The position numbers were made by a program, and so were the translations under genes. Under the pieces are notes generated by a model that saw nothing but the letters and a program-made list of their open reading frames with translations, was not told where the DNA came from and did no database searches. A stretch of 64,000 nucleotides of DNA from Pukyongia sp. (GTDB taxonomy: Bacteria; Bacteroidota; Bacteroidia; Flavobacteriales; Flavobacteriaceae), in contig JASBSY010000002.1 of the NCBI GenBank assembly GCA_030148705.1, forward strand, positions 1 to 64,000, given 5' to 3'. Below are positions 1 through 64,000 of the stretch, in pieces (position 1 is the first letter of the stretch; each line of letters starts with the position of its first letter).

Positions 1-1
1 T

Positions 2-388
2 GCAACCGTATACCTGATCGATACCTACAAGAACACCATTACCGACCTAACCCAGGGCGATTATGAGTTCTTCAGTAACAAAGGACAGTTCAGTGAACGG
101 TTTATCCTGAAGTTCGAATCAGATTCGGTTCTCGGTTCTTCGGAAGCAGCACTCAGCAGTATCGTAGCCTATCCTAATCCGGCCCGAAATCAATTGAATA
201 TTTATTCTCCGGCCTCCTACCTTAAAAATATCGAGGTTCACGATGTGCGCGGAAGAAGACTTTCAGAAGAAATCGAGGAAGAACAAAATTCGGTAACCCT
301 TAATCTTACTACACTAGAAACAGGAATTTACTTTGTGAAAGTAGAAACCGAAGTAGGTACCGTAACCAAAAAAGTGATTAAAGAATAA
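2..388 (+). CDS. C-terminal part of a secreted protein with a type IX secretion sorting domain (partial)
   Basis: The reading frame is open from the left edge of the window to a TAA at 386-388, so only the last 128 residues are visible. The last ~75 residues carry the Por-type sorting signature: the start motif VAYPNPARNQLNI, a DVRGR turn, the LETGIYFVKV strand and a basic end (KKVIKE). Such domains direct proteins with a Sec signal peptide through the T9SS and are usually cleaved off at the cell surface. The function of the cargo cannot be told because its N-terminal part is outside the window. A terminator follows directly. Confidence 0.85.
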   Translation, partial: ATVYLIDTYKNTITDLTQGDYEFFSNKGQFSERFILKFESDSVLGSSEAALSSIVAYPNPARNQLNIYSPASYLKNIEVHDVRGRRLSEEIEEEQNSVTLNLTTLETGIYFVKVETEVGTVTKKVIKE

Positions 389-406
389 CTCACTTAGCGC
401 AATCTT

Positions 407-438
407 AAAACCCGATATCATTCGTATCGGGTTTTTTT
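407..438 (+). terminator. Rho-independent terminator after the T9SS cargo gene
   Basis: Stem CCCGATA (411-417) pairs with TATCGGG (425-431) around a 7-nt loop, preceded by AAAA and followed by seven T residues (432-438). It closes the gene ending at 388. Confidence 0.9.
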
Positions 439-543
439 GTATCTAATTGGTTAATAACTAATTAGACGTCGATAATTTTATGCTTTTCATCGATTATTAA
501 GTAAATAGTTAAGCGTTTTTTACCAGACTTTTAAGTCCGTGAT

Positions 544-551
544 TATATTTA
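544..551 (+). promoter_or_regulatory. Possible -7 box for the tail-fibre-like gene
   Basis: TATATTTA matches the Bacteroidota -7 consensus TAnnTTTG at 7 of 8 positions and lies 21 nt before the start codon at 573. No clear TTG -33 element is seen at the right distance, so this is a weak call. Confidence 0.4.
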
Positions 552-572
552 TGGTAGTTTAAAAATACAGTC

Positions 573-2402
573 ATGAAACTCCCCGCCAAACTTCACACAG
601 GGCTCTGTGTGAGTATGCTCGTATTGAGCATATCCACATTGAGCGCTCAGGTGGGTATAGGAACCACCACACCAAATTCGAATGCACTTCTGGATGTTGA
701 CGCTACCGTAACTGTGGGCGGCCTGTTATTACCACGAATAGGCCTGACATCCACATCGAGTACCGCACCTTTATCGGCACATGTGGCCGGGATGCTGGTG
801 TACAATACCGCAACTAGCACGGATGTTACACCCGGCTATTACTACAACGATGGCAGTACCTGGGTCCGGGTAGCCAGCGGAGGGGCGAGTAACGAATGGT
901 CGCTCTCAGGAAATGCCTCAACCACTCCTGGGACACATTATCTTGGGACCTCCGATGATAATGCTCTACGCTTTAAAACCGTTGATGCCGACGCATTTGA
1001 AATATCGGCAGGTAATGCAGCCAACCGCGGGCGTCTCAGAGCCTACCAGAATGGGACTGCCACCGTACCGGTTTTTTCATGGGCAGGAGATCCCAACACT
1101 GGTATCTATCACGCTAACCCTGACGTACTACTGTTTTCCACCGCAGGTAGCGAACGATTTCGTATTCTTGCAAACGGTCAACTCAGCCTGAATAATGCAT
1201 CACCCATAGCCGGCGATCGATTCACAGTGACTGCCGCCTCTACCGAATACGCAATTAACGGATATACATCATCTTCAACCGGTGTCTACGGAGAAAATTC
1301 AAGTGGTGCCGGCAATGGAGTGTTTGGAAATTCGAGTAATGTGGGCATTCGAGGGTACGGCGCCCATGGATCCATTATGGAAGCTGGTCTGGATGCAGGG
1401 TATGGAGCCATAGCCTGGAATACTACCTCATCCGGGGCAAACCGAACGGGCTTACTGGTTCTGGGACAGAATCTTTCACCTGTTTCATTTGCAAATACCG
1501 GAGCAATACTTTACGGGGAAGGCTATGGGGGGACGACTTTTGCTAGTAGTGCTACAGGTACTGGATTTGCAGCTGTAGGGAATGCCGGAACTACAGTATA
1601 CGCTCTCACATCCGGGTCGGGAATTGCCGCTTCAGGCAGCGTTACAGGTGTGTATGGAATTTCAACCGCAACCAGTGGCAGCAGGTATGGAGGATATTTC
1701 ACCATGAACAAGGCCGGCGCAGTATCGCCCGCTGCGGCCGATGACCCCGTGGCTATCCTCGCCGGCTATAACGGCGTGGATTACTTTGGCGGCTATTTTG
1801 ATGGCAACCAGGATAATGTTAATAATGGAACTGGCAGTAATATAGGTGAAGATTACGCCTATATCGGCGTTAGATCGGGACTTACCACGTATAAAGTGAT
1901 TGGTACCGGATCCAATTCAACCTTGATAAATGATTTAAATGGAAATAAACGAGTGCTGTTTTCTCCCGAAGCGCCTGAGATTTTGTTCGAGGATTACGGC
2001 ACGGGAAAATTGGCAAACGGAACGGCCACTATCGCTTTAGACCCCCTTCTCTCTTCCGTAATTCACGTTTCTCCTGAACACCCTTTAAAAGTATTTATTC
2101 AGTTGGAAGGGGATTGCAATGGTGTCTTCGTCACCAACAAATCAGCAAACGGGTTCACGGTTAAGGAACTTCGGAATGGAACTTCAAACGTACCATTCTC
2201 CTGGCACATAGTTGCCAATAGAGCAGACACCGTATTAGCCGATGGAACTATATTCTCCAAACATGTAGGCGTTCGTTTCCCCATTGGACCTAATAAGATT
2301 ATCCCTCAGGAAATAAATGCAGAAAAACTGCAACCGGCTTCAAGGATACTATCCGCTTCAGAGACTTCAGAAAAGATTGTAAAGGAGCTTCAGAAAAACT
2401 AA
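573..2402 (+). CDS. Secreted tail-fibre/adhesin-like repeat protein
   Basis: A 609-residue exported protein. Residues 1-25 are a signal peptide ending ...LSAQ, followed by the VGIGTTTPN motif common at the start of mature Bacteroidota surface proteins. Residues ~220-400 are Gly/Ser/Thr-rich short repeats (GVYGENSS, GVFGNSS, GVYGIST) resembling trimeric fibre or head-repeat modules. Residues ~475-590 form a domain with the motif LEGDCNGVFVTNKSANGF, which I recognise from other large secreted Bacteroidota proteins. No T9SS sorting domain and no S74 chaperone domain are visible. It stands alone between two terminators and its stop overlaps a convergent gene by 4 nt. A fibrous surface or matrix role is inference; the exact function is unknown. 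Confidence 0.75.
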   Translation: MKLPAKLHTGLCVSMLVLSISTLSAQVGIGTTTPNSNALLDVDATVTVGGLLLPRIGLTSTSSTAPLSAHVAGMLVYNTATSTDVTPGYYYNDGSTWVRVASGGASNEWSLSGNASTTPGTHYLGTSDDNALRFKTVDADAFEISAGNAANRGRLRAYQNGTATVPVFSWAGDPNTGIYHANPDVLLFSTAGSERFRILANGQLSLNNASPIAGDRFTVTAASTEYAINGYTSSSTGVYGENSSGAGNGVFGNSSNVGIRGYGAHGSIMEAGLDAGYGAIAWNTTSSGANRTGLLVLGQNLSPVSFANTGAILYGEGYGGTTFASSATGTGFAAVGNAGTTVYALTSGSGIAASGSVTGVYGISTATSGSRYGGYFTMNKAGAVSPAAADDPVAILAGYNGVDYFGGYFDGNQDNVNNGTGSNIGEDYAYIGVRSGLTTYKVIGTGSNSTLINDLNGNKRVLFSPEAPEILFEDYGTGKLANGTATIALDPLLSSVIHVSPEHPLKVFIQLEGDCNGVFVTNKSANGFTVKELRNGTSNVPFSWHIVANRADTVLADGTIFSKHVGVRFPIGPNKIIPQEINAEKLQPASRILSASETSEKIVKELQKN

Positions 2403-2725
2403 AGATAATTTATAAAACTCCAGAGAGACCTTTGTTTCAAATAATGAAGGTCTTTTTCATTTTTATACGCTTCCCGTTCGAAACTGATATTCCGGTATGC
2501 TAAATGTGAGTTTTTATACTGAAACAATCTGATAACAAACTCTAAACCATACCATATATAGAATAAAACCAAAAGCATTTCCAGTTGTTGCCGAAGATGG
2601 ATGCGTTCGTGATTAAGAAAAACCAAATTGCTTTTAAGCGATGAATCTCTTAGTAAAATAAACGGCCAGAGCGCCACGGCTGTGAAATTCTTTCGAAATA
2701 AAAAACGATTCACCAACACGATCAT
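2399..2725 (-). CDS. Small membrane protein with an HExxH zincin-like motif
   Basis: A 108-residue protein starting at ATG 2725 (MIVLVNRF). The frame is open further upstream to 2989, but that extension would run through the DUF5522 gene on the other strand. Residues 39-43 read HERIH and are followed by QQLE, then a membrane segment (~48-67), then FEREAY at 82-87. HExxH with a downstream ERE glutamate is how M48/M56-type metallopeptidases place their zinc ligands, but the protein is far shorter than those families. I know no named function. It is convergent with the tail-fibre-like gene and divergent from the DUF5522-hutU pair. Confidence 0.65.
   Translation of the reverse strand: MIVLVNRFLFRKNFTAVALWPFILLRDSSLKSNLVFLNHERIHLRQQLEMLLVLFYIWYGLEFVIRLFQYKNSHLAYRNISFEREAYKNEKDLHYLKQRSLWSFINYL
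2426..2457 (+). terminator. Terminator of the tail-fibre-like gene, inside the convergent gene
   Basis: AGACCTT (2426-2432) pairs with AAGGTCT (2447-2453), followed by TTTT. It lies 24 nt after the stop of the plus-strand gene and within the 3' coding end of the minus-strand gene. Confidence 0.7.
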
Positions 2726-2746
2726 ACGTACAATATAGGAAATTGG

Positions 2747-2754
2747 TACTTTTG
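2747..2754 (+). promoter_or_regulatory. -7 box immediately before the DUF5522 start codon
   Basis: TACTTTTG is a perfect TAnnTTTG match and ends 4 nt before the ATG at 2759. Transcription would be expected to begin at or next to the ATG, giving a leaderless mRNA. No convincing TTG -33 element is seen. Confidence 0.55.
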
Positions 2755-2758
2755 TAAT

Positions 2759-2932
2759 ATGACATTCTTTAAGAAAAGGATAGAACCGGAAGAAGGTGAT
2801 TTTTACCTTACTCCTGAAGGATATAAATGCTTTACTGAGCAATATCATCTGAAACGCGGATATTGCTGCGAAAGTAGTTGCAGGCATTGCCCTTACGGCT
2901 ACGATAAAAAAACCAACCGACAAACCAAATGA
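2759..2932 (+). CDS. DUF5522 small Cys-rich protein
   Basis: A 57-residue protein, start ATG 2759, stop TGA 2930-2932. The core RGYCCESSCRHCPYGY (C-C-x3-C-x2-C) is the mark of the DUF5522 family, small proteins likely to bind a metal through these cysteines. Its stop codon overlaps the hutU start as ATGA (2929-2932), so the two are almost surely translated together. The biochemical role is not known; coupling to urocanase suggests a link to histidine breakdown, which is inference. Confidence 0.85.
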   Translation: MTFFKKRIEPEEGDFYLTPEGYKCFTEQYHLKRGYCCESSCRHCPYGYDKKTNRQTK

Positions 2933-4911
2933 CTTTTGCCGAAGAAATACAACAAGGAATCCCGGATCATTTACCCGAACCGAAGGCATACGACCCCCAG
3001 ATAAATCATGCTCCCAGGCGTAAAAAGATCCTCAATCCAACCGAAACCGAGCTGGCGTTGAGAAATGCGCTCCGATATTTCCCCGAAAAGCATCACAGCA
3101 AATTACTTCCCGAATTCAAAAAGGAACTCGAAGAATACGGACGCATCTATATGTACAGGTTCAGGCCGGAACATAAGGTCTTCGCCCGGCCCATATCAGA
3201 ATATCCGGGGAAATCGCTTCAGGCCAGGGCCATTATGCTAATGATACAGAACAACCTGGATCATGCCGTGGCCCAGCATCCGCATGAACTCATAACCTAC
3301 GGCGGAAACGGGGCCGTATTTCAGAATTGGGCCCAGTACCGATTAGTTATGAAATACCTGGCCGATATGACCGATGAACAAACCCTTGTAGTGTATTCCG
3401 GTCACCCGCTGGGATTATTCCCTTCTCACAAAGAGGCACCGCGGGTTGTAGTTAGCAACGGAATGATGATTCCAAATTATTCGAAACCGGACGACTGGGA
3501 GAAGTTTAACGCGTTGGGGGTAACTCAATACGGACAGATGACTGCCGGCAGCTATATGTATATCGGACCACAGGGCATTGTTCACGGCACCACTATCACG
3601 GTGCTCAACGGTTTCAGAAAAATAAAGCGATCGCCTAAAGGCGGCTTATTCGTTACTTCCGGACTAGGCGGTATGAGTGGGGCTCAGCCCAAAGCCGGAA
3701 ACATCGCCGGCTGTGTAACCGTATGTGCGGAAGTAAATAAAAAAGCGACTCAAACAAGACATTCACAGGGCTGGGTAGACGAGGTGATCTCCAACCTGGA
3801 TGAACTGGCAGATCGGGTGCGAACTGCGGTTACCAAGGAAGAAGTTGTATCGATTGCATACGACGGGAACGTGGTTGATGTCTGGGAGCACTTTGCCGAT
3901 GAAGGGATTAGGATAGACCTGGGGAGCGACCAAACATCCCTGCACAATCCATGGGCCGGTGGTTACTATCCTGCAGGCATGAGTTACGAGGAGGCCAACG
4001 ATATGATGGCTTCCGATCCTGCGCAATTCAAAGAAATGGTTCAGCAGAGCTTAAGGCGACAGGCCGCCGCAATTAACCGCCATGCAGAAAAAGGAACTTA
4101 TTTTTTCGATTACGGTAATGCCTTTTTACTCGAGGCTTCCCGAGCCGGAGCCGATGTGTTGTCCAGCGACCCTCAAAAGGAATTCAAATATCCAAGTTAT
4201 GTGCAGGACATCATGGGTCCGATGTGTTTCGATCTTGGGTTTGGCCCCTTCAGATGGGTTTGTGCCTCCGGGAATCCGAAGGATTTACAGTTAACCGATA
4301 CCATCGCTACCGAAATTCTGGAAGAGCTGAAACAGCAGTCTCCCAAGGAAATTCAACAGCAAATGGCCGATAATATCAAATGGATTAAGGGTGCACAGGA
4401 AAATAAACTTGTTGTTGGTTCTCAGGCCCGAATTCTATACGCCGATTCGGAAGGCAGGATTCGGATCGCTTCAGCCTTTAATAAAGCGATTTCCGAAGGA
4501 AAATTAGGACCTGTGGTGCTGGGACGTGACCACCACGATGTTTCGGGCACGGATTCTCCCTATCGCGAAACCTCCAATATTTATGATGGTAGTAGGTTTA
4601 CAGCCGATATGGCCATCCACAATGTGATAGGCGACAGCTTTCGCGGGGCGACCTGGGTAAGCATCCACAACGGTGGTGGCGTGGGCTGGGGCGAGGTTAT
4701 TAACGGTGGTTTCGGTATGGTTCTTGATGGTAGTAAGGAAGCCAGGCGTCGACTTGAAAGCATGCTTTTTTGGGATGTCAACAACGGAATAGCACGCAGA
4801 AGCTGGGCGCGAAATGACGAAGCAATTTTCGCGATCAAGCGGGCAATGGAATCCAACCCCGCATTAAAGGTTACGCTTCCGAATAAAGTTGACGACACAT
4901 TGTTTAAGTAA
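2929..4911 (+). CDS. hutU: Urocanate hydratase (urocanase)
   Basis: A 660-residue enzyme of histidine degradation that converts urocanate to 4-imidazolone-5-propionate using a tightly bound NAD+. Recognisable blocks include the YGGNGAVFQNW segment (~residue 125), TAGSYMYIGPQGIVHGT (~205), a GGMSGAQPKAGN glycine-rich NAD region (~245), and FGPFRWVCASG (~440). It is the long form (about 660 residues, versus about 556 in Pseudomonas), with an extra helical stretch near residues 360-400. The start overlaps the DUF5522 stop as ATGA. No other hut gene lies in the window, so the rest of the pathway must be encoded elsewhere. Confidence 0.96.
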   Translation: MTFAEEIQQGIPDHLPEPKAYDPQINHAPRRKKILNPTETELALRNALRYFPEKHHSKLLPEFKKELEEYGRIYMYRFRPEHKVFARPISEYPGKSLQARAIMLMIQNNLDHAVAQHPHELITYGGNGAVFQNWAQYRLVMKYLADMTDEQTLVVYSGHPLGLFPSHKEAPRVVVSNGMMIPNYSKPDDWEKFNALGVTQYGQMTAGSYMYIGPQGIVHGTTITVLNGFRKIKRSPKGGLFVTSGLGGMSGAQPKAGNIAGCVTVCAEVNKKATQTRHSQGWVDEVISNLDELADRVRTAVTKEEVVSIAYDGNVVDVWEHFADEGIRIDLGSDQTSLHNPWAGGYYPAGMSYEEANDMMASDPAQFKEMVQQSLRRQAAAINRHAEKGTYFFDYGNAFLLEASRAGADVLSSDPQKEFKYPSYVQDIMGPMCFDLGFGPFRWVCASGNPKDLQLTDTIATEILEELKQQSPKEIQQQMADNIKWIKGAQENKLVVGSQARILYADSEGRIRIASAFNKAISEGKLGPVVLGRDHHDVSGTDSPYRETSNIYDGSRFTADMAIHNVIGDSFRGATWVSIHNGGGVGWGEVINGGFGMVLDGSKEARRRLESMLFWDVNNGIARRSWARNDEAIFAIKRAMESNPALKVTLPNKVDDTLFK

Positions 4912-4921
4912 ATAAAACGCT

Positions 4922-5461
4922 ATGAAATTATTTAAATTTACTCCGTTATTGCTGCTATTGGTATTCACTTCATGTACAACAGTACGGGTTGCTACCGATT
5001 ACGATCGCACAGTCGACTTCAGCAAATACAATTCCTATGCTTTTTACAAACCCGGGATCGACAAAGTAGAGATTTCGGATCTCGACAAGAAACGAATCTT
5101 GCGGGCTATTGATGCCGAACTGGCCGCCAAGGGTATGGCCAAATCGGACACTCCTTCACTGCTGGTAAGCTTCTTTACAAAAGAGCGAGAGCGAATTAAT
5201 GTCTACAACAATAATTTCGGCTGGGGCTGGGGCTGGAATCCATGGTGGTATGGTGGTTATTACGGCAGTACTGTTTCAAGATCGACAGAAGGTTCACTTT
5301 ACATCGACCTCATCGACGCCAAAACTAACGAATTGGTATGGCAGGGAATAGGTAGTGCACGCCTTATAACCAATGGTGATATTGAAGAAAAAGAGGAACG
5401 CATACGGGAAATAGTACAGGAGATCATTGCCAGGTATCCTCCCGGATCGACTTCAGAATAA
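4922..5461 (+). CDS. DUF4136 lipoprotein
   Basis: A 179-residue lipoprotein with signal peptide and lipobox LVFTSC, so lipidation is expected at Cys18. The mature part has the DUF4136 pattern (VRVATDYDRTVDFSKYNSYAFY near the N-terminus, then LLVSFFTK and a Trp/Gly-rich WGWGWNPWWYGGYYG stretch, and LIDAKTNELVWQGIGSA). It begins 10 nt after hutU and shares its terminator, so it is probably cotranscribed. The family is common in Bacteroidota and Gammaproteobacteria outer membranes but its function is unknown. Confidence 0.88.
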   Translation: MKLFKFTPLLLLLVFTSCTTVRVATDYDRTVDFSKYNSYAFYKPGIDKVEISDLDKKRILRAIDAELAAKGMAKSDTPSLLVSFFTKERERINVYNNNFGWGWGWNPWWYGGYYGSTVSRSTEGSLYIDLIDAKTNELVWQGIGSARLITNGDIEEKEERIREIVQEIIARYPPGSTSE

Positions 5462-5467
5462 AATTCA

Positions 5468-5494
5468 AAGCCCTTATTTTTTAAGGGCTTTTTT
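5468..5494. terminator. Terminator between the DUF4136 gene and the paa operon
   Basis: AAGCCCTTA (5468-5476) pairs perfectly with TAAGGGCTT (5482-5490) around TTTTT, followed by more T on the plus strand. It closes the hutU transcript; on the minus strand the U-tract is weak. Confidence 0.85.
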
Positions 5495-5523
5495 ACTTGT
5501 TTGATTAAAATAGATTACCGAAA

Positions 5524-7608
5524 TCAATAAGCCATTATTGCTTCAATCTTTGCTTTTACTTTTTCTACTGAAGGGATCATCGTTTGTTCAAGGGTGCTGT
5601 TCAAAGGAATTGCCGGCATATTCTCAGAGCCGATGATCATAACCGGACCGTCGAGATCCTGAAAACATTCTTCCTGAATTCTGCCCTGTAAGGCTCGGGA
5701 AAAGCTGTTTTCTGAAGGCTCTTCCGTAACTACCAGGCATTTACCGCATTTTTTTACACTCTTCATTACGGTCTCGTAATCCAGCGGGTGAAGCGTTCGA
5801 AGATCCACAACCTCTATCCGGTCCTTCATTCCTAATTCTGCAGCTGCATTCATAGCCCAATGTACTCCCATTCCATAGGTTATGATCGACAAGGTCTCAA
5901 CATCCTCCTGTTTCCAAATCTCCTGTAATACCCAGGCTTTCCCGAAGGGCAGAATATAATCTTCCGCAGGTTCGACCGACGTAGCTCCTTTGGTACCCGG
6001 AACCTTACTCCAGTAAAGTCCTTTGTGCTCAAAGATTACCACGGGATTGGGATCGTAATAGGCGGCTTTCATCAGTCCTTTCAGGTCGGCTCCATTACTA
6101 GGATATGCTATTTTCAGCCCGCGTATATTGGTAACCACGCTTTCAACCGAAGAGGAATGGTAAGGACCTCCGCTTCCATAGGCCCCGATTGGGACTCGAA
6201 GAATCATGGAAACCGGCCATTTTCCGTTCGACAGATAATTGCTGCGACTTACTTCTGTAAATAACTGATTCAGCCCCGGCCAGATGTAATCGGCAAACTG
6301 GACTTCAACAATAGGCTTCAAACCTACAGCGCTCATTCCAACTGTGGAGCCAACAATAAATGCTTCCTGTATTGGAGTATTGAATACACGATTATCGCCA
6401 AACTTCTGTGCGAGCGTAGCAGCTTCCCGAAATACTCCTCCAAGGCGGCCACCTACGTCCTGTCCGTATAACAGACATTCCTTGTGTTTTGCCATTAGCT
6501 CTTCGATCGCAAATAAGGCACAATCGACCATAACAACCTTTTCGGCATTTTCAGGTTCTCTTACTCCGGATTCATGTTCCACAGGGGTTGGTGCAAAATC
6601 GTGGGTGAACAGATCCTCCGGCCTGGGATCCTCGGCGGCTAATGCTTTTTTATAGTGTTCCTTTACCTTGATTTCGCAATCCTGTTCTATTTGTTGAAGC
6701 TCGGATTTCGAAAATCCGTTGTCCAGAAGCAGAGTCTTCATCTTTGGATAGGGATCCCTGGCACGGGATTCTTCCAGGTCATCCCTGTACCATTCCATCC
6801 GGACGCCCGAGGTATGATGATTGAGCAAGGGTACCTTGGCATGCACCAAAACCGGTCTTCGTTCTGTTCTGATCGTATTTATAACTTCCGCTATTGTATT
6901 ATGGCTGGTTTCAAAGTCGGTTCCGTCTATGGTCACCGCTTCCAGGCCATGGAAGCCGGCGGCATATTCGTACGCATTCTGCGCCCTGGTTTCGGCTGCG
7001 TTTGCCGAAATATCCCAGCCGTTGTCCTGAACAAGATAAAGAATAGGCAATTGTTTAAGGGCCGCCATCTGAAAAGCTTCTGCTATCTCACCTTCGGTTA
7101 CTGAAGCATCCCCAAGGGAACACACAACTATTGGTTTCTCCTCCGCAGTCTCCAGGCCTTCTGCTTCCTTGTACCAGAATCCCAGGGCAACACCGGTTGC
7201 AGGAATTGCCTGCATTCCCGTAGCGGAACTCTGATGCGGTATTTTAGGCTTGTCGTCTTCCTTCAGGCTGGGATGACTATAATACGTTCGTCCGCCGGAA
7301 AAGGGATCGTCCCTCTTGGCCAACACCTGTAGCATAAGTTCGTAAGGCTGCATCCCGATTGCCAGCAACATAGAGTCGTCCCTATAATACGGAAATGCGT
7401 AATCCTGGGGTTTTAACTGCATGCCCACGGCAGTTTGAATTACCTCGTGCCCTCTGGACGTAGCATGTACGTACTTCGAAACTGTTTTAAAGTTCTCCTC
7501 GTACAAATGAGTCATAGCCCTGGCGGTACACAGATTTGTAAACGCCTGCTGCAGTATCTTCCTTTCAGGGATTGTCTTGCTCACTTTTATTGTCTTTTCT
7601 TTAATCAT
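5524..7608 (-). CDS. 2-oxoacid dehydrogenase E1, fused alpha and beta subunits (branched-chain type)
   Basis: A 694-residue thiamine-diphosphate enzyme that decarboxylates a 2-oxoacid and passes the acyl group to the lipoyl arm of E2. Residues ~1-340 are the alpha subunit with the ThDP motif as GDA (166-168) and DN (195-196). Residues ~355-694 are the beta subunit (LLYGQDVGG, EVQFADYIWPGLNQL, VDLRTLHPLD). The fused layout is frequent in Bacteroidota. It is the last gene of the 16-gene operon and its start overlaps the ilvE-like gene by 8 nt. By family the substrate would be branched-chain 2-oxoacids. Its place at the end of a phenylacetyl-CoA operon that lacks paaK makes phenylpyruvate an attractive alternative, which is inference. 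Confidence 0.92.
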   Translation of the reverse strand: MIKEKTIKVSKTIPERKILQQAFTNLCTARAMTHLYEENFKTVSKYVHATSRGHEVIQTAVGMQLKPQDYAFPYYRDDSMLLAIGMQPYELMLQVLAKRDDPFSGGRTYYSHPSLKEDDKPKIPHQSSATGMQAIPATGVALGFWYKEAEGLETAEEKPIVVCSLGDASVTEGEIAEAFQMAALKQLPILYLVQDNGWDISANAAETRAQNAYEYAAGFHGLEAVTIDGTDFETSHNTIAEVINTIRTERRPVLVHAKVPLLNHHTSGVRMEWYRDDLEESRARDPYPKMKTLLLDNGFSKSELQQIEQDCEIKVKEHYKKALAAEDPRPEDLFTHDFAPTPVEHESGVREPENAEKVVMVDCALFAIEELMAKHKECLLYGQDVGGRLGGVFREAATLAQKFGDNRVFNTPIQEAFIVGSTVGMSAVGLKPIVEVQFADYIWPGLNQLFTEVSRSNYLSNGKWPVSMILRVPIGAYGSGGPYHSSSVESVVTNIRGLKIAYPSNGADLKGLMKAAYYDPNPVVIFEHKGLYWSKVPGTKGATSVEPAEDYILPFGKAWVLQEIWKQEDVETLSIITYGMGVHWAMNAAAELGMKDRIEVVDLRTLHPLDYETVMKSVKKCGKCLVVTEEPSENSFSRALQGRIQEECFQDLDGPVMIIGSENMPAIPLNSTLEQTMIPSVEKVKAKIEAIMAY

Positions 7609-8671
7609 TAGTATCGATCTTCACCATCCAATTAAACCGATCTTCCAGTTTTCCTGTTTTAATGCCATTGAGGATTGTATTCACCTTCTCACCAATCGGG
7701 CTGGAATCGGACACCTGTATTGTACTCGCTCCATAACCAATCTCCTGGATATAAGCGATACCAACAGCAGTACCGGTACCAAAGGCCTCTTCCAGACTGC
7801 CATCTCTTGAAGCTTCAATTATTTCGTCGATGGAGATCTTCCGTTCGGTTACCTCAAATCCTTCATCTTTCAGGATCGTTATAACACTCAACCTTGTAAT
7901 CCCGTTAAGTACGGCTCCGTCGAGTTCGGGTGTAATAAAGCTCCCGTTTATCTTAAAGAAGATGTTCATGGTTCCCACTTCCTGGATATAATTACGCTCC
8001 AGGGAATCCAGCCAAAGTACCTGGTCGTATCCTTTCGATTTGGCAATCTCGGTTGGCCTGATAGCCGCAGCATAGTTCCCGGCAGCCTTGGCTTCACCGG
8101 TACCACCTTCTGCAGCCCTTATGAATTTCTTTTCGGCCCATAACTTTATTCTTTTACTGAAGAAAGGTCCGGCCGGGGAAGCGATGATAATAAATTTATA
8201 AGTGGTGGCCGCCCGCATCCCGATAAACGGTTCGTCTGCATACATAAAAGGCCTTAGGTAGAGTGCACTTCCTTCCTTCTTCGGAATCCAGTTCCGCTCG
8301 AGCTCCACCAGTACTTTTAAGCCTTGTATAAACAAGTATTCCGGCAATTCCGGCATGCCCATTCGCCGCGCACTGAAATTTAAACGGGCGGCGTTCTGTT
8401 CCGGCCGGAAGAGCAGCGGATTTCCACCGGGATCCATAGTGGCTTTCATCCCTTCAAATATGGCCTGGCCATAGTGCAGTGCCATGGCTGCGGGGTGAGT
8501 AGGTATTTTTTCCAGGGGTTCGATGCGAGGATTTTTCCAGGCTCCGTCCACAAACTCACAAATAAACATATGATCGGTAAATGTGCGTCCCAGCGGGATA
8601 TTGTCGAAATCCACGCCGGCTACCCTTGAATTTTGAGTCTTATTGATTTTTATCGAATCTGAAGATGTCAT
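7601..8671 (-). CDS. ilvE: Branched-chain amino-acid aminotransferase-like enzyme (fold-type IV)
   Basis: A 356-residue PLP enzyme from ATG 8671; a GTG two codons upstream is less likely. It shows the BCAT pattern: HYGQAIFEGMKA, R-PF near residue 140, the PLP lysine in GEAKAAGNYAAA (about K195), QVLWLD, and EVGTMNIFF. It moves an amino group between Leu/Ile/Val, or related hydrophobic amino acids, and 2-oxoglutarate. Located between E2 (27-34 nt gap) and E1 (8 nt overlap), it would supply the 2-oxoacid substrate of that complex. Some BCATs also accept phenylalanine, so it may provide phenylpyruvate here; the sequence alone does not settle this. Confidence 0.9.
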   Translation of the reverse strand: MTSSDSIKINKTQNSRVAGVDFDNIPLGRTFTDHMFICEFVDGAWKNPRIEPLEKIPTHPAAMALHYGQAIFEGMKATMDPGGNPLLFRPEQNAARLNFSARRMGMPELPEYLFIQGLKVLVELERNWIPKKEGSALYLRPFMYADEPFIGMRAATTYKFIIIASPAGPFFSKRIKLWAEKKFIRAAEGGTGEAKAAGNYAAAIRPTEIAKSKGYDQVLWLDSLERNYIQEVGTMNIFFKINGSFITPELDGAVLNGITRLSVITILKDEGFEVTERKISIDEIIEASRDGSLEEAFGTGTAVGIAYIQEIGYGASTIQVSDSSPIGEKVNTILNGIKTGKLEDRFNWMVKIDTND

Positions 8672-8704
8672 GTTCACAATTTTGATAATCTACTGATATT
8701 TCAC

Positions 8705-9982
8705 TTATATTTTTCTCGATCGATCGAATCCTTCCATTTCATCTGCAATTCGCCTGAGAAATGAGCCTGCCAGGTATCCGTCCACGATCCTGTGGTCGAA
8801 AGACAGTGACAGATACATCATCTGCCTGATCTCTATATGGTCGCCATCCTCTCGCTCCATGACCTCAGCCCGTTTCTTGATAATCCCCGTCGCCAGGATA
8901 GCAGCTTCAGGCTGATTGATAATGGGCGTGCCCATAAGGCTTCCAAAGGTGCCGACATTGCTTATTGTAAATGTACTGCCACGGGTATCCTCGGCCGAGA
9001 GTTTTCCTTCCCTGGCCTTTAACACCAGTTCATTAGTGGTAGCCGCAAGTTCGGGCAAGGATTTCTTATCGGCATTTTTTACCACCGGCACGATCAGGTT
9101 TCCGGAAGGTAAAGCCGTTGCCATACCAATATTGATCTCTTCCTTGACAATTATATTCGATTCGTCCATGGTAGAATTAATCATTGGAAAGGCCTGTATC
9201 GCATTCGCTATGCACTCGATAAACAGCGGAGTAAACGTTAATTTCTCTTTGTATTTTTTCTGAAAGGCACCTTTTACTTCATTTCGCCATTCCACCATAT
9301 CGGTCAGGTCGGCTTCTACATAAGCCGTCACATGGGGGGACGTATGTTTGCTGAAGACCATATGGTCTGCGATCATCTTACGCATTCGATCCATTTCGAC
9401 AATCTTCCCGGTCCCCTTATCGAAGGTTAGGTCGGGGATTTTAAACCCGGCGCTTTCGCTCACCGGTTGTGCGAACTTATATGGCCGGCCATCGGAAATA
9501 TAGCCCATCAGATCACTCTTCCTTAATCGACCATCCTTGCCGGTGGCGGGAATACGTGCCAATTCTTCATAACTGATATGATGTGTACGCGCGATCTTAT
9601 CGATGAGCGGGCTCACAAACACATTTTTATTTACCTTGAAATTTGAAGCGGGGACTGTCTTTTTTGAAGGTCGTGACGCCGGTTTTGGTTTAGCTTCCGA
9701 CTGCGGGACTTCCGTTTTTACGGGGGTCGATTTTGTCTTTCCGTCCGACTTAATGATTGCAATAGTTTCGCCAATCTCCACCACGTCATTTGGCTCGTGT
9801 AACAATTCGACAATCTCTCCCGAAATGGTTGAGGGCACCTCCGAATCTACCTTATCGGTTGCCACCTCCAGTAGGATCTCATCGTATTCAACAGTATCCC
9901 CTACCTCTTTAAACCATTTAATGATGGTGGCCTGGGTAATACTTTCGCCCATCCTGGGCATTTTAAATTCCAATTCAGCCAT
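8705..9982 (-). CDS. Dihydrolipoamide acyltransferase (E2) of a 2-oxoacid dehydrogenase complex
   Basis: A 425-residue E2. An N-terminal lipoyl domain has the lipoylated lysine in EVATDKVDSEVP (K44). It is followed by a Pro/Lys/Ala linker, an E3-binding domain (~120-165, PLIDKIARTHHISYEEL) and the acyltransferase domain ending with the catalytic motif SLSFDHRIVDG (His397, Asp401). It transfers the acyl group from the E1 reaction to CoA. The start codon overlaps the stop of paaY by one base. No E3 (lipoamide dehydrogenase) is in the operon, so it must be shared with another complex. Confidence 0.93.
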   Translation of the reverse strand: MAELEFKMPRMGESITQATIIKWFKEVGDTVEYDEILLEVATDKVDSEVPSTISGEIVELLHEPNDVVEIGETIAIIKSDGKTKSTPVKTEVPQSEAKPKPASRPSKKTVPASNFKVNKNVFVSPLIDKIARTHHISYEELARIPATGKDGRLRKSDLMGYISDGRPYKFAQPVSESAGFKIPDLTFDKGTGKIVEMDRMRKMIADHMVFSKHTSPHVTAYVEADLTDMVEWRNEVKGAFQKKYKEKLTFTPLFIECIANAIQAFPMINSTMDESNIIVKEEINIGMATALPSGNLIVPVVKNADKKSLPELAATTNELVLKAREGKLSAEDTRGSTFTISNVGTFGSLMGTPIINQPEAAILATGIIKKRAEVMEREDGDHIEIRQMMYLSLSFDHRIVDGYLAGSFLRRIADEMEGFDRSRKI

Positions 9983-10578
9983 CAGTCTCTTTTGAATTCA
10001 TTTAATGTTTTATAAAAATCCTCCTGCGGCGGACGATTCTCCGGAATTGAACGCAAGGGCTCTGTTTCTTTAAGCGATTGGTGACAATCCGCAGGCAATT
10101 GCTGGTACAACCGTGTTCCGGCGGTTTTCCATTGTATCATTTCGTCTGAAATGTCTTTAACGGCTTTGGCAGGATTTCCGACGATGAGCTTTCTTCGGTC
10201 GAATTTGGATTCAGCCTTAACAAAACTCATGGCTCCTACAATACATTCTTCGCCAATTTCGGCATCGTCCATAATTACACTGTTCATTCCAATAAGACAA
10301 TTTCGTCCCAGGTTCGCACCGTGAATCACGGCACCATGACCCACATGGGCGCCTTCCTTTAAGACAATGCTCTTTCCGGGAAACATATGTACTGTACAAT
10401 TTTCCTGTACATTAACTCCATTCTCGAGAATTATCTCACCCCAGTCACCTCTGATCGCCGCCCCGGGCCCGATATAACAGTTTTCGCCAATGATCACATT
10501 GCCGGTAACAGCCGCCAGCGGATGAACAAAGCTGGATTCATGCACCACAGGGGTATGTCCTTTGAAGGCGTATATCAT
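9982..10578 (-). CDS. paaY: PaaY-like hexapeptide protein (gamma-carbonic anhydrase fold, thioesterase)
   Basis: A 198-residue left-handed beta-helix protein with hexapeptide repeats (VIIGENCYIGPGAAIRGDWG, GHGAVIHGANLGRNCLIGMN) and histidines suited to metal binding. PaaY of the phenylacetate pathway is a thioesterase that releases CoA from dead-end ring-hydroxylated CoA thioesters and has the gamma-carbonic anhydrase fold. Position inside the paa operon supports PaaY rather than a general carbonic anhydrase. It abuts E2 (1 nt overlap) and the enoyl-CoA hydratase (6 nt gap). Confidence 0.85.
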   Translation of the reverse strand: MIYAFKGHTPVVHESSFVHPLAAVTGNVIIGENCYIGPGAAIRGDWGEIILENGVNVQENCTVHMFPGKSIVLKEGAHVGHGAVIHGANLGRNCLIGMNSVIMDDAEIGEECIVGAMSFVKAESKFDRRKLIVGNPAKAVKDISDEMIQWKTAGTRLYQQLPADCHQSLKETEPLRSIPENRPPQEDFYKTLNEFKRD

Positions 10579-10584
10579 GGCTGC

Positions 10585-11337
10585 TTATTTAAATCGTTTA
10601 AGGGTTTCTTTAGTAAAATCTGATAAAACCAATCTGCCGCTAATGGCTGCCCTTTCTGCAAGCAGTTTGTCCCAGTCCTCGGTGCCTTTCCAAAATACTT
10701 TCTTCATCTCGCTCATGGCGTCGGGGTTATAGGTGCAAAGTTGCTCGGCCAACTTTTGAACTGCTTCATCCAATTCTTCGGTGGTATCAAAGACCTGTGC
10801 ATACAGCCCTTTTACTCGTGCCCAATCCGCATCGTAAAAGGAATTGGCATCGATGGCGATCTGTGACATACCGCTAAGCCCGAGTTTACGTTCTACTGCA
10901 GGCCCGACGACAAAAGGCCCAATTCCTACATTCAATTCACTTAGCTTAATACTGGCAAATTTGGTGGCCAAACAATAATCGGTAGCCGATGCCACTCCAA
11001 CTCCGCCTCCTACGGTTTTTCCCTGTACCCGTCCGATGATGAACTTGGGGCATTTCCGCATGGCATTGATGACATTGGCAAAACCGCTAAAGAATTGCCT
11101 TCCTGTCTCGGCATCATCGATATTTATCAGTTCGTTAAAACTCGCCCCGGCACAAAAGGTCCTGTCACCCCCGCTTTTGAGGATTACAACCCGTACATCT
11201 TCATTCTTCCCGGCCATTTCGATCATTTCGGCCAGTTTCGCCAGCAGGTCGCCGGGCAGGCTGTTGTGAGCCGGATGAAAGAATTCTATGGTGGCTATCT
11301 GCTTGTTTATATATTCCTTTACATAAGGTGGTGTCAT
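10585..11337 (-). CDS. Enoyl-CoA hydratase/isomerase family protein (PaaF candidate)
   Basis: A 250-residue crotonase-fold protein with the oxyanion-hole segments TFCAGASFNEL and GRVQGKTVGGGVGVASATD, and a glutamate in SIKLSELNVGIGP at the place of the first catalytic Glu of hydratases. The other crotonase of the operon (paaG) lacks that Glu. The pathway needs a 2,3-dehydroadipyl-CoA hydratase (PaaF) and this is the only candidate in the cluster, so PaaF is likely. It sits 14 nt after paaZ. Confidence 0.8.
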   Translation of the reverse strand: MTPPYVKEYINKQIATIEFFHPAHNSLPGDLLAKLAEMIEMAGKNEDVRVVILKSGGDRTFCAGASFNELINIDDAETGRQFFSGFANVINAMRKCPKFIIGRVQGKTVGGGVGVASATDYCLATKFASIKLSELNVGIGPFVVGPAVERKLGLSGMSQIAIDANSFYDADWARVKGLYAQVFDTTEELDEAVQKLAEQLCTYNPDAMSEMKKVFWKGTEDWDKLLAERAAISGRLVLSDFTKETLKRFK

Positions 11338-11351
11338 AATACTGTTTTCAA

Positions 11352-13847
11352 TTAAATCAATCCGAATTGTTCAAAATGATGGTTTAAATGCTTTCGTTCC
11401 AACAGGTACCATTCGAAACGGTTTAATGGCCCGAATACCACATTCTTGGTACGTGCCTCGGGGTTTTCTTCAAAGTACTGAATGTAAGTTTCCCTTGCTT
11501 CCAGCATCTTTGCCTTGGCAGTCTCCAGATCGGGGTGTTTTAATTTTTCCATCTTTGCGCGCTCGCGAAGCGGAAAGTCATACCCGCGTGGCATCTTCTG
11601 GTAATTGTAGAGGGTTGAATGTACTTTTTCAAGGATCTTCTCCGGCGTAGCGATCTCGAAATCCTGTATTTCCCCTGAAGCAATCCTGTAGGTATATTCA
11701 AGATGTTCCACCATTTGCTGCGGAGTTAGATCTCCCCAGGCAGGAGTAGCATCGGGGGTGAGTTTAGCCAGACTCTCCTTTATTTTTTCCGTAGGCAGTT
11801 CCACCAGATTGGTGAGTTTCTTCTGAACCATGGTCAGGACGGTTACTATTGCAACCAGTTCGTCCTTACTGTCGAATACCTCTCCATACCATTTCACAAT
11901 TCCGCTGGGTAATTCGGTACCTCGCTGCTCCCTGTCTATCTTTTGCTTGCAGGTTAATCTTACGTAAATAGTATCGTTGTGATAAAGCGGTCTGAGAAAA
12001 CGGCATTCTTCCAAACCGTAGTTTGCTGCGACCGGGCCTTTGTTGGGATACACGAATAAGCCTGCCGCCGCTGCCAGGATAAAATATCCGTGGGCAGTAC
12101 GTTTTTCAAAAATACTTCCGTCCAGGGAAGTGATATCGGTATGGGCATAGAAGTGATCCCAGGTTAGGTTAGCGAAGTTTACAATATCGCCGTCGGTAAT
12201 CGTACGCTTATGCGTTTTAAGACTCATTCCCGCTTCGATATCCTCCCAGTGATACTGGAAAGGATGCTTTTCGGTTTCCTTATAGGCTCCTTTCGGCTGA
12301 TAAATTCCCGTTACTTCTGTAAGTGTGGTTGGAGTTCCCTGTACCGCACATCGCTGCAGGTAGTGTTTTATTCCTCTCAAACCTCCCATTTCTTCGCCTC
12401 CCCCGGCTCTTCCCGGACCCCCGTGAATGAGATTTGGTAAGGGAGAACCGTGACCGGTACTCTGTTTGGCATTTTCACGATTTAGGACTAGAATCCTCCC
12501 GTGATGGGAGGCTGTGCCAATTACATATTCCCTGGCAATATTATCGTCGAAGGTGGCTATTGATGAAACCAGTGATCCTTTCCCCATACGGGCGAGTTCG
12601 ATTGCTTCGTCCATATTGCTGTACGGCATTAGCGTGCTTACGGGCCCGAAAGCCTCGATAACATGGGCTGCCTCATTCTCGAACGGATTATCTTCCCTCA
12701 GTAGGATAGGTTTCATAAAGGCTCCTTTACTTGCATCGGCCCCGATGGTTTCTACATTTTCCAGGTCTCCATAGACCATTTCGGCAGTCTTTGCGATCTT
12801 AGCCACCTGATCACGTACCGATTGCCGTTGGCTCTCGCTAACAAGCGCACCCATCCTAACTTCCTGCAAGCGGGGATCGCCTATGGTTACCTTATCCAGT
12901 TCCTGTCCGATGGCTATCTGCACATCTTCCACCAGGTTTTGAGGTACTATGATCCTGCGTATGGCCGTACATTTTTGTCCGGCCTTGACGGTCATCTCTT
13001 TGCGAACCTCTTTGATAAACAGCCCAAATTCCGGAGTTCCCGGAACAGCATCTTCGCCCAATATGGAGGCGTTAAGGGAATCGGCTTCCATTGTGAATGG
13101 CACAGATTCCTCGATTATCCGCGGGTGATTCTTTAGTAATCTACCCGTAGAGGCAGATCCTGTGAAGGTCACTACATCCTGAGATTGAGTGCCGTCCAGT
13201 ATGTTTTTTGCAGTACCGCAAATAAGTTGAATTGCACCTTCGGGAAGGATTTTCGAAGCTATTATCTCCCTTACCACCGCTTCAGTAAGATAGGCAGTCT
13301 GAGGAGCCGGCAGGACCACTGCGGGCATCCCGGCCATCCAGTTTACGGCACATTTCTCTAGCATCCCCCAAACCGGGAAATTAAATGCGTTGATGTGTAC
13401 CGCCACTCCTTGTCGGGGTACCATGATATGATGGGCCATAAACCTTCCTCCCCGGGACAGGTCGATGGGATCGCCTTCCACATGATAAGATTGGTTAGGG
13501 AATAGCTTTCTTAGGGAAGCATTGGCAAACAGGTTACCAAAGCCTCCTTCAATATCGATCCAGCTGTCTATTCGGGTAGCTCCCGTCCTATAACTAAGTT
13601 CATAGAACTGGTCCTTCTTTTTGGTGAGATAGAGGGCCAGTTTCTTCAGCATCAAGCCGCGCTCCTGGAAGGTCATCTTCCGGAGCACCTCGCCCTTATC
13701 GCGCCCGTACTGTAAGATGGACGGGATATCCAGCCCTTCAACAGTTACACTGGTAAAAACTTCTCCGGTAACCGAATCGGCAACCGGCGTTCCGTCACCG
13801 CTGCCTTCAATCCATTTGCCGGTTACGTAATGTTGTGTCTTATTCAT
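11352..13847 (-). CDS. paaZ: PaaZ: oxepin-CoA hydrolase / semialdehyde dehydrogenase with an added DinB-like C-domain
   Basis: An 831-residue protein, about 150 longer than E. coli PaaZ (681). Residues 1-~515 are the aldehyde dehydrogenase that oxidises 3-oxo-5,6-dehydrosuberyl-CoA semialdehyde, with Glu254 (FTMEADSLN) and Cys293 (KAGQKCTA) in the catalytic places. Residues ~530-680 are the MaoC-type ring-opening hydratase with D564 and H569 (TWDHFYAHTD). Residues ~685-831 are extra: a helical domain with H715 and an HxxxHxxQ motif (H820, H824, Q827) as in the DinB/DUF1569 superfamily. The extra domain's role is unknown. The gene starts 3 nt after the SDR stop. Confidence 0.95.
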   Translation of the reverse strand: MNKTQHYVTGKWIEGSGDGTPVADSVTGEVFTSVTVEGLDIPSILQYGRDKGEVLRKMTFQERGLMLKKLALYLTKKKDQFYELSYRTGATRIDSWIDIEGGFGNLFANASLRKLFPNQSYHVEGDPIDLSRGGRFMAHHIMVPRQGVAVHINAFNFPVWGMLEKCAVNWMAGMPAVVLPAPQTAYLTEAVVREIIASKILPEGAIQLICGTAKNILDGTQSQDVVTFTGSASTGRLLKNHPRIIEESVPFTMEADSLNASILGEDAVPGTPEFGLFIKEVRKEMTVKAGQKCTAIRRIIVPQNLVEDVQIAIGQELDKVTIGDPRLQEVRMGALVSESQRQSVRDQVAKIAKTAEMVYGDLENVETIGADASKGAFMKPILLREDNPFENEAAHVIEAFGPVSTLMPYSNMDEAIELARMGKGSLVSSIATFDDNIAREYVIGTASHHGRILVLNRENAKQSTGHGSPLPNLIHGGPGRAGGGEEMGGLRGIKHYLQRCAVQGTPTTLTEVTGIYQPKGAYKETEKHPFQYHWEDIEAGMSLKTHKRTITDGDIVNFANLTWDHFYAHTDITSLDGSIFEKRTAHGYFILAAAAGLFVYPNKGPVAANYGLEECRFLRPLYHNDTIYVRLTCKQKIDREQRGTELPSGIVKWYGEVFDSKDELVAIVTVLTMVQKKLTNLVELPTEKIKESLAKLTPDATPAWGDLTPQQMVEHLEYTYRIASGEIQDFEIATPEKILEKVHSTLYNYQKMPRGYDFPLRERAKMEKLKHPDLETAKAKMLEARETYIQYFEENPEARTKNVVFGPLNRFEWYLLERKHLNHHFEQFGLI

Positions 13848-13850
13848 AAT

Positions 13851-14453
13851 TTATGCTCTTATCCGAAGGATTTCTCCGTTAATTTTTCCTTTAACTGATT
13901 TCACATATCCATCAACGACCTTTCGCATTGATACGGGAGTATTTCCCGGGAAGTAATTCTTATACTTTTCATATGCATCTTCTACCAAATCGGCCGATAC
14001 CACATTAATCCGATGTCCGTTCTTTAATTCAAGAGCAACTGCTTTCACAAAACTCTGAATAGCTCCATTTACCATGGCGGCACTTGTGGTCATATCTACG
14101 GGTTCGTCGGCCAGAATTCCGGTCGTTAAGGTGAACGAACCCCCCGGATTTAAAAAGGATCTGCCAAATCGCACCAGATTAACCTGCCCCATCATCTTAC
14201 TTTTAATCCCAATGTAAAAATCCTCTTCCGTCAAATTATCGAACTTCTCCCATTTCGCATCCCCTGCAACATTCACAATAGCGTCTACAGCCCCTGTGTT
14301 CTGAAACATTTCCATTATTGATTCGGAAGAAGATATGTCTACCGTGACATCACCAGAATTTCTCCCGGCAATGAGCACCTCGTCCGATTCGGAAAACCGC
14401 TCTGTGATCTTTCGGCCTATGGTACCATTACCTCCTATTATTAATATTTTCAT
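13851..14453 (-). CDS. Short-chain dehydrogenase/reductase family protein
   Basis: A 200-residue Rossmann protein with the nucleotide motif IIGGNGTIGRKI at residues 5-16 and NVAG at ~62. It is shorter than classical SDRs (~250), and the usual YxxxK active site is not evident (the region reads SAAMVNGAIQSFVKAVA, so the tyrosine is missing). It lies in the paa operon between the thiolase and paaZ. No step of the known pathway needs it, so its substrate is unclear. It may be an atypical, catalytically altered SDR. Confidence 0.8.
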   Translation of the reverse strand: MKILIIGGNGTIGRKITERFSESDEVLIAGRNSGDVTVDISSSESIMEMFQNTGAVDAIVNVAGDAKWEKFDNLTEEDFYIGIKSKMMGQVNLVRFGRSFLNPGGSFTLTTGILADEPVDMTTSAAMVNGAIQSFVKAVALELKNGHRINVVSADLVEDAYEKYKNYFPGNTPVSMRKVVDGYVKSVKGKINGEILRIRA

Positions 14454-14480
14454 ATGATCCGGCCCTTGAAACGAGCGATT

Positions 14481-15695
14481 TTATCGTTGGTTAATATTTT
14501 CAATAATAGCCGCATATCCCTGTCCTACACCTACACACATGGTTATAAGGGCGTAGCGTTTTTTCTGTTCTTTTAATTCCAATGCTGCTGAAAAGGCAAT
14601 GCGGGTTCCCGTAACGCCAAGCGGATGCCCGATAGCAATAGAGCCACCATTGGGATTGATCCTCGGATCGTCATCGGCAAGACCCCACTCCCGTATACAG
14701 GCAAGAGCCTGGGAGGCGAAGGCTTCGTTTAGTTCGATCACATCCATGTCTTGCATGGTTAGTCCGGCCTTTTCCAATGCCTTATTACTGGCTTCAACCG
14801 GCCCTATCCCCATAATTCGCGGTTCTACACCCACTACGGCCGAACTCACGATCCGGGCAAGCGGCTTTAGTCCATATTTCTTTACCGCTTCTTCGGAAGC
14901 AATAATGGTAGCAGCCGCGCCGTCATTTAAGCCCGAGCTGTTTCCGGCTGTAACACTACCATCTTTTTTAAAGGCCGGACGCAGTTTTGCCAGGACCTCT
15001 TTGGTTGTATTTGGTTTAATGAATTCGTCTTCGGAAAAGATTAAGGGATCCTGTTTCCTCCTTGGAATTTCAACATTCACGATTTCCTTCGAGAGGCGGC
15101 CACTCTTTTGGGCTTTGGCGGCTTTCATCTGACTGTGATATGCAAAGGCATCCTGGTCTTCCCTGTTGATATTGTGTTTTTCAACCAGGTTTTCGGCCGT
15201 ATTCCCCATTCCGTCGGTACCGTACAGATCGTGCATTTTCTGGTTGACAAAGCGCCACCCGAAACTGGAGTCGTACATTTTTGCATCCGTGCCATAAGCC
15301 GAAGAAGGCTTGGCGATCACATAAGGCCCACGGGTCATATTCTCTACTCCGCCACTAATAAACAAATCTCCGTCGCCGGCCTTGATGGCGCGATTGGCGT
15401 GGATTATGGCCGAAAGCCCGCTGCTGCACAGTCGGTTGACTGTTTCACCGGGCACGGTGAATGGCAGGCCTGCCAGCAGCAGCGCCATACGTGCAACATT
15501 CCTGTTGTCTTCACCGGCCTGGTTGGCACAACCCAGGATAACATCGTCGATGGCGTCGGTGGGAATTTCCGGGTTCCGGTTTACAATTTCCCTTATCACC
15601 AATGCCGCCAGGTCGTCTGTTCGTACCGAACTTAAAGTTCCCTGATAACTCCCAATTGGAGTCCTGATCCCGTCTATTATATATGCTTCTTTCAT
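14481..15695 (-). CDS. paaJ: 3-oxoadipyl-CoA/3-oxo-5,6-dehydrosuberyl-CoA thiolase
   Basis: A 404-residue thiolase. Catalytic residues are visible: the nucleophile Cys in VNRLCSSG (~residue 90), His in GHPLGVTG and the second Cys in [10 protein letters not shown] near the C-terminus. N-terminal [15 protein letters not shown] and the length match PaaJ/PcaF thiolases, which cleave 3-oxoadipyl-CoA to succinyl-CoA and acetyl-CoA and also act on the C8 intermediate. It is one base from the paaI gene. Confidence 0.93.
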
Positions 15696-15696
15696 A

Positions 15697-16107
15697 TTAT
15701 TCTTCCCAGTCTTTTGATGTTCTGTAGACCACTCCTTTAAAGAGGGCTACGATCTCATCGTTTCTTTTCACTTCAATTATATTGAATCCAACTTTTGTCT
15801 TAGTCACGTCTATCACTGCCTCGGCAACCAGATAGTCGCCTTTTTCGAGGGCGGTAATATGGTTGATGGAAGTTTCGATGGATACGGCATATTTGCCATG
15901 GGTATTGGCAGCAAAACCAAAGGCCGTATCGGCCAGGGAATAACTTATTCCTCCGTGGGCCTTCCCCATACTGTTCAGCATTTCTTCTCTAACCCGCATA
16001 GCAAGCCTGCATCTCCCAACTTCGCACTCAAGTATCTCTATCCCCAGCCACTGACTGAAGGGATCAAGGGACAGCATCTTATACGGTATTTTAGTTCCTT
16101 CCAACAT
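15697..16107 (-). CDS. paaI: PaaI hotdog-fold thioesterase
   Basis: A hotdog acyl-CoA thioesterase of 136 residues from ATG 16107 (MLEGTKIPYK), one base after the paaH stop. An ATG at 16131 would add eight residues and overlap paaH by 23 nt. The core DPFSQWLGIEILE...NSMGKAHGGISYSLADTAFGFAAN carries the HGG-xx-x-L-xD motif (catalytic Asp in LADTAFG). PaaI hydrolyses hydroxylated phenylacetyl-CoA derivatives, thereby freeing CoA when the pathway stalls. Confidence 0.92.
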   Translation of the reverse strand: MLEGTKIPYKMLSLDPFSQWLGIEILECEVGRCRLAMRVREEMLNSMGKAHGGISYSLADTAFGFAANTHGKYAVSIETSINHITALEKGDYLVAEAVIDVTKTKVGFNIIEVKRNDEIVALFKGVVYRTSKDWEE

Positions 16108-16108
16108 C

Positions 16109-17269
16109 TTAATAGAATGTTTTATTTTCACGCTGCATTCTTCTTAGCAAGGGCGAACAGCGATATCGGTCCTCGTGATACTCTTCGTAAAGGCCGTCTA
16201 ATTTGGAAACACACCAGTCGATGCCTTTTTCATCAGCCCAGGCCAGTAAGCCTTTGGGATAATTAACCCCTTTGGTCATCGCATTGTCTATGTCCTTTGC
16301 TGAAGCTATCTTCCAGAACAGCGCATCTGCGGCTTCATTGATGAGCATAACAAGTACGCGATCTACAATAGCCTGTGCGAGGGTAGTATCTTCAACAGGT
16401 TCAGGGTTGTCTGCGCCTTCCCCGTAGTTGTAATATCCTCTTCCGCTCTTCCTTCCCAAATACCCGGCTTCACTCAAGCGCTTTTGGGTAAAGGAGGGTT
16501 TGTACCTTGGATCGCAATAAAAGGCATGAAAAACCGATTCGGTTACGGTATAATTTACATCATTACCAATAAAATCCATTAATTCGAAAGGGCCCATTCT
16601 AAAGCCTCCAACAGTCTTCATCGCCCAGTCTATGGTTGCGACATCTGCAATTCCCTCGTCATAAATTCGCAAAGCCTCTCCATAGAAAGGCCTGGCCACC
16701 CGGTTTACGATAAAGCCCGGGGTGTCTTTGGTAACCGCTACGGTTTTGCCCCATGAAGCGATGGTGTCTACCGTTGTTTTAAGCGTTTGTTCGGAAGTTT
16801 GAACGGCAGGAATTACCTCAACCAGTTTCATCAGGGGTGCCGGGTTAAAAAAATGGATCCCGATACAGCGCGAAGGATCGGTTAATGCACCGGCTATGGA
16901 TGCAACTGATAAAGAGGAGGTATTCGTTGCGATTATCGCCTTGAGTGAAAGCAAGGATTCCAGCTCTTTGAACAGGTTTTTCTTTATGTCGAGGTCTTCG
17001 ACGATCGCTTCTATGGTGAGGTCGCAATCGGCTAAGTCGTTCAGGTTTGATATATAGGTTATATTATTCTGAATGCGATTTTTCTCTGCATTATCGATCC
17101 TTCCCTTTTCGATAAGTCGATCCAGGATCTTGTTCAGTGAATCCCGGGATTTCTGAAGGGCTTCCGAACTCAGGTCGTACAGTTGCACCTCATTACCGGC
17201 CGTGGCCGCAACCTGTGCGATACCGCTGCCCATTGTTCCCGAACCTATGACACCAACTTTTTTAATCAT
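16109..17269 (-). CDS. paaH: 3-hydroxyacyl-CoA dehydrogenase (3-hydroxyadipyl-CoA)
   Basis: A 386-residue NAD-dependent dehydrogenase. The N-terminus has the dinucleotide motif GVIGSGTMGSGIAQ (residues ~6-19). The catalytic His-Glu pair is seen in GIHFFNPAPLMKLVEVI (~140), followed by two copies of the C-terminal helical domain (GFIVNRVARPF; KGVNYPKGLLAW). In the paa pathway it oxidises 3-hydroxyadipyl-CoA to 3-oxoadipyl-CoA. It abuts paaG directly with no spacer. Confidence 0.93.
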   Translation of the reverse strand: MIKKVGVIGSGTMGSGIAQVAATAGNEVQLYDLSSEALQKSRDSLNKILDRLIEKGRIDNAEKNRIQNNITYISNLNDLADCDLTIEAIVEDLDIKKNLFKELESLLSLKAIIATNTSSLSVASIAGALTDPSRCIGIHFFNPAPLMKLVEVIPAVQTSEQTLKTTVDTIASWGKTVAVTKDTPGFIVNRVARPFYGEALRIYDEGIADVATIDWAMKTVGGFRMGPFELMDFIGNDVNYTVTESVFHAFYCDPRYKPSFTQKRLSEAGYLGRKSGRGYYNYGEGADNPEPVEDTTLAQAIVDRVLVMLINEAADALFWKIASAKDIDNAMTKGVNYPKGLLAWADEKGIDWCVSKLDGLYEEYHEDRYRCSPLLRRMQRENKTFY

Positions 17270-18052
17270 CTATCTGCCTTTAAAGTTTGGTTTTCTTTTC
17301 TCCACAAAAGCCGCTACCCCTTCGGCGTAATCCTCGCTTTGAGCGGAAGCGATCTGAAGTTCAGATTCCATGACTAGCTGCTCTTCCAGCGAGTTGGACA
17401 TACTCTTATTGAGCAGTCGTTTGGTATAACCCAGCGCCCGGGTTGGCATTTTTGCCAGGGTTTCTGCCGTTTGCCTAACATCCGATTCGAAGTATGCCGA
17501 ACTACATAACTTGTAGACCATTCCCAGTTTTTCGGCTTCTTCTGCCGAGACTTTTTCGCCCAACATCATCAGTGCCGATGCCTTTTGAAAGCCTATCAGC
17601 CTGGGCAGGAAATAGGTTCCCCCACTGTCGGGAACCAGGCCTATCTTACTGAAAGCTTGTATAAATGAGGCGTGCTCTGAAGCTATTACCACATCACAGG
17701 CCAGGGCGATGTTAGCTCCTGCGCCGGCTGCAACCCCGTTTACCGCGGCCACGACCGGCTTCTCCACGGCTCTTATCCTTATAATTATCGGGTTATAATG
17801 CTCTTCCAGTATCTTTTTAAACCCGGGGTTTAGGTCCGGACTGGTTACTTCTTTCAAATCCTGGCCTGCGCAGAAGGCCTTTCCCTCTCCTGTAATAACA
17901 ATAGCCTTGACATTTTCATCCTCTGCACAGAGGTCCAGTTCTTCCTGGAAAAGCAGTGCCATTTCCCGGTTAAAGCTATTAAAAACATCCGGCCGATTCA
18001 ACCGAAGGTAGGCAACATTATTCTCTATATTCTTTATGATGCTACGGTCCAT
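17270..18052 (-). CDS. paaG: PaaG: 1,2-epoxyphenylacetyl-CoA isomerase
   Basis: A crotonase-fold isomerase of 260 residues from ATG 18052 (MDRSIIKN), 2 nt after the paaD stop; an ATG at 18067 would overlap paaD by 13 nt. Motifs: AFCAGQDLKEV and NGVAAGAGANIALACD (oxyanion hole) and FSKIGLVPDSGGTYFLPR, where the Asp is the catalytic acid of PaaG and the hydratase glutamate is absent. It turns the ring epoxide made by PaaABCE into the oxepin-CoA opened by PaaZ. Confidence 0.93.
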   Translation of the reverse strand: MDRSIIKNIENNVAYLRLNRPDVFNSFNREMALLFQEELDLCAEDENVKAIVITGEGKAFCAGQDLKEVTSPDLNPGFKKILEEHYNPIIIRIRAVEKPVVAAVNGVAAGAGANIALACDVVIASEHASFIQAFSKIGLVPDSGGTYFLPRLIGFQKASALMMLGEKVSAEEAEKLGMVYKLCSSAYFESDVRQTAETLAKMPTRALGYTKRLLNKSMSNSLEEQLVMESELQIASAQSEDYAEGVAAFVEKRKPNFKGR

Positions 18053-18054
18053 AT

Positions 18055-18558
18055 TTATTTCAAACATTTAAAATAATCGAAGGGTTCTTCACAGTCGTTG
18101 CACTGAAATAGTGCCTTACAGGCGGTGGAACCAAACTGACTCACCAGGCGGGTATTGGTACTACCGCAATTGGTGCATTTCACTAATTTCTTATTTCCCA
18201 GTAATGCGGCTTTATCGGCCGATTCCTCCAGGGGCGGCGCTATTCCGTAAGCTTCCATCTTCCGCTTACCTTCCTCACTGATCCAATCGGTAGACCATGC
18301 CGGGGACAGGACCAGGTCAATTTCCGCCTCTTTGCCAATCGCTTTGAACGCTGCTTTCAGATCGTCGCCAATTACATCCATGGCCGGACAGCCGGAATAG
18401 GTAGGGGTTAACTTGATATAAACCTTACCATTCTCCTCTACCGCTTCCCGAATCACCCCCAGGTCGAGTACCGTTAGTACAGGTATTTCCGGGTCTGACA
18501 CTTTGCGCAGTACCGGCAAAAGATGTTTATCGATATGTGGTGCCAGGTCTACCGTCAT
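18055..18558 (-). CDS. paaD: PaaD (PaaJ): maturation factor of phenylacetyl-CoA epoxidase
   Basis: A 167-residue protein with an N-terminal MIP18/DUF59 domain (VSDPEIPVLTVLDLGVI; TYSGCPAMDVI) and a C-terminal zinc ribbon (CTNCGS ... CNDCEEPFDYFKC). PaaD-type DUF59 proteins assist iron or iron-sulfur centre assembly in the PaaABCE complex. It is 3 nt after paaC and next to paaG. Confidence 0.93.
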   Translation of the reverse strand: MTVDLAPHIDKHLLPVLRKVSDPEIPVLTVLDLGVIREAVEENGKVYIKLTPTYSGCPAMDVIGDDLKAAFKAIGKEAEIDLVLSPAWSTDWISEEGKRKMEAYGIAPPLEESADKAALLGNKKLVKCTNCGSTNTRLVSQFGSTACKALFQCNDCEEPFDYFKCLK

Positions 18559-18561
18559 AAC

Positions 18562-19317
18562 TTACCAGTTCATATTAGGATAGGATCGCTGCATATATTG
18601 CAGTTCGGTGAGCAGGTATCCCATATGTTCAGAATGTATACCCTCCTTTCCTCCTTTTTGAAAGTATTCCTGTTCGGGAACTGTTAGCGTGGCCTCTTGC
18701 AGCAGTTCCGTTACGGTATTGTAATACGTATCTCTAAGTTGGCTCACATCCACTCCAATTCCCTGCCCGATCATTTCGCGGTCGGCCTTAGTGAGGTGGA
18801 AAAGTTCGTCCGTGTAGCGCCAAAGGTCGTCCACGGCCTGCTGCATACGTTCGTTACTTTCGGCAGTACCATCCCCCAGGCGTTTAACCCAGTCGCCCGA
18901 AAACCTCCGGTGATAGCTAACCTCTTTGATTCCTTTCTTCGCGATGGCCGCCAGCATTTCATCTTTACTGTTTTGAAGCTCCTGCATCAGCAACAAATGG
19001 AATTCATCGAAAAGATATTGTCTGACGATCACAAAAGCGAAATCGGTATTGGGTTGTTCTACCAGGAGTACGTTTCTATATTCTCTTTCTTCTCTCAACA
19101 TGGCCACATCGTCCTCGGTCTTAACTCCTCCTGCCAGTTTAGCAGCATATTGATAATAACTGCGTGTTTGTCCGAACAGGTCGAGCGCAATGTTAGTAAG
19201 GGCGATATCGGTTTCCAGGGTAGGCCCGTGACCACATAGTTCGCCCAGTCTCTGGCCGAGGATTAGGGAATTGTCTGCAATTCCAAGAATATATTGATAA
19301 AGGTCTTCGTTTTTCAT
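18562..19317 (-). CDS. paaC: PaaC: structural subunit of phenylacetyl-CoA 1,2-epoxidase
   Basis: A 251-residue ferritin-like subunit (LGIADNSLILGQRLGELCGHGP; EDVAMLREEREYRN; KEVSYHRRFSGDWVKRLGDGT). PaaC pairs with PaaA in the oxygenase core but lacks the full di-iron ligand set and mainly serves a structural role. Its start is 42 nt after paaB, the longest gap in the core part of the operon. Confidence 0.95.
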   Translation of the reverse strand: MKNEDLYQYILGIADNSLILGQRLGELCGHGPTLETDIALTNIALDLFGQTRSYYQYAAKLAGGVKTEDDVAMLREEREYRNVLLVEQPNTDFAFVIVRQYLFDEFHLLLMQELQNSKDEMLAAIAKKGIKEVSYHRRFSGDWVKRLGDGTAESNERMQQAVDDLWRYTDELFHLTKADREMIGQGIGVDVSQLRDTYYNTVTELLQEATLTVPEQEYFQKGGKEGIHSEHMGYLLTELQYMQRSYPNMNW

Positions 19318-19359
19318 AATCTGAACGATAGGTTCCTGTTTAGAATACAGGATACTGTT

Positions 19360-19644
19360 TTACATGTGTTTTACCTCATCCGGCAGGTCGTAGAAGGTAG
19401 GATGTCGATAGATCTTATCCTGTGCCGGTTCGAAAAGTTCACCGTTATCCGCTGGGTTTGAAGCCGTAATATATTTGCTTTCCACCACCCAGATACTCAC
19501 CCCTTCATTGCGTCGGGTATATACATCCCTGGCGTTCTCAAGTGCCATCTCGGCATCTGCGGCATGCAGACTACCAAAGTGACGATGCTCCAGTCCGTTC
19601 TTTGAACGCACGAAAACTTCCCATAATGGCCAATCTTTCTTCAT
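19360..19644 (-). CDS. paaB: PaaB: small subunit of phenylacetyl-CoA 1,2-epoxidase
   Basis: A 94-residue protein with the typical PaaB pattern: W-x-L-W-EVFVRSKNGLEHRHFGSLHAADAEMALENARDVYTRRNEGVSIWVV. It joins PaaA-PaaC heterodimers in the epoxidase complex. It lies 11 nt from paaA. Confidence 0.95.
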   Translation of the reverse strand: MKKDWPLWEVFVRSKNGLEHRHFGSLHAADAEMALENARDVYTRRNEGVSIWVVESKYITASNPADNGELFEPAQDKIYRHPTFYDLPDEVKHM

Positions 19645-19655
19645 ATCGTATGTTT

Positions 19656-20612
19656 TTAACTCGCTTTCGCGACTTTCTTAGTTTGTTGTTTGTCGGCATA
19701 CGCCATGGCCGCGTCTCTAACCCAGGCTCCGCGCTCCCAGGCACTCACCCTGGCTTCAAGGCGTTGTTTGTTGCAGGGCCCGTGGCCTTTCACCACCTGC
19801 CAGAACTCATCCCAATCGATCTCTCCAAAGTCATAATGCCCGGTCTCTTCGTTAAACTTAAGGTCCGGGTCGGGAACGGTAATTCCCAAAATATCAGCCT
19901 GGGGTACTGTCTGATCGATGAATTGTTGTCGAAGCTCATCGTTTGTCTTCCGTTTTAGTTTCCACTTCATGGACTGTTCGGTATGGGTGGATTCGGCATC
20001 GGTTGGCCCGAACATCATCAAGCTTGGCCACCACCATCGGTTCAGCGCATCCTGTGCCATGGCTTTCTGTTCCGGCGTACCCTTGCATAAAGTGAGCATG
20101 ATCTCGTAACCTTGTCGCTGGTGAAAACTCTCCTCCTTACAAACACGCACCATAGCCCGTGCATATGGCCCGAAGGAAGTATTGCAGAGCGGCACCTGGT
20201 TGATAATCGCAGCCCCATCCACCAGCCAACCTATGGCGCCTATGTCGGCCCAGGTAACGGTGGGGTAATTGAAGATAGAAGAATACTTCGCTTTCCCGCT
20301 GTGTAATTGTTCATATAACTCTTCCCTGGAAATCCCCAAGGTCTCACAAGCGCTATAGAGGTAAAGACCGTGTCCGGCCTCATCCTGAACTTTGGCCAGT
20401 AATGCGGCCTTCCTTCTTAAGGAGGGCGCCCTTGTAATCCAGTTCCCTTCCGGCAACATTCCCACTATCTCGGAATGTGCGTGCTGGGAGATCTGCCTAA
20501 TATGCGTCTGCCGATACTTCTCGGGCATCCAGTCTTTGGGCTCAATCTTTTCGTCTCTTGCAATGCGGGCTTCGAAGATCGCATCCAGATTTTTTACTTC
20601 CTTTTCGCTCAT
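19656..20612 (-). CDS. paaA: PaaA: catalytic di-iron subunit of phenylacetyl-CoA 1,2-epoxidase
   Basis: A 318-residue ferritin-like oxygenase subunit. Iron ligands are expected in [13 protein letters not shown], the [13 protein letters not shown] motif (E-x2-H, ~residue 75) and the second pair in [16 protein letters not shown] (E-x-x-H type, ~165). It epoxidises the ring of phenylacetyl-CoA using O2 and electrons from PaaE. It begins 10 nt after paaE. Confidence 0.96.
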
Positions 20613-20622
20613 AATCTATGTT

Positions 20623-21696
20623 TTAAACATCAAAATCTACTTTTACTTCGTCAGTTACCGGAACTGCCTGGCAACTTAACACATAATCCTGTGCCACCTC
20701 ATGGGCTTCCAGGGCGTAATTAACTTTCATCTCTACTTCCCCTTCCAGGATCTTACATTTGCAGGTGCTGCACACCCCGCCTTTACAGGCAAATGGCAGA
20801 TCGGCTCCTGCGCCTAGGGCGGCATCCAGTATATTGTCGTAATCGCTAGTCATTGTAAAGTGGAATTCCTTGCCACCATCTACAATGGTGACTTCCACGC
20901 CTTCTACATTTTGTTGAGCCAGTCGTTCTGCCCTTAGTTTGTCCTCTTCCGAGAGACCGGTTACGAACAGTTCGAAATGCACCAATTCTTTAGGAAGCCC
21001 GGCTTCGACCAGGTAATTCCCAACATACTTTACCATCTCCTCCGGCCCGCAAAGAAACACTTCACTGGTATCGGGGATATCGATAAAAGTCTTGCAGAGT
21101 ACGGCCATGCGATCGTCGTCGAAACGCCCGTTAAACAGCTCTATATCTCTTCTTTCCTTCGTTAGGAAATAATAAATTTCAAGCCTTCCGAAATAAGCAT
21201 TTCTAAGCTGCTCCAATTCTTCCTTAAAGATAATGGATTTGGCCGTTCTATTCACGTAAAACAGCTTACAAGTGGAATTGGGTTCGGTAGCCAGGTGGGT
21301 TTTTATCATGGAGATAATTGGCGTAATCCCACTTCCGGCTGCAAAGAACAAGTAGTTCTTAGGTTTCTCCGGATTTGGCTTTACCCCGAAGGTTCCGCTA
21401 GGCGCCATCACTTCCAGGGTATCCCCCGGCTTTAAGGTAGTGTTCACGAAGGATGAAAACTTTCCTTCCGGTATGAGTTTTACTGCCACTTTCCACTCAC
21501 GGTCCATCGGACTGGTACACAGGCTATATGACCGACGTACATCTTCGCCGTCGATTTCGGTTTTTAATGTTAGATGCTGTCCCTGTTTAAATTCGAATTC
21601 TTCGTACAGGGATTCGGGAATATCGAAGGCAATTACAGAACAGTCTGAAGTTTCCTTGTAAACATCCTTAACCTTTAATTTATGAAATACAGCCAC
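20623..21696 (-). CDS. paaE: PaaE: ferredoxin reductase subunit of phenylacetyl-CoA epoxidase
   Basis: A flavin/[2Fe-2S] reductase that passes electrons from NADPH to PaaA. It has an FAD-binding domain with RRSYSLCTSP, an NAD(P) domain (FFAAGSGITPIISMI) and a C-terminal plant-type [2Fe-2S] domain with CKGGVCSTCKC and a later Cys in VLSCQA. The frame has no early ATG. It can start at TTG 21705, but GTG 21696 (MAVFHKLKVKD) fits the family N-terminus and the promoter better, so I chose GTG. It is the first gene of the operon. Confidence 0.94.
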   Translation of the reverse strand: MAVFHKLKVKDVYKETSDCSVIAFDIPESLYEEFEFKQGQHLTLKTEIDGEDVRRSYSLCTSPMDREWKVAVKLIPEGKFSSFVNTTLKPGDTLEVMAPSGTFGVKPNPEKPKNYLFFAAGSGITPIISMIKTHLATEPNSTCKLFYVNRTAKSIIFKEELEQLRNAYFGRLEIYYFLTKERRDIELFNGRFDDDRMAVLCKTFIDIPDTSEVFLCGPEEMVKYVGNYLVEAGLPKELVHFELFVTGLSEEDKLRAERLAQQNVEGVEVTIVDGGKEFHFTMTSDYDNILDAALGAGADLPFACKGGVCSTCKCKILEGEVEMKVNYALEAHEVAQDYVLSCQAVPVTDEVKVDFDV

Positions 21697-21712
21697 TAAT
21701 TCCAATTTTTTG

Positions 21713-21750
21713 ACTTACAAAACTAACGTTTGTTAGTTAGATTTGCAAGT
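21713..21750. promoter_or_regulatory. Long palindromic operator over the paa promoter (PaaR-like site)
   Basis: Two 15-nt arms, ACTTACAAAACTAAC (21713-21727) and GTTAGATTTGCAAGT (21736-21750), are inverted repeats matching at 13 of 15 positions around an 8-nt centre. An inner perfect palindrome, ACTAAC-gttt-GTTAGT, spans 21722-21737. The site lies between the TetR gene and paaE. TetR-type PaaR repressors bind such palindromes and are released by phenylacetyl-CoA; that this regulator does so is inference. Confidence 0.75.
21718..21748 (-). promoter_or_regulatory. Promoter of the paa operon
   Basis: On the minus strand, TTG (21748-21746) is followed after 20 nt by TAGTTTTG (21725-21718), a perfect TAnnTTTG -7 box. 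Transcription would start near 21712, about 16 nt before the GTG of paaE. Both elements lie inside the arms of the palindromic operator, so a bound repressor would block polymerase. Confidence 0.7.
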
Positions 21751-21810
21751 TAATTAACACTACACCAAAAGAACGCCTGTTTGCAGCTATTTACAACAGC
21801 TTTCGACGGC

Positions 21811-22380
21811 TTAGGTGATTCCGTTCAACAGCACGGACACCATATCTTTTTTTAACACATTTACATCCAGTTTCCCGCGTTTTTGATACCAGAGGTAGAG
21901 GGTTCGCAGGGTCGACAAGATCGAGAACAGGATAACTTCCGGATGGTGCTGTTTTAATTCGCCGGCCTCTATGCCCTCTTTTACGATCCGCCTGAAATTC
22001 TCCTCGTAGTCTTCCCGCATTTGTACAAAGGAAGAGAGATCGTTGTTCTCAAGGTGCATCCAGTCGTTGTTCAGAGCAGCGAGTGCTTCCGAATGATTAA
22101 CGGTAATATCTATGTGAAGTTCGATAATCTCCCTGATCTTGTCGATGGGGCGTATGTCTTTGGCGACCACGGTTTGCATGCCGTTGGTAAATTCGACCGC
22201 AACCGTGAGGATAAGGGTTGAAAGGATCTGTTGTTTCCCGGAAATATGGTTGTACAAACTGGCGGCTTTGATGCCCATGGCCTGGGCAATATCCCGCATG
22301 GATACCGCATTGTACCCTTTTTCCTTAAAAAGCTGTGAAGCAATGGTAACAATTTCCTCTTTACGGGTAATGGTTTTCAT
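21811..22380 (-). CDS. TetR family regulator, probable PaaR
   Basis: A 189-residue TetR protein. The N-terminal helix-turn-helix reads VTIASQLFKEKGYNAVSMRDIAQAMG...YNHISGKQ (residues ~11-50), and the C-terminal ligand domain is all-helical (residues ~60-189). It lies 105 nt upstream of the paa operon on the same strand, facing the palindrome at 21713-21750. By position it is the best candidate for repression of the operon with an acyl-CoA inducer. A direct test of ligand or site is not possible from sequence. Confidence 0.85.
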   Translation of the reverse strand: MKTITRKEEIVTIASQLFKEKGYNAVSMRDIAQAMGIKAASLYNHISGKQQILSTLILTVAVEFTNGMQTVVAKDIRPIDKIREIIELHIDITVNHSEALAALNNDWMHLENNDLSSFVQMREDYEENFRRIVKEGIEAGELKQHHPEVILFSILSTLRTLYLWYQKRGKLDVNVLKKDMVSVLLNGIT

Positions 22381-22414
22381 GGAGATGCAAGATACTAATT
22401 CGGGTTGAAAATCG

Positions 22415-22510
22415 CGTTAGGGATAGCAGCGGAAATCCTGCCCGGCAGATTGAAGCGGATAGCCCGCCCGCCGAAGCCAAAAGTTGGCTGAGGAGGGAAC
22501 GCCCGGGAAA
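22415..22510. repeat. GC-rich intergenic element with internal repeats
   Basis: This noncoding stretch is richer in G and C than its surroundings. It holds two copies of GGATAGC (22421-22427 and 22457-22463) and a perfect hairpin, AGCCAA-aag-TTGGCT. It resembles interspersed intergenic units of flavobacterial genomes, but only one copy is in the window. No gene is seen between 22381 and 22601. Confidence 0.35.
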
Positions 22511-22601
22511 TTTGCCGAAAATAAACTAACTTGCAAGGGAGACCTTTAGATGTGGTTGAGCCGGGCCGCCGCTTTGGCATTTATCGAAAATTAAAAATAA
22601 G

Positions 22602-22907
22602 ATGGGACTATTTGGAGCCTTGTTTGGAAACAAATCTAAAAAGATCGGGGAATTTATGGATAAAGGGGCTGTGATCCTGGATGTCCGCACTCCAAGTGAA
22701 TACAAGGAGGGCGCCATCAGGCAGTCGAAGAATATACCTGTGCAGGAACTTTCCAACAGAATTGCTGAAGTGCAGCAATGGGATAAGCCGGTAATCTGCT
22801 GTTGTGCCAGCGGGGTGCGGAGCGAAACGGCTGCCAAATTACTACGTAAACATGGGATTGAAGCGATTAACGGCGGAGGTTGGGTCCGCCTCCAGGCAAG
22901 GAAATAA
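22602..22907 (+). CDS. Single-domain rhodanese-like protein
   Basis: A 101-residue rhodanese. It has the CH2-type N-part ILDVRTPSEYKEGAI and the active-site loop CCASGVRS with the persulfide cysteine (about Cys68) and Arg at the loop end. Such proteins carry sulfane sulfur for thiol metabolism or tRNA modification. It is monocistronic, converging on the DUF4230 gene 12 nt away. Confidence 0.9.
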   Translation: MGLFGALFGNKSKKIGEFMDKGAVILDVRTPSEYKEGAIRQSKNIPVQELSNRIAEVQQWDKPVICCCASGVRSETAAKLLRKHGIEAINGGGWVRLQARK

Positions 22908-22919
22908 TTTTATGGGTCG

Positions 22920-23543
22920 TTAATCCGGCAACTGCCTGAAATTGCTGAAATCCTCCTCATTGCGAATGGGTTGTTCGTTGTACTTTAGCGTCCACCCCAT
23001 GGAGTTCGTCACAATATATAATTTCTGAAGTTCCGAAATAAGCCTGTTTTCCGCATTACTTACGAGCTGGGAAGCTTTTATCTTTTTCCTTAGGGACGCC
23101 TCGATTCGGTCTTTAATGAGGTTGTAATCGGCGGCCGAAAATTGATGAAGATAATCCTGCTGAATGTCGTAATACTCGATGTTTGGATTGATTTTAAGCT
23201 CGGGTTGGGGGATTTTGGTTATGAAGACGGTTCTCGCCTGTTCATCTATGCGAGTTTCGATAAGGCTGAGGTCGTAGGAAATTGTGGCTTCGGCATTCAC
23301 GATCACCAGGGCCTTCTTACTTACGTTAATAAGCCCGGCGTATAAATTCTTCGAATCCTCGTAGGTAAAAACCTGAGCGTAGCTTCCTTCGGTGACTACC
23401 AGTTTACCGACGTTCTTAAGCTCTTTCTGAATCAGGGCAGTACCTGCTTCCAGTTGTTCCCTATTGTCTTTTTGATGCTCGCAGTATCGCAGTACAAAGA
23501 CAATGAGAACACCGATGATAATTCCGTAAAATATCTTTCGCAT
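22920..23543 (-). CDS. DUF4230 membrane-anchored protein
   Basis: A 207-residue protein from ATG 23543 (MRKIFYGIIIGVLIVFVLRY), with one N-terminal membrane anchor and a soluble DUF4230 domain (LVVTEGSYAQVFTYEDSK; ISYDLSLIETRIDEQARTVFITKIPQPELKI). A TTG at 23558 extends the frame but the ATG starts exactly at the hydrophobic segment. The start codon lies in a perfect 7-bp inverted repeat (23541-23560), which could lower translation. The family function is unknown. Confidence 0.85.
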   Translation of the reverse strand: MRKIFYGIIIGVLIVFVLRYCEHQKDNREQLEAGTALIQKELKNVGKLVVTEGSYAQVFTYEDSKNLYAGLINVSKKALVIVNAEATISYDLSLIETRIDEQARTVFITKIPQPELKINPNIEYYDIQQDYLHQFSAADYNLIKDRIEASLRKKIKASQLVSNAENRLISELQKLYIVTNSMGWTLKYNEQPIRNEEDFSNFRQLPD

Positions 23544-23646
23544 TGAATGGATTTTCAATGAAAGTTACTCATTTTTTCCTCACTACTAACAGTAATTATC
23601 TGCGCGGATAACAGTTAAGGCAGACAATTACGGGGCCACCTTATTT

Positions 23647-26370
23647 CTACAGGTCGTATTTAACCACCAGCATTACGATGCGGGGCAGCACAAAATACTG
23701 ACTGGTAGTGTTGAACTGGTCGTTAAAGCTGTCGTTATTTATGAATTCCGTATCCAGGATATTGGTGGCCTGTACCGAAAATTCCCAGGGACTCTCTCCC
23801 TGTTGAAAATACAGGGTGGAATTAAAAAAGGAATAGGTGTTGTCTACGGTGTTCAATTCGTTGCTGTAATTGTAGTAATCCCATTCGGCATGAAGGCTGA
23901 AATGCTTCAGGAAATTGATGTCTACATTGGCATAGGGCCGTTGGGTGTAAAATGTTTGCTCGAGGCCCCCGTTATCGTAGTCGTTGACCGACAGCCGATA
24001 GCCCACCTCAAAATTAGGCCACTCCCTGAAACTGGATCGTACACTGGCCTGGTAACTCTGGGTAAGGCTTTCACTTTCCGTAATCTCATCGTTTACCAAG
24101 TTATTGGAGCGAGCCAGGGTGGCATTTGCGTTAAGTGCGAACTGAAGTTTCTTTACCCGTTTACTGAATCGCCCAAAAGCCGTAAAGGTTTCGTCCGGGA
24201 AATTGCTGTCCATATTAAAGATGGACGACACCTGGTTAATGGCGGCTATGTCGGTTATATTCTTGAATCCGTTTATTCGCTTAGAGTAATTTAGCGAAGC
24301 GGAGATATTGGTGTAGTTAAACAGGTTAAAACTGAAGTAGGTGAGGTTGTACTGGTGGGAGAGCGCATTTTCCAGATTGCGGTTTCCCCTGAACATTCGA
24401 TTGTAATTATTGAATACAAAGGCTTCGGCATAATTCACCACATCTGTATATTCGGCCGAGATGGAATAGTTGAACCTCAGGCTTTCGCTCTTCTTGATGT
24501 TCCAGATAGCATTAAAATCGGGAAGAAGTGTCCAGTCGTTCTGCGTGGATGTTAGTCCGAGTTGCTCATTCTTCAGGTTGTAATTGTGCAGGCTGAGGCC
24601 CGGTGTAAAAATAAATTCGCCGGTCTTAACCTTATAATGGAGACCAAGGAATGTATCGGTAAAGGTATAATCCACCATATTGTTGAGTGGAAATGATGCT
24701 CCGCCGATCTCGGGGGTGCGGTTGAAATCAATTCGGCTGCCGTCATTGAGCAATTGAAAAATACCCGAATCGAATTGCTGGTTGCTGTAGGTGGCGCCCA
24801 GCGTAAAATTGAGATTGCTGGTGTTGTTCAGAACATAGAAGTAATCGACCTTGGCATCCAGTTTATTGGTTTTGATGTTTTTTGCCTGGTTTATGTTATA
24901 CCGGTTGGCGGTTGTATCTACAGGAAGTATCCCTGCAAAAGGCAGCAGGTCTGTTACCGCATTGTAGAAAGGGTCTTCGTCCTGCCACAGGTGCTGCACC
25001 TGGCCGGCAAAGATATTCTTCTCATCCAGGGTGTAATACACATTCATGTTCTGGTTGATCGAAAAGGGTTTGTTCTCCTTTTGTTCTTCTATATTATTAG
25101 TGGAATTGTCGAACTGCGACAGGGTAGTGTCGTCTTCGGTTTGTTTGGAAGTCTTAACCAACGCATCGTAATCCAGCTGGAAATCGGTGTTTGGTTTATA
25201 GACCCCGCTTAATTTCATCATGGCCAGTTGGTTTCTCTGATCGTTGACACTGGTTGTGGTCTCGGTTGAACCCGAGGCGATGTATTGTCGGATAGAATTA
25301 TTAACGATGTTGGTTTTATTATCTGAAAGGATCGCAAAACCGCTGAGGTCGAGGGTTGGATTTGCTCTCCAACTGAAATTCCCTGCGAGGAAGCCGGTTT
25401 CAATCTTGTTGGCCCTGTTGTTTTGAGCCACGGCAAACCCCAGGTCGCTTTCACTTATATTGAAGTTGGTTCCGCCGCCACGGTTGAAATTTCGGAAGCC
25501 GCCGGTAAAATTAAAGTAATCCCTGAATGTAAAGGGAACTTCCCCTATATCGTTGAAATCGGTGATAAAGTTGAGGCTGTATTCCGGGCTGTAATAAAAG
25601 AGTTTCGGGTGCACCAGGTATTTGGCTTCTTCGGAAGCAATCCCGGCACCTGCGGTTACTTCTCCGAACCAAAAGTTCTTTTTTCCTTCCTTTAGTTTGA
25701 TATTGATGGCCACATTATCCTGGTCGTTGCCCAGGCCTCGCATTTGGTCTACTTCGTTATAGTTGCGAAGTACTTCCACCTTATCGACGGCATCGGCCGG
25801 AATATTCTTGGTGGCCAGTTTGGAATCGCCGTCGAAGAAATCCTTGCCTTCCACCATCACCTTGGAAACCGTTTTACCTTCCACCTGTATCTCACCATCG
25901 TCGTTTACCTCCACGCCCGGCAATTTCTTCATCACATCCCCGAGTTTGCGCTCATCGCCGGTGGTAAAGGAATCGGCGTTATACACTATTGTGTCGCCTT
26001 TTACGGTAACCGGCATTTCATAGACGATCTCAACGCCGTCCAATTCGGAAGCGATTGCCCTGAGCTGAAAATCCAACTGCATGTTTTCGGCATCTTCGGA
26101 AACGCTAACAACCCGGTTTCGGGTTTCGTACCCGAGGAAGCTGGCTTTTAGAACGTAGGTGTCGCCTTTTGGAAGATCGAGTTGGTAGCGCCCCTCCTCA
26201 TTGGTAATTGCATAGGATTCTATGGCTCCGTCTGCCTGGACGGTCGCTATCACGTTAGCAAATTCGAGGGGTTGATTGAGGGTGTCACTTATAACGCCAC
26301 GTACTTTTATACTTTGTGCGGAAAGTGAACATGTGAATAGCAGCAGGGCTGCAACTAGTAGTCGCTTCAT
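23647..26370 (-). CDS. Outer membrane beta-barrel protein with carboxypeptidase-like N-domain
   Basis: A 907-residue outer-membrane protein. It has a signal peptide (ends SLSAQ), a CarboxypepD_reg-like beta-sandwich at ~22-105 (GVISDTLNQPLEFANV), a plug-like segment at ~115-230 (LGDVMKKLPGVEVNDDGEIQVEGKTV, KVEVLRNYNEV) and a long beta-barrel of the OMP_b-brl_3 type. It resembles TonB-dependent receptors; no TonB box is obvious. It is the third gene of a minus-strand group after two GLPGLI genes (18-nt gap to the nearer one). The ligand is unknown. Confidence 0.9.
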   Translation of the reverse strand: MKRLLVAALLLFTCSLSAQSIKVRGVISDTLNQPLEFANVIATVQADGAIESYAITNEEGRYQLDLPKGDTYVLKASFLGYETRNRVVSVSEDAENMQLDFQLRAIASELDGVEIVYEMPVTVKGDTIVYNADSFTTGDERKLGDVMKKLPGVEVNDDGEIQVEGKTVSKVMVEGKDFFDGDSKLATKNIPADAVDKVEVLRNYNEVDQMRGLGNDQDNVAINIKLKEGKKNFWFGEVTAGAGIASEEAKYLVHPKLFYYSPEYSLNFITDFNDIGEVPFTFRDYFNFTGGFRNFNRGGGTNFNISESDLGFAVAQNNRANKIETGFLAGNFSWRANPTLDLSGFAILSDNKTNIVNNSIRQYIASGSTETTTSVNDQRNQLAMMKLSGVYKPNTDFQLDYDALVKTSKQTEDDTTLSQFDNSTNNIEEQKENKPFSINQNMNVYYTLDEKNIFAGQVQHLWQDEDPFYNAVTDLLPFAGILPVDTTANRYNINQAKNIKTNKLDAKVDYFYVLNNTSNLNFTLGATYSNQQFDSGIFQLLNDGSRIDFNRTPEIGGASFPLNNMVDYTFTDTFLGLHYKVKTGEFIFTPGLSLHNYNLKNEQLGLTSTQNDWTLLPDFNAIWNIKKSESLRFNYSISAEYTDVVNYAEAFVFNNYNRMFRGNRNLENALSHQYNLTYFSFNLFNYTNISASLNYSKRINGFKNITDIAAINQVSSIFNMDSNFPDETFTAFGRFSKRVKKLQFALNANATLARSNNLVNDEITESESLTQSYQASVRSSFREWPNFEVGYRLSVNDYDNGGLEQTFYTQRPYANVDINFLKHFSLHAEWDYYNYSNELNTVDNTYSFFNSTLYFQQGESPWEFSVQATNILDTEFINNDSFNDQFNTTSQYFVLPRIVMLVVKYDL

Positions 26371-26388
26371 TAAGTTGATTTATATAGA

Positions 26389-27294
26389 TTATCCGCCGAA
26401 ACGCCCTCCACCTCTTCGACCTCCGCGGCCTCGGAAATTCTCGCGCATTTCATCCATCTTTTCTTTGATGATGCGGTTGTATTCTTCGCGGGTCACTTCA
26501 TCTCCTTTGGTCGGTGCGCTGATGTTTTCAGCATCTTTGGCATTAAGAACTATTTTAGAACACAGGATGGTGGTTCTATGCATATTGAGTTCCAGGATGA
26601 GTCCCGGAAGTCCTGCGTATTCTCCCGGTCCGTGGCCAACAGGTATCTGGGGGGTAAACCAGGCGGTAACAATCACTTCTTCCGGAATTTCAATTTCGTC
26701 GAAGGGATCGCGCTCGGTACCGGTACTGTCTTTGGCTTTATTAGTTTCACTCAGCTCCTCTCCATCTTTTTTCTCCTTGTCGTCATTATCGCGGTTTCGT
26801 CTTCTGGCCATGCTGTAATCGTTTTCATCGATCTCCTTAACCGCAGTGGCTTTTATCGCCAGGTATTGTCCTATTTGTTTGGATTCCTTTGTGATGGTCC
26901 AATCGAGATTGGTTAAGGTATCATTGATAAGGAATTGTTTTCCGAAGAATTCCCTTTCTTCAAGGATTTGATTCTTTTTTAGGTTCTTGTACTGTTTTCC
27001 TGCCGAAAAACTGTTCATCATCATCCCAAAACCTCCGCTTCCTGCTCCTGCTTCCAGTTTTTCCTCCTCTTTATAAACAGATTCGTGAGCGTTGAATGTA
27101 AGGATATAGGTCTTTTCGAGGAAGTTCTTCATTCGCTCGGCGATCTGACGTTTCATATCTTCACTCATATCCCTTCCGCCGAAATTATCCATATCGACGG
27201 TTGTTTTGGCTTCGTAATAGGCAACCCCATTGATATTTTGGGCAAAAGTGGTTACGCAAAATATGAGGGTAATAATCAGGCTTAGTGGTTTCAT
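26389..27294 (-). CDS. GLPGLI family exported protein, Gly/Arg-rich tail
   Basis: A 301-residue secreted protein from ATG 27294 (MKPLSLIITLIFCVTTFAQ signal peptide); an upstream in-frame start at 27327 would precede the signal peptide and is rejected. The family motif GEYAGLPGLILELN is present after PVGHGPG. Residues ~130-190 include an acidic/basic low-complexity loop, and the C-terminus is Arg/Gly-rich (FRGRGGRRGGGRFGG). It is paralogous to the next gene upstream. The function of GLPGLI proteins is unknown; they are often next to TonB-dependent receptors, as here. Confidence 0.88.
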   Translation of the reverse strand: MKPLSLIITLIFCVTTFAQNINGVAYYEAKTTVDMDNFGGRDMSEDMKRQIAERMKNFLEKTYILTFNAHESVYKEEEKLEAGAGSGGFGMMMNSFSAGKQYKNLKKNQILEEREFFGKQFLINDTLTNLDWTITKESKQIGQYLAIKATAVKEIDENDYSMARRRNRDNDDKEKKDGEELSETNKAKDSTGTERDPFDEIEIPEEVIVTAWFTPQIPVGHGPGEYAGLPGLILELNMHRTTILCSKIVLNAKDAENISAPTKGDEVTREEYNRIIKEKMDEMRENFRGRGGRRGGGRFGG

Positions 27295-27394
27295 CTTAGA
27301 AAATTTTATGTACGTATCGGGCAACAAATTACACCAATTGTTACAATTAGCTTGGACACAAATTTTCTTAAATGGTTTAATCGTCTAAAAATAA

Positions 27395-28222
27395 TTAGCC
27401 GCCTATTCGAATTTTGAATACATTTCCTTCACCACCGCGCCTGCTGTCGTTACTAAATTGTTCCTGCATTTCCTTCATTTTCTTCTCGCGGATTTGTTCG
27501 AATTCCTTGCGACTCACCACTTTTCCTGTATTGGGAATAGCTATTTCTGAAGCCTTCTCGGGGTTGAGGACTATTTTGGAGCAGAGTATGGTTTGTTCTC
27601 CATCGTTGATCTCCAGGATTAGCCCCGGCAGGCCCCAGAATTCGGATGGCCCGTGTTTAACCGGTATATCCAGCGTATACCAGGCTGTGGTGACCCGGGT
27701 TCTGGTAGTGCTTACCAGACTGTCGGTTGTACTGTCGAAGATCTGGTCGGTAACATCTTCGCTAAAGGTTGCTTTGAAGCAGGTATAATTTCCAATGTTC
27801 TTGGTATCTTTCTCGAGTTTCCAATCCAGTTTTTCCGGTTTATCCTCAATAAGAAACTCCTTACCCATAAGTTCGGTTTCCCGCAAATAGCTGTCGGTGG
27901 TGACGTTTCTGTATATAACGTCCGTATTGCCCGACAAAACAATGTTGATTCCCCCCGCAGATGCCGGGGCGGGCCCTTCGAGTTTTTCAACTTCGGTGTA
28001 CAGCGACTCGTGTTGGTTGAAATTGAGGGTATATTCCCGCTGGAACTGTTGTTTTAATTTTGCTGCCAGTTGTTTCTGCATTTCTGAATTCACCTGAGAA
28101 CTGTCCATTGCCAGATCGAATTTACGATCGGTCTTATAGGTTGCGATTCCGCGGAACTCCTGTGCGAATAGTGAGGTCACCCACAAAGAGAGAATCAGGG
28201 AGAGTGTAATGGGAACTTTCAT
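27395..28222 (-). CDS. GLPGLI family exported protein
   Basis: A 275-residue secreted protein from ATG 28222 (signal peptide ending SLFAQ). It carries PVKHGPSEFWGLPGLILEINDG near residue 200 and shares the overall pattern of its downstream paralogue: NFNQHESLY near residue 70, a KEFLIED segment and ILCSKIVLNPEKA. It is first in the group GLPGLI, GLPGLI, beta-barrel and divergent from the two-component system. A shared regulatory region of ~120 bp lies upstream. Confidence 0.88.
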   Translation of the reverse strand: MKVPITLSLILSLWVTSLFAQEFRGIATYKTDRKFDLAMDSSQVNSEMQKQLAAKLKQQFQREYTLNFNQHESLYTEVEKLEGPAPASAGGINIVLSGNTDVIYRNVTTDSYLRETELMGKEFLIEDKPEKLDWKLEKDTKNIGNYTCFKATFSEDVTDQIFDSTTDSLVSTTRTRVTTAWYTLDIPVKHGPSEFWGLPGLILEINDGEQTILCSKIVLNPEKASEIAIPNTGKVVSRKEFEQIREKKMKEMQEQFSNDSRRGGEGNVFKIRIGG

Positions 28223-28279
28223 GATTTTGGTTTTTTTAATTTCTGAATACAAAGATGGGGTATCTCAATATCAAATTGA

Positions 28280-28307
28280 GTTAAGCTGTGTTAACGAGTG
28301 TTAACGA
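28280..28307. promoter_or_regulatory. Three GTTAA boxes at 10-bp spacing (response-regulator site)
   Basis: GTTAA occurs at 28280, 28290 and 28300; the last two are part of a perfect tandem GTGTTAACGA (28288-28307). Direct half-sites spaced 10 bp on one face of the helix are typical of OmpR-family regulators, comparable to the CpxR site GTAAA-N5-GTAAA. The boxes lie just upstream of the -33 element of the kinase promoter and between the divergent GLPGLI gene and the kinase. Confidence 0.6.
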
Positions 28308-28311
28308 TTCA

Positions 28312-28341
28312 TTGCTCCCCGATGAATAGTTCCTACTTTTA
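28312..28341 (+). promoter_or_regulatory. Promoter of the histidine kinase gene
   Basis: TTG (28312-28314), a 19-nt spacer and TACTTTTA (28334-28341, 7 of 8 to TAnnTTTG). The -7 box ends 4 nt before the ATG at 28346, predicting a leaderless or nearly leaderless transcript. Confidence 0.6.
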
Positions 28342-28345
28342 AGCC

Positions 28346-29821
28346 ATGAACAATTTGAAATACAAAGGAATCCTGTACTTTATCGCCGCGGTAATCCTGG
28401 CGACACTGTGTATTCAGGTGTATTGGAACTATCGGAATTATGAGACCGGCAAACAACAGCTTATAAACGATGTTCAGACCAGTTTAGACAATGCGGTGGA
28501 TGGTTATTATACCGATTTGGCCAAAAACAGGCCCTTTAACCTGTGGAAGGACAGTGTGAATGTCGAGATGAAGCATCGCTTCGCGCAGCGAACGACAGTT
28601 TACGATACGCTGTCTAAAGACAAACAATTAAACATCAGGTTAAAGAATGTTCCCAGTAAGGTTTCTCTCATTCGAACTGCAGATGTCGATTCTACAGGCT
28701 TTAGTTTTACAATCTCTGATTCCTTCGCACCGCAGGAGGAACGCATGTTACTTAGATATATCGATAGTGTTTCCAATCCCATAGAATCCCTTTCCTCAAA
28801 GATATTCGTCTCATTCGTGGAAGACACTTTGTCGCTTAGCAGGATTGACAGCCTGCTTGGCCTGGAACTTGCGCGAAAGAACATTAAGATCGATTACGGG
28901 ATGAGCTATGAAGGAATCATGGGACTCACACAAAAGATACGTCCGGAGGCCATTGATCGGTCTAAACTGGAAACACAGTCGCGTTCGCCTTTTGTGTTTC
29001 ACGACAATATAATTCGGATCCATTTCAGCAATATTACCTTCACCATCCTGAAGAAGAACCTGCTGGGGATATTGTTATCGTTCTTGCTGCTGGGTGCCGT
29101 GATTGCCTGTTTGCTGTATTTGCTGGGGATTATCAATAAGCAAAAGCAACTGGCAGAAGTAAAGAACGACCTTATTAATAATATCACCCACGAATTCAAG
29201 ACCCCTATAGCCACGATTGGGGTCGCCATGGAAGCAATCCGGGATTTTAATGAGAGTGGCGATATGAAAAAGAACCAACGGTATGCAAAAATTTCGCAGG
29301 AACAGGTGGACAAACTAAACAACATGGTGGAAAAGCTGCTGGAAACAGCAACCCTGGACAGCGAAAAACTCGCCCTGAATTTTGAGGCAGTGGATCTTGT
29401 GGATTTGCTTCGAAGGGCCTCTAACAAAGATGGAATTTCACAATCACCCTACCAGATCGTCTTTAACTCCTCCGAGGAGGAAATACCCTATAGTGTAGAT
29501 GTTTTTCACTTCGAAAATGCCATTAATAACATCATAGACAATGCGATAAAGTACGGAGGAGATGAGATTTCGGTTGGAATAGAAAAGCGGAAAGAAGGCA
29601 TTAGGATTGCGATAAGCGATAACGGCAATTCCCTTTCAGAAACGCATAAAAAACAAATCTTCGAAAAGTTCTACAGGGTTCCTAAGGGAAACACTCACGA
29701 CGTAAAGGGCTTTGGAATCGGGCTTTACTACACAAAAAAGATCATAGAAAAGCACGATGGCACTATTACCTTACATCTTGACGCACTCACTACATTTGAA
29801 ATAATTTTGCCACATGTCTAA
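28346..29821 (+). CDS. Sensor histidine kinase
   Basis: A 491-residue kinase with TM1 at ~8-27, a ~210-residue periplasmic region without a known sensor fold, and TM2 at ~238-262. The HisKA domain has the phosphorylated His in NNITHEFKTPIAT (His282), and the HATPase domain has AINNIIDNAIKYGG (N box), ISDNG and KGFGIGLYYTKKI (G boxes). It autophosphorylates and drives the OmpR-type partner, whose gene overlaps its 3' end by 8 nt. The signal is unknown; the divergent GLPGLI/beta-barrel genes suggest an envelope cue. Confidence 0.93.
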   Translation: MNNLKYKGILYFIAAVILATLCIQVYWNYRNYETGKQQLINDVQTSLDNAVDGYYTDLAKNRPFNLWKDSVNVEMKHRFAQRTTVYDTLSKDKQLNIRLKNVPSKVSLIRTADVDSTGFSFTISDSFAPQEERMLLRYIDSVSNPIESLSSKIFVSFVEDTLSLSRIDSLLGLELARKNIKIDYGMSYEGIMGLTQKIRPEAIDRSKLETQSRSPFVFHDNIIRIHFSNITFTILKKNLLGILLSFLLLGAVIACLLYLLGIINKQKQLAEVKNDLINNITHEFKTPIATIGVAMEAIRDFNESGDMKKNQRYAKISQEQVDKLNNMVEKLLETATLDSEKLALNFEAVDLVDLLRRASNKDGISQSPYQIVFNSSEEEIPYSVDVFHFENAINNIIDNAIKYGGDEISVGIEKRKEGIRIAISDNGNSLSETHKKQIFEKFYRVPKGNTHDVKGFGIGLYYTKKIIEKHDGTITLHLDALTTFEIILPHV

Positions 29822-30497
29822 CAACACAAAGATACTGTTAGCCGAAGACGAACCTTCCCTGGGCCAGATCGTACAAGAAAGTCTGGAAACCCGTGGCTAC
29901 GAGGTGCGCCTCTGTAAGGATGGTATTCAGGCAGAAGCGGCTTTCCGGGAGTTTGCTCCCGCATTGCTTGTACTGGATGTAATGATGCCTAAACTCGACG
30001 GGTTTTCGCTTGCGAGAAAAATACGCAAGGAGGACAACGATATCCCCATAATTTTTTTGACGGCAAAATCGCAAACCCGCGACGTGGTGGAAGGATTTAA
30101 TCTGGGTGCAAACGATTACCTGAAAAAACCATTCAGCATGGAGGAACTGATCGTGCGTATTGAAAACCAGTTGAGTAAAAAGAATCTTATAAGTGCCGAG
30201 GCTGAATGTGTGATTGGACGTTATACTTTTGAACCAAAGAACCAGTTATTGATATTCCAAAGCGAAGCGGCAGTGCAACTTACACATCGTGAATCGGAGT
30301 TGTTATACCACCTCCATCAGACTAAAAATGAAGTGCTGGACCGCTCCTTTATCCTGAAGAAGTTATGGAAGAACGACGATTTTTTCAGTGGCCGAAGCAT
30401 GGATGTGTTTATCAGTAAACTGCGGAAAAAGTTAGCACGCGACCCCAATGTACAAATCGTAAACGTTCGCGGCTACGGCTACAAACTAATTTGCTGA
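29814..30497 (+). CDS. OmpR-family response regulator
   Basis: A 227-residue regulator. The receiver domain has acidic residues in LLAEDEP, the phosphoacceptor in LLVLDVMMPK (Asp55), T in FLTAKS and K in DYLKKPF. The C-terminal winged helix (~130-226) has LTHRESELLYHL, RSMDVFISKLRKKL and NVRGYGYKL. It overlaps the kinase gene by 8 nt. Likely targets are the three GTTAA boxes upstream of the kinase, which would give autoregulation and control of the divergent GLPGLI genes. Confidence 0.94.
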   Translation: MSNNTKILLAEDEPSLGQIVQESLETRGYEVRLCKDGIQAEAAFREFAPALLVLDVMMPKLDGFSLARKIRKEDNDIPIIFLTAKSQTRDVVEGFNLGANDYLKKPFSMEELIVRIENQLSKKNLISAEAECVIGRYTFEPKNQLLIFQSEAAVQLTHRESELLYHLHQTKNEVLDRSFILKKLWKNDDFFSGRSMDVFISKLRKKLARDPNVQIVNVRGYGYKLIC

Positions 30498-30528
30498 TTT
30501 CTTCGTTGCTTTTTGTATATTGTTTTTT

Positions 30529-31323
30529 ATGAAAGGCCCTCTTTTGGTTTTACTGCTTTGGTGTGTTACAGCTCCTGCCCAGTTGTGGAACGAAGTCACC
30601 ACTACTCCCCTGATCGCCGACAGCTTTGAAGGTATCGACACCTATAACAATGTATACTATATCAGAGATATGGTGTTATATAAAACCGGGGTGCAGGGGC
30701 GTTACGAATTCCGGGATTACCAACTGGGGCCAATAAGTACGGTAGATATTATCAACCCTTTGAACATCGTGCTGTTCTACGAACAGGTGAACACGGTGAT
30801 TTTACTGGACAACAGGCTGAATGAAATCGAGCGAATAAATTTCAATACCCTTCCCGAATTTATCAATATAAGTGCAGCTAAAAACGCTGGAAATAACAGG
30901 TTGTGGATCTTTAACGTAGATTCCCAGCAACTGGAGTTATACAATTACAGAAGCGGATTAAAAACAGCTATTTCCCAACCTCTAAGCGGGAACTTTGAAG
31001 CTTTGGTTAGCGATTTCAACTACTGTTATGTGTTAACGGAAAACAGCCTCCTGAGTTATAATGTCTATGGCAGTTTTCTGAATGAGATCGCATTGGAAGG
31101 ATGCCGCAACATTTCGCTCTTTAACGATCGGATTTTTGTGGTGACCGAAGCAGAAAATATAATGATAAAAAAGGGATTCAGTGAAACTGAAGTGCAGTTT
31201 GAAGCCTTAAAGCTTCCGCTCCCCGAAAACAGCATAAAAGACTTGCAGCTTACGCAGGATTTCCTGTATATTTATGACGGAAATAACATCCGTGGCTTTT
31301 CACTAACCAAACCAAAGAAGTAA
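30529..31323 (+). CDS. Exported protein of unknown function, beta-propeller-like
   Basis: A 264-residue protein from ATG 30529 (MKGPLLVLLLWCVTAPAQ signal peptide); a TTG three codons earlier is possible. The mature part is a run of short beta-strand segments (NVYYIRDMVLYKTG, NRLWIFNVDSQQLELYNYRSG, YCYVLTENSLLSYN, DFLYIYDGNNIRGF) consistent with a beta-propeller. I recognise no named family beyond that. It lies between the response regulator and the deoxynucleoside kinase gene, 5 nt before the latter. Confidence 0.75.
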   Translation: MKGPLLVLLLWCVTAPAQLWNEVTTTPLIADSFEGIDTYNNVYYIRDMVLYKTGVQGRYEFRDYQLGPISTVDIINPLNIVLFYEQVNTVILLDNRLNEIERINFNTLPEFINISAAKNAGNNRLWIFNVDSQQLELYNYRSGLKTAISQPLSGNFEALVSDFNYCYVLTENSLLSYNVYGSFLNEIALEGCRNISLFNDRIFVVTEAENIMIKKGFSETEVQFEALKLPLPENSIKDLQLTQDFLYIYDGNNIRGFSLTKPKK

Positions 31324-31328
31324 GATTT

Positions 31329-31949
31329 ATGCACGTTGCCATTGCAGGAAACATAGGTTCCGGAAAAACTACCTTAACCCGTTTACTAGCCAAACACTAC
31401 AAGTGGAAAGCCCATTACGAAGATGTGGAGGACAACCCTTATCTGGATGACTTTTACAACCAGATGGAACGCTGGAGTTTTAACCTCCAGATCTATTTTC
31501 TCAACAGTCGTTTCAGGCAAATCCTCGATATCCGTGAAAGCGGAAAGAATATCATCCAGGACAGGACCATTTACGAGGACGCCTACATTTTCGCTCCCAA
31601 TCTACACGCCATGGGCCTGATGACCAATCGCGACTATGAGAACTACCGTTCCCTCTTTGATCTTATGGAAAGTGTTACTGAAGGGCCGGACCTCTTAATT
31701 TACCTGCGCAGCAGCATTCCAAACCTCGTTCAGCAAATACACGCCCGGGGCAGGGAGTATGAGAACAGTATCAGTATTGATTATCTCAGCCGGTTGAACG
31801 AACGTTACGAAGCCTGGATCCAGCAATACGACAAGGGCAACCTAATTGTATTCGACGTAGACAACATAAATTTTGTGGACAACCCCGAGCATCTCGGCCT
31901 GGTTGTAAGCAAGATCGATGCAGAGATTCACGGCTTATTTAAAACTTAA
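31329..31949 (+). CDS. Deoxynucleoside kinase
   Basis: A 206-residue kinase of the dNK/dGK-dCK family that phosphorylates deoxynucleosides for salvage. It shows the P-loop GNIGSGKT (7-14), the substrate-binding ED-x-ED-N motif, the DRTIYED segment (equivalent of the DRS motif, ~residue 78) and a lid region with Arg (IHARGREYE). It fits the standard length of bacterial dNKs. Confidence 0.92.
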   Translation: MHVAIAGNIGSGKTTLTRLLAKHYKWKAHYEDVEDNPYLDDFYNQMERWSFNLQIYFLNSRFRQILDIRESGKNIIQDRTIYEDAYIFAPNLHAMGLMTNRDYENYRSLFDLMESVTEGPDLLIYLRSSIPNLVQQIHARGREYENSISIDYLSRLNERYEAWIQQYDKGNLIVFDVDNINFVDNPEHLGLVVSKIDAEIHGLFKT

Positions 31950-31996
31950 CATTTCACTCACATATTATCGTCTATTTTGTGGTTATTTTGCCTCGA

Positions 31997-34042
31997 ATGG
32001 CAAAGCTGTACAACACAAAATACTATCACCGGGATCTTTCCTGGTTGCGATTTAACCATCGCGTACTTCAGGAGGCTGCAGACAATCGGAATCCGTTGTA
32101 CGAACGCATCAAATTTTTAGCAATCTTCTCTTCCAATCTTGACGAATTCTTCAGGGTAAGAGTATCCGATATCCGCCAGATAAAACACCTGGATAAGCCG
32201 CTTCGGAAAAAATTAATCACCAAACCCAACAAGGTTCTAAGGGAAATACGCAAACAGGTGGATATTCAGCAGGAAGAATTTGGCCGTATTTTCAACGAGC
32301 AGATCATCCCAGAGTTGAAAATGAACGACATTTACCTTATAAACGACAAGGAATTCTCACCATCGCAAAAGGAAATAGTAAAATCCTATTATCGTGAAAA
32401 CCTGGCCGACGAATTAAAAGTAGATCGTATTAGGGTCCCAACTAAAAATCCGGTGTTTATCGAAAATGAAGCCTTGTACCTGGTAGGGTTTATTTCGGAA
32501 GACGAATTTATCCTGGTGCAGGTCCCTAAATCGGTGCCACGCTTCTTTTGTTTTCCGAAGCAAAACGGCAAATACCATATCACCTTTATTGATGACATCA
32601 TAAAGTATATGCTGAAGCAGAAATCTGAAATCGGCGCAAAGGTGTCATTCCACGAGATCAAGAAGTCGCGCGATGCGGAATTATACATAGAAGATGAGTT
32701 TTCGGGGAATTTAAAGACCAAGGTGGAAGAGGCGTTAAGACGGCGGGAAACGGGCCAGGCTACACGATTTTTGGTTGATGAATCCATGCCGAAAAAACAG
32801 CAGCAAGTACTCATGAAAGCGCTTGATGTATCGGATGCTGATATCATCCAGGGTGCCAGGTATCATAACTTCAGGGATTTCTTTAAGTTTCCCAATCCAA
32901 CAAATAAAGACCTGAAAATCGAGCCGCTTGAGCCACTGCCACATCCTGTACTGGCCAATTGTGAGAATATAATGGAGGAGCTGGATAAGAAAGACCAGTT
33001 GTTACACTTCCCGTATCAATCCTTCGAGCCGCTGATCAGGTTTATCGAACAGGCAGCTGAAGACCCCGAGGTTACTAAACTGAAGATCACTATTTACAGG
33101 GCTGCGGAAGAATCCAGGCTGAATGATGCCATTGCCAGAGCAGCAAAGAACGGCAAACAGGTGGTTGTCTTTATTGAGGTAAAGGCGCGGTTCGACGAGG
33201 TGAACAATCTAAAATGGGGGGAGATCTTCAAGGAGCAGGGTGCCAAGGTAATTTACAGTTTTCCGGCTATTAAAGTACATTCGAAGATATTCTACGTGGA
33301 AAAGGAAACCGATAAAAAGATCAGGAAATACGCTTATATAGGCACAGGTAATTTTAACGAGGATACCGCCAAAATATACACCGATTTCGGTTTGTTCACC
33401 TCCAACAAAGAGATCGCCGATGATATCGACAAGGTATTCGGAGTGCTTGAAGGAACCATCATTCTACCCAGGCCCGAGAATTTACTAATTGCCCCCTTCA
33501 CACTGCGCGAAACCTTTACGGCCCGTGTGAAACAGGAGATTAGGAATGCCCAATCGGGCAAGGATGCTTTCATTATCGCAAAGATGAACAGCCTGGAGGA
33601 TGAAAAAATGATCGATCTTCTCTACGAAGCAAGTAAGGCAGGAGTAAACATTAAACTCATTGTAAGAGGAATCTGCTGTCTTATTCCCGGTGTGGAAGGC
33701 CAGAGTGAAAATATAGAGATCATCAGTATTATCGACAGGTTCCTGGAGCACGGCCGGGTATTTATCTTTGGAAACGACGGCGACCCCCTTTACTTCATTG
33801 GGTCTGCAGATTGGATGAAGCGAAATCTAAATCACAGAATAGAAGTGGTTACTCCCGTTTTGGATGAAAATATAAAAACAAAGCTCCGCCAAATAATCGA
33901 CATCCAGCTTAAGGATAATTCGAAGGCCAGGATCTTAGATGATTCTCAGGCCAATGAGTATCGGTCGAATAATAAAACACCGCTGCGATCGCAATACGCC
34001 ATATACGATCATTTCAGAGAAGAACTCAACTCCTGGCGATAA
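31997..34042 (+). CDS. ppk1: Polyphosphate kinase 1
   Basis: A 681-residue enzyme from ATG 31997 (MAKLYNTKYYHRDLSWLRFNHRV); a GTG at 31979 would add six residues. It polymerises ATP gamma-phosphate into polyphosphate. The autophosphorylated His is in AIKVHSKIFYVEK (~residue 430) and the second catalytic His in LEHGRVFIFGN (~590). The four PPK1 domains can be followed in order. Its 3' end overlaps the convergent App1 gene by 17 nt. Confidence 0.96.
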   Translation: MAKLYNTKYYHRDLSWLRFNHRVLQEAADNRNPLYERIKFLAIFSSNLDEFFRVRVSDIRQIKHLDKPLRKKLITKPNKVLREIRKQVDIQQEEFGRIFNEQIIPELKMNDIYLINDKEFSPSQKEIVKSYYRENLADELKVDRIRVPTKNPVFIENEALYLVGFISEDEFILVQVPKSVPRFFCFPKQNGKYHITFIDDIIKYMLKQKSEIGAKVSFHEIKKSRDAELYIEDEFSGNLKTKVEEALRRRETGQATRFLVDESMPKKQQQVLMKALDVSDADIIQGARYHNFRDFFKFPNPTNKDLKIEPLEPLPHPVLANCENIMEELDKKDQLLHFPYQSFEPLIRFIEQAAEDPEVTKLKITIYRAAEESRLNDAIARAAKNGKQVVVFIEVKARFDEVNNLKWGEIFKEQGAKVIYSFPAIKVHSKIFYVEKETDKKIRKYAYIGTGNFNEDTAKIYTDFGLFTSNKEIADDIDKVFGVLEGTIILPRPENLLIAPFTLRETFTARVKQEIRNAQSGKDAFIIAKMNSLEDEKMIDLLYEASKAGVNIKLIVRGICCLIPGVEGQSENIEIISIIDRFLEHGRVFIFGNDGDPLYFIGSADWMKRNLNHRIEVVTPVLDENIKTKLRQIIDIQLKDNSKARILDDSQANEYRSNNKTPLRSQYAIYDHFREELNSWR

Positions 34043-35036
34043 AGCCATTTTCCCTGGCGTGGGCAATTGCGTCTTCGCTCGTTTCAACCAGTAGTGCAGG
34101 TGTGGTCTTGTAGGATTCGAATAGGCCCTTAATTCGCAGCATCTTCTTCTTATGCCTAACCGACCGAAGATAGATGGCTTTGATCCTTTGGGGGTATTGC
34201 TCTGCGATTTCGATGTAGATATCTGCGTCGTGTTCACCACTATCTCCTATAAGAATAAACGGCAACTCCGGGTAGGTTTCTAAAATATCGAGAATCTCCC
34301 GCTGTTTTTGGGGTTTTTCATCAGGCTGCTTCTTTCGAAAGGGCATAGGAAGGTTTCTAAGGAGTACCGGCCCCTTTGGAAAATTGTTTGCCTTGAGAAA
34401 TACTTCGAGGTATCGGTACATATTCCACGGACTATGACTTACATAGAAAACAGGATTCGCTCGTCGCCCATCGTGACCGCGATGCAGCAACTGATAGAAT
34501 TCGGCTGCCCCTTTTAAGGGCGATCGGCCCTCCGCATTTTTAAAGAATGTATTCATCAGGAGTTTTAATTTTAAGAAGGATGTAACCCCGGTATGCAGGA
34601 TGGTGTCGTCTATATCGCTAATTACCCCGAAAGTTGCATCAGGAGAGGGGATTAACATAGCTGCCGGAAACTTATTGTCGTTATTGATCACCCAGTCCGG
34701 CCGACGGGAATCGAAGGCCAACTCACACTGCAACCAGCCTTCTTCATTAGAGATCTCCGTCAGGCCGGAGGCAGTTTCCTTTATTTTGAAATATCCGTGT
34801 TTATCGGTTTCAGTATAATAGACCGTGTCATCGGGAAGCGTAATCTTCAAGGTGGTAAAACGAACCTCATCTGCCTCAAAACGCTTTATGGAATTCTTCA
34901 GTAATCCGAAGAAACTATCTTTGGTGAGATCGATATTCTCATCCTCCAGAGCTCTTCCGCGAAGGTAAAAGGACGTACCGGTGCCGTAACTCTGGAAGGC
35001 TATAATTTGTAATGGGTCTTTTTTGAACCAACCCAT
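34026..35036 (-). CDS. App1 family phosphatidate phosphatase-like protein (DUF2183)
   Basis: A 336-residue HAD-type phosphatase with the catalytic motif VISDIDDTILHTGVTSF (~residue 138), matching the DxDxT nucleophile of App1/LNS2 proteins. Later conserved blocks are FYVSHSPWNMYRYLEVFL, GPVLLRNL and FILIGDSGEHDADIY. Yeast App1 dephosphorylates phosphatidate; the bacterial substrate is unproven. The start lies 1 nt before the stop of the DUF4010 gene, so the two are probably cotranscribed. Confidence 0.9.
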   Translation of the reverse strand: MGWFKKDPLQIIAFQSYGTGTSFYLRGRALEDENIDLTKDSFFGLLKNSIKRFEADEVRFTTLKITLPDDTVYYTETDKHGYFKIKETASGLTEISNEEGWLQCELAFDSRRPDWVINNDNKFPAAMLIPSPDATFGVISDIDDTILHTGVTSFLKLKLLMNTFFKNAEGRSPLKGAAEFYQLLHRGHDGRRANPVFYVSHSPWNMYRYLEVFLKANNFPKGPVLLRNLPMPFRKKQPDEKPQKQREILDILETYPELPFILIGDSGEHDADIYIEIAEQYPQRIKAIYLRSVRHKKKMLRIKGLFESYKTTPALLVETSEDAIAHARENGFIARS

Positions 35037-35037
35037 A

Positions 35038-36309
35038 CTAAAAGAACCAGTTTTCCGGCCAGAGCCACATTAATAACAAACCTGAAGCTATAGAAATCCC
35101 AAAGGAGATAGCGATCCATTTACCCAGTTTAGGGGTTCCCAGGACCGCCGCCATCACCCCTTTGAAGGCCAGGTTCGACAAAGAGGCAAGTAAAATAAGC
35201 CGCCAGCCCGTGGAAGTTTCCAGGCCGTTACTACGCATTAAATTAGAAAGGGATAAAGTGATGGCATCAACATCTGTAAGTCCGCTGATAATGGCGACCA
35301 CATACAAAGCGTTGTTGCCAAACTCCTCTTTGGTGAAAGCCACTGCAAGGAGGATAAGTCCGTATAGCAAACCGAATATCAGCGCACTTTTAAACTGTGC
35401 AGGGTTTTTAGGTTCGGGCATTTCGTCGCCTTCTTTGTCCTTATTGATAAGATAGAATAAGCCAACACAAAGGAGGGCCATAATTACAAACTCAACGATG
35501 AGAGGCGGTAATACTTCGGGCAACTTTTCGGGAACGACTACTCCAACTTCTATCATTATTCTTACCAGGGCAATTGCCGAAGCCGCAGTTATCACAAAGG
35601 CTGCAAGTTTATCGATATTCTTCGCATTGGCTGTCTTCCTGGCATAGCTCACGGTAGTCGCCGTACTGCTGATGAGTCCACCCAGTATACCGTTCGAGAT
35701 AATTCCCACCTTCTTGCCTACGAACTTATAAATGAAATAACCCACAACGCTGATTCCCACTATAAGGGTTACCATAAACCAAATATTACGCGGATTTAGC
35801 ACATCCAGCGGGCCGTAGGTCTCATTAGGTAAAATAGGAAGGATAACCAGGGAAATCCCGGCAAAGGTCATTATCGCTGCGAGCTCCTTGTCCTTCAGCG
35901 AATCGATAAAATCGTGGAGATGTTCCTTTATGTAGAGGAGGATTGCCAGCGCACCCCCAACCACAACGCCCACCACCTGACTACCCAACACCAGGTAAGC
36001 TCCTATTGCGAACATCAGCAAGGCCGCTACTTCGGTAGTCTGACCTATGTCGGGCTTTGCCTTTCCTTTACTATTGACAATATTGGCCGCGACCATCAAT
36101 GCGGTGATAGACAACCCGATTACGGGAAGGATAAAGGGATTGTCGTATTCTCTTGTAAGAAATCCGGAAACTACTCCCAGGATGGAAATAAGGGTGAAGG
36201 TTCTAACTCCGGCGATCTTGTTATCATTGCTCTCCCGCTGGAGACCAACCAACATGCCAAGTCCAAAGGCAATACCCAGTGTAATAAAGTCTTCGTAGTT
36301 CATCGTCAT
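35038..36309 (-). CDS. MgtC/SapB and DUF4010 domain membrane protein
   Basis: A 423-residue polytopic protein. The N-terminal MgtC-like part reads ITLGIAFGLGMLVGLQRE and AGVRTFTLISILG; the C-terminal DUF4010 part has ~8 more helices with AIISGLTDVDAITLSL. Starts at 36309 or 36303 (MTMNYEDF) are both possible. Function is not established; MgtC-like proteins are tied to Mg2+ or phosphate stress. It is separated from hppA by a strong terminator and so has its own promoter. Confidence 0.88.
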   Translation of the reverse strand: MTMNYEDFITLGIAFGLGMLVGLQRESNDNKIAGVRTFTLISILGVVSGFLTREYDNPFILPVIGLSITALMVAANIVNSKGKAKPDIGQTTEVAALLMFAIGAYLVLGSQVVGVVVGGALAILLYIKEHLHDFIDSLKDKELAAIMTFAGISLVILPILPNETYGPLDVLNPRNIWFMVTLIVGISVVGYFIYKFVGKKVGIISNGILGGLISSTATTVSYARKTANAKNIDKLAAFVITAASAIALVRIMIEVGVVVPEKLPEVLPPLIVEFVIMALLCVGLFYLINKDKEGDEMPEPKNPAQFKSALIFGLLYGLILLAVAFTKEEFGNNALYVVAIISGLTDVDAITLSLSNLMRSNGLETSTGWRLILLASLSNLAFKGVMAAVLGTPKLGKWIAISFGISIASGLLLMWLWPENWFF

Positions 36310-36330
36310 ACCAAGATACTATAAAAACAA

Positions 36331-36368
36331 AAAAATTCCTCTCGAGAAATCGTCTCAAGAGGAATTTT
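36331..36368 (-). terminator. Terminator of hppA
   Basis: AAAATTCCTCT (36332-36342) pairs perfectly with AGAGGAATTTT (36358-36368). Read on the minus strand, the stem is followed by a long U-tract (TTTTTTTGTTTTT). It separates hppA from the DUF4010 gene. Confidence 0.9.
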
Positions 36369-36403
36369 AATTCTTATTTAACTATTTTAAAGTGACTATT
36401 TCC

Positions 36404-38905
36404 TTAGTTCTCTACCTTTTTAACCTCCTTAATCACTTCAGTCTTTACTTCTTTCCCGGATTTAGGGGCTACTTCTTTCAGAGCATCGATCTTTGCCTGT
36501 ACCTCTTCTTCGGTACCGGTAAAGGTGGTCTTTTCAGTAGTAGTTTCTCCGTTTTCGGTAGTTTCTATAGTTACATCGGCCGTGGTGATTTCACCGTCTA
36601 CAGACATTTCAACCTTTACTTCTCTTGTTACCTGAGCTTTATCTGAAATCCATTCGTTATCCCCTTTGTCGGTTACAATAGTCTTGTTTCCATCGGCATC
36701 GATGAAATACATTTCGTCTGAAGTGTGTAGTGCTTCATCGGCAGAATGGTGACCTCCGGCCAGGATAGGTGCAATTACCAGCCCGATAAGACAGGTTAAT
36801 TTAATAAGGATGTTCATGGATGGACCCGAAGTATCTTTAAAAGGATCTCCAACGGTATCGCCCGTAACAGCGGCCTTATGTGCTTCGCTGCCTTTATAGG
36901 TCATTTCACCGTCGATCATGACACCTGCTTCGAAGGATTTTTTGGCATTATCCCATGCGCCTCCGGCGTTGTTCTGGAAGATTGCCCACATTACACCACT
37001 TACACATACACCTGCCATATAACCTCCCAGCGGTTCGGCGCCAAAGATAAGGCCAACCAATACGGGAGTAATGATTGTAAGCAGTCCGGGTAATAGCATT
37101 TCTCTTAAAGCTGCCTGTGTTGAGATGTCAACACATTTTGCGTATTCAGGGGTTCCTGTACCTTCCATAATACCGGGAATCTCTTTAAACTGTCGTCTTA
37201 CTTCCTGTACCATTTTCATGGCGGCTTTACCAACCGATTTCATCGCCATTGCAGAGAATACAACCGGGATCATACCTCCTACAAATAACATGGCCAGGAC
37301 ATCTGCCTTAAAGATGTTGATACCCGCTTCCAGTTCAGCAAGCGTAACAAAGGCCGCAAAAAGCGCCAGAGCCGTAAGTGCGGCTGAGGCAATAGCAAAT
37401 CCCTTTCCAACTGCTGCTGTAGTATTTCCAACAGAATCCAGAATATCGGTACGCTGTCTTACCTGTGGATCAAGATCACTCATCTCGGCAACACCACCGG
37501 CATTATCGGCAATTGGTCCGAACGCATCGATGGCAAGTTGCATTCCTGTTGTGGCCATCATGGCTGAAGCAGCAAGTGCTACTCCATAGAAACCTGCAAG
37601 TTCGTACGATCCGTAGATCGCTGCTGCGAACAGCAATACACTCCAGAAAGTCGATTTCATCCCCACAGCCAGACCTGCAATAATATTGGTTGCGGCTCCT
37701 GTAGAGGAATTCTTTACTATATCCATAACCGGTTTTTTACCAAGACTGGTAAAGTATGCGGTTACAAAAGAAATAAGTGCTCCTACTGCAAGTCCTATCA
37801 TACAGGAGTAGAACACATGCATGGCTGGAATTTCTAAATAGCCTTCCCCGAAAAACTTCATGTTCATGGTTTCAGGAAGCATCCAGTCTATCAGGAAATA
37901 ACTGGCAATAAGGGTGAGAATAATCGCGGTCCAGTTACCCATATCCAGGGCTTTTTGCACCTCAGGTTCGCGCGCATCGTTATTTTTTATCTTAACTATA
38001 AAAGTCCCGATAATAGATGCAAGCACTCCTACACCCGCAATTACAAGAGGCAGGAGTATAGGTCCCATATTATTAAAAGCGTCTTCAAACTGAACTCCCA
38101 AACTCATATCGCGGATCACGTAGTTACCCAATACCATAGAAGCAAGTACAGTTGCAACGTAAGAACCAAACAGGTCGGCTCCCATTCCTGCAACATCACC
38201 TACATTATCACCCACGTTATCGGCAATTGTAGCCGGGTTACGTGGATCGTCCTCCGGAATTCCGGCCTCGACCTTTCCAACAAGATCGGCACCCACGTCG
38301 GCTGCCTTGGTGTATATTCCGCCACCTACTCTTGCGAACAAGGCAATACTTTCAGCTCCCAGGGAGAAGCCTGCAAGCGCTTCCAACACTACTGTCATAT
38401 TATAATAGAAGGATTCGTCTTCGTTGCCCATGAACTGACCAACAAAAAACAAGAAGAACAAGCTAAGTCCCAATACGGCCAATCCTGCAACTCCCAGTCC
38501 CATTACGGTACCTCCGCCAAATGATACCTTTAAGGCTTGCGGTAGGCTGGTTTTTGCCGCTTCTGCAGTTCGGGCATTTGCTTCTGTAGCGATTCGCATC
38601 CCGATGTTTCCTGCCAGGGCAGAGAAAATGGCACCAAAAATAAAGGCCGGAACGATCATCCAGCTTGTAGTTTCCACCTGGGTGGAGATAAAGTATAGCA
38701 ATCCTGCGGCTACGATAGCAAAGATCAACAACAGACGGTATTCTGCATTTAGAAATGCAAGGGCACCCTCTTTAATACTTTTGGAAATAGACTGCATTCG
38801 TTCGCTACCTGCAGGCTGTTTTTTTACCCAGCTCATTTTTACAAGCATAAACAGTAAGCCCAGTACGGCTAAAGCGATTGGTACATAGATAATGTTCTGT
38901 TCCAT
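36404..38905 (-). CDS. hppA: Membrane-bound ion-pumping pyrophosphatase with a C-terminal tail
   Basis: An 833-residue integral pump that couples PPi hydrolysis to H+ and/or Na+ transport. Motifs: [30 protein letters not shown] and GADLFGSY bind Mg-PPi. GNTTAA in the second half has the alanine typical of K+-dependent enzymes. Whether Na+ or H+ is moved cannot be read with certainty. Residues ~721-833 form an added hydrophilic, Thr/Glu/Lys-rich tail after the last helix, which would be periplasmic in the known topology and is absent from most relatives. It is transcribed alone, with its own promoter and terminator. Confidence 0.95.
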
Positions 38906-38947
38906 TATAGTTTATTTAGTTAAAAGATGTGTTCTTTTTAGCGGTTG

Positions 38948-38955
38948 CAAAAGTA
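38948..38955 (-). promoter_or_regulatory. -7 box of the hppA promoter
   Basis: CAAAAGTA on the plus strand is TACTTTTG on the minus strand, a perfect TAnnTTTG. It lies 42 nt upstream of the hppA ATG. No clear -33 TTG. Confidence 0.55.
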
Positions 38956-38994
38956 AGAAAATTTTCGGGGGTAGTGTGAATAAAATATTCTGAA

Positions 38995-39026
38995 ATTAAA
39001 ACGAAAACCCAAATTGAATGGTCACT
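38995..39026. repeat. Left direct-repeat flank of the GIY-YIG cassette (outer-membrane-protein C-terminus remnant)
   Basis: AATTAAAACGAAAACCC, followed by an AATT and then GGTCAC, recurs at 39479-39509. The right copy is the 3' end of the DUF5686 gene. The left copy, read on the minus strand, would encode VTIQFGFSF and a stop, the typical end of an outer-membrane beta-barrel. It therefore looks like a duplicated or orphaned gene end. Confidence 0.55.
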
Positions 39027-39065
39027 TCGATACATTTCTCATTTCATTCGAAACACTCAGTGACC
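39020..39065 (+). repeat. Hairpin repeat, copy 1
   Basis: GGTCACT (39020-39026) pairs with AGTGACC (39059-39065). Inside are TTCGATACA and CACTCAG, which recur in copy 2 on the other strand. It ends 5 nt from the stop codon of the GIY-YIG gene. Confidence 0.65.
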
Positions 39066-39070
39066 GGAAA

Positions 39071-39364
39071 TTAGAATTTCCTTAAAATTTTTTTCGCCAA
39101 TTGTGGAAGTTCTTTTATTTGGCCATTTATCAATGCTTGTTTTTTCTTTCTGGTCCAACCTTGAATTTGTTTTTCCCTATAATACGCATGACTAATACGA
39201 TCGTAAGCTTCGAAATATATCAACTCAACAGGAAGACGGATGGAAGTATACCCTGAGCCACAACCAGCTTGATGTTCCTTGAATCTCCATATTAAATTGA
39301 TGGTACTGCCCGTATAATATGTACCATCTTCACACCGTAAAATATACATATATCCTCCAGTCAT
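39071..39364 (-). CDS. GIY-YIG nuclease superfamily protein
   Basis: A 97-residue single-domain nuclease of the UvrC/YhbQ type. Catalytic landmarks: YMYILRCEDGTYYTGST (the two GIY/YIG tyrosines), Arg in LIWRFKEHQ and Glu in LIYFEAYD. Lysine-rich WTRKKKQALING near the C-terminus is common in these proteins. No repair operon surrounds it. It is set between two inverted copies of a hairpin repeat and a short direct repeat, so it may be a mobile or selfish cassette; that is inference. Confidence 0.88.
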   Translation of the reverse strand: MTGGYMYILRCEDGTYYTGSTINLIWRFKEHQAGCGSGYTSIRLPVELIYFEAYDRISHAYYREKQIQGWTRKKKQALINGQIKELPQLAKKILRKF

Positions 39365-39432
39365 CTTGTATAAAAGATTAACGGGAGCTAGAAGAAATAA
39401 AGATAATTCATAGTAAGATTAAAGCAAATCTC

Positions 39433-39476
39433 GGTGGCTGAGTGATTTTCCCCTGGAAAATTGTATCGAAGCCACT
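39433..39476 (-). repeat. Hairpin repeat, copy 2 (inverted)
   Basis: GTGGCT (39434-39439) pairs with AGCCAC (39470-39475), and an inner stem ATTTTCC (39445-39451) pairs with GGAAAAT (39455-39461). On the minus strand it shares TTCGATACA and CACTCAG with copy 1. Two pairs of the outer stem differ from copy 1 by compensating changes on both arms. Confidence 0.65.
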
Positions 39477-39480
39477 TTAA

Positions 39481-41958
39481 TTAAAACGAAAACCCGAATT
39501 CACCGGTCACACCGAATTGGCGCGCTTCTGGATTGTTAAGGTAGTTGCCGCGAAAATTGAAATCGATTCGGAAGATTCGGAAGATGTTCCCTACACCCAC
39601 GCTCCATTCCCAGTAAACGTCTTCGGGAGCCCTGTATACCAGATTGGAAGCGTTTAATGCGATATTATCCTCACTGATACTCCCGTAAATCGCCCTGAAT
39701 CCTACAATTTCCCGTAGATCCAGGTTCCGTAGAACAGGGATTCGGGAAAATATCCTGCCTCCAAAATTATGTTGTAGATGCAAACTGGTGTAAGTGTCAG
39801 TTACAAACTCGTAAAAATCCAGATTGGTGAAGGTGTTGTAAATACTGAAGAGTGTCTGATTTCCCGGTACAGGGCTCAAAAGTCCCAGGGGAACCGGGTC
39901 GAAGATCCTACCGGCTTCCACCGTGCTCCATAACCTGCCCAGGCCACCGATATTCCACGGCTGACTATAAAGTGCCTGTATTTTGGTATACTGGAAATCC
40001 CCGCCCAATACGTCCTTTAAGCCATAGGTATACCCCAGATAAAAGGACGGATAATCCCCATCGTTAATAATTGTTCTTTCCACGCCATAGCCGGAAGTCT
40101 TTTTACGCGGAGTATAGAATACACCCAGTTCTATCTCAGGCTGGGCAATCTCGGATTGTACCACGCCATTTTCGTCGAAATAATTGAGGCTAAACGTATC
40201 GGTGGCAGATTTCAGCGTTCGGTACGATCCGGTGAGACGAAATATCAATTGTTTTACAGGTTCAATCTCGAAACCTGCCGTACTCAGGTTTATGCGGGTT
40301 AAGCGGTCGTTGGCCCCAACGGAGATAAGGGAAGAAGATGCCAGGTTCCTCCCTAACACATCATTACTGCTGGTTAGACTGGCACCGGTTTGTTCCACAT
40401 CCCGTCGATTCCCGCCAAATACGATGAGTCGTGATTTACGATCCAATAACCATTTTCCCGACACCCCGTATTTAAACCGATCGTCCCTGAATCCATACGC
40501 CCCAAAGACTTCAATACGCCAGGGATCGTTCTGACTGAAATATGTCCGTCCGCCCAATCGAATCCGCAAGCCTTCAGCCTCATTAAAACCGAAAATGGAG
40601 AACACCGGCCCCACGTCGATATTTCCAACCTCATAGTACCCTGAGGCAAGGGTGGCACCAATATTATAGAGGGATTTAAATCGGGGGATGGTGGTTAAGG
40701 TATCCAGCATTTTATACACCCCTGTCTCGTCCTTACTCAGCTTCTCCATCCGCCGTTCCTGCCAAAACTCATCGGGCCTGTTGTAGATTTCATAGGCATA
40801 GGGGTCTGTTTGTTCGGAATAGAATTGCTTGTCCTTCTCTATATCAAAGCGGTAATTATCGTACAGCGTGGTGCGCTTCCCGTAGATTCCCCTGGCTCCT
40901 TCTTTTTTTCTGAAGCTGAAATCACTTAAAAAGTAATCCCGGGTGATAAGAAAGATGGAATCGTTCAATACGTCGAACTCCTGTTCTATATATACTTCAC
41001 GAACCCAGTTCAGGTTTGCACTCTTGGATGCCTGAAGATTGATTTCCTTGATTGCCCAGGTGCTGTCATTTACCCAGAAATCACCTTTAAAAGTGAGCTC
41101 GTTCTTCCGTCTCGGATAATATACGATGTTGTAACACCATTTGTTATCCCTGAACGCACTGTCTAATAGCACATAATTGTAAACGTCTATACCGGTTGTT
41201 GACAGCGGACTGGTAAAAGCCTTATCGAAGAACTTAAGATAATTCTCATAGATGTCGTATTCCTTATACAGGTCTTTCACAAAAGCGATGAGCGATTGGT
41301 TATTCTGAAAGCCCGAATTCTTGTTCCCTTCAAGAATCTCTTTTTGCTCATTCAGGATATTATCTCCATATACCTTGCTGAAGGCTTCGTTTATAAAAAT
41401 CGGGAGGTAGCTGTTTCCTGTGATGTTGGAGGTATCTATCTGCTCCCATATAAATTCCATTCCTTTGAAAACCTTGCTTTTAATAAGGCCGGAATCTATA
41501 GTATTGAGGTCGAATTCCAGTTTTTCATATTTGTCGTATGCGTATTGATCGAACTTCTTTACCCCGTTCTCGCGTCGGTTTTCCCATATCTTGCGGAGGA
41601 TGTCTAGGGCGGGATTGTCTGTTTTGGATGTTTTTCCACTATAGACAACAACTTCGTCCAGGGCTGCGGCTTCTTCTTTCAGTACAACTGTAAGATTGTA
41701 GGTAGTGCGTTTTGCGAGTTCGACGGTATTCACTTCGTAGCCCACGAATGAAACCCAGATGGCTTTGTGATTTTCATCGCTTTCCAGGTAAAACCTACCT
41801 TCCTCGTTGGTGATGGTACCTTCATTAGAATCTTGAAAGATTACGTTCGCGAAGGCTACGGGTTCTCCGGATTCATCATTAACCACCCCGCTAACCTTAG
41901 TCTGCGCCAAAGCAAAAGATGTTATAAGCAAAACGGTAACGAGTAAGAGTTGCCTCAT
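39481..41958 (-). CDS. DUF5686 outer membrane protein with carboxypeptidase-like regulatory domain
   Basis: An 825-residue outer-membrane protein from ATG 41958 (signal peptide MRQLLLVTVLLITSFALAQ); 21 further in-frame residues upstream are rejected. Residues ~20-105 form the CarboxypepD_reg-like sandwich (GVVNDESGEPVAFANVIF). The rest is the DUF5686 region with aromatic beta-strands, ending in GEFGFSF, a typical barrel end with terminal Phe. Function unknown. The gene's last ~30 bases recur beyond the GIY-YIG gene. Confidence 0.9.
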   Translation of the reverse strand: MRQLLLVTVLLITSFALAQTKVSGVVNDESGEPVAFANVIFQDSNEGTITNEEGRFYLESDENHKAIWVSFVGYEVNTVELAKRTTYNLTVVLKEEAAALDEVVVYSGKTSKTDNPALDILRKIWENRRENGVKKFDQYAYDKYEKLEFDLNTIDSGLIKSKVFKGMEFIWEQIDTSNITGNSYLPIFINEAFSKVYGDNILNEQKEILEGNKNSGFQNNQSLIAFVKDLYKEYDIYENYLKFFDKAFTSPLSTTGIDVYNYVLLDSAFRDNKWCYNIVYYPRRKNELTFKGDFWVNDSTWAIKEINLQASKSANLNWVREVYIEQEFDVLNDSIFLITRDYFLSDFSFRKKEGARGIYGKRTTLYDNYRFDIEKDKQFYSEQTDPYAYEIYNRPDEFWQERRMEKLSKDETGVYKMLDTLTTIPRFKSLYNIGATLASGYYEVGNIDVGPVFSIFGFNEAEGLRIRLGGRTYFSQNDPWRIEVFGAYGFRDDRFKYGVSGKWLLDRKSRLIVFGGNRRDVEQTGASLTSSNDVLGRNLASSSLISVGANDRLTRINLSTAGFEIEPVKQLIFRLTGSYRTLKSATDTFSLNYFDENGVVQSEIAQPEIELGVFYTPRKKTSGYGVERTIINDGDYPSFYLGYTYGLKDVLGGDFQYTKIQALYSQPWNIGGLGRLWSTVEAGRIFDPVPLGLLSPVPGNQTLFSIYNTFTNLDFYEFVTDTYTSLHLQHNFGGRIFSRIPVLRNLDLREIVGFRAIYGSISEDNIALNASNLVYRAPEDVYWEWSVGVGNIFRIFRIDFNFRGNYLNNPEARQFGVTGEFGFSF

Positions 41959-42105
41959 AAGCAGGTAACGAATTGGAACAGAATAAATTTTAACGCTTCG
42001 AAAAGCTCCGCAAATAAACAATAAATCTTAAAAAAGAAAATTTAAATAAATCACAATTCTAAGAAATCCTCGAAAAAGTATCCTAATAAAGGGGTGCGAT
42101 ATGCC

Positions 42106-43083
42106 TTATTTATACATCACTTTCTTCACCGCCTTTACTACATCATCGCTATTCGGAAGCCACTGTTCAAGCAGTACCGGGGAATAAGGCGCGGGTGTAT
42201 CGGCAGTATTGAGCTTAACTATGGGAGCATCCAGGTAATCGAAAGCCTGACTCTGCACCTGGTAAGTGATTTCGGTGGCCACGTTGCCAAAGGGCCAGGC
42301 CTCTTCAAGAATGACCAGTCGGTTAGTCTTCTTTACAGAATCGATTATGGTTTTGTGGTCCATAGGGCGAACCGTGCGCAAATCGATGATCTCACAACTG
42401 ATACCTTCCGAAGCAAGTTCCTCGGCAGCCTTATACGCTTCCTTGATGATCTTTCCGAAAGATACGATGGTAACGTCGCTGCCCTTTCTCTTAATTTCCG
42501 CCACCCCTATAGGTATTAAATATTCTCCTTCGGGAACCTCTCCTTTATCACCGTACATCTGCTCACTTTCCATAAAGATCACCGGATCGTCATCGCGAAT
42601 GGAACTTTTTAAAAGGCCTTTGGCATCGGCAGGATTACTGGGCACCACAACTTTTAAGCCGGGGCAATTGGCATACCAGCTTTCGAAAGCCTGGGAATGC
42701 GTGGCAGCTAGCTGACCGGCTGAAGCGGTTGGCCCCCTGAAGACAATTGGAATGTTTATTTGTCCACCACTCATCTGTCGCATTTTTGCCGCGTTATTGA
42801 TGATCTGATCGATTCCAACCAATGAGAAATTAAAGGTCATGAATTCGATGATCGGTCGGTTACCATTCATGGCACTGCCCACACCAATTCCGCTAAACCC
42901 AAGTTCAGAGATGGGAGTATCTATAATTCGTCTTGGACCGAATTCATCCAGCATTCCCTTACTGGCTTTATAAGCACCATTGTACTCTGCTACCTCTTCA
43001 CCCATCAGGTAAATAGTCTCGTCACGGCGCATCTCTTCGCTCATGGCTTCCTGTATTGCCTCCCGAAATTGGATTGTCTTCAT
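42106..43083 (-). CDS. pdhB: Pyruvate dehydrogenase E1 component, beta subunit
   Basis: A 325-residue beta subunit (MGEEVAEYNGAYKASKGMLDEFG; IIEFMTFNFSLVGIDQIINNAAKMRQMSGG; IDLRTVRPMD). It forms a heterotetramer with an alpha subunit encoded elsewhere, and ThDP sits at the interface. The gene is alone, divergent from etfB, a common flavobacterial arrangement. It differs from the fused E1 in the paa operon both in structure and in likely substrate. Confidence 0.93.
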   Translation of the reverse strand: MKTIQFREAIQEAMSEEMRRDETIYLMGEEVAEYNGAYKASKGMLDEFGPRRIIDTPISELGFSGIGVGSAMNGNRPIIEFMTFNFSLVGIDQIINNAAKMRQMSGGQINIPIVFRGPTASAGQLAATHSQAFESWYANCPGLKVVVPSNPADAKGLLKSSIRDDDPVIFMESEQMYGDKGEVPEGEYLIPIGVAEIKRKGSDVTIVSFGKIIKEAYKAAEELASEGISCEIIDLRTVRPMDHKTIIDSVKKTNRLVILEEAWPFGNVATEITYQVQSQAFDYLDAPIVKLNTADTPAPYSPVLLEQWLPNSDDVVKAVKKVMYK

Positions 43084-43120
43084 ATAAAGGGTAATTTATT
43101 CCGCTGAAAAATCAGAAACA

Positions 43121-43128
43121 CAAAAATA
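43121..43128 (-). promoter_or_regulatory. -7 box of the pdhB promoter
   Basis: CAAAAATA on the plus strand reads TATTTTTG on the minus strand, a perfect TAnnTTTG, 37 nt before the pdhB ATG. Confidence 0.5.
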
Positions 43129-43182
43129 ACAGTATTATAAAAGACAGGAAACTATTTCCCTCTTTTGTTGTTAATTTTTTTC

Positions 43183-43196
43183 CTATGCGTGCATAG
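43183..43196. promoter_or_regulatory. Perfect palindrome between pdhB and etfB
   Basis: CTATGC-GT-GCATAG is a 14-bp inverted repeat with 6-bp arms. It lies roughly 55-75 bp from both divergent -7 boxes, so it may be an operator shared by pdhB and the etf genes. The binding protein is unknown. Confidence 0.45.
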
Positions 43197-43255
43197 TATT
43201 TTTATGAATATAATCGTATCTTCGTAGCTTCATTTTTAGACGGTATTTTAAACCG

Positions 43256-43263
43256 TATATTTG
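43256..43263 (+). promoter_or_regulatory. -7 box of the etfBA promoter
   Basis: TATATTTG, a perfect TAnnTTTG, 31 nt before the etfB ATG at 43295. Confidence 0.55.
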
Positions 43264-43294
43264 CCGAAATTTTACATTTTTAATATTCAGCTTT

Positions 43295-44035
43295 ATGAAA
43301 ATAGCAGTGTGCATTAGTCACGTTCCGGATACAACATCAAAGATCAATTTTACAGATGGCGATTCCAGTTTCGATACCAATGGAGTCCAGTTTGTTATCA
43401 ATCCAAACGATGAATTCGGACTTACCCGGGCTATGTGGTTTAAAGAAAAGCAAGGAGCAACCGTTCACGTTTTAAACGTAGGAGGGCCTGAAACCGAACC
43501 TACCCTTAGAAAAGCCCTGGCCATTGGGGCCGATGAGGCAATTAGGATAAATACAGCGGCTACCGACGGGTTTTCGGTAGCTAAACAACTGGCTCATGTG
43601 GTTAAAGAAGGAGGATACGACCTGGTTATTGGCGGGCGCGAGTCCATCGACTATAACGGGGGTATGGTACCCGGCATGATCGCAAAGATGAACGGGCTAA
43701 ACTTTGTAAACACCTGTATAGGCCTGGAAATAGAAGGTAACGAAGCTATGGCCGTACGCGAGATAGACGGAGGAAAAGAAACCATTAAAACTTCTTTGCC
43801 GCTGGTGATCGGCGGGCAAAAAGGCCTTGTGGCCGAAAGCGACCTTAGAATTCCAAATATGCGAGGCATTATGCAGGCCAGGTCCAAACCGTTAACGGTA
43901 AAAGAGGCTGTAGATGCTTCACCCGAAACGGAATCGGTAAAATTCGAAAAACCGGCAGCAAAGGGTGCCGTTAAGCTGGTGGATAACGTTGATGAACTGA
44001 TTGACCTGCTGCACAACGAAGCTAAAGTTATTTAA
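43295..44035 (+). CDS. etfB: Electron transfer flavoprotein beta subunit
   Basis: A 246-residue subunit (VCISHVPDTTSKINFTDG; INPNDEFGLTRAMWFKEK; GADEAIRINT; GRESIDYNGGMVPGMIAKMNG). With EtfA it carries electrons from acyl-CoA dehydrogenases to the quinone pool. It precedes etfA by 76 nt and is probably in the same operon. Confidence 0.95.
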   Translation: MKIAVCISHVPDTTSKINFTDGDSSFDTNGVQFVINPNDEFGLTRAMWFKEKQGATVHVLNVGGPETEPTLRKALAIGADEAIRINTAATDGFSVAKQLAHVVKEGGYDLVIGGRESIDYNGGMVPGMIAKMNGLNFVNTCIGLEIEGNEAMAVREIDGGKETIKTSLPLVIGGQKGLVAESDLRIPNMRGIMQARSKPLTVKEAVDASPETESVKFEKPAAKGAVKLVDNVDELIDLLHNEAKVI

Positions 44036-44111
44036 TACAAGGATTGTTGAATCATGCGATATTTAAGTTGCAGTTCAACCTACAAACAAAAAATTAAAGT
44101 CTAGAAAAGTT

Positions 44112-45071
44112 ATGGTATTAGTATATACTGAATCGGAAGAAGGAAAATTAAAAAAAATCGCCCTGGAAGCGGTTTCATACGCCAAAGGCATAGCCGATGC
44201 CATGGGCGGCAGTGTTACAGCTGTAGCTGTCAACACAAGTGACACCAGTGAATTGGGTAAATACGGTGCATCCAAAGTCCTGCAAGTGTCAAATTCGGAA
44301 CTCGATACGTTTAAGGCGGAAACATTTGCAGATATAATATCACAGGCGGCAAAGGCGGAAGGCGCCAAAGTCGTAGTGCTCTCCTCAAGCGCAAACAGTA
44401 AGTTTATTGCACCCCTGGTAGCCGTGAACCTCGAAGCCGGTTATGTCCCCAATGTGGTGGAACTTCCCCAAAGTACCGACCCGTTTAAATTAAAACATAC
44501 AGTCTTTACCAACAAGGCTTTTGCAATCACCCAGGTCAATACCGAGGTAAAGGTGATTGGGCTTGGGAAGAACTCCTACGGGCTTAAGGAAAACGAAACT
44601 CCGCTCACCACCGAAACTTTCTCCCCCAATATTTCAGGTTCGGGAGCCGAAGTGGTTTCTATCGATAAAGCCACAGACACCGTTACTATTGCAGATGCCG
44701 AAATCGTTGTTTCCGGAGGAAGAGGTTTAAAAGGCCCTGAGAATTGGGGTATGATAGAAGAGCTTGCATCGGTGCTTGGCGCTGCCACAGCCTGTTCAAA
44801 GCCGGTTAGCGATATGGGCTGGAGACCGCACAGCGAGCATGTTGGACAGACCGGAAAACCAGTGGCTTCCAACCTGTATATCGCCATTGGGATCTCGGGA
44901 GCAATACAACATCTGGCAGGGATAAACGCTTCAAAAGTAAAAGTGGTGATCAATAACGATCCCGAGGCGCCATTCTTTAAAGCTGCCGATTATGGAATCG
45001 TTGGAGATGCCTTCGAAGTAGTCCCGCAACTCACGGAAAAATTAAAAGCGTTTAAAGCACAAAACGCATAA
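44112..45071 (+). CDS. etfA: Electron transfer flavoprotein alpha subunit
   Basis: A 319-residue FAD-binding subunit. The C-terminal FAD domain is plain: VVSGGRGLKGPENWGMIEELA, the CSKPVSDMGWRPHSEHVGQTGKPV segment in two parts, YIAIGISGAIQHLAGI and VVINNDPEAPFFKAADYGIVGD. It is the partner of EtfB in fatty-acid and amino-acid oxidation. Confidence 0.96.
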   Translation: MVLVYTESEEGKLKKIALEAVSYAKGIADAMGGSVTAVAVNTSDTSELGKYGASKVLQVSNSELDTFKAETFADIISQAAKAEGAKVVVLSSSANSKFIAPLVAVNLEAGYVPNVVELPQSTDPFKLKHTVFTNKAFAITQVNTEVKVIGLGKNSYGLKENETPLTTETFSPNISGSGAEVVSIDKATDTVTIADAEIVVSGGRGLKGPENWGMIEELASVLGAATACSKPVSDMGWRPHSEHVGQTGKPVASNLYIAIGISGAIQHLAGINASKVKVVINNDPEAPFFKAADYGIVGDAFEVVPQLTEKLKAFKAQNA

Positions 45072-45160
45072 AATTTAGTATTTTGTGCATTGAAAAACGT
45101 CGGCGGAAATAAGCAAAACGCTTGTTTAATCGGCCCTTACAATCACTAGAATTTTCATCG

Positions 45161-45784
45161 ATGAGCTTAGTACGGCTAAATATAAAAGGCATTTCTTACA
45201 GTCAGACTCAAAACGGCGCCTACGCCCTGATTTTAAGTGAGATGGATGGAGATAGGAAACTGCCCATTGTGATCGGTGCCTTCGAGGCTCAGTCTATAGC
45301 TATTGCCCTGGAAAAGGAAATTAAACCTCCGAGGCCACTCACCCACGACCTTTTTAAGAATTTTGCTGATCATTTCGATATAAAGGTAAAGCAGGTTATC
45401 ATACACAAATTAGTTGACGGGGTTTTTTATTCCAGTATTATCTGTGAAAGAGACACCATAGAAGAGATCATTGATGCACGAACAAGCGATGCGATTGCCC
45501 TGGCCTTACGATTCGACGCACCTATTTTTACCTATAAGAACATCCTTGATAAAGCAGGTATCTATTTAAAGACGCAAAAGAAAAAGGAAGATGTAGCTGA
45601 AGGCGAAGAAGCCGTGATCGAAGAACTGCTGTCCGGCAGCGATCGCGAATCTGTTTCCCCCAAGGGTGGAGAGGATTTCAGTAAATTCAGTTTGAAAGAA
45701 CTCAACGATATGCTCGACCAGGCGGTAAGCGCCGAAAATTATGAAAAGGCTGCGGCCATCAGAGATGAAATTTCCAAACGGTAA
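45161..45784 (+). CDS. Bifunctional nuclease family protein (DUF151 with UVR motif)
   Basis: A 207-residue protein from ATG 45161 (MSLVRLNIKGISYSQTQNGAYALILSE); a TTG at 45122 is rejected. Residues ~1-130 are the DUF151 domain of bifunctional nucleases (LPIVIGAFEAQSIAIALE, DARTSDAIALALRFDAPI). Residues ~170-205 are a UvrB/UvrC-type UVR motif (LKELNDMLDQAVSAENYEKAAAIRDEI). Nuclease activity is known for plant relatives, unproven in bacteria. Confidence 0.9.
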   Translation: MSLVRLNIKGISYSQTQNGAYALILSEMDGDRKLPIVIGAFEAQSIAIALEKEIKPPRPLTHDLFKNFADHFDIKVKQVIIHKLVDGVFYSSIICERDTIEEIIDARTSDAIALALRFDAPIFTYKNILDKAGIYLKTQKKKEDVAEGEEAVIEELLSGSDRESVSPKGGEDFSKFSLKELNDMLDQAVSAENYEKAAAIRDEISKR

Positions 45785-45791
45785 AACTTCT

Positions 45792-47522
45792 ATGCGATTC
45801 CTACTCCCGCTGTTCGTAGCACTTTTTTCGGTCGGAATCCATTTCGGGCAAAACATTGAACAGAACTGGCAATTTGCCGGGATAGAAGATACCGTAGGCA
45901 ACTCGCTCATTGCCATAAACCCCGAAAGCGACTACCTTAAGTTGACGGAAGGACAATTCGTGTACGAACTGGCGGCTAAAGACAGTTTGAAAGCTTCGGG
46001 TGATTATATCTATCAAAACCAGCTGTTGGTATTCTTTTATTCTCAGCCTACCGATACCATCAGAAGATACCGGGTTACTACGCTCACCGACAGCACATTG
46101 GTTTTTTCTGAGAATAATACCAATTATAAATTCACCAGGCTTACTCAGACCGAGCAAACAACGGTGACTTCAGAAGCCGGGGGTAAAAATAACGTAGCCC
46201 TAAACCCCGATCTCAGTGTGGGAATAAGCATGAATAGTATCGCCCGTGGAATACTGGGGATGTTATTCTTATTACTGGTTTGTTTTTTACTGAGCAGCAA
46301 CCGGCGCATGATAAACTGGAGGCTTGTGTTGACAGGGCTCGGGCTGCAGCTTTTATTTGCAATAATGGTATTAAAGGTGCCTTTTGTGGCAACTATTTTC
46401 GACTGGATCTCGGATAAGGTTGTTACCTTCCTTAATTTTTCTGAAAAGGGAGCCGAATTTCTCTTCGGCGGACTGGTGACGGACATGAATACCTTCGGTT
46501 ATATTTTCGCCTTTAAGGTACTGCCAACAATCGTGTTTTTCTCGGCCTTTACCTCCCTGCTCTATTATCTGGGTATCCTTCAAAAATTTGTAAAAGGTTT
46601 CGCCTGGATTATGAGTAAAACCATGAAACTCTCCGGAGCGGAGAGTCTGGCGGCAGCTGCGAATATTTTTATAGGGCAGACGGAAGCACCGCTTGTGGTA
46701 AAGCCTTATCTGGACCGAATGACAAAGTCTGAAATGCTTTGCCTGATGGTTGGAGGAATGGCCACCATTGCCGGGGGTGTTTTAGCAGCTTTTATCGCCT
46801 TTCTGGGAGGCGACAGTGATGCCGAAAAGATCATATTCGCAAAACACCTGTTAACCGCTTCAATCATGTCGGCTCCTGCAGCGATCATCATCGCCAAGAT
46901 GTTATATCCCGAAACCGAAGAAGTGGACAGGAAGCTCGATATTTCGAAAGAAAAGATTGGTAGTAATATCCTTGATGCAATCTCCAGGGGTACTACTGAA
47001 GGACTTAAACTGGCCGTCAATGTTGGGGCTATGCTTCTCGTTTTCACTGCAGTCATTGCAGTGTTCAACTGGATTACGGTAGACTGGATAGGAGGTCCTA
47101 CAGGCTTGAACGACAGGATCGCAACTGCTACTAACGGAAACTACACCGGCTTCTCCATGCAGTACATACTGGGGAATGTCTTTGCGCCCGTGGCCTGGAT
47201 CATCGGGGTGCCGGCTGAAGACATCACCGTGGTGGGGCAGTTACTGGGAGAAAAGACCATACTGAATGAGTTCTTTGCCTACGCATCCCTGAGCGAACTG
47301 AAACAGGCCGGGGCAATCACGAACTATCGGTCGATCGTTATTGCAACCTATGCCCTTTGCGGCTTTGCCAATTTCGCCTCCATCGGAATTCAGATAGGAG
47401 GTATCGGCGTACTGGCACCCACTCAACGCACAACGCTTGCACGCTTCGGCATCAAGGCCCTTATAGGGGGAACTGTAGCCGCCTTGCTTACTGCAACCAT
47501 TGCCGGAATGCTCATCGGATAA
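45792..47522 (+). CDS. NupC-type nucleoside transporter with an extra exported N-domain
   Basis: A 576-residue protein from ATG 45792 (signal peptide MRFLLPLFVALFSVG). Residues ~20-130 form a beta-rich domain (WQFAGIEDTVGN, YLKLTEGQFVYELAAKDSLKASGDYIY) that looks lipocalin-like and would sit in the periplasm. From ~150 on is the concentrative nucleoside transporter (LAAAANIFIGQTEAPLVVKPYL; FAYASLSELKQAG; ALCGFANFASIGIQIGGIG). E. coli NupC is about 400 residues, so the N-domain is an addition. It takes up nucleosides with H+ or Na+. It lies 7 nt after the nuclease gene and before thyA. Confidence 0.92.
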   Translation: MRFLLPLFVALFSVGIHFGQNIEQNWQFAGIEDTVGNSLIAINPESDYLKLTEGQFVYELAAKDSLKASGDYIYQNQLLVFFYSQPTDTIRRYRVTTLTDSTLVFSENNTNYKFTRLTQTEQTTVTSEAGGKNNVALNPDLSVGISMNSIARGILGMLFLLLVCFLLSSNRRMINWRLVLTGLGLQLLFAIMVLKVPFVATIFDWISDKVVTFLNFSEKGAEFLFGGLVTDMNTFGYIFAFKVLPTIVFFSAFTSLLYYLGILQKFVKGFAWIMSKTMKLSGAESLAAAANIFIGQTEAPLVVKPYLDRMTKSEMLCLMVGGMATIAGGVLAAFIAFLGGDSDAEKIIFAKHLLTASIMSAPAAIIIAKMLYPETEEVDRKLDISKEKIGSNILDAISRGTTEGLKLAVNVGAMLLVFTAVIAVFNWITVDWIGGPTGLNDRIATATNGNYTGFSMQYILGNVFAPVAWIIGVPAEDITVVGQLLGEKTILNEFFAYASLSELKQAGAITNYRSIVIATYALCGFANFASIGIQIGGIGVLAPTQRTTLARFGIKALIGGTVAALLTATIAGMLIG

Positions 47523-47625
47523 ATTTCTTTTGGAAAATCGTTGATAACTTATAATAAAACCCACCGTTTCCGGTTTATTAAAAAGTATCGGTTTTATATT
47601 TTTAATTCCTGAAATATCAGTAAGA

Positions 47626-48450
47626 ATGAAACAATACCACGACCTCGTTAAACACATACTCGAGCATGGCGCAGAAAAAAGCGACCGTACCGGGACCGGT
47701 ACTAAAAGCGTATTTGGTTACCAGATGCGGTTCGACCTTGCCGAAGGGTTTCCAATGGTTACCACCAAGAAGCTTCACCTTAAGTCCATTATATATGAAT
47801 TGCTTTGGTTCCTGAAAGGCGATACCAACATCGAGTACCTTAAAGAAAACGGTGTGCGGATATGGAATGAATGGGCCGATGAAAATGGAGACCTCGGACC
47901 GGTTTACGGGCATCAGTGGCGCAACTGGAACAGTGAAGAGATCGATCAGATTTCTGAAATCGTCCAAACATTAAAAACAAATCCCGATAGCAGGCGCATG
48001 TTGGTTTCTGCCTGGAACCCTTCCGTATTGCCGGACACATCCAAACCATTTTCCGAAAATGTCGCCAATGGAAAAGCAGCCTTACCCCCCTGTCATGCGT
48101 TCTTCCAATTTTACGTAGCCAACGGAAAATTATCCTGTCAGCTTTACCAACGAAGTGCGGATGTATTTCTCGGGGTGCCGTTCAACATAGCTTCCTATGC
48201 ACTATTCACGATGATGATGGCCCAGGTATGCGGGTATGAACCGGGAGATTTTGTTCATACTTTTGGGGACGCCCATATTTACAGCAATCACATGGAACAA
48301 CTTGAACTTCAGTTGTCGCGAAGCCCACGCCCTTTGCCAAAAATGTTGATTAATCCAAATGTAACAGATATATTTGGCTTCAAATTTGATGATTTTAAAC
48401 TTTTAAATTACGATCCGCATCCGCACATCAAGGGTGCCGTCGCTATATAA
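47626..48450 (+). CDS. thyA: Thymidylate synthase
   Basis: A 274-residue ThyA that methylates dUMP to dTMP using methylene-tetrahydrofolate. It has the folate and dUMP pockets [19 protein letters not shown], the catalytic Cys in [32 protein letters not shown] and HIYSNH. folA lies 4 kb downstream on the same strand and would regenerate the folate. Confidence 0.97.
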
Positions 48451-48462
48451 TAAACTTTATTT

Positions 48463-48897
48463 ATGAAAAATGCCCTTTTGCTTATTTGCCTGGTGATTAC
48501 TACTTCAGCCTTTTCTCAAGAAGAATGGGGGGATGTTCAGAAAAACGTGGTTACCTTAAAAGAGATCGCCCCGGTTTGGCCGGGATGTGAACAAGGCAGT
48601 GCCTCTCAAAGAGACAATTGTTTCAACCAGAAGTTAGCAACTCATGTCGCTAAGAATTTTAAGTACCCTGCGGACGAATATAAGAAAAACGTACAGGGCC
48701 GCGTGGTGGTGGAGTTTATAATTAATGAAAAAGGCCTGATCGAAATACAGAATGTAAGCGGTGGCAGTCCTGGTCTTCAGGCAGAAGCCAAGCGAAATAT
48801 CTCACTCATTCCGCAGATGGCCAAGCCGGGAATGATGGGGGGAAAACCCCGGGCAATCAAATACACTGTGCCTATAACTTTTAAAACCGGTAAATAG
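48463..48897 (+). CDS. Exported protein with TonB C-terminal-like domain
   Basis: A 144-residue secreted protein (signal peptide MKNALLLICLVITTSAFSQ). Residues ~65-140 form a TonB_C-type domain (YPADEYKKNVQGRVVVEFIINEKGLIEIQNV...), preceded by a pair of cysteines (PGCEQGSASQRDNC). It has no membrane anchor and no Pro-rich linker, so it is not a standard TonB. It starts 12 nt after thyA. Confidence 0.85.
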   Translation: MKNALLLICLVITTSAFSQEEWGDVQKNVVTLKEIAPVWPGCEQGSASQRDNCFNQKLATHVAKNFKYPADEYKKNVQGRVVVEFIINEKGLIEIQNVSGGSPGLQAEAKRNISLIPQMAKPGMMGGKPRAIKYTVPITFKTGK

Positions 48898-49007
48898 ACA
48901 GCGAGTTAAATACACAACCTGTTATTAGACAGACAGCACAGTATCTTAGGCCGTTAAACCAATCTCAGGTTTAACAAAGCTTAAACAATTTCCGAAAAAA
49001 GAATGGT

Positions 49008-49046
49008 TATCTTTAAGGGTCGGCTTACAAATCCGACTCTTTTTTT
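49008..49046 (+). promoter_or_regulatory. -7-like box and terminator-shaped hairpin directly before egtB
   Basis: AGGGTCGG (49016-49023) pairs with CCGACTCT (49033-49040) and is followed by six T residues that run into the egtB ATG at 49047. TATCTTTA (49008-49015, 7 of 8 to TAnnTTTG) abuts the hairpin. It can be a terminator for the upstream genes, or a 5' leader hairpin of egtB. Confidence 0.55.
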
Positions 49047-50210
49047 ATGACAGATACTACCACCCTGATCTCGTTTTTCACTGAAACCAGAGAATTTACC
49101 GAACGATTATGTAAGCCTTTGGAAATAGAAGATTACGTAGTGCAGCCAATCGTGGATGTTTCTCCTCCCAAGTGGCATCTCGGTCATACTACATGGTTTT
49201 TTGAAGAATTTATTCTGAAGAAATACAAGCCGGATTACCGGGTGTTCCACGAAGACTTTGCCTTTGTTTTCAATAGTTATTACGAGTCGGTTGGAAAACG
49301 TGTTATAAGAAATGACCGCGGTAATCTCTCCAGGCCGGGCGTAGCTAAGGTGTATGACTATCGCCACTATGTAACCAGCGAGCTAAAGGAATACCTCCAG
49401 GATGCAGAAAGCAGCCCCGAATTAGAAAGCCTGCTGGAAATTGGTATTCATCACGAGAAACAACACCAGGAACTACTCATTACAGACATCAAATACATCC
49501 TTGGCCATAATCCATTACTGCCTAAATATAACGAAAAGTTCGAGGAACACGGTCCGGAAAAGCATGAACAACACTGGATAGACATTCCTGAAGGTATATA
49601 CGAGATCGGCCATGATGCAGACTCGTTTTGTTACGACAACGAACTAGGCCGACATAAGGTTTTTCTTCACGATTTCGAAATCTCTTCCAAGCTTGTCACT
49701 AATGGGGAATTTATGGAATTTATCGAAGCCGGGGGGTACAATCAGTTCGATTTGTGGCATGCCGAGGCCTGGGACTGGTTACAACAGCAGGCTGTATCCC
49801 AGCCCATGTATTGGCATAAAATAGAAGACAAATGGTACCATTTTACACTAAACGGCTTGGTATTGGTTAATCGGGATAGTCCGCTAACACATATCTCTTA
49901 TTTTGAGGCCTTTGCTTTTGCCCAGTGGAAAGGATGCCGCTTACCTACCGAATTCGAATGGGAGGTCGCGGCCCAAGAGTTTGAATGGGGCAAAAGATGG
50001 GAATGGACCGAAAGTGCGTATCTGCCCTACCCGGGTTACCAAAAACCCGCCGGAGCCATTGGCGAATACAACGGGAAATTCATGGTAAATCAAAAGGTAT
50101 TACGCGGCAGTTCGGTTGCGACACCATCAAATCACAGTCGAAAGACCTATAGAAATTTTTTTCAAACTAATCTGCGTTGGCAATATACCGGGATCCGGTT
50201 AGCCAGGTAA
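49047..50210 (+). CDS. egtB: Ergothioneine biosynthesis protein EgtB (sulfoxide synthase)
   Basis: A 387-residue non-haem iron enzyme that joins a thiol donor to hercynine (trimethylhistidine) using O2. The N-terminal DinB-like half has iron ligands His47 (WHLGHTTW) and H136/H140 with E142 in HHEKQHQE. The C-terminal half is the sulfatase-modifying-factor (C-type lectin) fold (GCRLPTEFEWEVAA; WEWTESAY; VLRGSS; RKTYRNFF). No egtA or egtC is nearby, which fits enzymes that use cysteine directly, though this is inference. egtD follows after 18 nt. Confidence 0.95.
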   Translation: MTDTTTLISFFTETREFTERLCKPLEIEDYVVQPIVDVSPPKWHLGHTTWFFEEFILKKYKPDYRVFHEDFAFVFNSYYESVGKRVIRNDRGNLSRPGVAKVYDYRHYVTSELKEYLQDAESSPELESLLEIGIHHEKQHQELLITDIKYILGHNPLLPKYNEKFEEHGPEKHEQHWIDIPEGIYEIGHDADSFCYDNELGRHKVFLHDFEISSKLVTNGEFMEFIEAGGYNQFDLWHAEAWDWLQQQAVSQPMYWHKIEDKWYHFTLNGLVLVNRDSPLTHISYFEAFAFAQWKGCRLPTEFEWEVAAQEFEWGKRWEWTESAYLPYPGYQKPAGAIGEYNGKFMVNQKVLRGSSVATPSNHSRKTYRNFFQTNLRWQYTGIRLAR

Positions 50211-50228
50211 TCGCACCCCTATTATGCT

Positions 50229-51215
50229 ATGGAAACCACTGCTTCAAAAAAACTTGATACGGCCTTTAAAAAAGATGTATACGACGGCTTAAACGCCTGC
50301 CCGAAGTACCTGCATTCAAAATATATTTACGACAAACGAGGTGACCGGTTGTTTCAGGATATCATGGAGATGGACGAATACTATCTTACCAATTGTGAGT
50401 TCGAGATCCTCGACTCACATAAAGCGGCAATAACGGAATGCTTCGGGAACGGCCCTTCGGGTTTCGACCTGATCGAATTAGGGGCCGGGGATGGAAAAAA
50501 AACCAGGGTTCTGCTGGACCACATGGTTCAAAATAACGTCAACTTCACTTACCGACCCATTGATATTAGTGAAAATGCGGTAAACAATCTAACGGCAAAT
50601 ATTTATAAAGACCTGCCCGGACTTGCAATTCAGCCCGAGGTGGGAGAATATTTCCAGGTACTGAAACGACTTCAGAAGTATAACAAACGGAAAAAAGTAA
50701 TAATGGTCCTGGGCTCCAACATTGGGAATTTACCTCATCCCAGGGCCATAGAATTCCTCACACGATTAGCTTCCGTCCTGAACAACAAGGACCTTATCTT
50801 TATGGGCTTCGACCAAAAAAAGGATCCCAAAGTAATTCTGGATGCCTATAACGACCCTGCCGGAATTACGGCTGCATTCAACAAGAACTTGCTCCACCGC
50901 ATAAACCGGGAACTGGGCGGGGACTTCGACCTAGATAAATTTTCACATTGGGAAACCTATAATCCCGAAACCGGTACCGCCAAGAGCTTTCTGGTAGCAC
51001 AAGAAGACATGGAAGTAAACATTGAGGAACTAACCCTTTCGATAAAATTTTCGAAATGGGAGACCATCCATACTGAAATATCTCAGAAATACGACGCGAA
51101 CACAATACAATGGCTGTGTAATGAATCCGGACTCCAGATTAAAGAACAGTACACCGATAGCCGCGAATACTACAGGGATTACATCTTTTGTAAAGGCTCG
51201 TTATTTAGCTTTTAG
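50229..51215 (+). CDS. egtD: L-histidine N-alpha-methyltransferase EgtD
   Basis: A 328-residue SAM-dependent enzyme that trimethylates histidine to hercynine. It has LHSKYIYDKRGDRLFQDI and DEYYLTNCEFEIL near the N-terminus, the SAM motif LIELGAGDGKKTRVLL (~residue 80), and VLGSNIGNLPHPRAIEFL. It follows egtB and overlaps the convergent PLP enzyme by 11 nt. Confidence 0.95.
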   Translation: METTASKKLDTAFKKDVYDGLNACPKYLHSKYIYDKRGDRLFQDIMEMDEYYLTNCEFEILDSHKAAITECFGNGPSGFDLIELGAGDGKKTRVLLDHMVQNNVNFTYRPIDISENAVNNLTANIYKDLPGLAIQPEVGEYFQVLKRLQKYNKRKKVIMVLGSNIGNLPHPRAIEFLTRLASVLNNKDLIFMGFDQKKDPKVILDAYNDPAGITAAFNKNLLHRINRELGGDFDLDKFSHWETYNPETGTAKSFLVAQEDMEVNIEELTLSIKFSKWETIHTEISQKYDANTIQWLCNESGLQIKEQYTDSREYYRDYIFCKGSLFSF

Positions 51216-52287
51216 CAAGGACATGCAGTAGCTTTTCGATATCTTGCTCGGTGTTATAAATATGAAACCCAATGCGCACCCCATCGCCGCGCATGGAGCA
51301 GATTATCCCATTTTTACGAAGACGTTCAAAAAGCTGTCGGTCTCCCTTTATATTAAAGATAGTGGTGCTTTGCTCTCTCGAGACCAACTGATCATCGAGA
51401 AGATCCATACGGATGAATTCCTGCCTGGCGCAGTCGTTCAATCGGCGTACATACTTCTCAATTTCATTCATTCCAATATTCTGAAGGAAACGAAGGGCCT
51501 CTGCCAGGGAGCCGTAATTAAGTGTATCCTGGTGGCCGGGTTCCAGTCGCCCTATAAAGCTAATCGCCTCTTCGTTACCGAAAGAAGCATCCAAGGAATT
51601 ATAGCCGATGGTCCTTGGCGAAATGCGTTCGCGTGCTTCTTCCTTGGCCAGAAAGAATCCGTTCCCATATCCTCCCAGCAGCCATTTATAGGCACTGGCT
51701 CCAAGCACATCCAGGGGACTATCGCTGAAGTTAAAGTTAGTGGTTCCAAGAAATTGGGTGCCGTCCGCTATGAGCAATAGATCCGGGTTGTTGTGTTTCA
51801 AACGAGCCAAATAGTCCAAATCGATGGCAATCCCACTGATATATTGCACCAGGCTAAAAGCAAATACATCCGGATTGTTACGTTTAACTGCTTGCTCAAT
51901 GTTGTGTTCAAGGTCGGCATTCAGCGCTGCGTAGCACACTTCAAAATCCCGTTGTTCCACCGGCCAGTTTACAGAGGGATAATCGCCTTCCAGTAACAAT
52001 ATCTTTTTGCCTCCTGGGATTCCTTCGAGAATGGCGTTCATTCCAAACGAAAAATTGGGCACCATGGCCACACTGGCCGGGTCGGTTGTAAAGAAATCGG
52101 CAATTTGCTTTCGAGTTTCTTTTAAAAACTCCTTATGCCCGTCCCTAAAGAGGCTACCCCTAATAAGAAATTCGTTGTCGTGATTCTGCCTCCACTTCAC
52201 AAGTGTAGTTGAGACCAACCCGCTTGAGGGCGTATTCAGGTACGTATATTCTTTCAGAACAGGAAATTCATTTGTAAAATCTTTCAT
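51205..52287 (-). CDS. Class V aminotransferase-fold PLP enzyme, possible EgtE
   Basis: A 360-residue PLP enzyme of the cysteine desulfurase/kynureninase group. It starts LKEYTYLNTPSSGLVS, has the PLP-binding Asp in LLIADGTQFLG and the Schiff-base lysine in GASAYKWLLGGYGNGF. Family members include C-S lyases such as EgtE, the last step of ergothioneine synthesis. It converges on egtD with an 11-nt overlap, which makes EgtE a fair guess. No feature proves the substrate, so a desulfurase or other lyase remains possible. Confidence 0.82.
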   Translation of the reverse strand: MKDFTNEFPVLKEYTYLNTPSSGLVSTTLVKWRQNHDNEFLIRGSLFRDGHKEFLKETRKQIADFFTTDPASVAMVPNFSFGMNAILEGIPGGKKILLLEGDYPSVNWPVEQRDFEVCYAALNADLEHNIEQAVKRNNPDVFAFSLVQYISGIAIDLDYLARLKHNNPDLLLIADGTQFLGTTNFNFSDSPLDVLGASAYKWLLGGYGNGFFLAKEEARERISPRTIGYNSLDASFGNEEAISFIGRLEPGHQDTLNYGSLAEALRFLQNIGMNEIEKYVRRLNDCARQEFIRMDLLDDQLVSREQSTTIFNIKGDRQLFERLRKNGIICSMRGDGVRIGFHIYNTEQDIEKLLHVLAKS

Positions 52288-52347
52288 AAGGCGACGCTAA
52301 AAGCCATGAATTTTCAATATTTTTACTAAAGTCTAAAAGTACTTCTC

Positions 52348-52776
52348 ATGCATTCAAAAACCAAGAAAAGCAACCAAATAGATCAGGAACAGCGCGAGCA
52401 ATACGACTACGCTCGCAATAGAATTGTTCAGAAAAAGCGTTTAATGCGCCATTTTATAATCTTCCTGGCGGGTTCACTGCTTTTGGTAATTATTAACCCC
52501 GTGCTGGGTATTGGCGAAAACTTCTTTATTAAAAACTGGTTTGTCTGGGCCATATTATTGTGGGTTTTTCTTTTTCTTATCCATTTACTCAATGTCTTTG
52601 TAATGAACACTTTTATGGGGAAGGACTGGGAAGACAGACAACTTGAAAAACTTAAAAATGCGCAGTCGGAACGAATAGCCGAACTTCAAAAACAGGCAGA
52701 TGCAGAAATATTGGTTCCAAAGCGCGAAGTAAAAAAAAACTCGCCCCAGAATCCTTTACCTCCGGACGTAGAATGA
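52348..52776 (+). CDS. 2TM domain membrane protein
   Basis: A 142-residue protein of the 2TM family: a charged N-terminus (~35 residues), two membrane segments (HFIIFLAGSLLLVIINPVLG and NWFVWAILLWVFLFLIHLLNVF) and a charged coiled-coil-like C-terminus. The function is unknown. Its stop overlaps the folA start as ATGA, a pairing often seen in Bacteroidota. Confidence 0.87.
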   Translation: MHSKTKKSNQIDQEQREQYDYARNRIVQKKRLMRHFIIFLAGSLLLVIINPVLGIGENFFIKNWFVWAILLWVFLFLIHLLNVFVMNTFMGKDWEDRQLEKLKNAQSERIAELQKQADAEILVPKREVKKNSPQNPLPPDVE

Positions 52777-53255
52777 TAACAATGATAGCCGCAGCCGGCG
52801 AGAACAATGAATTGGGATTGAACAACGATCTGGTTTGGCATCTCCCGGATGACTTCAAAAGATTTAAGGACCTTACCTCCCATCATCACATAATTATGGG
52901 AAGGAAGACCTTGCAATCCTTCCCTAAACTCCTACCTCACAGGACACATATAGTGATTACCAGAAACAAGGATTTTTCGCAGGAGGATGTAGTGGTAACG
53001 CACTCTATGGACGAAGCTTTGCAGGTGGTTAAAGACGACGAGCAACCTTTTATCATTGGTGGAGGTGAAATTTACGAGATGGGGATGGCAGTTGCCCACC
53101 GTATAGAACTTACCAGGGTGCACGGCAGCTTTAAGGCCGATACCTTTTTTCCTGAAATCCCTCTTTCTGAATGGAAACTTGTAAAAGAGGTGTATCATCC
53201 GAAAGATCCCAGGCACGCTTATTCCTTTACTTATGAGACCTGGGACAGGATTTAA
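52773..53255 (+). CDS. folA: Dihydrofolate reductase
   Basis: A 160-residue DHFR that reduces dihydrofolate to tetrahydrofolate. It has MIAAAGENNELGLNNDLVWHLPDDFKRFK with the catalytic Asp, HHIIMGRKT (NADPH binding), IVITRN and IIGGGEIYEMG. Start ATG 52773 (MITMIAAAG) overlaps the 2TM stop; ATG 52782 is an alternative. Confidence 0.96.
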   Translation: MITMIAAAGENNELGLNNDLVWHLPDDFKRFKDLTSHHHIIMGRKTLQSFPKLLPHRTHIVITRNKDFSQEDVVVTHSMDEALQVVKDDEQPFIIGGGEIYEMGMAVAHRIELTRVHGSFKADTFFPEIPLSEWKLVKEVYHPKDPRHAYSFTYETWDRI

Positions 53256-53266
53256 GAATGCTTATC

Positions 53267-54112
53267 ATGAAAACCCTTCTCCATCAGATAGCGGATACAA
53301 ATAATTTCCACTTAGGAAGTTATTCGGAACTTTCGGGCGGTGATATTAACACAGTATATTTACTTCGGGGTGAATCCGGCAGCTTTGTAGTAAAGATCAA
53401 TTCGGCGGAAGAATTCCCCGGGATGTTCGCTGCCGAAGCCAGAGGACTGCAGCTGTTGGCCGAGTCGAAAAGTTTCAGGATACCTCAAGTGAAAAACCAT
53501 GGCCACATTGGTCAACATTCGTATTTGTTACTGGAGTATATTTCTTCTAGCTCACCAAACCGTGATTTTGCACAACAGTTTGCAATAGAATTGGCGACAC
53601 TTCATTCCCGGCACAACTCCTGTTTTGGATTGGATCACGACAATTATATTGGCAGCCTGAAACAGCTTAACGACAGTAGAGAAAAAGCTGCCGATTTCTA
53701 TATTTCTCAACGCCTGGAGCCCCAGTTCAGGCTTGCGGCCGATAAGGGGTTTAAATTTAAGTCACTGGATGATTTCTATTCAACAATTTTTAAAGTGATC
53801 CCTGATGATCCGCCATCACTAATTCACGGCGACCTTTGGAGTGGTAATTTTATGGTTTCAGAAGCGGGTAGCCCGGCACTAATTGACCCTGCGGTTTGCT
53901 TTGCTCCCAGGGAGATGGACCTGGCCATGATGCGATTGTTTGGAGGCTTTTCCGAAGAAACTTTCGAACTTTATAATGAGCAATTCCCATTGTCCCCGGG
54001 GTGGAATGCGCGCGTACCTTTATGGCAACTTTACTATTTGCTCGTTCATCTCAATTTATTCGGATCGGGATATTTATCCGGAGTACAGCGGGCGATGAGA
54101 CCCTATTTATAA
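53267..54112 (+). CDS. Fructosamine kinase family protein
   Basis: A 281-residue protein-kinase-like enzyme from ATG 53267 (MKTLLHQIADTNNF); an ATG at 53258 would add three residues. It has the ATP lysine in GSFVVKINSAEEF, the catalytic loop LIHGDLWSGNFMV and the metal Asp in ALIDPAVCFAPREMDLAM. The family phosphorylates ketoamines on glycated proteins or sugars, leading to deglycation. It lies 11 nt after folA. Confidence 0.9.
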   Translation: MKTLLHQIADTNNFHLGSYSELSGGDINTVYLLRGESGSFVVKINSAEEFPGMFAAEARGLQLLAESKSFRIPQVKNHGHIGQHSYLLLEYISSSSPNRDFAQQFAIELATLHSRHNSCFGLDHDNYIGSLKQLNDSREKAADFYISQRLEPQFRLAADKGFKFKSLDDFYSTIFKVIPDDPPSLIHGDLWSGNFMVSEAGSPALIDPAVCFAPREMDLAMMRLFGGFSEETFELYNEQFPLSPGWNARVPLWQLYYLLVHLNLFGSGYLSGVQRAMRPYL

Positions 54113-54122
54113 ATTAAAAGAT

Positions 54123-54130
54123 TATTTTTG
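54123..54130 (+). promoter_or_regulatory. -7 box of the fabD promoter
   Basis: TATTTTTG, a perfect TAnnTTTG, 18 nt before the fabD ATG. Confidence 0.55.
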
Positions 54131-54148
54131 CATCAATAGTTTCAACTT

Positions 54149-55030
54149 ATGAAGGCATATTTATTTCCGGGACAGGGAGCACAATTTAGTGGAATGGGAC
54201 AGGACCTTTACGAGCAATCGGCTCGCGCAAAGGAATTGTTTCAGCAAGCGAACGACATACTGGGTTTTGAAATCACTAAGATAATGTTTGAAGGGTCTGC
54301 AGACGACCTTAAGGAGACCAGGGTAACTCAACCCGCAATCTTTCTCCATTCAACCATTTTGGCGAACGTGATGGGAACCGCATTTCAACCCGATATGGTG
54401 GCCGGTCATTCGCTGGGAGAACTTTCAGCATTGGTAGCTAACAGGACCCTGGCCTTTGGCGATGGGCTGGTATTAGTCGCTAAACGTGCCGAGGCAATGC
54501 AAAAGGCATGCGAACTCGAACCATCCACCATGGCCGCTGTTCTTGGGCTGGACGATGAAACTGTAGAACGAATTTGTGATGAAACTCCGGGAGTTGTTGT
54601 AGCAGCAAATTACAATTGTCCCGGGCAGTTGGTTATTAGCGGAGATGTTCATGCAGTGGGACTTGCCTGCGATGCTTTAACCGAGGCCGGTGCCCGAAGA
54701 GCGCTTGTCCTTCCGGTAGGAGGCGCGTTTCACAGTCCTCTGATGGAACCAGCCAGAGAAGAACTGGCGGCGGCAATAGAAAATACGGTATTCACCGAAC
54801 CGGCTTGTCCGATCTATCAAAATGTCACCACTACTGCGGTTACAGATCCCACGGAAATTAAAAAGAATTTGATGCGGCAATTGACTGCTCCCGTTAAATG
54901 GACGCAGAGCATGCAGCAAATGATTGCCGATGGGGCTACCTCCTTTGTGGAAGTGGGTCCCGGCAACGTACTTCAGGGGTTAATGCGGAAAATAGACCGA
55001 AATGTAGAAACTTCCGGCGCTTCCATTTAA
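54149..55030 (+). CDS. fabD: Malonyl-CoA:ACP transacylase
   Basis: A 293-residue FabD that loads malonyl groups on acyl carrier protein for fatty-acid synthesis. It has PGQGAQFSGMG at the start, the catalytic serine in VAGHSLGELSALV (~residue 90), Arg in KRAEAMQ, and the catalytic His in VGGAFHSPLM (~200). It has its own promoter and stands apart from other fab genes. Confidence 0.96.
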   Translation: MKAYLFPGQGAQFSGMGQDLYEQSARAKELFQQANDILGFEITKIMFEGSADDLKETRVTQPAIFLHSTILANVMGTAFQPDMVAGHSLGELSALVANRTLAFGDGLVLVAKRAEAMQKACELEPSTMAAVLGLDDETVERICDETPGVVVAANYNCPGQLVISGDVHAVGLACDALTEAGARRALVLPVGGAFHSPLMEPAREELAAAIENTVFTEPACPIYQNVTTTAVTDPTEIKKNLMRQLTAPVKWTQSMQQMIADGATSFVEVGPGNVLQGLMRKIDRNVETSGASI

Positions 55031-55031
55031 G

Positions 55032-55226
55032 TTAAGCGGTTAGCCGACAGTCTGTACAGTCCTTTACTTCACCGTAATAAGTTTCCCTGTACTTGTGCAC
55101 CGTTCTGTAGGGTAATGAGAGGAAGGCTTTCTTAATATACACAACTTTAGTTGTAAGCATGCCCATCTTCTCTGTGAAGCGTTTTTCTTTCTTTGTCTTT
55201 CTTTGTACTGATATCAATTTCATCAT
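55032..55226 (-). CDS. Small basic protein of unknown function
   Basis: A 64-residue frame with a Lys/Arg-rich N-terminus and a CTDC motif near the C-terminus. It begins and ends in the noncoding interval between fabD and galE, and its codon pattern looks protein-like (KVVYIKKAFLSLPYRTVHKY). I vaguely recognise this type of short flavobacterial protein but cannot name it. It may be spurious. Confidence 0.4.
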   Translation of the reverse strand: MMKLISVQRKTKKEKRFTEKMGMLTTKVVYIKKAFLSLPYRTVHKYRETYYGEVKDCTDCRLTA

Positions 55227-55314
55227 CTCTAACTATAAGCTGCAAAGAAACCAATTGTGATGACCGATTACAAGCTAAGAAGGTTAAAATGAGGTTAATC
55301 GTTTGTTAAAGTGG

Positions 55315-56337
55315 TTAGTCGATGCCACGAAGCTTCTTTTCCCATTTCCATGCATCAAGCAATGCCTCCTCCATGGTTTTCGCGGCTCTCCAACCCAGGA
55401 GGTTGTTTGCCTTAGAAGTATCGGCATATACGGAAATCACATCTCCGGGCCTTCTGCCAACGATTTTATAGTTTAATGATTCTCCGGTGGATTTTTCAAA
55501 AGCGCTTATAACTTCCATCACCGAACTCCCTTTGCCGGTGCCAATATTAAAAATCTCGAAATTATCGTTGTTCTGCCCGGTTAATAAGCGTTGCAACGCC
55601 ACTACATGTGCAGCCGCCAGATCCACTACATGGATATAATCGCGTATGCAGCTACCGTCGGGTGTGGGATAATCGTTTCCAAAAACCGATAATTCCTTTC
55701 TTATACCTACAGCGGTTTGGGTGATAAACGGCACCAAATTTTGAGGAATGCCTAAGGGAAGCTCTCCTATTTCGGCCGAATCATGTGCGCCAATTGGATT
55801 AAAATATCGAAGGGCAATAGACTGGAGCGAACTTACTTTGCAAAGGTCGAAAATAATCTCTTCACTTATCTGCTTTGTATTGCCATATGGAGATAGTGCA
55901 GCCTTTACAGGGGCATTCTCAGTAATTGGCAGCGAATCCGGTTCGCCGTAAACCGTACAGGATGAACTAAAGATAAAATGATCGATATGACGATTTTCGC
56001 ATTCCTGTAACAGATAAATCAACGAATTCAGGTTGTTCTCGTAATATAAGAGCGGGTTCTCAACACTTTCACCTACAGCCTTACTGGCCGCGAAGTGAAT
56101 AATTCCTTTTATATCGTCATAGGCGTCGAAAAAAGCATGTACAGCGTCTTTTTCACGTAGGTCAAGTTTCTCAAAATCGGGTGCTTCCCCTGTAATCGCC
56201 TGAATTCCATCGAGAACATCCGGTTGCGCGTTAGACAGGTTGTCTATTACAACAACAGCAAAACCTGCTTTTTGCAACTCGACCACAGTATGAGACCCTA
56301 TGTATCCAAGACCTCCCGTAACTAAAATCCGTTCCAT
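55315..56337 (-). CDS. galE: UDP-glucose 4-epimerase
   Basis: A 340-residue SDR-type sugar epimerase. It has the Rossmann motif VTGGLGYIGSHT (residues 6-17), SSSCTVYG, the YGNTK catalytic Tyr-Lys, RYFNPIGAH and CIRDYIHVVDLA. It interconverts UDP-glucose and UDP-galactose, or the N-acetyl forms. It abuts the DegT gene (1 nt overlap), suggesting a joint role in cell-surface sugar supply. Confidence 0.95.
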   Translation of the reverse strand: MERILVTGGLGYIGSHTVVELQKAGFAVVVIDNLSNAQPDVLDGIQAITGEAPDFEKLDLREKDAVHAFFDAYDDIKGIIHFAASKAVGESVENPLLYYENNLNSLIYLLQECENRHIDHFIFSSSCTVYGEPDSLPITENAPVKAALSPYGNTKQISEEIIFDLCKVSSLQSIALRYFNPIGAHDSAEIGELPLGIPQNLVPFITQTAVGIRKELSVFGNDYPTPDGSCIRDYIHVVDLAAAHVVALQRLLTGQNNDNFEIFNIGTGKGSSVMEVISAFEKSTGESLNYKIVGRRPGDVISVYADTSKANNLLGWRAAKTMEEALLDAWKWEKKLRGID

Positions 56338-57494
56338 TAAGATCTTATGAATTTTATGATGGTTGAAGTGATGTATTCGATTTGTTCATCATCCAGCTCC
56401 GTATGCATAGGTAGTGAAATAACCTCCTTTACCAATTGGTTTGTCACCGGAAAATCGGCCTCCTTGTATCGTTCATCCGCATACGCTTTCTGAAGGTGCA
56501 GGGGAATTGGATAATACACCCCGCAAGGGATATCGTTCTCATTTAAATGCTTTACTAGTGCGTCCCGGTCGCCGTTGAGAATTCTTAATGTATACTGATG
56601 AAAAACATGGCAATCGCAGGTTTCACAAATACAATCGGCCACATCACAGAACCCGCTGGGGGTAACAACTTCCTGTATTCCGGCAAAAGCTGCTGTATAT
56701 TTCCGTGCGGAATTCCTCCTGGCTGCGTTATATGCGTCAAGTTGAGGTAATTTAGCCCTCAAAATGGCAGCTTGTATAGAATCAAGCCTGGAATTCACTC
56801 CTACCACATCGTGGTGATACCTTACATACATTCCGTGATTCACTATACCCCGGATCGTATGAGCAAGCTCGTCGTCGTTTGTAAAGATTGCGCCACCGTC
56901 TCCGTAGCATCCCAGGTTCTTTGACGGGAAGAAGGAAGTAGATCCCACATGACCAATGCCTCCTGTTTTTCGCTTGCTACCGTCTCCGGATGTATAGGTA
57001 GCACCAATACCCTGGGCATTATCTTCTATGACGTAGAGATCGTGTGCTTCGGCTATTTCCATAATCTCATCCATAGGTGCCGCAAGCCCGAAAAGATGTA
57101 CGGGAACTATAGCTTTGGTTTTTGGGGTTATTGCCTTTTTGATGGCGTCGAGATCGATATTGAAGGTTACGGGGTCGACGTCTACCAGCACGGGTGTAAG
57201 GCCCAGTAATGCGATTACTTCCACAGTGGCGGCAAAAGTAAAATCGGCGGTAATCACCTCATCCCCGGGTTTCAGTCCCAGGCCCATCATGGCTATTTGC
57301 AGTGCATCTGTTCCGTTTGCACAAGGTATAACGTGTTTAACCTCTAAATAATCTTCCAATTCCTTCTGAAATTGGTGAACTTCCGGTCCGTTGATATAAG
57401 CGGTGGAATCTATTACATCCAGAACCGATTGGTCCACCCGTGCCTTGATCTTTTCATACTGACCCTTGAGGTCTACCATCTGTATTTTACGCAT
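56337..57494 (-). CDS. DegT/DnrJ/EryC1/StrS family sugar aminotransferase with a Cys-rich insert
   Basis: A 385-residue PLP enzyme from ATG 57494 (MRKIQMVDLKGQY), which lies 19 nt after a perfect -7 box. The upstream TTG at 57521 is rejected. The PLP lysine is in SFFPSKNLGCYGDGG (Lys192). The family makes amino sugars for surface glycans. Unusual is residues 283-299, with five cysteines and two histidines (C283, C288, C290, C293, C295, H296, H299), possibly a metal site. It is cotranscribed with galE. Confidence 0.9.
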   Translation of the reverse strand: MRKIQMVDLKGQYEKIKARVDQSVLDVIDSTAYINGPEVHQFQKELEDYLEVKHVIPCANGTDALQIAMMGLGLKPGDEVITADFTFAATVEVIALLGLTPVLVDVDPVTFNIDLDAIKKAITPKTKAIVPVHLFGLAAPMDEIMEIAEAHDLYVIEDNAQGIGATYTSGDGSKRKTGGIGHVGSTSFFPSKNLGCYGDGGAIFTNDDELAHTIRGIVNHGMYVRYHHDVVGVNSRLDSIQAAILRAKLPQLDAYNAARRNSARKYTAAFAGIQEVVTPSGFCDVADCICETCDCHVFHQYTLRILNGDRDALVKHLNENDIPCGVYYPIPLHLQKAYADERYKEADFPVTNQLVKEVISLPMHTELDDEQIEYITSTIIKFIRS

Positions 57495-57518
57495 TTCTGA
57501 AGAAGAATTTTTGGAGTT

Positions 57519-57526
57519 CAAACTTA
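57519..57526 (-). promoter_or_regulatory. -7 box of the DegT-galE promoter
   Basis: CAAACTTA on the plus strand reads TAAGTTTG on the minus strand, a perfect TAnnTTTG, 24 nt before the ATG at 57494. Confidence 0.5.
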
Positions 57527-57646
57527 CGAAATTGTTTCCTTTTGCACCCGCCGGCGACGACCTTATTTAGTGGCTAAAGGGAATAAAGGAGCTTTCCTGC
57601 ACATCTATGGATACATCCAAAGCGAAATTTGGTAAATTAGTGGCCT

Positions 57647-58900
57647 ATGCGCAGCCTCTACGATATCCTTACCCGTCTTAGCTATATCTTTCTATGGGTC
57701 TCCCAGTTCTTCAGTACTAAGATGAAACTTTTTATAAACGGAAGAAAGGGTGCGATCGATAGATTAAAAGCTTCTATTAGCCCTTCAGATAAAACGATTT
57801 GGTTTCATTGTGCCTCTCTGGGAGAATTCGAACAAGGGCGGCCCGTGATGAATGCAGTAAAAAAATTACTGCCTGAACATAAAATTCTGGTCACCTTTTT
57901 CTCCCCCTCAGGCTACGAGGCAAAAAAGCATTCGGAAGTGGCGGATTATATTAGTTATTTACCAATCGACACTGCTTCCAACGCTAGGAAGTTTATAGCT
58001 GCAATTCGACCCGTGCTGGCCGTTTTCATTAAATACGAGTTTTGGCCGAATTATTTGTTCGAATTGAAAAGGCAACGGGTTCCTGCAATCCTGATATCGG
58101 GCTTGTTTCGTAAAAACCAGGTATTTTTTAGTGGGTATGGAGGATTTATGCGGCGCTGCTTAAAAACCATTGATCACTTCTTTGTACAGGACACTAGCTC
58201 GCTCGAGTTACTGCGATCCATAGGAATTGAATGCGTTACTATAAGTGGTGACACTCGTTTCGACCGCGTGTCTCAGCAGATAGAACAAAACAACGAACTG
58301 AGTTTTGCCGATGACTTTATACAGGATTCTCTGTGTGTGGTGTGCGGCAGTACCTGGCCCGAGGATGAAACCCTGCTTATTCCGTATATAAATAAATCGA
58401 AGGAAAATGTAAAATTCATCATCGCTCCGCATATAATTGATAAGGTAAAGATCGATACCCTGAAACGAAAACTAACAAAATCTGTTGTAGTGTATTCGGA
58501 ATTGGAAACTTCGAATCTTTCAGAAGCTAAGGTGCTTATAATTGACACCATCGGACTGCTTACACGACTGTACAGCTATGCTCATGTCGCATATGTTGGC
58601 GGCGCCATGGGAAATACCGGGTTACATAATATACTCGAACCCGCCACCTTTGGAGTACCGGTAGTCATCGGCAAAAATTTCAGCAAATTCCCTGAAGCAA
58701 CCAGGATGCAGTCTTTGGCCGCCTTGTTTTCGATAGCTACGTTCGAGGAGCTCGCTGAAATCTTCGATAAGTTGCTTTACAATTCCGAATTCCGGAACAA
58801 AGCGGGACTGATAGCCGAACATTATGTGAATCGGAACACTGGAGCCACGGCCGTGATCACCGCCTATATCAAGGAACTACACACTAACGGCCAAATTTAG
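57647..58900 (+). CDS. waaA: 3-deoxy-D-manno-octulosonic acid (Kdo) transferase
   Basis: A 417-residue GT-B glycosyltransferase that adds Kdo to lipid A precursors at the inner membrane. It has an N-terminal membrane anchor (residues ~5-20), IWFHCASLGEFEQGRPVM (~50), FSPSGYE, IKYEFWPNYL and the C-terminal YVGGAMGNTGLHNILEPATFGVPVVIG. Its 3' end overlaps a convergent gene by 24 nt. It fits the neighbouring surface-sugar genes. Confidence 0.95.
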   Translation: MRSLYDILTRLSYIFLWVSQFFSTKMKLFINGRKGAIDRLKASISPSDKTIWFHCASLGEFEQGRPVMNAVKKLLPEHKILVTFFSPSGYEAKKHSEVADYISYLPIDTASNARKFIAAIRPVLAVFIKYEFWPNYLFELKRQRVPAILISGLFRKNQVFFSGYGGFMRRCLKTIDHFFVQDTSSLELLRSIGIECVTISGDTRFDRVSQQIEQNNELSFADDFIQDSLCVVCGSTWPEDETLLIPYINKSKENVKFIIAPHIIDKVKIDTLKRKLTKSVVVYSELETSNLSEAKVLIIDTIGLLTRLYSYAHVAYVGGAMGNTGLHNILEPATFGVPVVIGKNFSKFPEATRMQSLAALFSIATFEELAEIFDKLLYNSEFRNKAGLIAEHYVNRNTGATAVITAYIKELHTNGQI

Positions 58901-59533
58901 ATAACGTCTGAAAGGAAGCAAGGCCAGGTAGGTTTCGATGATCCTTTTTTTAAAATCTTCAGACAAAACCGCTTCCCTGGAAAAAGTACAGGCCGCGGCA
59001 AAAGATCGTCGCCTAAGCAGATCGATGTGCTGGTGTTCTTCTGAATATCCCCGTGGAGCGGTTTTTAATGGCTTATCGGGGGTCATTCCGCCGAAAGTTG
59101 CCTTAAATTCAGGGTTTTCCAATATTGCTCTGAGTTCATCCCCGTCGTAATCTATTGCCTCACGGATACTTCGCAAGGTTTTCGAAGAAGGATGCCAGTA
59201 GCCTCCCCCGGCCAGATTTTCATTCAATCCTATTTCGATATAGAAATCTCCTTGCTTACTCACCTGGTCCAGGCCTGCACCGAAGTGATCCTTGTAAACC
59301 GGTTTATTGGGGTGGAACATCAGATTGTTATTTATCCTGTTAATGGCCTTTTTCCCGGGCGTATAAAAATAATCAGGATCCAGTTGTGCCAATTCTTCAT
59401 TTAACTCCTCCAGCCAGCCGATAAAAAAATCCCGTATACAATAGTATTCCTCCCTGTTGGCATCCATCCAGGACTTTGTGTTGTGCTGCTGAAGTCTTTC
59501 TAAGAAATCGTAAACTGAGGCAAAGTTTGGCAT
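58877..59533 (-). CDS. DUF2461 family protein
   Basis: A 218-residue protein with the DUF2461 pattern (FLERLQQHNTKSWMDANREEYYCIRDFF; INRINNNLMFHPNKPVYKDHFGAGL; FYIEIGLNENLAGGGYWHP). The function of the family is unknown. It is convergent with waaA. Its -7 box ends 4 nt upstream of the ATG. Confidence 0.9.
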   Translation of the reverse strand: MPNFASVYDFLERLQQHNTKSWMDANREEYYCIRDFFIGWLEELNEELAQLDPDYFYTPGKKAINRINNNLMFHPNKPVYKDHFGAGLDQVSKQGDFYIEIGLNENLAGGGYWHPSSKTLRSIREAIDYDGDELRAILENPEFKATFGGMTPDKPLKTAPRGYSEEHQHIDLLRRRSFAAACTFSREAVLSEDFKKRIIETYLALLPFRRYLNLAVSV

Positions 59534-59537
59534 CCTG

Positions 59538-59545
59538 CAAAAGTA
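59538..59545 (-). promoter_or_regulatory. -7 box directly before the DUF2461 start codon
   Basis: CAAAAGTA on the plus strand reads TACTTTTG on the minus strand, a perfect TAnnTTTG 4 nt before the ATG at 59533, the same spacing as for the DUF5522 gene. Confidence 0.55.
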
Positions 59546-59641
59546 CGCTTTAACACTTATTTGTATATACTTTAATAGAATTTAACCTGAGGAAGCAGTT
59601 TTATATAGTAATATAGCAGTGTAAAACCAATAAACCCTATT

Positions 59642-59863
59642 ATGAAAAAAGTAGTCATCACTTTGACTTTTGCTTTTATAGCGATGTTAACTCTTTCGTG
59701 CCGCGAAAAAGAAACAAAGACTGTTGTTAAAGAAGTTGAAACCGAAACGGTTCAGCCCGTTGAAGAAAGGGAAGGCATCCTTGAACGTACTGCCAAGGAG
59801 GTAGACAAGGAGGTCAACGAGGAAATCAACGAGGAAATCGATAAAATTGGAAACGACGACTAA
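59642..59863 (+). CDS. Small acidic lipoprotein
   Basis: A 73-residue lipoprotein with lipobox TLSC (Cys20) followed by REKE, then a helical, Glu/Lys-rich mature part (VEREG.. DKEVNEEINEEIDKIGNDD type repeats). It is one of four small CRE/CRD-type lipoproteins in this region. No function is known; charge just after the cysteine may direct it to the cell surface, as acidic export signals do in other Bacteroidota. Confidence 0.75.
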   Translation: MKKVVITLTFAFIAMLTLSCREKETKTVVKEVETETVQPVEEREGILERTAKEVDKEVNEEINEEIDKIGNDD

Positions 59864-59949
59864 GGTAACTCTAGCACGATTCCATTGAGAAAAAATACCG
59901 GGAGCAGTCACGCTTTCAGGAATAATAAACAAACCTTAAAATTAAGATT

Positions 59950-60234
59950 ATGAAAAAAGCAGCAATTATAATGATGTCGATGATGTTATTCACTACTGCA
60001 TTATACTCCTGTCGGGATACCGAAGCTAAGGATGATGCATCGGAAGTAAATGACGACATGACACAAGAAGAGGCCCTGATCCAGGATATGAAGGACGAAG
60101 GAGCCACAATGGAGGTTAAGTCGGATGACGATGAAACCAAAATTAAAATGGAAACTGAGAACAAGGAGTTGAAGATTAAGACCGAAGAAGGCGAAAGCAA
60201 GGTTAAGATTAAAACCGAAGACGACGACGCCTAA
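59950..60234 (+). CDS. Small acidic lipoprotein
   Basis: A 94-residue lipoprotein, lipobox ALYSC with RDTE after the cysteine. The mature part is very acidic and ends with repeating KIKMETENKELKIKTEEGESKVKIKTED beta-like strands, so it differs from its helical neighbours. It is followed by a strong terminator. Confidence 0.75.
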   Translation: MKKAAIIMMSMMLFTTALYSCRDTEAKDDASEVNDDMTQEEALIQDMKDEGATMEVKSDDDETKIKMETENKELKIKTEEGESKVKIKTEDDDA

Positions 60235-60257
60235 TTGCGGCAACTTCTAGAATGGTG

Positions 60258-60287
60258 CGACCTTCCGTATGGGAGGTCGTTTTTTTT
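60258..60287 (+). terminator. Terminator after the second acidic lipoprotein
   Basis: CGACCTTCC (60258-60266) pairs with GGGAGGTCG (60271-60279) around GTAT, followed by eight T. It just touches the stop codon of the convergent S24 regulator. Confidence 0.92.
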
Positions 60288-61056
60288 ATGTATTAAGGGA
60301 GTTTATCTGACCTTTCAGTTCTTCCATGGATTGCTGTAATTGTTTGAGCAGCGTACTTTCGGAAGGTTCATCCACCCCAAAGGTGAGTTTGCTGTTTACC
60401 TGCCAAAGTTCCTGGATTTCACTTACCTCAACATCTATGGGGAGATATTCGGCATTAAGTGAAACCAACCTTACTCTTTCAGGGTTAGCCTGAATCTTTT
60501 GTAATTTCTTAACCAGTACTGAATCTTTCAGAACAACAATATAGATCTTACTGTCGCTTGCCTCCGACAAACTCGGTACTGCTTTCCCCAGCACCCATTC
60601 GTTCGGCCTGATATTGGGCAACATACTATCCCCTTCAACCTGGAAACCACGGTAGGTGGCGTTCCTGTACTGGGGTAAGGGAATGGAAAATGAAGGCAGA
60701 CTTTCGTACCATTCTACATCCTGAATATTATGAGGATAACCGGCCGCGGCTTTCTGATTTACAAGGAGAATGGAATCCTTGCCTTCCGTGTCGATTGTAA
60801 TAACTTTTGGACTCACATCGCCACCGGATGGATCGATGTATTGTGTATGACTTTGTCCGAACAACCATAAGGGATTAATTCCAAATTGTCTCAAGAGTTC
60901 GGTTACCGCCTTCCCTGATATCTTGGTTTTGCCACGCTCGATATCTGCAGTTGTGGATCCAATTCCAAGTAATTCTGCAAAAGATTGTTGAGTGTACTGC
61001 AACTCCTCACGTACTTTCTTAAATCGTTTTGCTTCGATCGACAGTGCATTTTCCAT
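60286..61056 (-). CDS. XRE-family repressor with S24 (LexA-like) peptidase domain
   Basis: A 256-residue regulator. Residues ~10-65 are a helix-turn-helix (YTQQSFAELLGIGSTTADIERG). Residues ~95-225 are the S24 domain with Ser144 in VEGDSMLPN, Lys183 in DSVLVKKLQ and an Ala-Gly pair (105-106) where LexA-like proteins are cut. The C-terminus is a coiled coil (LLKQLQQSMEELKGQI). It is probably a stress-released repressor. Two palindromes upstream of its own start suggest autoregulation. Confidence 0.9.
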   Translation of the reverse strand: MENALSIEAKRFKKVREELQYTQQSFAELLGIGSTTADIERGKTKISGKAVTELLRQFGINPLWLFGQSHTQYIDPSGGDVSPKVITIDTEGKDSILLVNQKAAAGYPHNIQDVEWYESLPSFSIPLPQYRNATYRGFQVEGDSMLPNIRPNEWVLGKAVPSLSEASDSKIYIVVLKDSVLVKKLQKIQANPERVRLVSLNAEYLPIDVEVSEIQELWQVNSKLTFGVDEPSESTLLKQLQQSMEELKGQINSLNT

Positions 61057-61076
61057 ACTGCCAAGTTACACTATTT

Positions 61077-61111
61077 TGGAATAATTCCAAACACGCACAG
61101 GAATATTTCCA
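61077..61111. promoter_or_regulatory. Twin palindromic operators upstream of the S24 regulator
   Basis: TGGAATAATTCCA (61077-61089) and AGGAATATTTCCA (61099-61111) share the inverted-repeat core GGAA-N3-TTCC. Their centres are 22 bp apart, about two helical turns, as in phage-repressor operators. They lie 21-55 bp from the regulator start codon. Confidence 0.6.
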
Positions 61112-61258
61112 TCTTTTTACTGCTATTTTAAATAGATAAGGCCTTGTATATCGGCACCGGATTAAGGTATTAGCAACAAAATGAACTTATTTTTTAACAA
61201 ATATTAATTATTTATGAAGCATGTGGGCATAATGACAACTGAGAACAAAAAAATTTTA

Positions 61259-61266
61259 TAAATTTG
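61259..61266 (+). promoter_or_regulatory. -7 box of the acidic lipoprotein pair
   Basis: TAAATTTG, a perfect TAnnTTTG, 19 nt before the ATG at 61286. The 61112-61258 stretch otherwise is AT-rich and holds nothing recognisable. Confidence 0.5.
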
Positions 61267-61285
61267 AATTATAAATGAATTGACC

Positions 61286-61543
61286 ATGACCAGAAAATTT
61301 TTATTAATACTAATGACCGTGTTTATAGCAGGAGTACTAAATTCTTGCCGCGAGACCACAGGTGAAAAGACGGAGGAAGCTGTTGAAGCAGCTGCCGAGG
61401 ATGTTGAAAATGCAATGGAAGATGCCGGGGAAGCTATCGAGGATGCGGCAAACGATGTAGGTGAGGCCCTTGAAGATGCCGGAAATGAAATCCAGGAAGA
61501 ACTAGATGGTACAGACGACATGACAGAAGATGATAATAATTAA
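61286..61543 (+). CDS. Small acidic lipoprotein, helical repeat type
   Basis: An 85-residue lipoprotein from ATG 61286; the frame also has a TTG at 61280. Lipobox VLNSC is followed by RETTGEKTEEAVEAAAED. The mature part repeats acidic, Ala-rich helices (VENAMEDAGEAIEDAAND). It is a clear paralogue of the next gene, which begins 67 nt downstream. No function known. Confidence 0.8.
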   Translation: MTRKFLLILMTVFIAGVLNSCRETTGEKTEEAVEAAAEDVENAMEDAGEAIEDAANDVGEALEDAGNEIQEELDGTDDMTEDDNN

Positions 61544-61610
61544 TCTTCGATCTGTTCAATTACCATTTAAATTATTAATACTTTTGAATATAAACACTAA
61601 CACAATTATT

Positions 61611-61835
61611 ATGAAAAGAATTCTTTTATCATTCGCATCGCTTTGTTTAATATTATCTGTGTACTCGTGTAGAGAAACTACCGAGGAAAAAGCTGAAGAT
61701 GCTGTAGAAGCTGCAGCTGAAGATACAGAAGCAAATATGGAAGCTGCCGGCGACGCAATGGAAGACGCAGCACAAGAAGTTGAAGAAGAAGTGGAAGGCA
61801 CCGACGATATGAACGCCGATGACGACATGAACTAA
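61611..61835 (+). CDS. Small acidic lipoprotein, helical repeat type (paralogue)
   Basis: A 74-residue lipoprotein from ATG 61611 (MKRILLSFASLCLILSVYSC); 27 upstream in-frame residues are rejected. After the cysteine it reads RETTEEKAEDAVEAAAED, nearly the same as its upstream paralogue, then AMEDAAQEVEEEVEGTDD. A tandem gene duplication is the simple explanation. A terminator follows. Confidence 0.8.
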   Translation: MKRILLSFASLCLILSVYSCRETTEEKAEDAVEAAAEDTEANMEAAGDAMEDAAQEVEEEVEGTDDMNADDDMN

Positions 61836-61854
61836 TTCAGTTTTAAATTGTTTA

Positions 61855-61881
61855 AAAGCCCTGCTCTGCAGGGCTTTTTTT
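61855..61881 (+). terminator. Terminator after the acidic lipoprotein pair
   Basis: AAAGCCCTGC (61855-61864) pairs perfectly with GCAGGGCTTT (61868-61877), with a 3-nt loop, followed by TTTT. Confidence 0.92.
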
Positions 61882-61922
61882 ATGGTCCTTTGTTTAAATT
61901 TAACCTGAATTCCCTTCTATAT

Positions 61923-62354
61923 ATGAAAGCTCGAATTACTGAATCGTTTAAAACTATCGAACCAAAGCGGTTAATGATATATATGGTGGTATATTTTGTT
62001 TGGGGAATGCTTATGAACTACATAGGCCAGTGGCTTGAGATAGCAAAATTCCATCACTGGTGGCAGGTTCTTACCACCTATTTGCTGTATATGATCCCTG
62101 TATCAATAGCGCTCCGCCCCTTCCCGGTATTTACGCAATATGCTTACGGACTGGTGGCAATGGGACTCTTGGAATTCGGGGGTTATGCATTGGGCACCTC
62201 TTATATTTATCCGGACAATATACTCGAAAGGCTATTTGGCTCACACACCTTCGCACTGCTTATGGCACTTTTCTTCGCAAGCTATTTTCCAATCGGAAAT
62301 TGGGTAGTTAATCGACTTTTCTTACTTTTTGTCGATAAAAACGGTAAGAAATAA
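61923..62354 (+). CDS. Integral membrane protein of unknown function
   Basis: A 143-residue protein from ATG 61923 (MKARITESFKTIEPKRL) with about four membrane segments (MIYMVVYFVWGMLMNYIG; WWQVLTTYLLYMIPVSIAL; YAYGLVAMGLLEFGGYALG; FALLMALFFASYFPIG). I recognise no family. It stands alone after a terminator. Confidence 0.8.
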   Translation: MKARITESFKTIEPKRLMIYMVVYFVWGMLMNYIGQWLEIAKFHHWWQVLTTYLLYMIPVSIALRPFPVFTQYAYGLVAMGLLEFGGYALGTSYIYPDNILERLFGSHTFALLMALFFASYFPIGNWVVNRLFLLFVDKNGKK

Positions 62355-62452
62355 CCTACAAACATACAACCATATTAACAAAAATACCATAGGAAAAAAT
62401 TGCAAAGTTCTGTCTAGGTTTGTTTTGTGATTAACTTTATAAATATATCCCT

Positions 62453-62581
62453 ATGAAAAAATTAATGTTTATTTTAGCCTTGGCAGCCTTTTCACTAATG
62501 GCTTCGTGTACCCCAGAATCTATTGCAGGAGATGAGCAACAAATCGATAAAGACAAGTACGAAGTTCCGCCAAACGGATAA
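62453..62581 (+). CDS. Very small lipoprotein (42 residues)
   Basis: Start ATG 62453, stop TAA 62579-62581. The product begins MKKLMFILALAAFSLMASC, a signal peptide with lipobox LMASC (Cys19), and the mature part is only 24 residues, ending DKDKYEVPPNG. Short lipoproteins with such an IDKDK...PPNG end recur in Flavobacteriaceae as far as I recall. The gene overlaps the next one in another frame. Confidence 0.7.
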   Translation: MKKLMFILALAAFSLMASCTPESIAGDEQQIDKDKYEVPPNG

Positions 62582-63050
62582 AAAACACAAAATTAGAAAT
62601 GGGGTGTTGTTAACGATATTATTGGTAACGACACCCTTTGTATTTTACTTCTATAAATTCGCACCGGCCGAATCTGATAGATGGGAGACCTTTCTGGGAA
62701 CTATCGAATCGGGTGGATTTGGAAGCGTACAATCGTATATGCACGCCCTATTTACCAAGATTACTTTCATTATTCTAACGGCAACCTGGTTTCTAACGTC
62801 TCAAAACTGGTGGAAATACGCTATTCTGGTTCCACTTACAATGTTTCTGTTTCAGTTATCGGGAGTAATCAATTATAAGATTCAGTATATAGACGAATTC
62901 GATTTCTGGTATTCACTACCCGTAATTTTGCCAATACTGTTCTTCCTAATCTATATTTCGTATCGCATCGGTCGTCGTACACCAATGCAGCACAACCTGA
63001 AGGACGAAGTGGACGAAGAAATCGCAAGGATATTCAGTGACAATCTGTAA
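62532..63050 (+). CDS. Small integral membrane protein of unknown function
   Basis: A 172-residue protein if it starts at ATG 62532 (MSNKSIKTSTKFRQ). That start overlaps the tiny lipoprotein gene by 50 nt in a different frame; a GTG at 62604 just at the first membrane helix would avoid the overlap. About four hydrophobic segments (GVLLTILLVTTPFVFYFY; ITFIILTATWFL; YAILVPLTMFLFQLSGVI; LPVILPILFFLIYISY) and an acidic C-terminus are seen. No family name is known to me. Confidence 0.75.
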   Translation: MSNKSIKTSTKFRQTDKKHKIRNGVLLTILLVTTPFVFYFYKFAPAESDRWETFLGTIESGGFGSVQSYMHALFTKITFIILTATWFLTSQNWWKYAILVPLTMFLFQLSGVINYKIQYIDEFDFWYSLPVILPILFFLIYISYRIGRRTPMQHNLKDEVDEEIARIFSDNL

Positions 63051-63075
63051 CACATGACCATCATATGTTATCAGC

Positions 63076-63105
63076 GAAACCCCCGATCTTTAGATCGAGG
63101 GTTTC
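63076..63105 (+). terminator. Hairpin after the membrane protein gene
   Basis: A 14-bp stem with one mismatch, GAAACCCCCGATCT (63076-63089) with AGATCGAGGGTTTC (63092-63105), 2-nt loop. Only a short T-tract follows, so termination may be weak. Confidence 0.65.
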
Positions 63106-63120
63106 TTACGTAGTATACAG

Positions 63121-63291
63121 GGTGAGTCCCACCACTACAACGTCAACATAAAACCCAATTCCGCTGCGCGAAATTTCTTTTTTTATTCCTCAAACTATAG
63201 GCGGGAATTACCTGCGGTGAGTCCCGCTACTACAACGTCAACATAAAACCTAATTCCGCTGCGCGAAATTTCTTTTTTTTATTCCTCAAAC
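63121..63291. repeat. Two tandem copies of a ~75-bp repeat, 95-bp period
   Basis: Copies at 63121-63195 and 63216-63291 both begin GGTGAGTCCC and contain ACTACAACGTCAACATAAAA and AATTCCGCTGCGCGAAATTT. They differ at a few bases and one T. They lie downstream of the two tRNA genes (minus strand). The whole 63051-63365 interval has no gene. Confidence 0.75.
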
Positions 63292-63325
63292 CTTCGGAAA
63301 TCCGGATTTCCGCGGCTTTCGGAAT

Positions 63326-63356
63326 AAAAAAAACCGAATCTTCCGATTCGGTTTTT
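63326..63356 (-). terminator. Terminator of the tRNA transcript
   Basis: CCGAATC (63334-63340) pairs with GATTCGG (63345-63351), flanked by A and T runs. On the minus strand the stem is followed by a long T-tract, right after tRNA-Leu. Confidence 0.88.
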
Positions 63357-63365
63357 ATGCATTTG

Positions 63366-63451
63366 TACAGAAGGCGGGACTTGAACCCGCACGGGCATTT
63401 CTGCCCATTGGATTTTAAGTCCAACGTGTCTACCAATTCCACCACTTCTGC
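63366..63451 (-). tRNA. tRNA-Leu (UAA)
   Basis: 86 nt read on the minus strand: acceptor GCAGAAG with CTTCTGT, anticodon loop CTTAAAA within TTGGA/TCCAA giving anticodon UAA, long variable arm (GGGCA...TGCCC), T-loop GGTTCAAGTCC. CCA is not encoded. Confidence 0.96.
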
Positions 63452-63498
63452 ATTCAGACTTAAACATACAAGCCGATCGTACAATCGGCCTGTAGTTG

Positions 63499-63571
63499 AG
63501 CGAAAAACGGGATTCGAACCCGCGACCTCCACCTTGGCAAGGTGGCGCTCTACCAACTGAGCTATTTTCGC
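63499..63571 (-). tRNA. tRNA-Gly (GCC)
   Basis: 73 nt on the minus strand: acceptor GCGAAAA with TTTTCGC, anticodon loop TTGCCAA within CCACC/GGTGG giving GCC, T-loop GGTTCGAATCC, discriminator U. CCA is not encoded. It lies 47 nt upstream of tRNA-Leu in the same transcript. Confidence 0.96.
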
Positions 63572-63616
63572 GAAAAAAATATGAACGTGCTTTAAAACTA
63601 AAGCGGACGCAAATTT

Positions 63617-63644
63617 AAAACTTTTCAGGCAATTGAAAAGTTTT
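63617..63644. terminator. Palindrome after mutS, possible terminator
   Basis: AAAACTTTTCA (63617-63627) pairs perfectly with TGAAAAGTTTT (63634-63644). It lies just after the mutS stop, but a long T-tract is missing on the minus strand, so termination is uncertain. Confidence 0.45.
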
Positions 63645-63652
63645 TTCAAAAT

Positions 63653-64000
63653 TTATTTTTTAGTTCGCAAAGTGGCATTCCGCTGTAGCATCCGCTTGAT
63701 TTCATTCAGCTTCATCAAGGCCTCGACAGGAGTGAGGGTATCGATATCAATATCGAGGATCTCCTCCCTCAATTCTTCCAGTAACGGATCATCCAGTTTG
63801 AAGAAACTTAACTGAACATCCTCCCGGGATGCCTGTCGGATTTCTTCTGTAAGTTCCTCGGAACCATGCGATTTCTCCAATCGTTTAAGCAATTTATTCG
63901 CTCGCTCCAAGACCTGTTTAGGCATTCCCGCCATCTTTGCAACGTGAATGCCGAAGCTGTGCTGAGAACCCCCCGGAACCAGTTTTCTCAAGAACAACAC
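63653..64000 (-). CDS. mutS: DNA mismatch repair protein MutS, C-terminal part (partial)
   Basis: The frame runs off the right edge; the last 115 residues are visible. KLVPGGSQHSFGIHVAKMAGMP is the conserved end of the MutS ATPase/helix-turn-helix region, and the remainder is the C-terminal helical tail (LERANKLLKRLE... PVEALMKLNEIKRML) used for tetramer formation. The ATP-binding motifs lie outside the window. The tRNA genes follow on the same strand. Confidence 0.93.
   Translation of the reverse strand: MLFLRKLVPGGSQHSFGIHVAKMAGMPKQVLERANKLLKRLEKSHGSEELTEEIRQASREDVQLSFFKLDDPLLEELREEILDIDIDTLTPVEALMKLNEIKRMLQRNATLRTKK

Follow-up and report, generated by a model that had tools for sequence, protein, structure and literature searches.

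By the accepted view, the paa pathway begins with an ATP-dependent activation by PaaK. The paa operon in the window (the whole 64,000-nucleotide stretch of Pukyongia sp. DNA analysed here) raises the question of how phenylacetyl-CoA is formed where this ligase is lacking. The operon resembles the canonical hybrid pathway (paaABCDEFGHIJK, paaZ) in PaaABCDE, PaaG, PaaZ, PaaH, PaaJ, PaaI, PaaY, a PaaF candidate and a PaaR-type site, and differs from it in the lack of PaaK and in the aminotransferase, E2 and fused E1 genes at its end. Very probably, this is a phenylalanine degradation operon in which a dedicated 2-oxoacid dehydrogenase, not a phenylacetate-CoA ligase, provides the entry step. An earlier sequence-only reading had proposed such a ligase-free route from phenylalanine to phenylacetyl-CoA; genome comparison lent the proposed route strong support, and the preset genomic tests that ran did not refute it.

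Gene content and control of the operon

The operon comprised 16 consecutive minus-strand open reading frames (ORFs; positions 5,524–21,705), from paaE to the fused E1 gene (Table 1). The widest intergenic gap was 42 nt, between paaC and paaB, and the pairs E1/aminotransferase, E2/paaY, paaI/paaH and paaG/paaD overlapped; the genes are probably co-transcribed. PaaA, PaaB, PaaC, PaaD, PaaE, PaaZ and PaaJ scored above the curated NCBIfam cut-offs, and PaaG, PaaI, PaaY (Table 1) and PaaH (487 bits, cut-off 669) below them. The central phenylacetyl-CoA (paa) pathway was represented by the PaaABC(D)E epoxidase, PaaG, PaaZ, PaaH and PaaJ, PaaG and PaaH being assigned below their exact-family cut-offs. 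The ORF list and family profiles agreed with the sequence-only reading in the 16 packed genes, in the set of core steps including the PaaF candidate (with PaaG, PaaI, PaaY and PaaH short of exact assignment), and in the last three genes being those for E2, an IlvE-type aminotransferase and a fused E1.

Table 1. Features of the paa operon and its flanks, with positions in the window.
Feature	Position	Strand	Basis and remarks
TetR-family regulator, 189 aa	21811..22380	-	PaaR-like by position and nearby site; no NCBIfam model over cut-off
PaaR-type operator CTAACAAACGTTAG (operon sense)	21723..21736		differs from the Thermus PaaR motif at one base
paaE, epoxidase reductase	20623..21705	-	TIGR02160, 421.1 bits (cut-off 420.8)
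paaA, epoxidase catalytic subunit	19656..20612	-	TIGR02156, 542 bits
paaB	19360..19644	-	TIGR02157
paaC	18562..19317	-	TIGR02158
paaD	18055..18558	-	TIGR02159
paaG, isomerase	17270..18067	-	TIGR02280, 301 bits (cut-off 345)
paaH, 3-hydroxyacyl-CoA dehydrogenase	16109..17269	-	PRK08268 (broader) over cut-off; TIGR02279 below
paaI, thioesterase	15697..16131	-	TIGR02286, 102 bits (cut-off 119)
paaJ/pcaF, 3-oxoadipyl-CoA thiolase	14481..15695	-	TIGR02430 over cut-off
Short-chain dehydrogenase	13851..14453	-	PRK07578 over cut-off; variable, unmatched in many relatives
paaZ, ring-cleavage hydrolase/dehydrogenase, C-terminal extension	11352..13847	-	TIGR02278, 883 bits
PaaF candidate (crotonase)	10585..11337	-	no family over cut-off among 25 matches listed; adjoins paaZ in most loci
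paaY	9982..10578	-	TIGR02287, 234 bits (cut-off 320)
E2, lipoyl acyltransferase	8705..9982	-	lipoyl Lys (ATDKVDSE) and catalytic DHRIVDG, both read in the sequence
IlvE-II-type aminotransferase	7601..8677	-	over cut-off; phenylalanine the putative substrate
Fused E1 alpha-beta, 2-oxoacid dehydrogenase	5524..7608	-	PF00676, PF02779, PF02780; phenylpyruvate the putative substrate
Terminator-like hairpin directly after E1, found on both strands	5467..5491	-	1 of 23 sites in a scan not above chance

In a genome-wide search, the PaaR-type site CTAACRNNYGTTAG occurred once, at the operon head. Such a site lay upstream of paaE in all 53 loci examined, and a TetR gene adjoined paaE in many relatives. 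The Thermus PaaR motif is CNAACGNNCGTTNG (PMC6651687). The effector of PaaR in Thermus is phenylacetyl-CoA. Both sequence features of a PaaR regulon were present, a TetR gene beside paa and an operator like CNAACGNNCGTTNG, and the operon is predicted to be under a PaaR-type TetR repressor acting at one operator. The operator overlapped TAGTTTTG, which we take to be a −7 box of the Bacteroidota type, and the Bacteroidota promoter pattern TTG-N17-23-TAnnTTTG overlapped the operator region in 37 of the 53 loci. Scans for sigma-70 promoters (17 promoter-like sites vs. 22.9 in shuffles) and terminators (23 sites vs. 18.8 expected, some inside the operon) were, given these counts, uninformative alone, and no consistent palindrome emerged when the region upstream of the TetR gene was scanned.

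Ligases in the genome and its relatives

No PaaK, the phenylacetate-CoA ligase that starts the canonical pathway, was found in the genome (99.6% complete; best profile match 184 bits, cut-off 646), extending to the whole genome the absence that the sequence-only reading had noted in the operon. That reading had also named a paaK elsewhere under the same operator as an observation that would count against it; none was found. The 184-bit match was rejected as PaaK, being the flexirubin ligase FlxY (677 bits, cut-off 520). A C45 acyltransferase adjoined this ligase; the excerpted text of a published study describes a PaaK-like ligase with a 6-aminopenicillanic acid acyltransferase in a marine flavobacterial aryl-polyene cluster (PMC5932025).

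Relatives were sampled as even draws, at a completeness of at least 90%, from the family (219 genomes: 75 with PaaA, 144 without) and the class (296 genomes: 219 with, 77 without) and not as the whole of either; presence lists were compiled by hand, their PaaA totals matching those of the program (75 and 219). PaaK was counted at 450 bits or more, a threshold chosen because true flavobacterial PaaKs (558–581 bits) score below the curated cut-off of 646; scores left a gap between 196 and 558 bits in family genomes and between 192 and 459 bits in class genomes. True PaaK occurred in 2 of the 75 PaaA-positive family genomes (73 without) and in 7 of the 219 PaaA-positive class genomes (212 without).

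Free phenylacetate might instead be activated by another enzyme, with E1 and E2 serving a different role. The genome encoded four AMP-binding proteins (AcsA, a FadD-like ligase, a MenE-like protein and FlxY), and the FadD-like ligase, for which none of the families listed exceeded its cut-off, is a candidate for this, as are FlxY, a remote PaaK-like protein (46 bits) and any putative CoA-transferase. PaaK-like proteins in the FlxY score range were mildly commoner with PaaA (26/75 vs. 23/144 family genomes, p 0.002), but they were missing from 49 of the 75 PaaA-positive genomes. Moreover, no ligase gene lay beside the genome's own PaaR-type site, whereas a true PaaK gene of Mesonia phycicola is preceded by such a site, which starts 45 bp ahead of it. 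We consider activation by any of these enzymes very unlikely. Indolepyruvate ferredoxin oxidoreductase-type enzymes (IOR) were likewise rejected as a source of phenylacetyl-CoA: the IOR alpha model (TIGR03336) had no match in the genome and exceeded its cut-off in none of the 60 PaaA-positive family genomes tested (of 75), 24 of which gave matches below cut-off (best a partial one of 101 bits, in G117).

Co-inheritance and identity of the dehydrogenase E1

The operon-type E1 followed PaaA closely. The paa-type E1 (at least 74% identical) was present in 73 of the 75 PaaA-positive family genomes and in none of the 144 without PaaA, so that, on the question posed by the sequence-only reading, relatives missing paaK do mostly keep E1. 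In the class, where E1 was scored present at E < 1e-110, it occurred in 214 of 219 PaaA-positive and 9 of 77 PaaA-negative genomes, and in 207 of the 212 PaaA-positive genomes without PaaK. Six of the nine PaaA-negative carriers were in at least 100 contigs, three belonged to one family (f50), and two (G284 and G311) were rated 100% complete. Both E1 and PaaK were missing from five PaaA-positive class genomes (all in at least 120 contigs) and two family genomes (G090 and G179), and a stop codon interrupted the E1 match in 2 of the 73 family genomes.

Gene order was compared across 80 paaZ loci, 68 of them with at least 7.5 kb downstream. There, E2 was found in 66, E1 (at least 500 bits) in 65 and the aminotransferase in only 30, this last count weighing against the proposed reading. 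Neither E1 nor E2 followed paaZ in two loci (L059 and L064), the E1 reading frame was broken in L049, and the E1 match in L048 fell below 500 bits because the locus ends there. Outside the family, 15 class loci (L111–L125, chosen mainly for an E1 far from PaaA; L137–L139 left out) were inspected for context: in five (L114, L115, L116, L118 and L123), paaZ, the PaaF candidate or paaJ was only a few genes away from E1. On the other hand, E2 usually did not adjoin E1, and in eight the surroundings of E1 contained no E2 and none of the paa genes counted. In two species of one other genus with a split paa set (G207 and G009), a PaaR-type site lay 18 nt before the E2 frame of E2-E1; this site and the conserved gene order both favour E1 and E2 belonging with paa.

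A plainer explanation, raised by the sequence-only reading for Leu/Ile/Val breakdown, is that E1, E2 and the aminotransferase are a branched-chain 2-oxoacid dehydrogenase with its partner aminotransferase. They would then degrade Leu, Ile and Val or supply iso-branched fatty acids, and share no more than their regulation with paa. Among solved structures, those nearest to E1 are indeed E1s for branched-chain and related 2-oxoacids, and the IlvE-II model fits the aminotransferase. Some other decoupled copies of E2-E1 had, in place of the PaaR-type site, a neighbouring gene of the Lrp/AsnC type; regulators of this type also control branched-chain bkd operons. The operon E1 shares its domains, catalytic residues and E2 partner with the branched-chain E1s of Thermus (1um9) and Pseudomonas (2bp7), but differs from them in its fused alpha and beta parts, its co-inheritance with PaaA and its pocket. 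An alignment of 88 distinct paa-type E1s (that of the window, 65 taken from paaZ loci and 22 drawn from other genomes; frames of up to 600 aa, L004, L049 and L110, left out) kept the catalytic His, Glu and Asn throughout; counting against the proposed reading, the GDG-type motif read GDA in 86. Of the five residues that we take to form the Thermus E1b pocket (alpha F66, Y95, M128 and H131, beta Y86), F66 was replaced by V and M128 by Y in 88/88, the other three being unchanged; the branched-chain pocket of the Thermus type was thus not retained. A further point against Leu/Ile/Val breakdown is that the genome has another fused E1 (29% identical) and another IlvE-type aminotransferase (G000:C5:47137; 40% identical to the operon copy). 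The widespread fused E1 was about 32% identical to the operon E1, and an E1 of the genome's other fused kind (best E < 1e-70, hand count) occurred in 108 of the 144 PaaA-negative family genomes, all of which lacked the paa-type E1. None of the 15 annotated neighbour proteins from the class loci was a branched-chain degradation gene product. A branched-chain role is accordingly unlikely.

Proposed route and its precedents

Most likely, judging from gene content and comparison, phenylalanine would be converted to phenylpyruvate and on to phenylacetyl-CoA, with no free phenylacetate formed and no ATP spent; phenylalanine and phenylpyruvate are the presumed substrates. The operon aminotransferase would form phenylpyruvate, which the fused E1 would decarboxylate on thiamine diphosphate. 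The lipoyl arm of E2 would take over the resulting phenylacetyl group for transfer to CoA, and a putative shared E3 would reoxidise the lipoate with NAD+. Phenylacetyl-CoA would then directly enter PaaABCDE, PaaG, PaaZ and beta-oxidation, with the PaaR-type TetR repressor governing the gene set from its single operator.

Single steps have precedents in the literature, as far as the excerpted sources describe them. In Streptomyces pristinaespiralis, the pyruvate-dehydrogenase-like complex PglB/PglC is said to convert phenylpyruvate to phenylacetyl-CoA (PMC7089894); by its description it is biosynthetic (phenylglycine), has separate alpha and beta subunits and lies outside a paa degradation operon. 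IOR of Pyrococcus and Desulfococcus (PMC5109826) and VOR of Clostridium sporogenes (PMC13290082) reportedly convert phenylpyruvate or arylpyruvates directly to arylacetyl-CoA with no free acid, and are ferredoxin-linked, unlike the NAD-linked complex proposed here. Phaeobacter inhibens, of another phylum, is likewise described as skipping phenylacetate on the way from phenylalanine via phenylpyruvate to phenylacetyl-CoA and into paa (PMC7497051). PMC9239090 concerns an E2 inhibitor. In the accessible portions of the open-access literature, we found no description of a paa operon with E1/E2 and without PaaK, nor of a dedicated, nearly class-wide catabolic version of this route.

It is rather probable that in most of the class (presumably Bacteroidia) paa is by origin a phenylalanine/phenylpyruvate and not a phenylacetate pathway, in which a dedicated phenylpyruvate dehydrogenase complex inherited with PaaA replaces the ligase; PaaK would be a rare addition confined to a few lineages. 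According to its excerpt, a survey published in 2026 and covering 6,536 genomes sought the pathway around PaaK genes (PMC13186573); if PaaK is rare in the class, as proposed, surveys anchored on it would therefore miss most such pathways. Many bacteria with paa would then start from the amino acid, sparing ATP, producing NADH and bypassing free phenylacetate. Genome annotation would have to add both a rule for such operons and an E1 subfamily, and most class members with the pathway would be expected not to consume free phenylacetate or to release it.

The complex could also be a broad arylpyruvate dehydrogenase (phenyl-, 4-hydroxyphenyl- and indolepyruvate), with only phenylacetyl-CoA continuing through paa, or feed a product such as tropone. 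In the excerpted sources, the ferredoxin enzymes of the same step convert arylpyruvates (PMC5109826), and other bacteria draw on intermediates of paa to make tropones (PMC7497051). This is highly improbable here, as the operon held no biosynthetic gene and its degradative set through the thiolase was present and conserved across loci.

The paa operon and the missing ligase

The window lies on contig 16 of a genome of 2.89 Mb and 99.6% completeness, whose closest named relatives by paaZ were mostly Flavobacteriaceae. The gene list confirmed the minus-strand array from paaE to a fused E1 described in the sequence-only reading, with 16 consecutive genes and a largest intergenic gap of 42 nt (see table). 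A terminator-like hairpin was present 3' of E1, the whole terminator scan being not above chance.

Features of the paa operon region and of related loci
Feature	Position	Strand	Remarks
TetR gene	21811-22380		Directly upstream of operon
PaaR-type site	21723-21736		Only such site in the genome
paa operon	21705-5524	minus	Order: paaE, A, B, C, D, G, H, I, J, short-chain dehydrogenase, paaZ, crotonase, paaY, E2, aminotransferase, E1
PaaZ	11352-13847	minus	Nearly 190 residues beyond MaoC match without any Pfam match
Crotonase, PaaF candidate	10585-11337	minus	Matches no specific family among the NCBIfam models listed
Aminotransferase, IlvE-II-type		minus	Penultimate operon gene
Fused E1	5524-7608	minus	Last operon gene
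Urocanate hydratase-like gene	2929-4911		About 95 additional N-terminal residues ahead of HutU match
Third E1-like protein	G000:C12:83501-88500 (L135)		820 aa, about 25% identical across beta part
Lrp/AsnC-type regulator	L107:12900-13373		Divergent to E2-(aminotransferase)-E1

Relatives matched PaaZ over its full length, including the stretch after MaoC. The PaaF candidate adjoins paaZ in most loci, and E1 in L114 and L115. A gene of 660-667 aa, possibly a counterpart of the urocanate hydratase-like gene, was seen near E1 in L106-L108.

The claimed absence of a phenylacetate-CoA ligase held in the whole-genome search, in which the PaaK model gave three matches, all below cut-off (best 184 vs. 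646 bits). The AMP-binding model retrieved four proteins, namely AcsA (above its cut-off), a FadD-like, a MenE-like (below its cut-off) and a PaaK-like ligase. The last (L001) was rejected as PaaK, as it exceeds the cut-off for FlxY, the flexirubin ligase, and has a C45 acyltransferase adjacent; a further, remote PaaK-like protein (L002) scored 46 bits against the PaaK model, and was above no cut-off. In L001 and L140, on contig C2, FlxY lies beside the C45 acyltransferase and several consecutive ORFs on one strand, which probably form a flexirubin cluster. For marine flavobacteria, the aryl-polyene cluster is listed as including a PaaK-like ligase together with a 6-aminopenicillanic acid acyltransferase (PMC5932025).

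Co-inheritance of E1 with PaaA

In the family sample (219 genomes, 201 genera), PaaA was above cut-off in 75. Of these, 73 had a match to the E1 of the window at ≥74% identity, as did none of the 144 genomes without PaaA; true PaaK (≥450 bits) occurred in two of the 75 (G079 and G087), within or adjoining the paa cluster. The sequence-only reading had proposed to check whether relatives keep E1 when PaaK is missing. Two of the 73 E1s had a stop within the match and a few were partial. E1 and PaaA shared a contig in 68 of the 73, and lay ≤25 kb apart in 66. The two exceptions, G090 and G179, had neither E1 nor PaaK, in assemblies of 100 and 130 contigs. For comparison, PaaK-like proteins in the FlxY score range (26/75 with PaaA vs. 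23/144 without) showed a mild link with PaaA, far weaker than that of E1.

Across the class (296 genomes), E1 was found in 214 of 219 genomes with PaaA, the other five lacking both E1 and PaaK, and in 9 of 77 without PaaA. True PaaK occurred in 15, seven of them with PaaA and all seven also with E1. Six of the nine genomes with E1 but no PaaA are in ≥100 contigs; three of the nine (G276, G309 and G338) come from one family, f50, in which the retained E1 may reflect a different use or a recent loss of PaaA.

Among 80 paaZ loci, 68 extended ≥7.5 kb downstream. Of the terminal genes, E2 was present in 66/68, E1 in 65/68 and the aminotransferase in 30/68. At 15 loci read outside the family (L111-L125), paaZ, the PaaF candidate or paaJ lay a few genes from E1 in five (L114, L115, L116, L118, L123), and E2 immediately ahead of E1 in two (L111, L112); eight had neither nearby, L113 ending at a contig edge. 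A 35% thiolase (L124) and a 40% PaaE-like protein (L125) were not counted as paa neighbours. No branched-chain degradation genes occurred among 15 annotated neighbour proteins from these loci.

Another fused E1 is widespread and shares about 32% identity with that of the window; it was the best match at E < 1e-70 (counted by hand) in 108 of the 144 family genomes without PaaA; the genome itself carries one (L092, 29% identical). Likewise, a second IlvE-type protein (39-49% identical to the operon aminotransferase) was present in 20/20 genomes tested, including this one, whereas homologues at 62-75% identity occurred in 6/19 other genomes, every time with paa-type E1 alongside. Because these general proteins exist separately, the operon E1 and aminotransferase represent extra, paa-linked copies.

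Active site and predicted route

When 88 paa-type E1s were aligned to Thermus E1b (reference numbering), all kept the residues checked for catalysis and cofactor binding (His131 alpha, Asn204 alpha, Glu60 beta, His129 beta), and the GDG-type motif read GDA in 86. Among the positions we take to line the Thermus substrate pocket (including Phe66, Met128, Tyr95 and Tyr86 beta), all 88 had Phe66 replaced by Val and Met128 by Tyr, with both tyrosines unchanged. The widespread fused E1 (nine sequences) differed otherwise, with Phe66 kept, Met128 changed to Arg and Tyr95 to His. An altered yet invariant pocket is consistent with a single dedicated substrate, and may accommodate an aromatic ring.

Most likely, phenylalanine would be transaminated to phenylpyruvate, the predicted substrate of E1-E2-E3, which would yield phenylacetyl-CoA, CO2 and NADH; PaaABCDE and the remaining pathway would then take on phenylacetyl-CoA, formed with neither free phenylacetate nor ATP. 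Precedents for the single step from phenylpyruvate to phenylacetyl-CoA are PglB/PglC of Streptomyces (PMC7089894) and ferredoxin-linked oxidoreductases (PMC5109826, PMC13290082). IOR is an unlikely source here, because 0/60 genomes with PaaA tested were above cut-off. A 2026 survey (PMC13186573) sought the pathway around PaaK genes; in Flavobacteriia and Cytophagia it describes complete pathways as uncommon. A search of an open-access library turned up no description of the present arrangement.

Regulatory sites

The sequence CTAACRNNYGTTAG occurred ≤~130 bp upstream of paaE in all 53 loci having that region, with 56 sites in total across the 1.59 Mb of the 80 paaZ loci. The operator-like site of the window is a single base away from the PaaR motif of Thermus, CNAACGNNCGTTNG (PMC6651687), and phenylacetyl-CoA releases Thermus PaaR (PMC9493321). 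The paa set is split into units in two species from a different genus, G207 and G009, where PaaR-type sites lie near the paaE-A unit, ahead of paaZ, and 18 nt ahead of the E2 reading frame in the E2-E1 unit. In Mesonia phycicola (L056), such a site begins 45 bp ahead of true PaaK. A Lrp/AsnC-type gene, possibly an amino-acid sensor for the entry module, is divergent to E2 in eight of the 80 paaZ loci (L015, L032, L048, L056, L071, L073, L082, L083) and in L107, L108 and L110-L112; in L071 it stands where E2 would come next, and the locus ends there.
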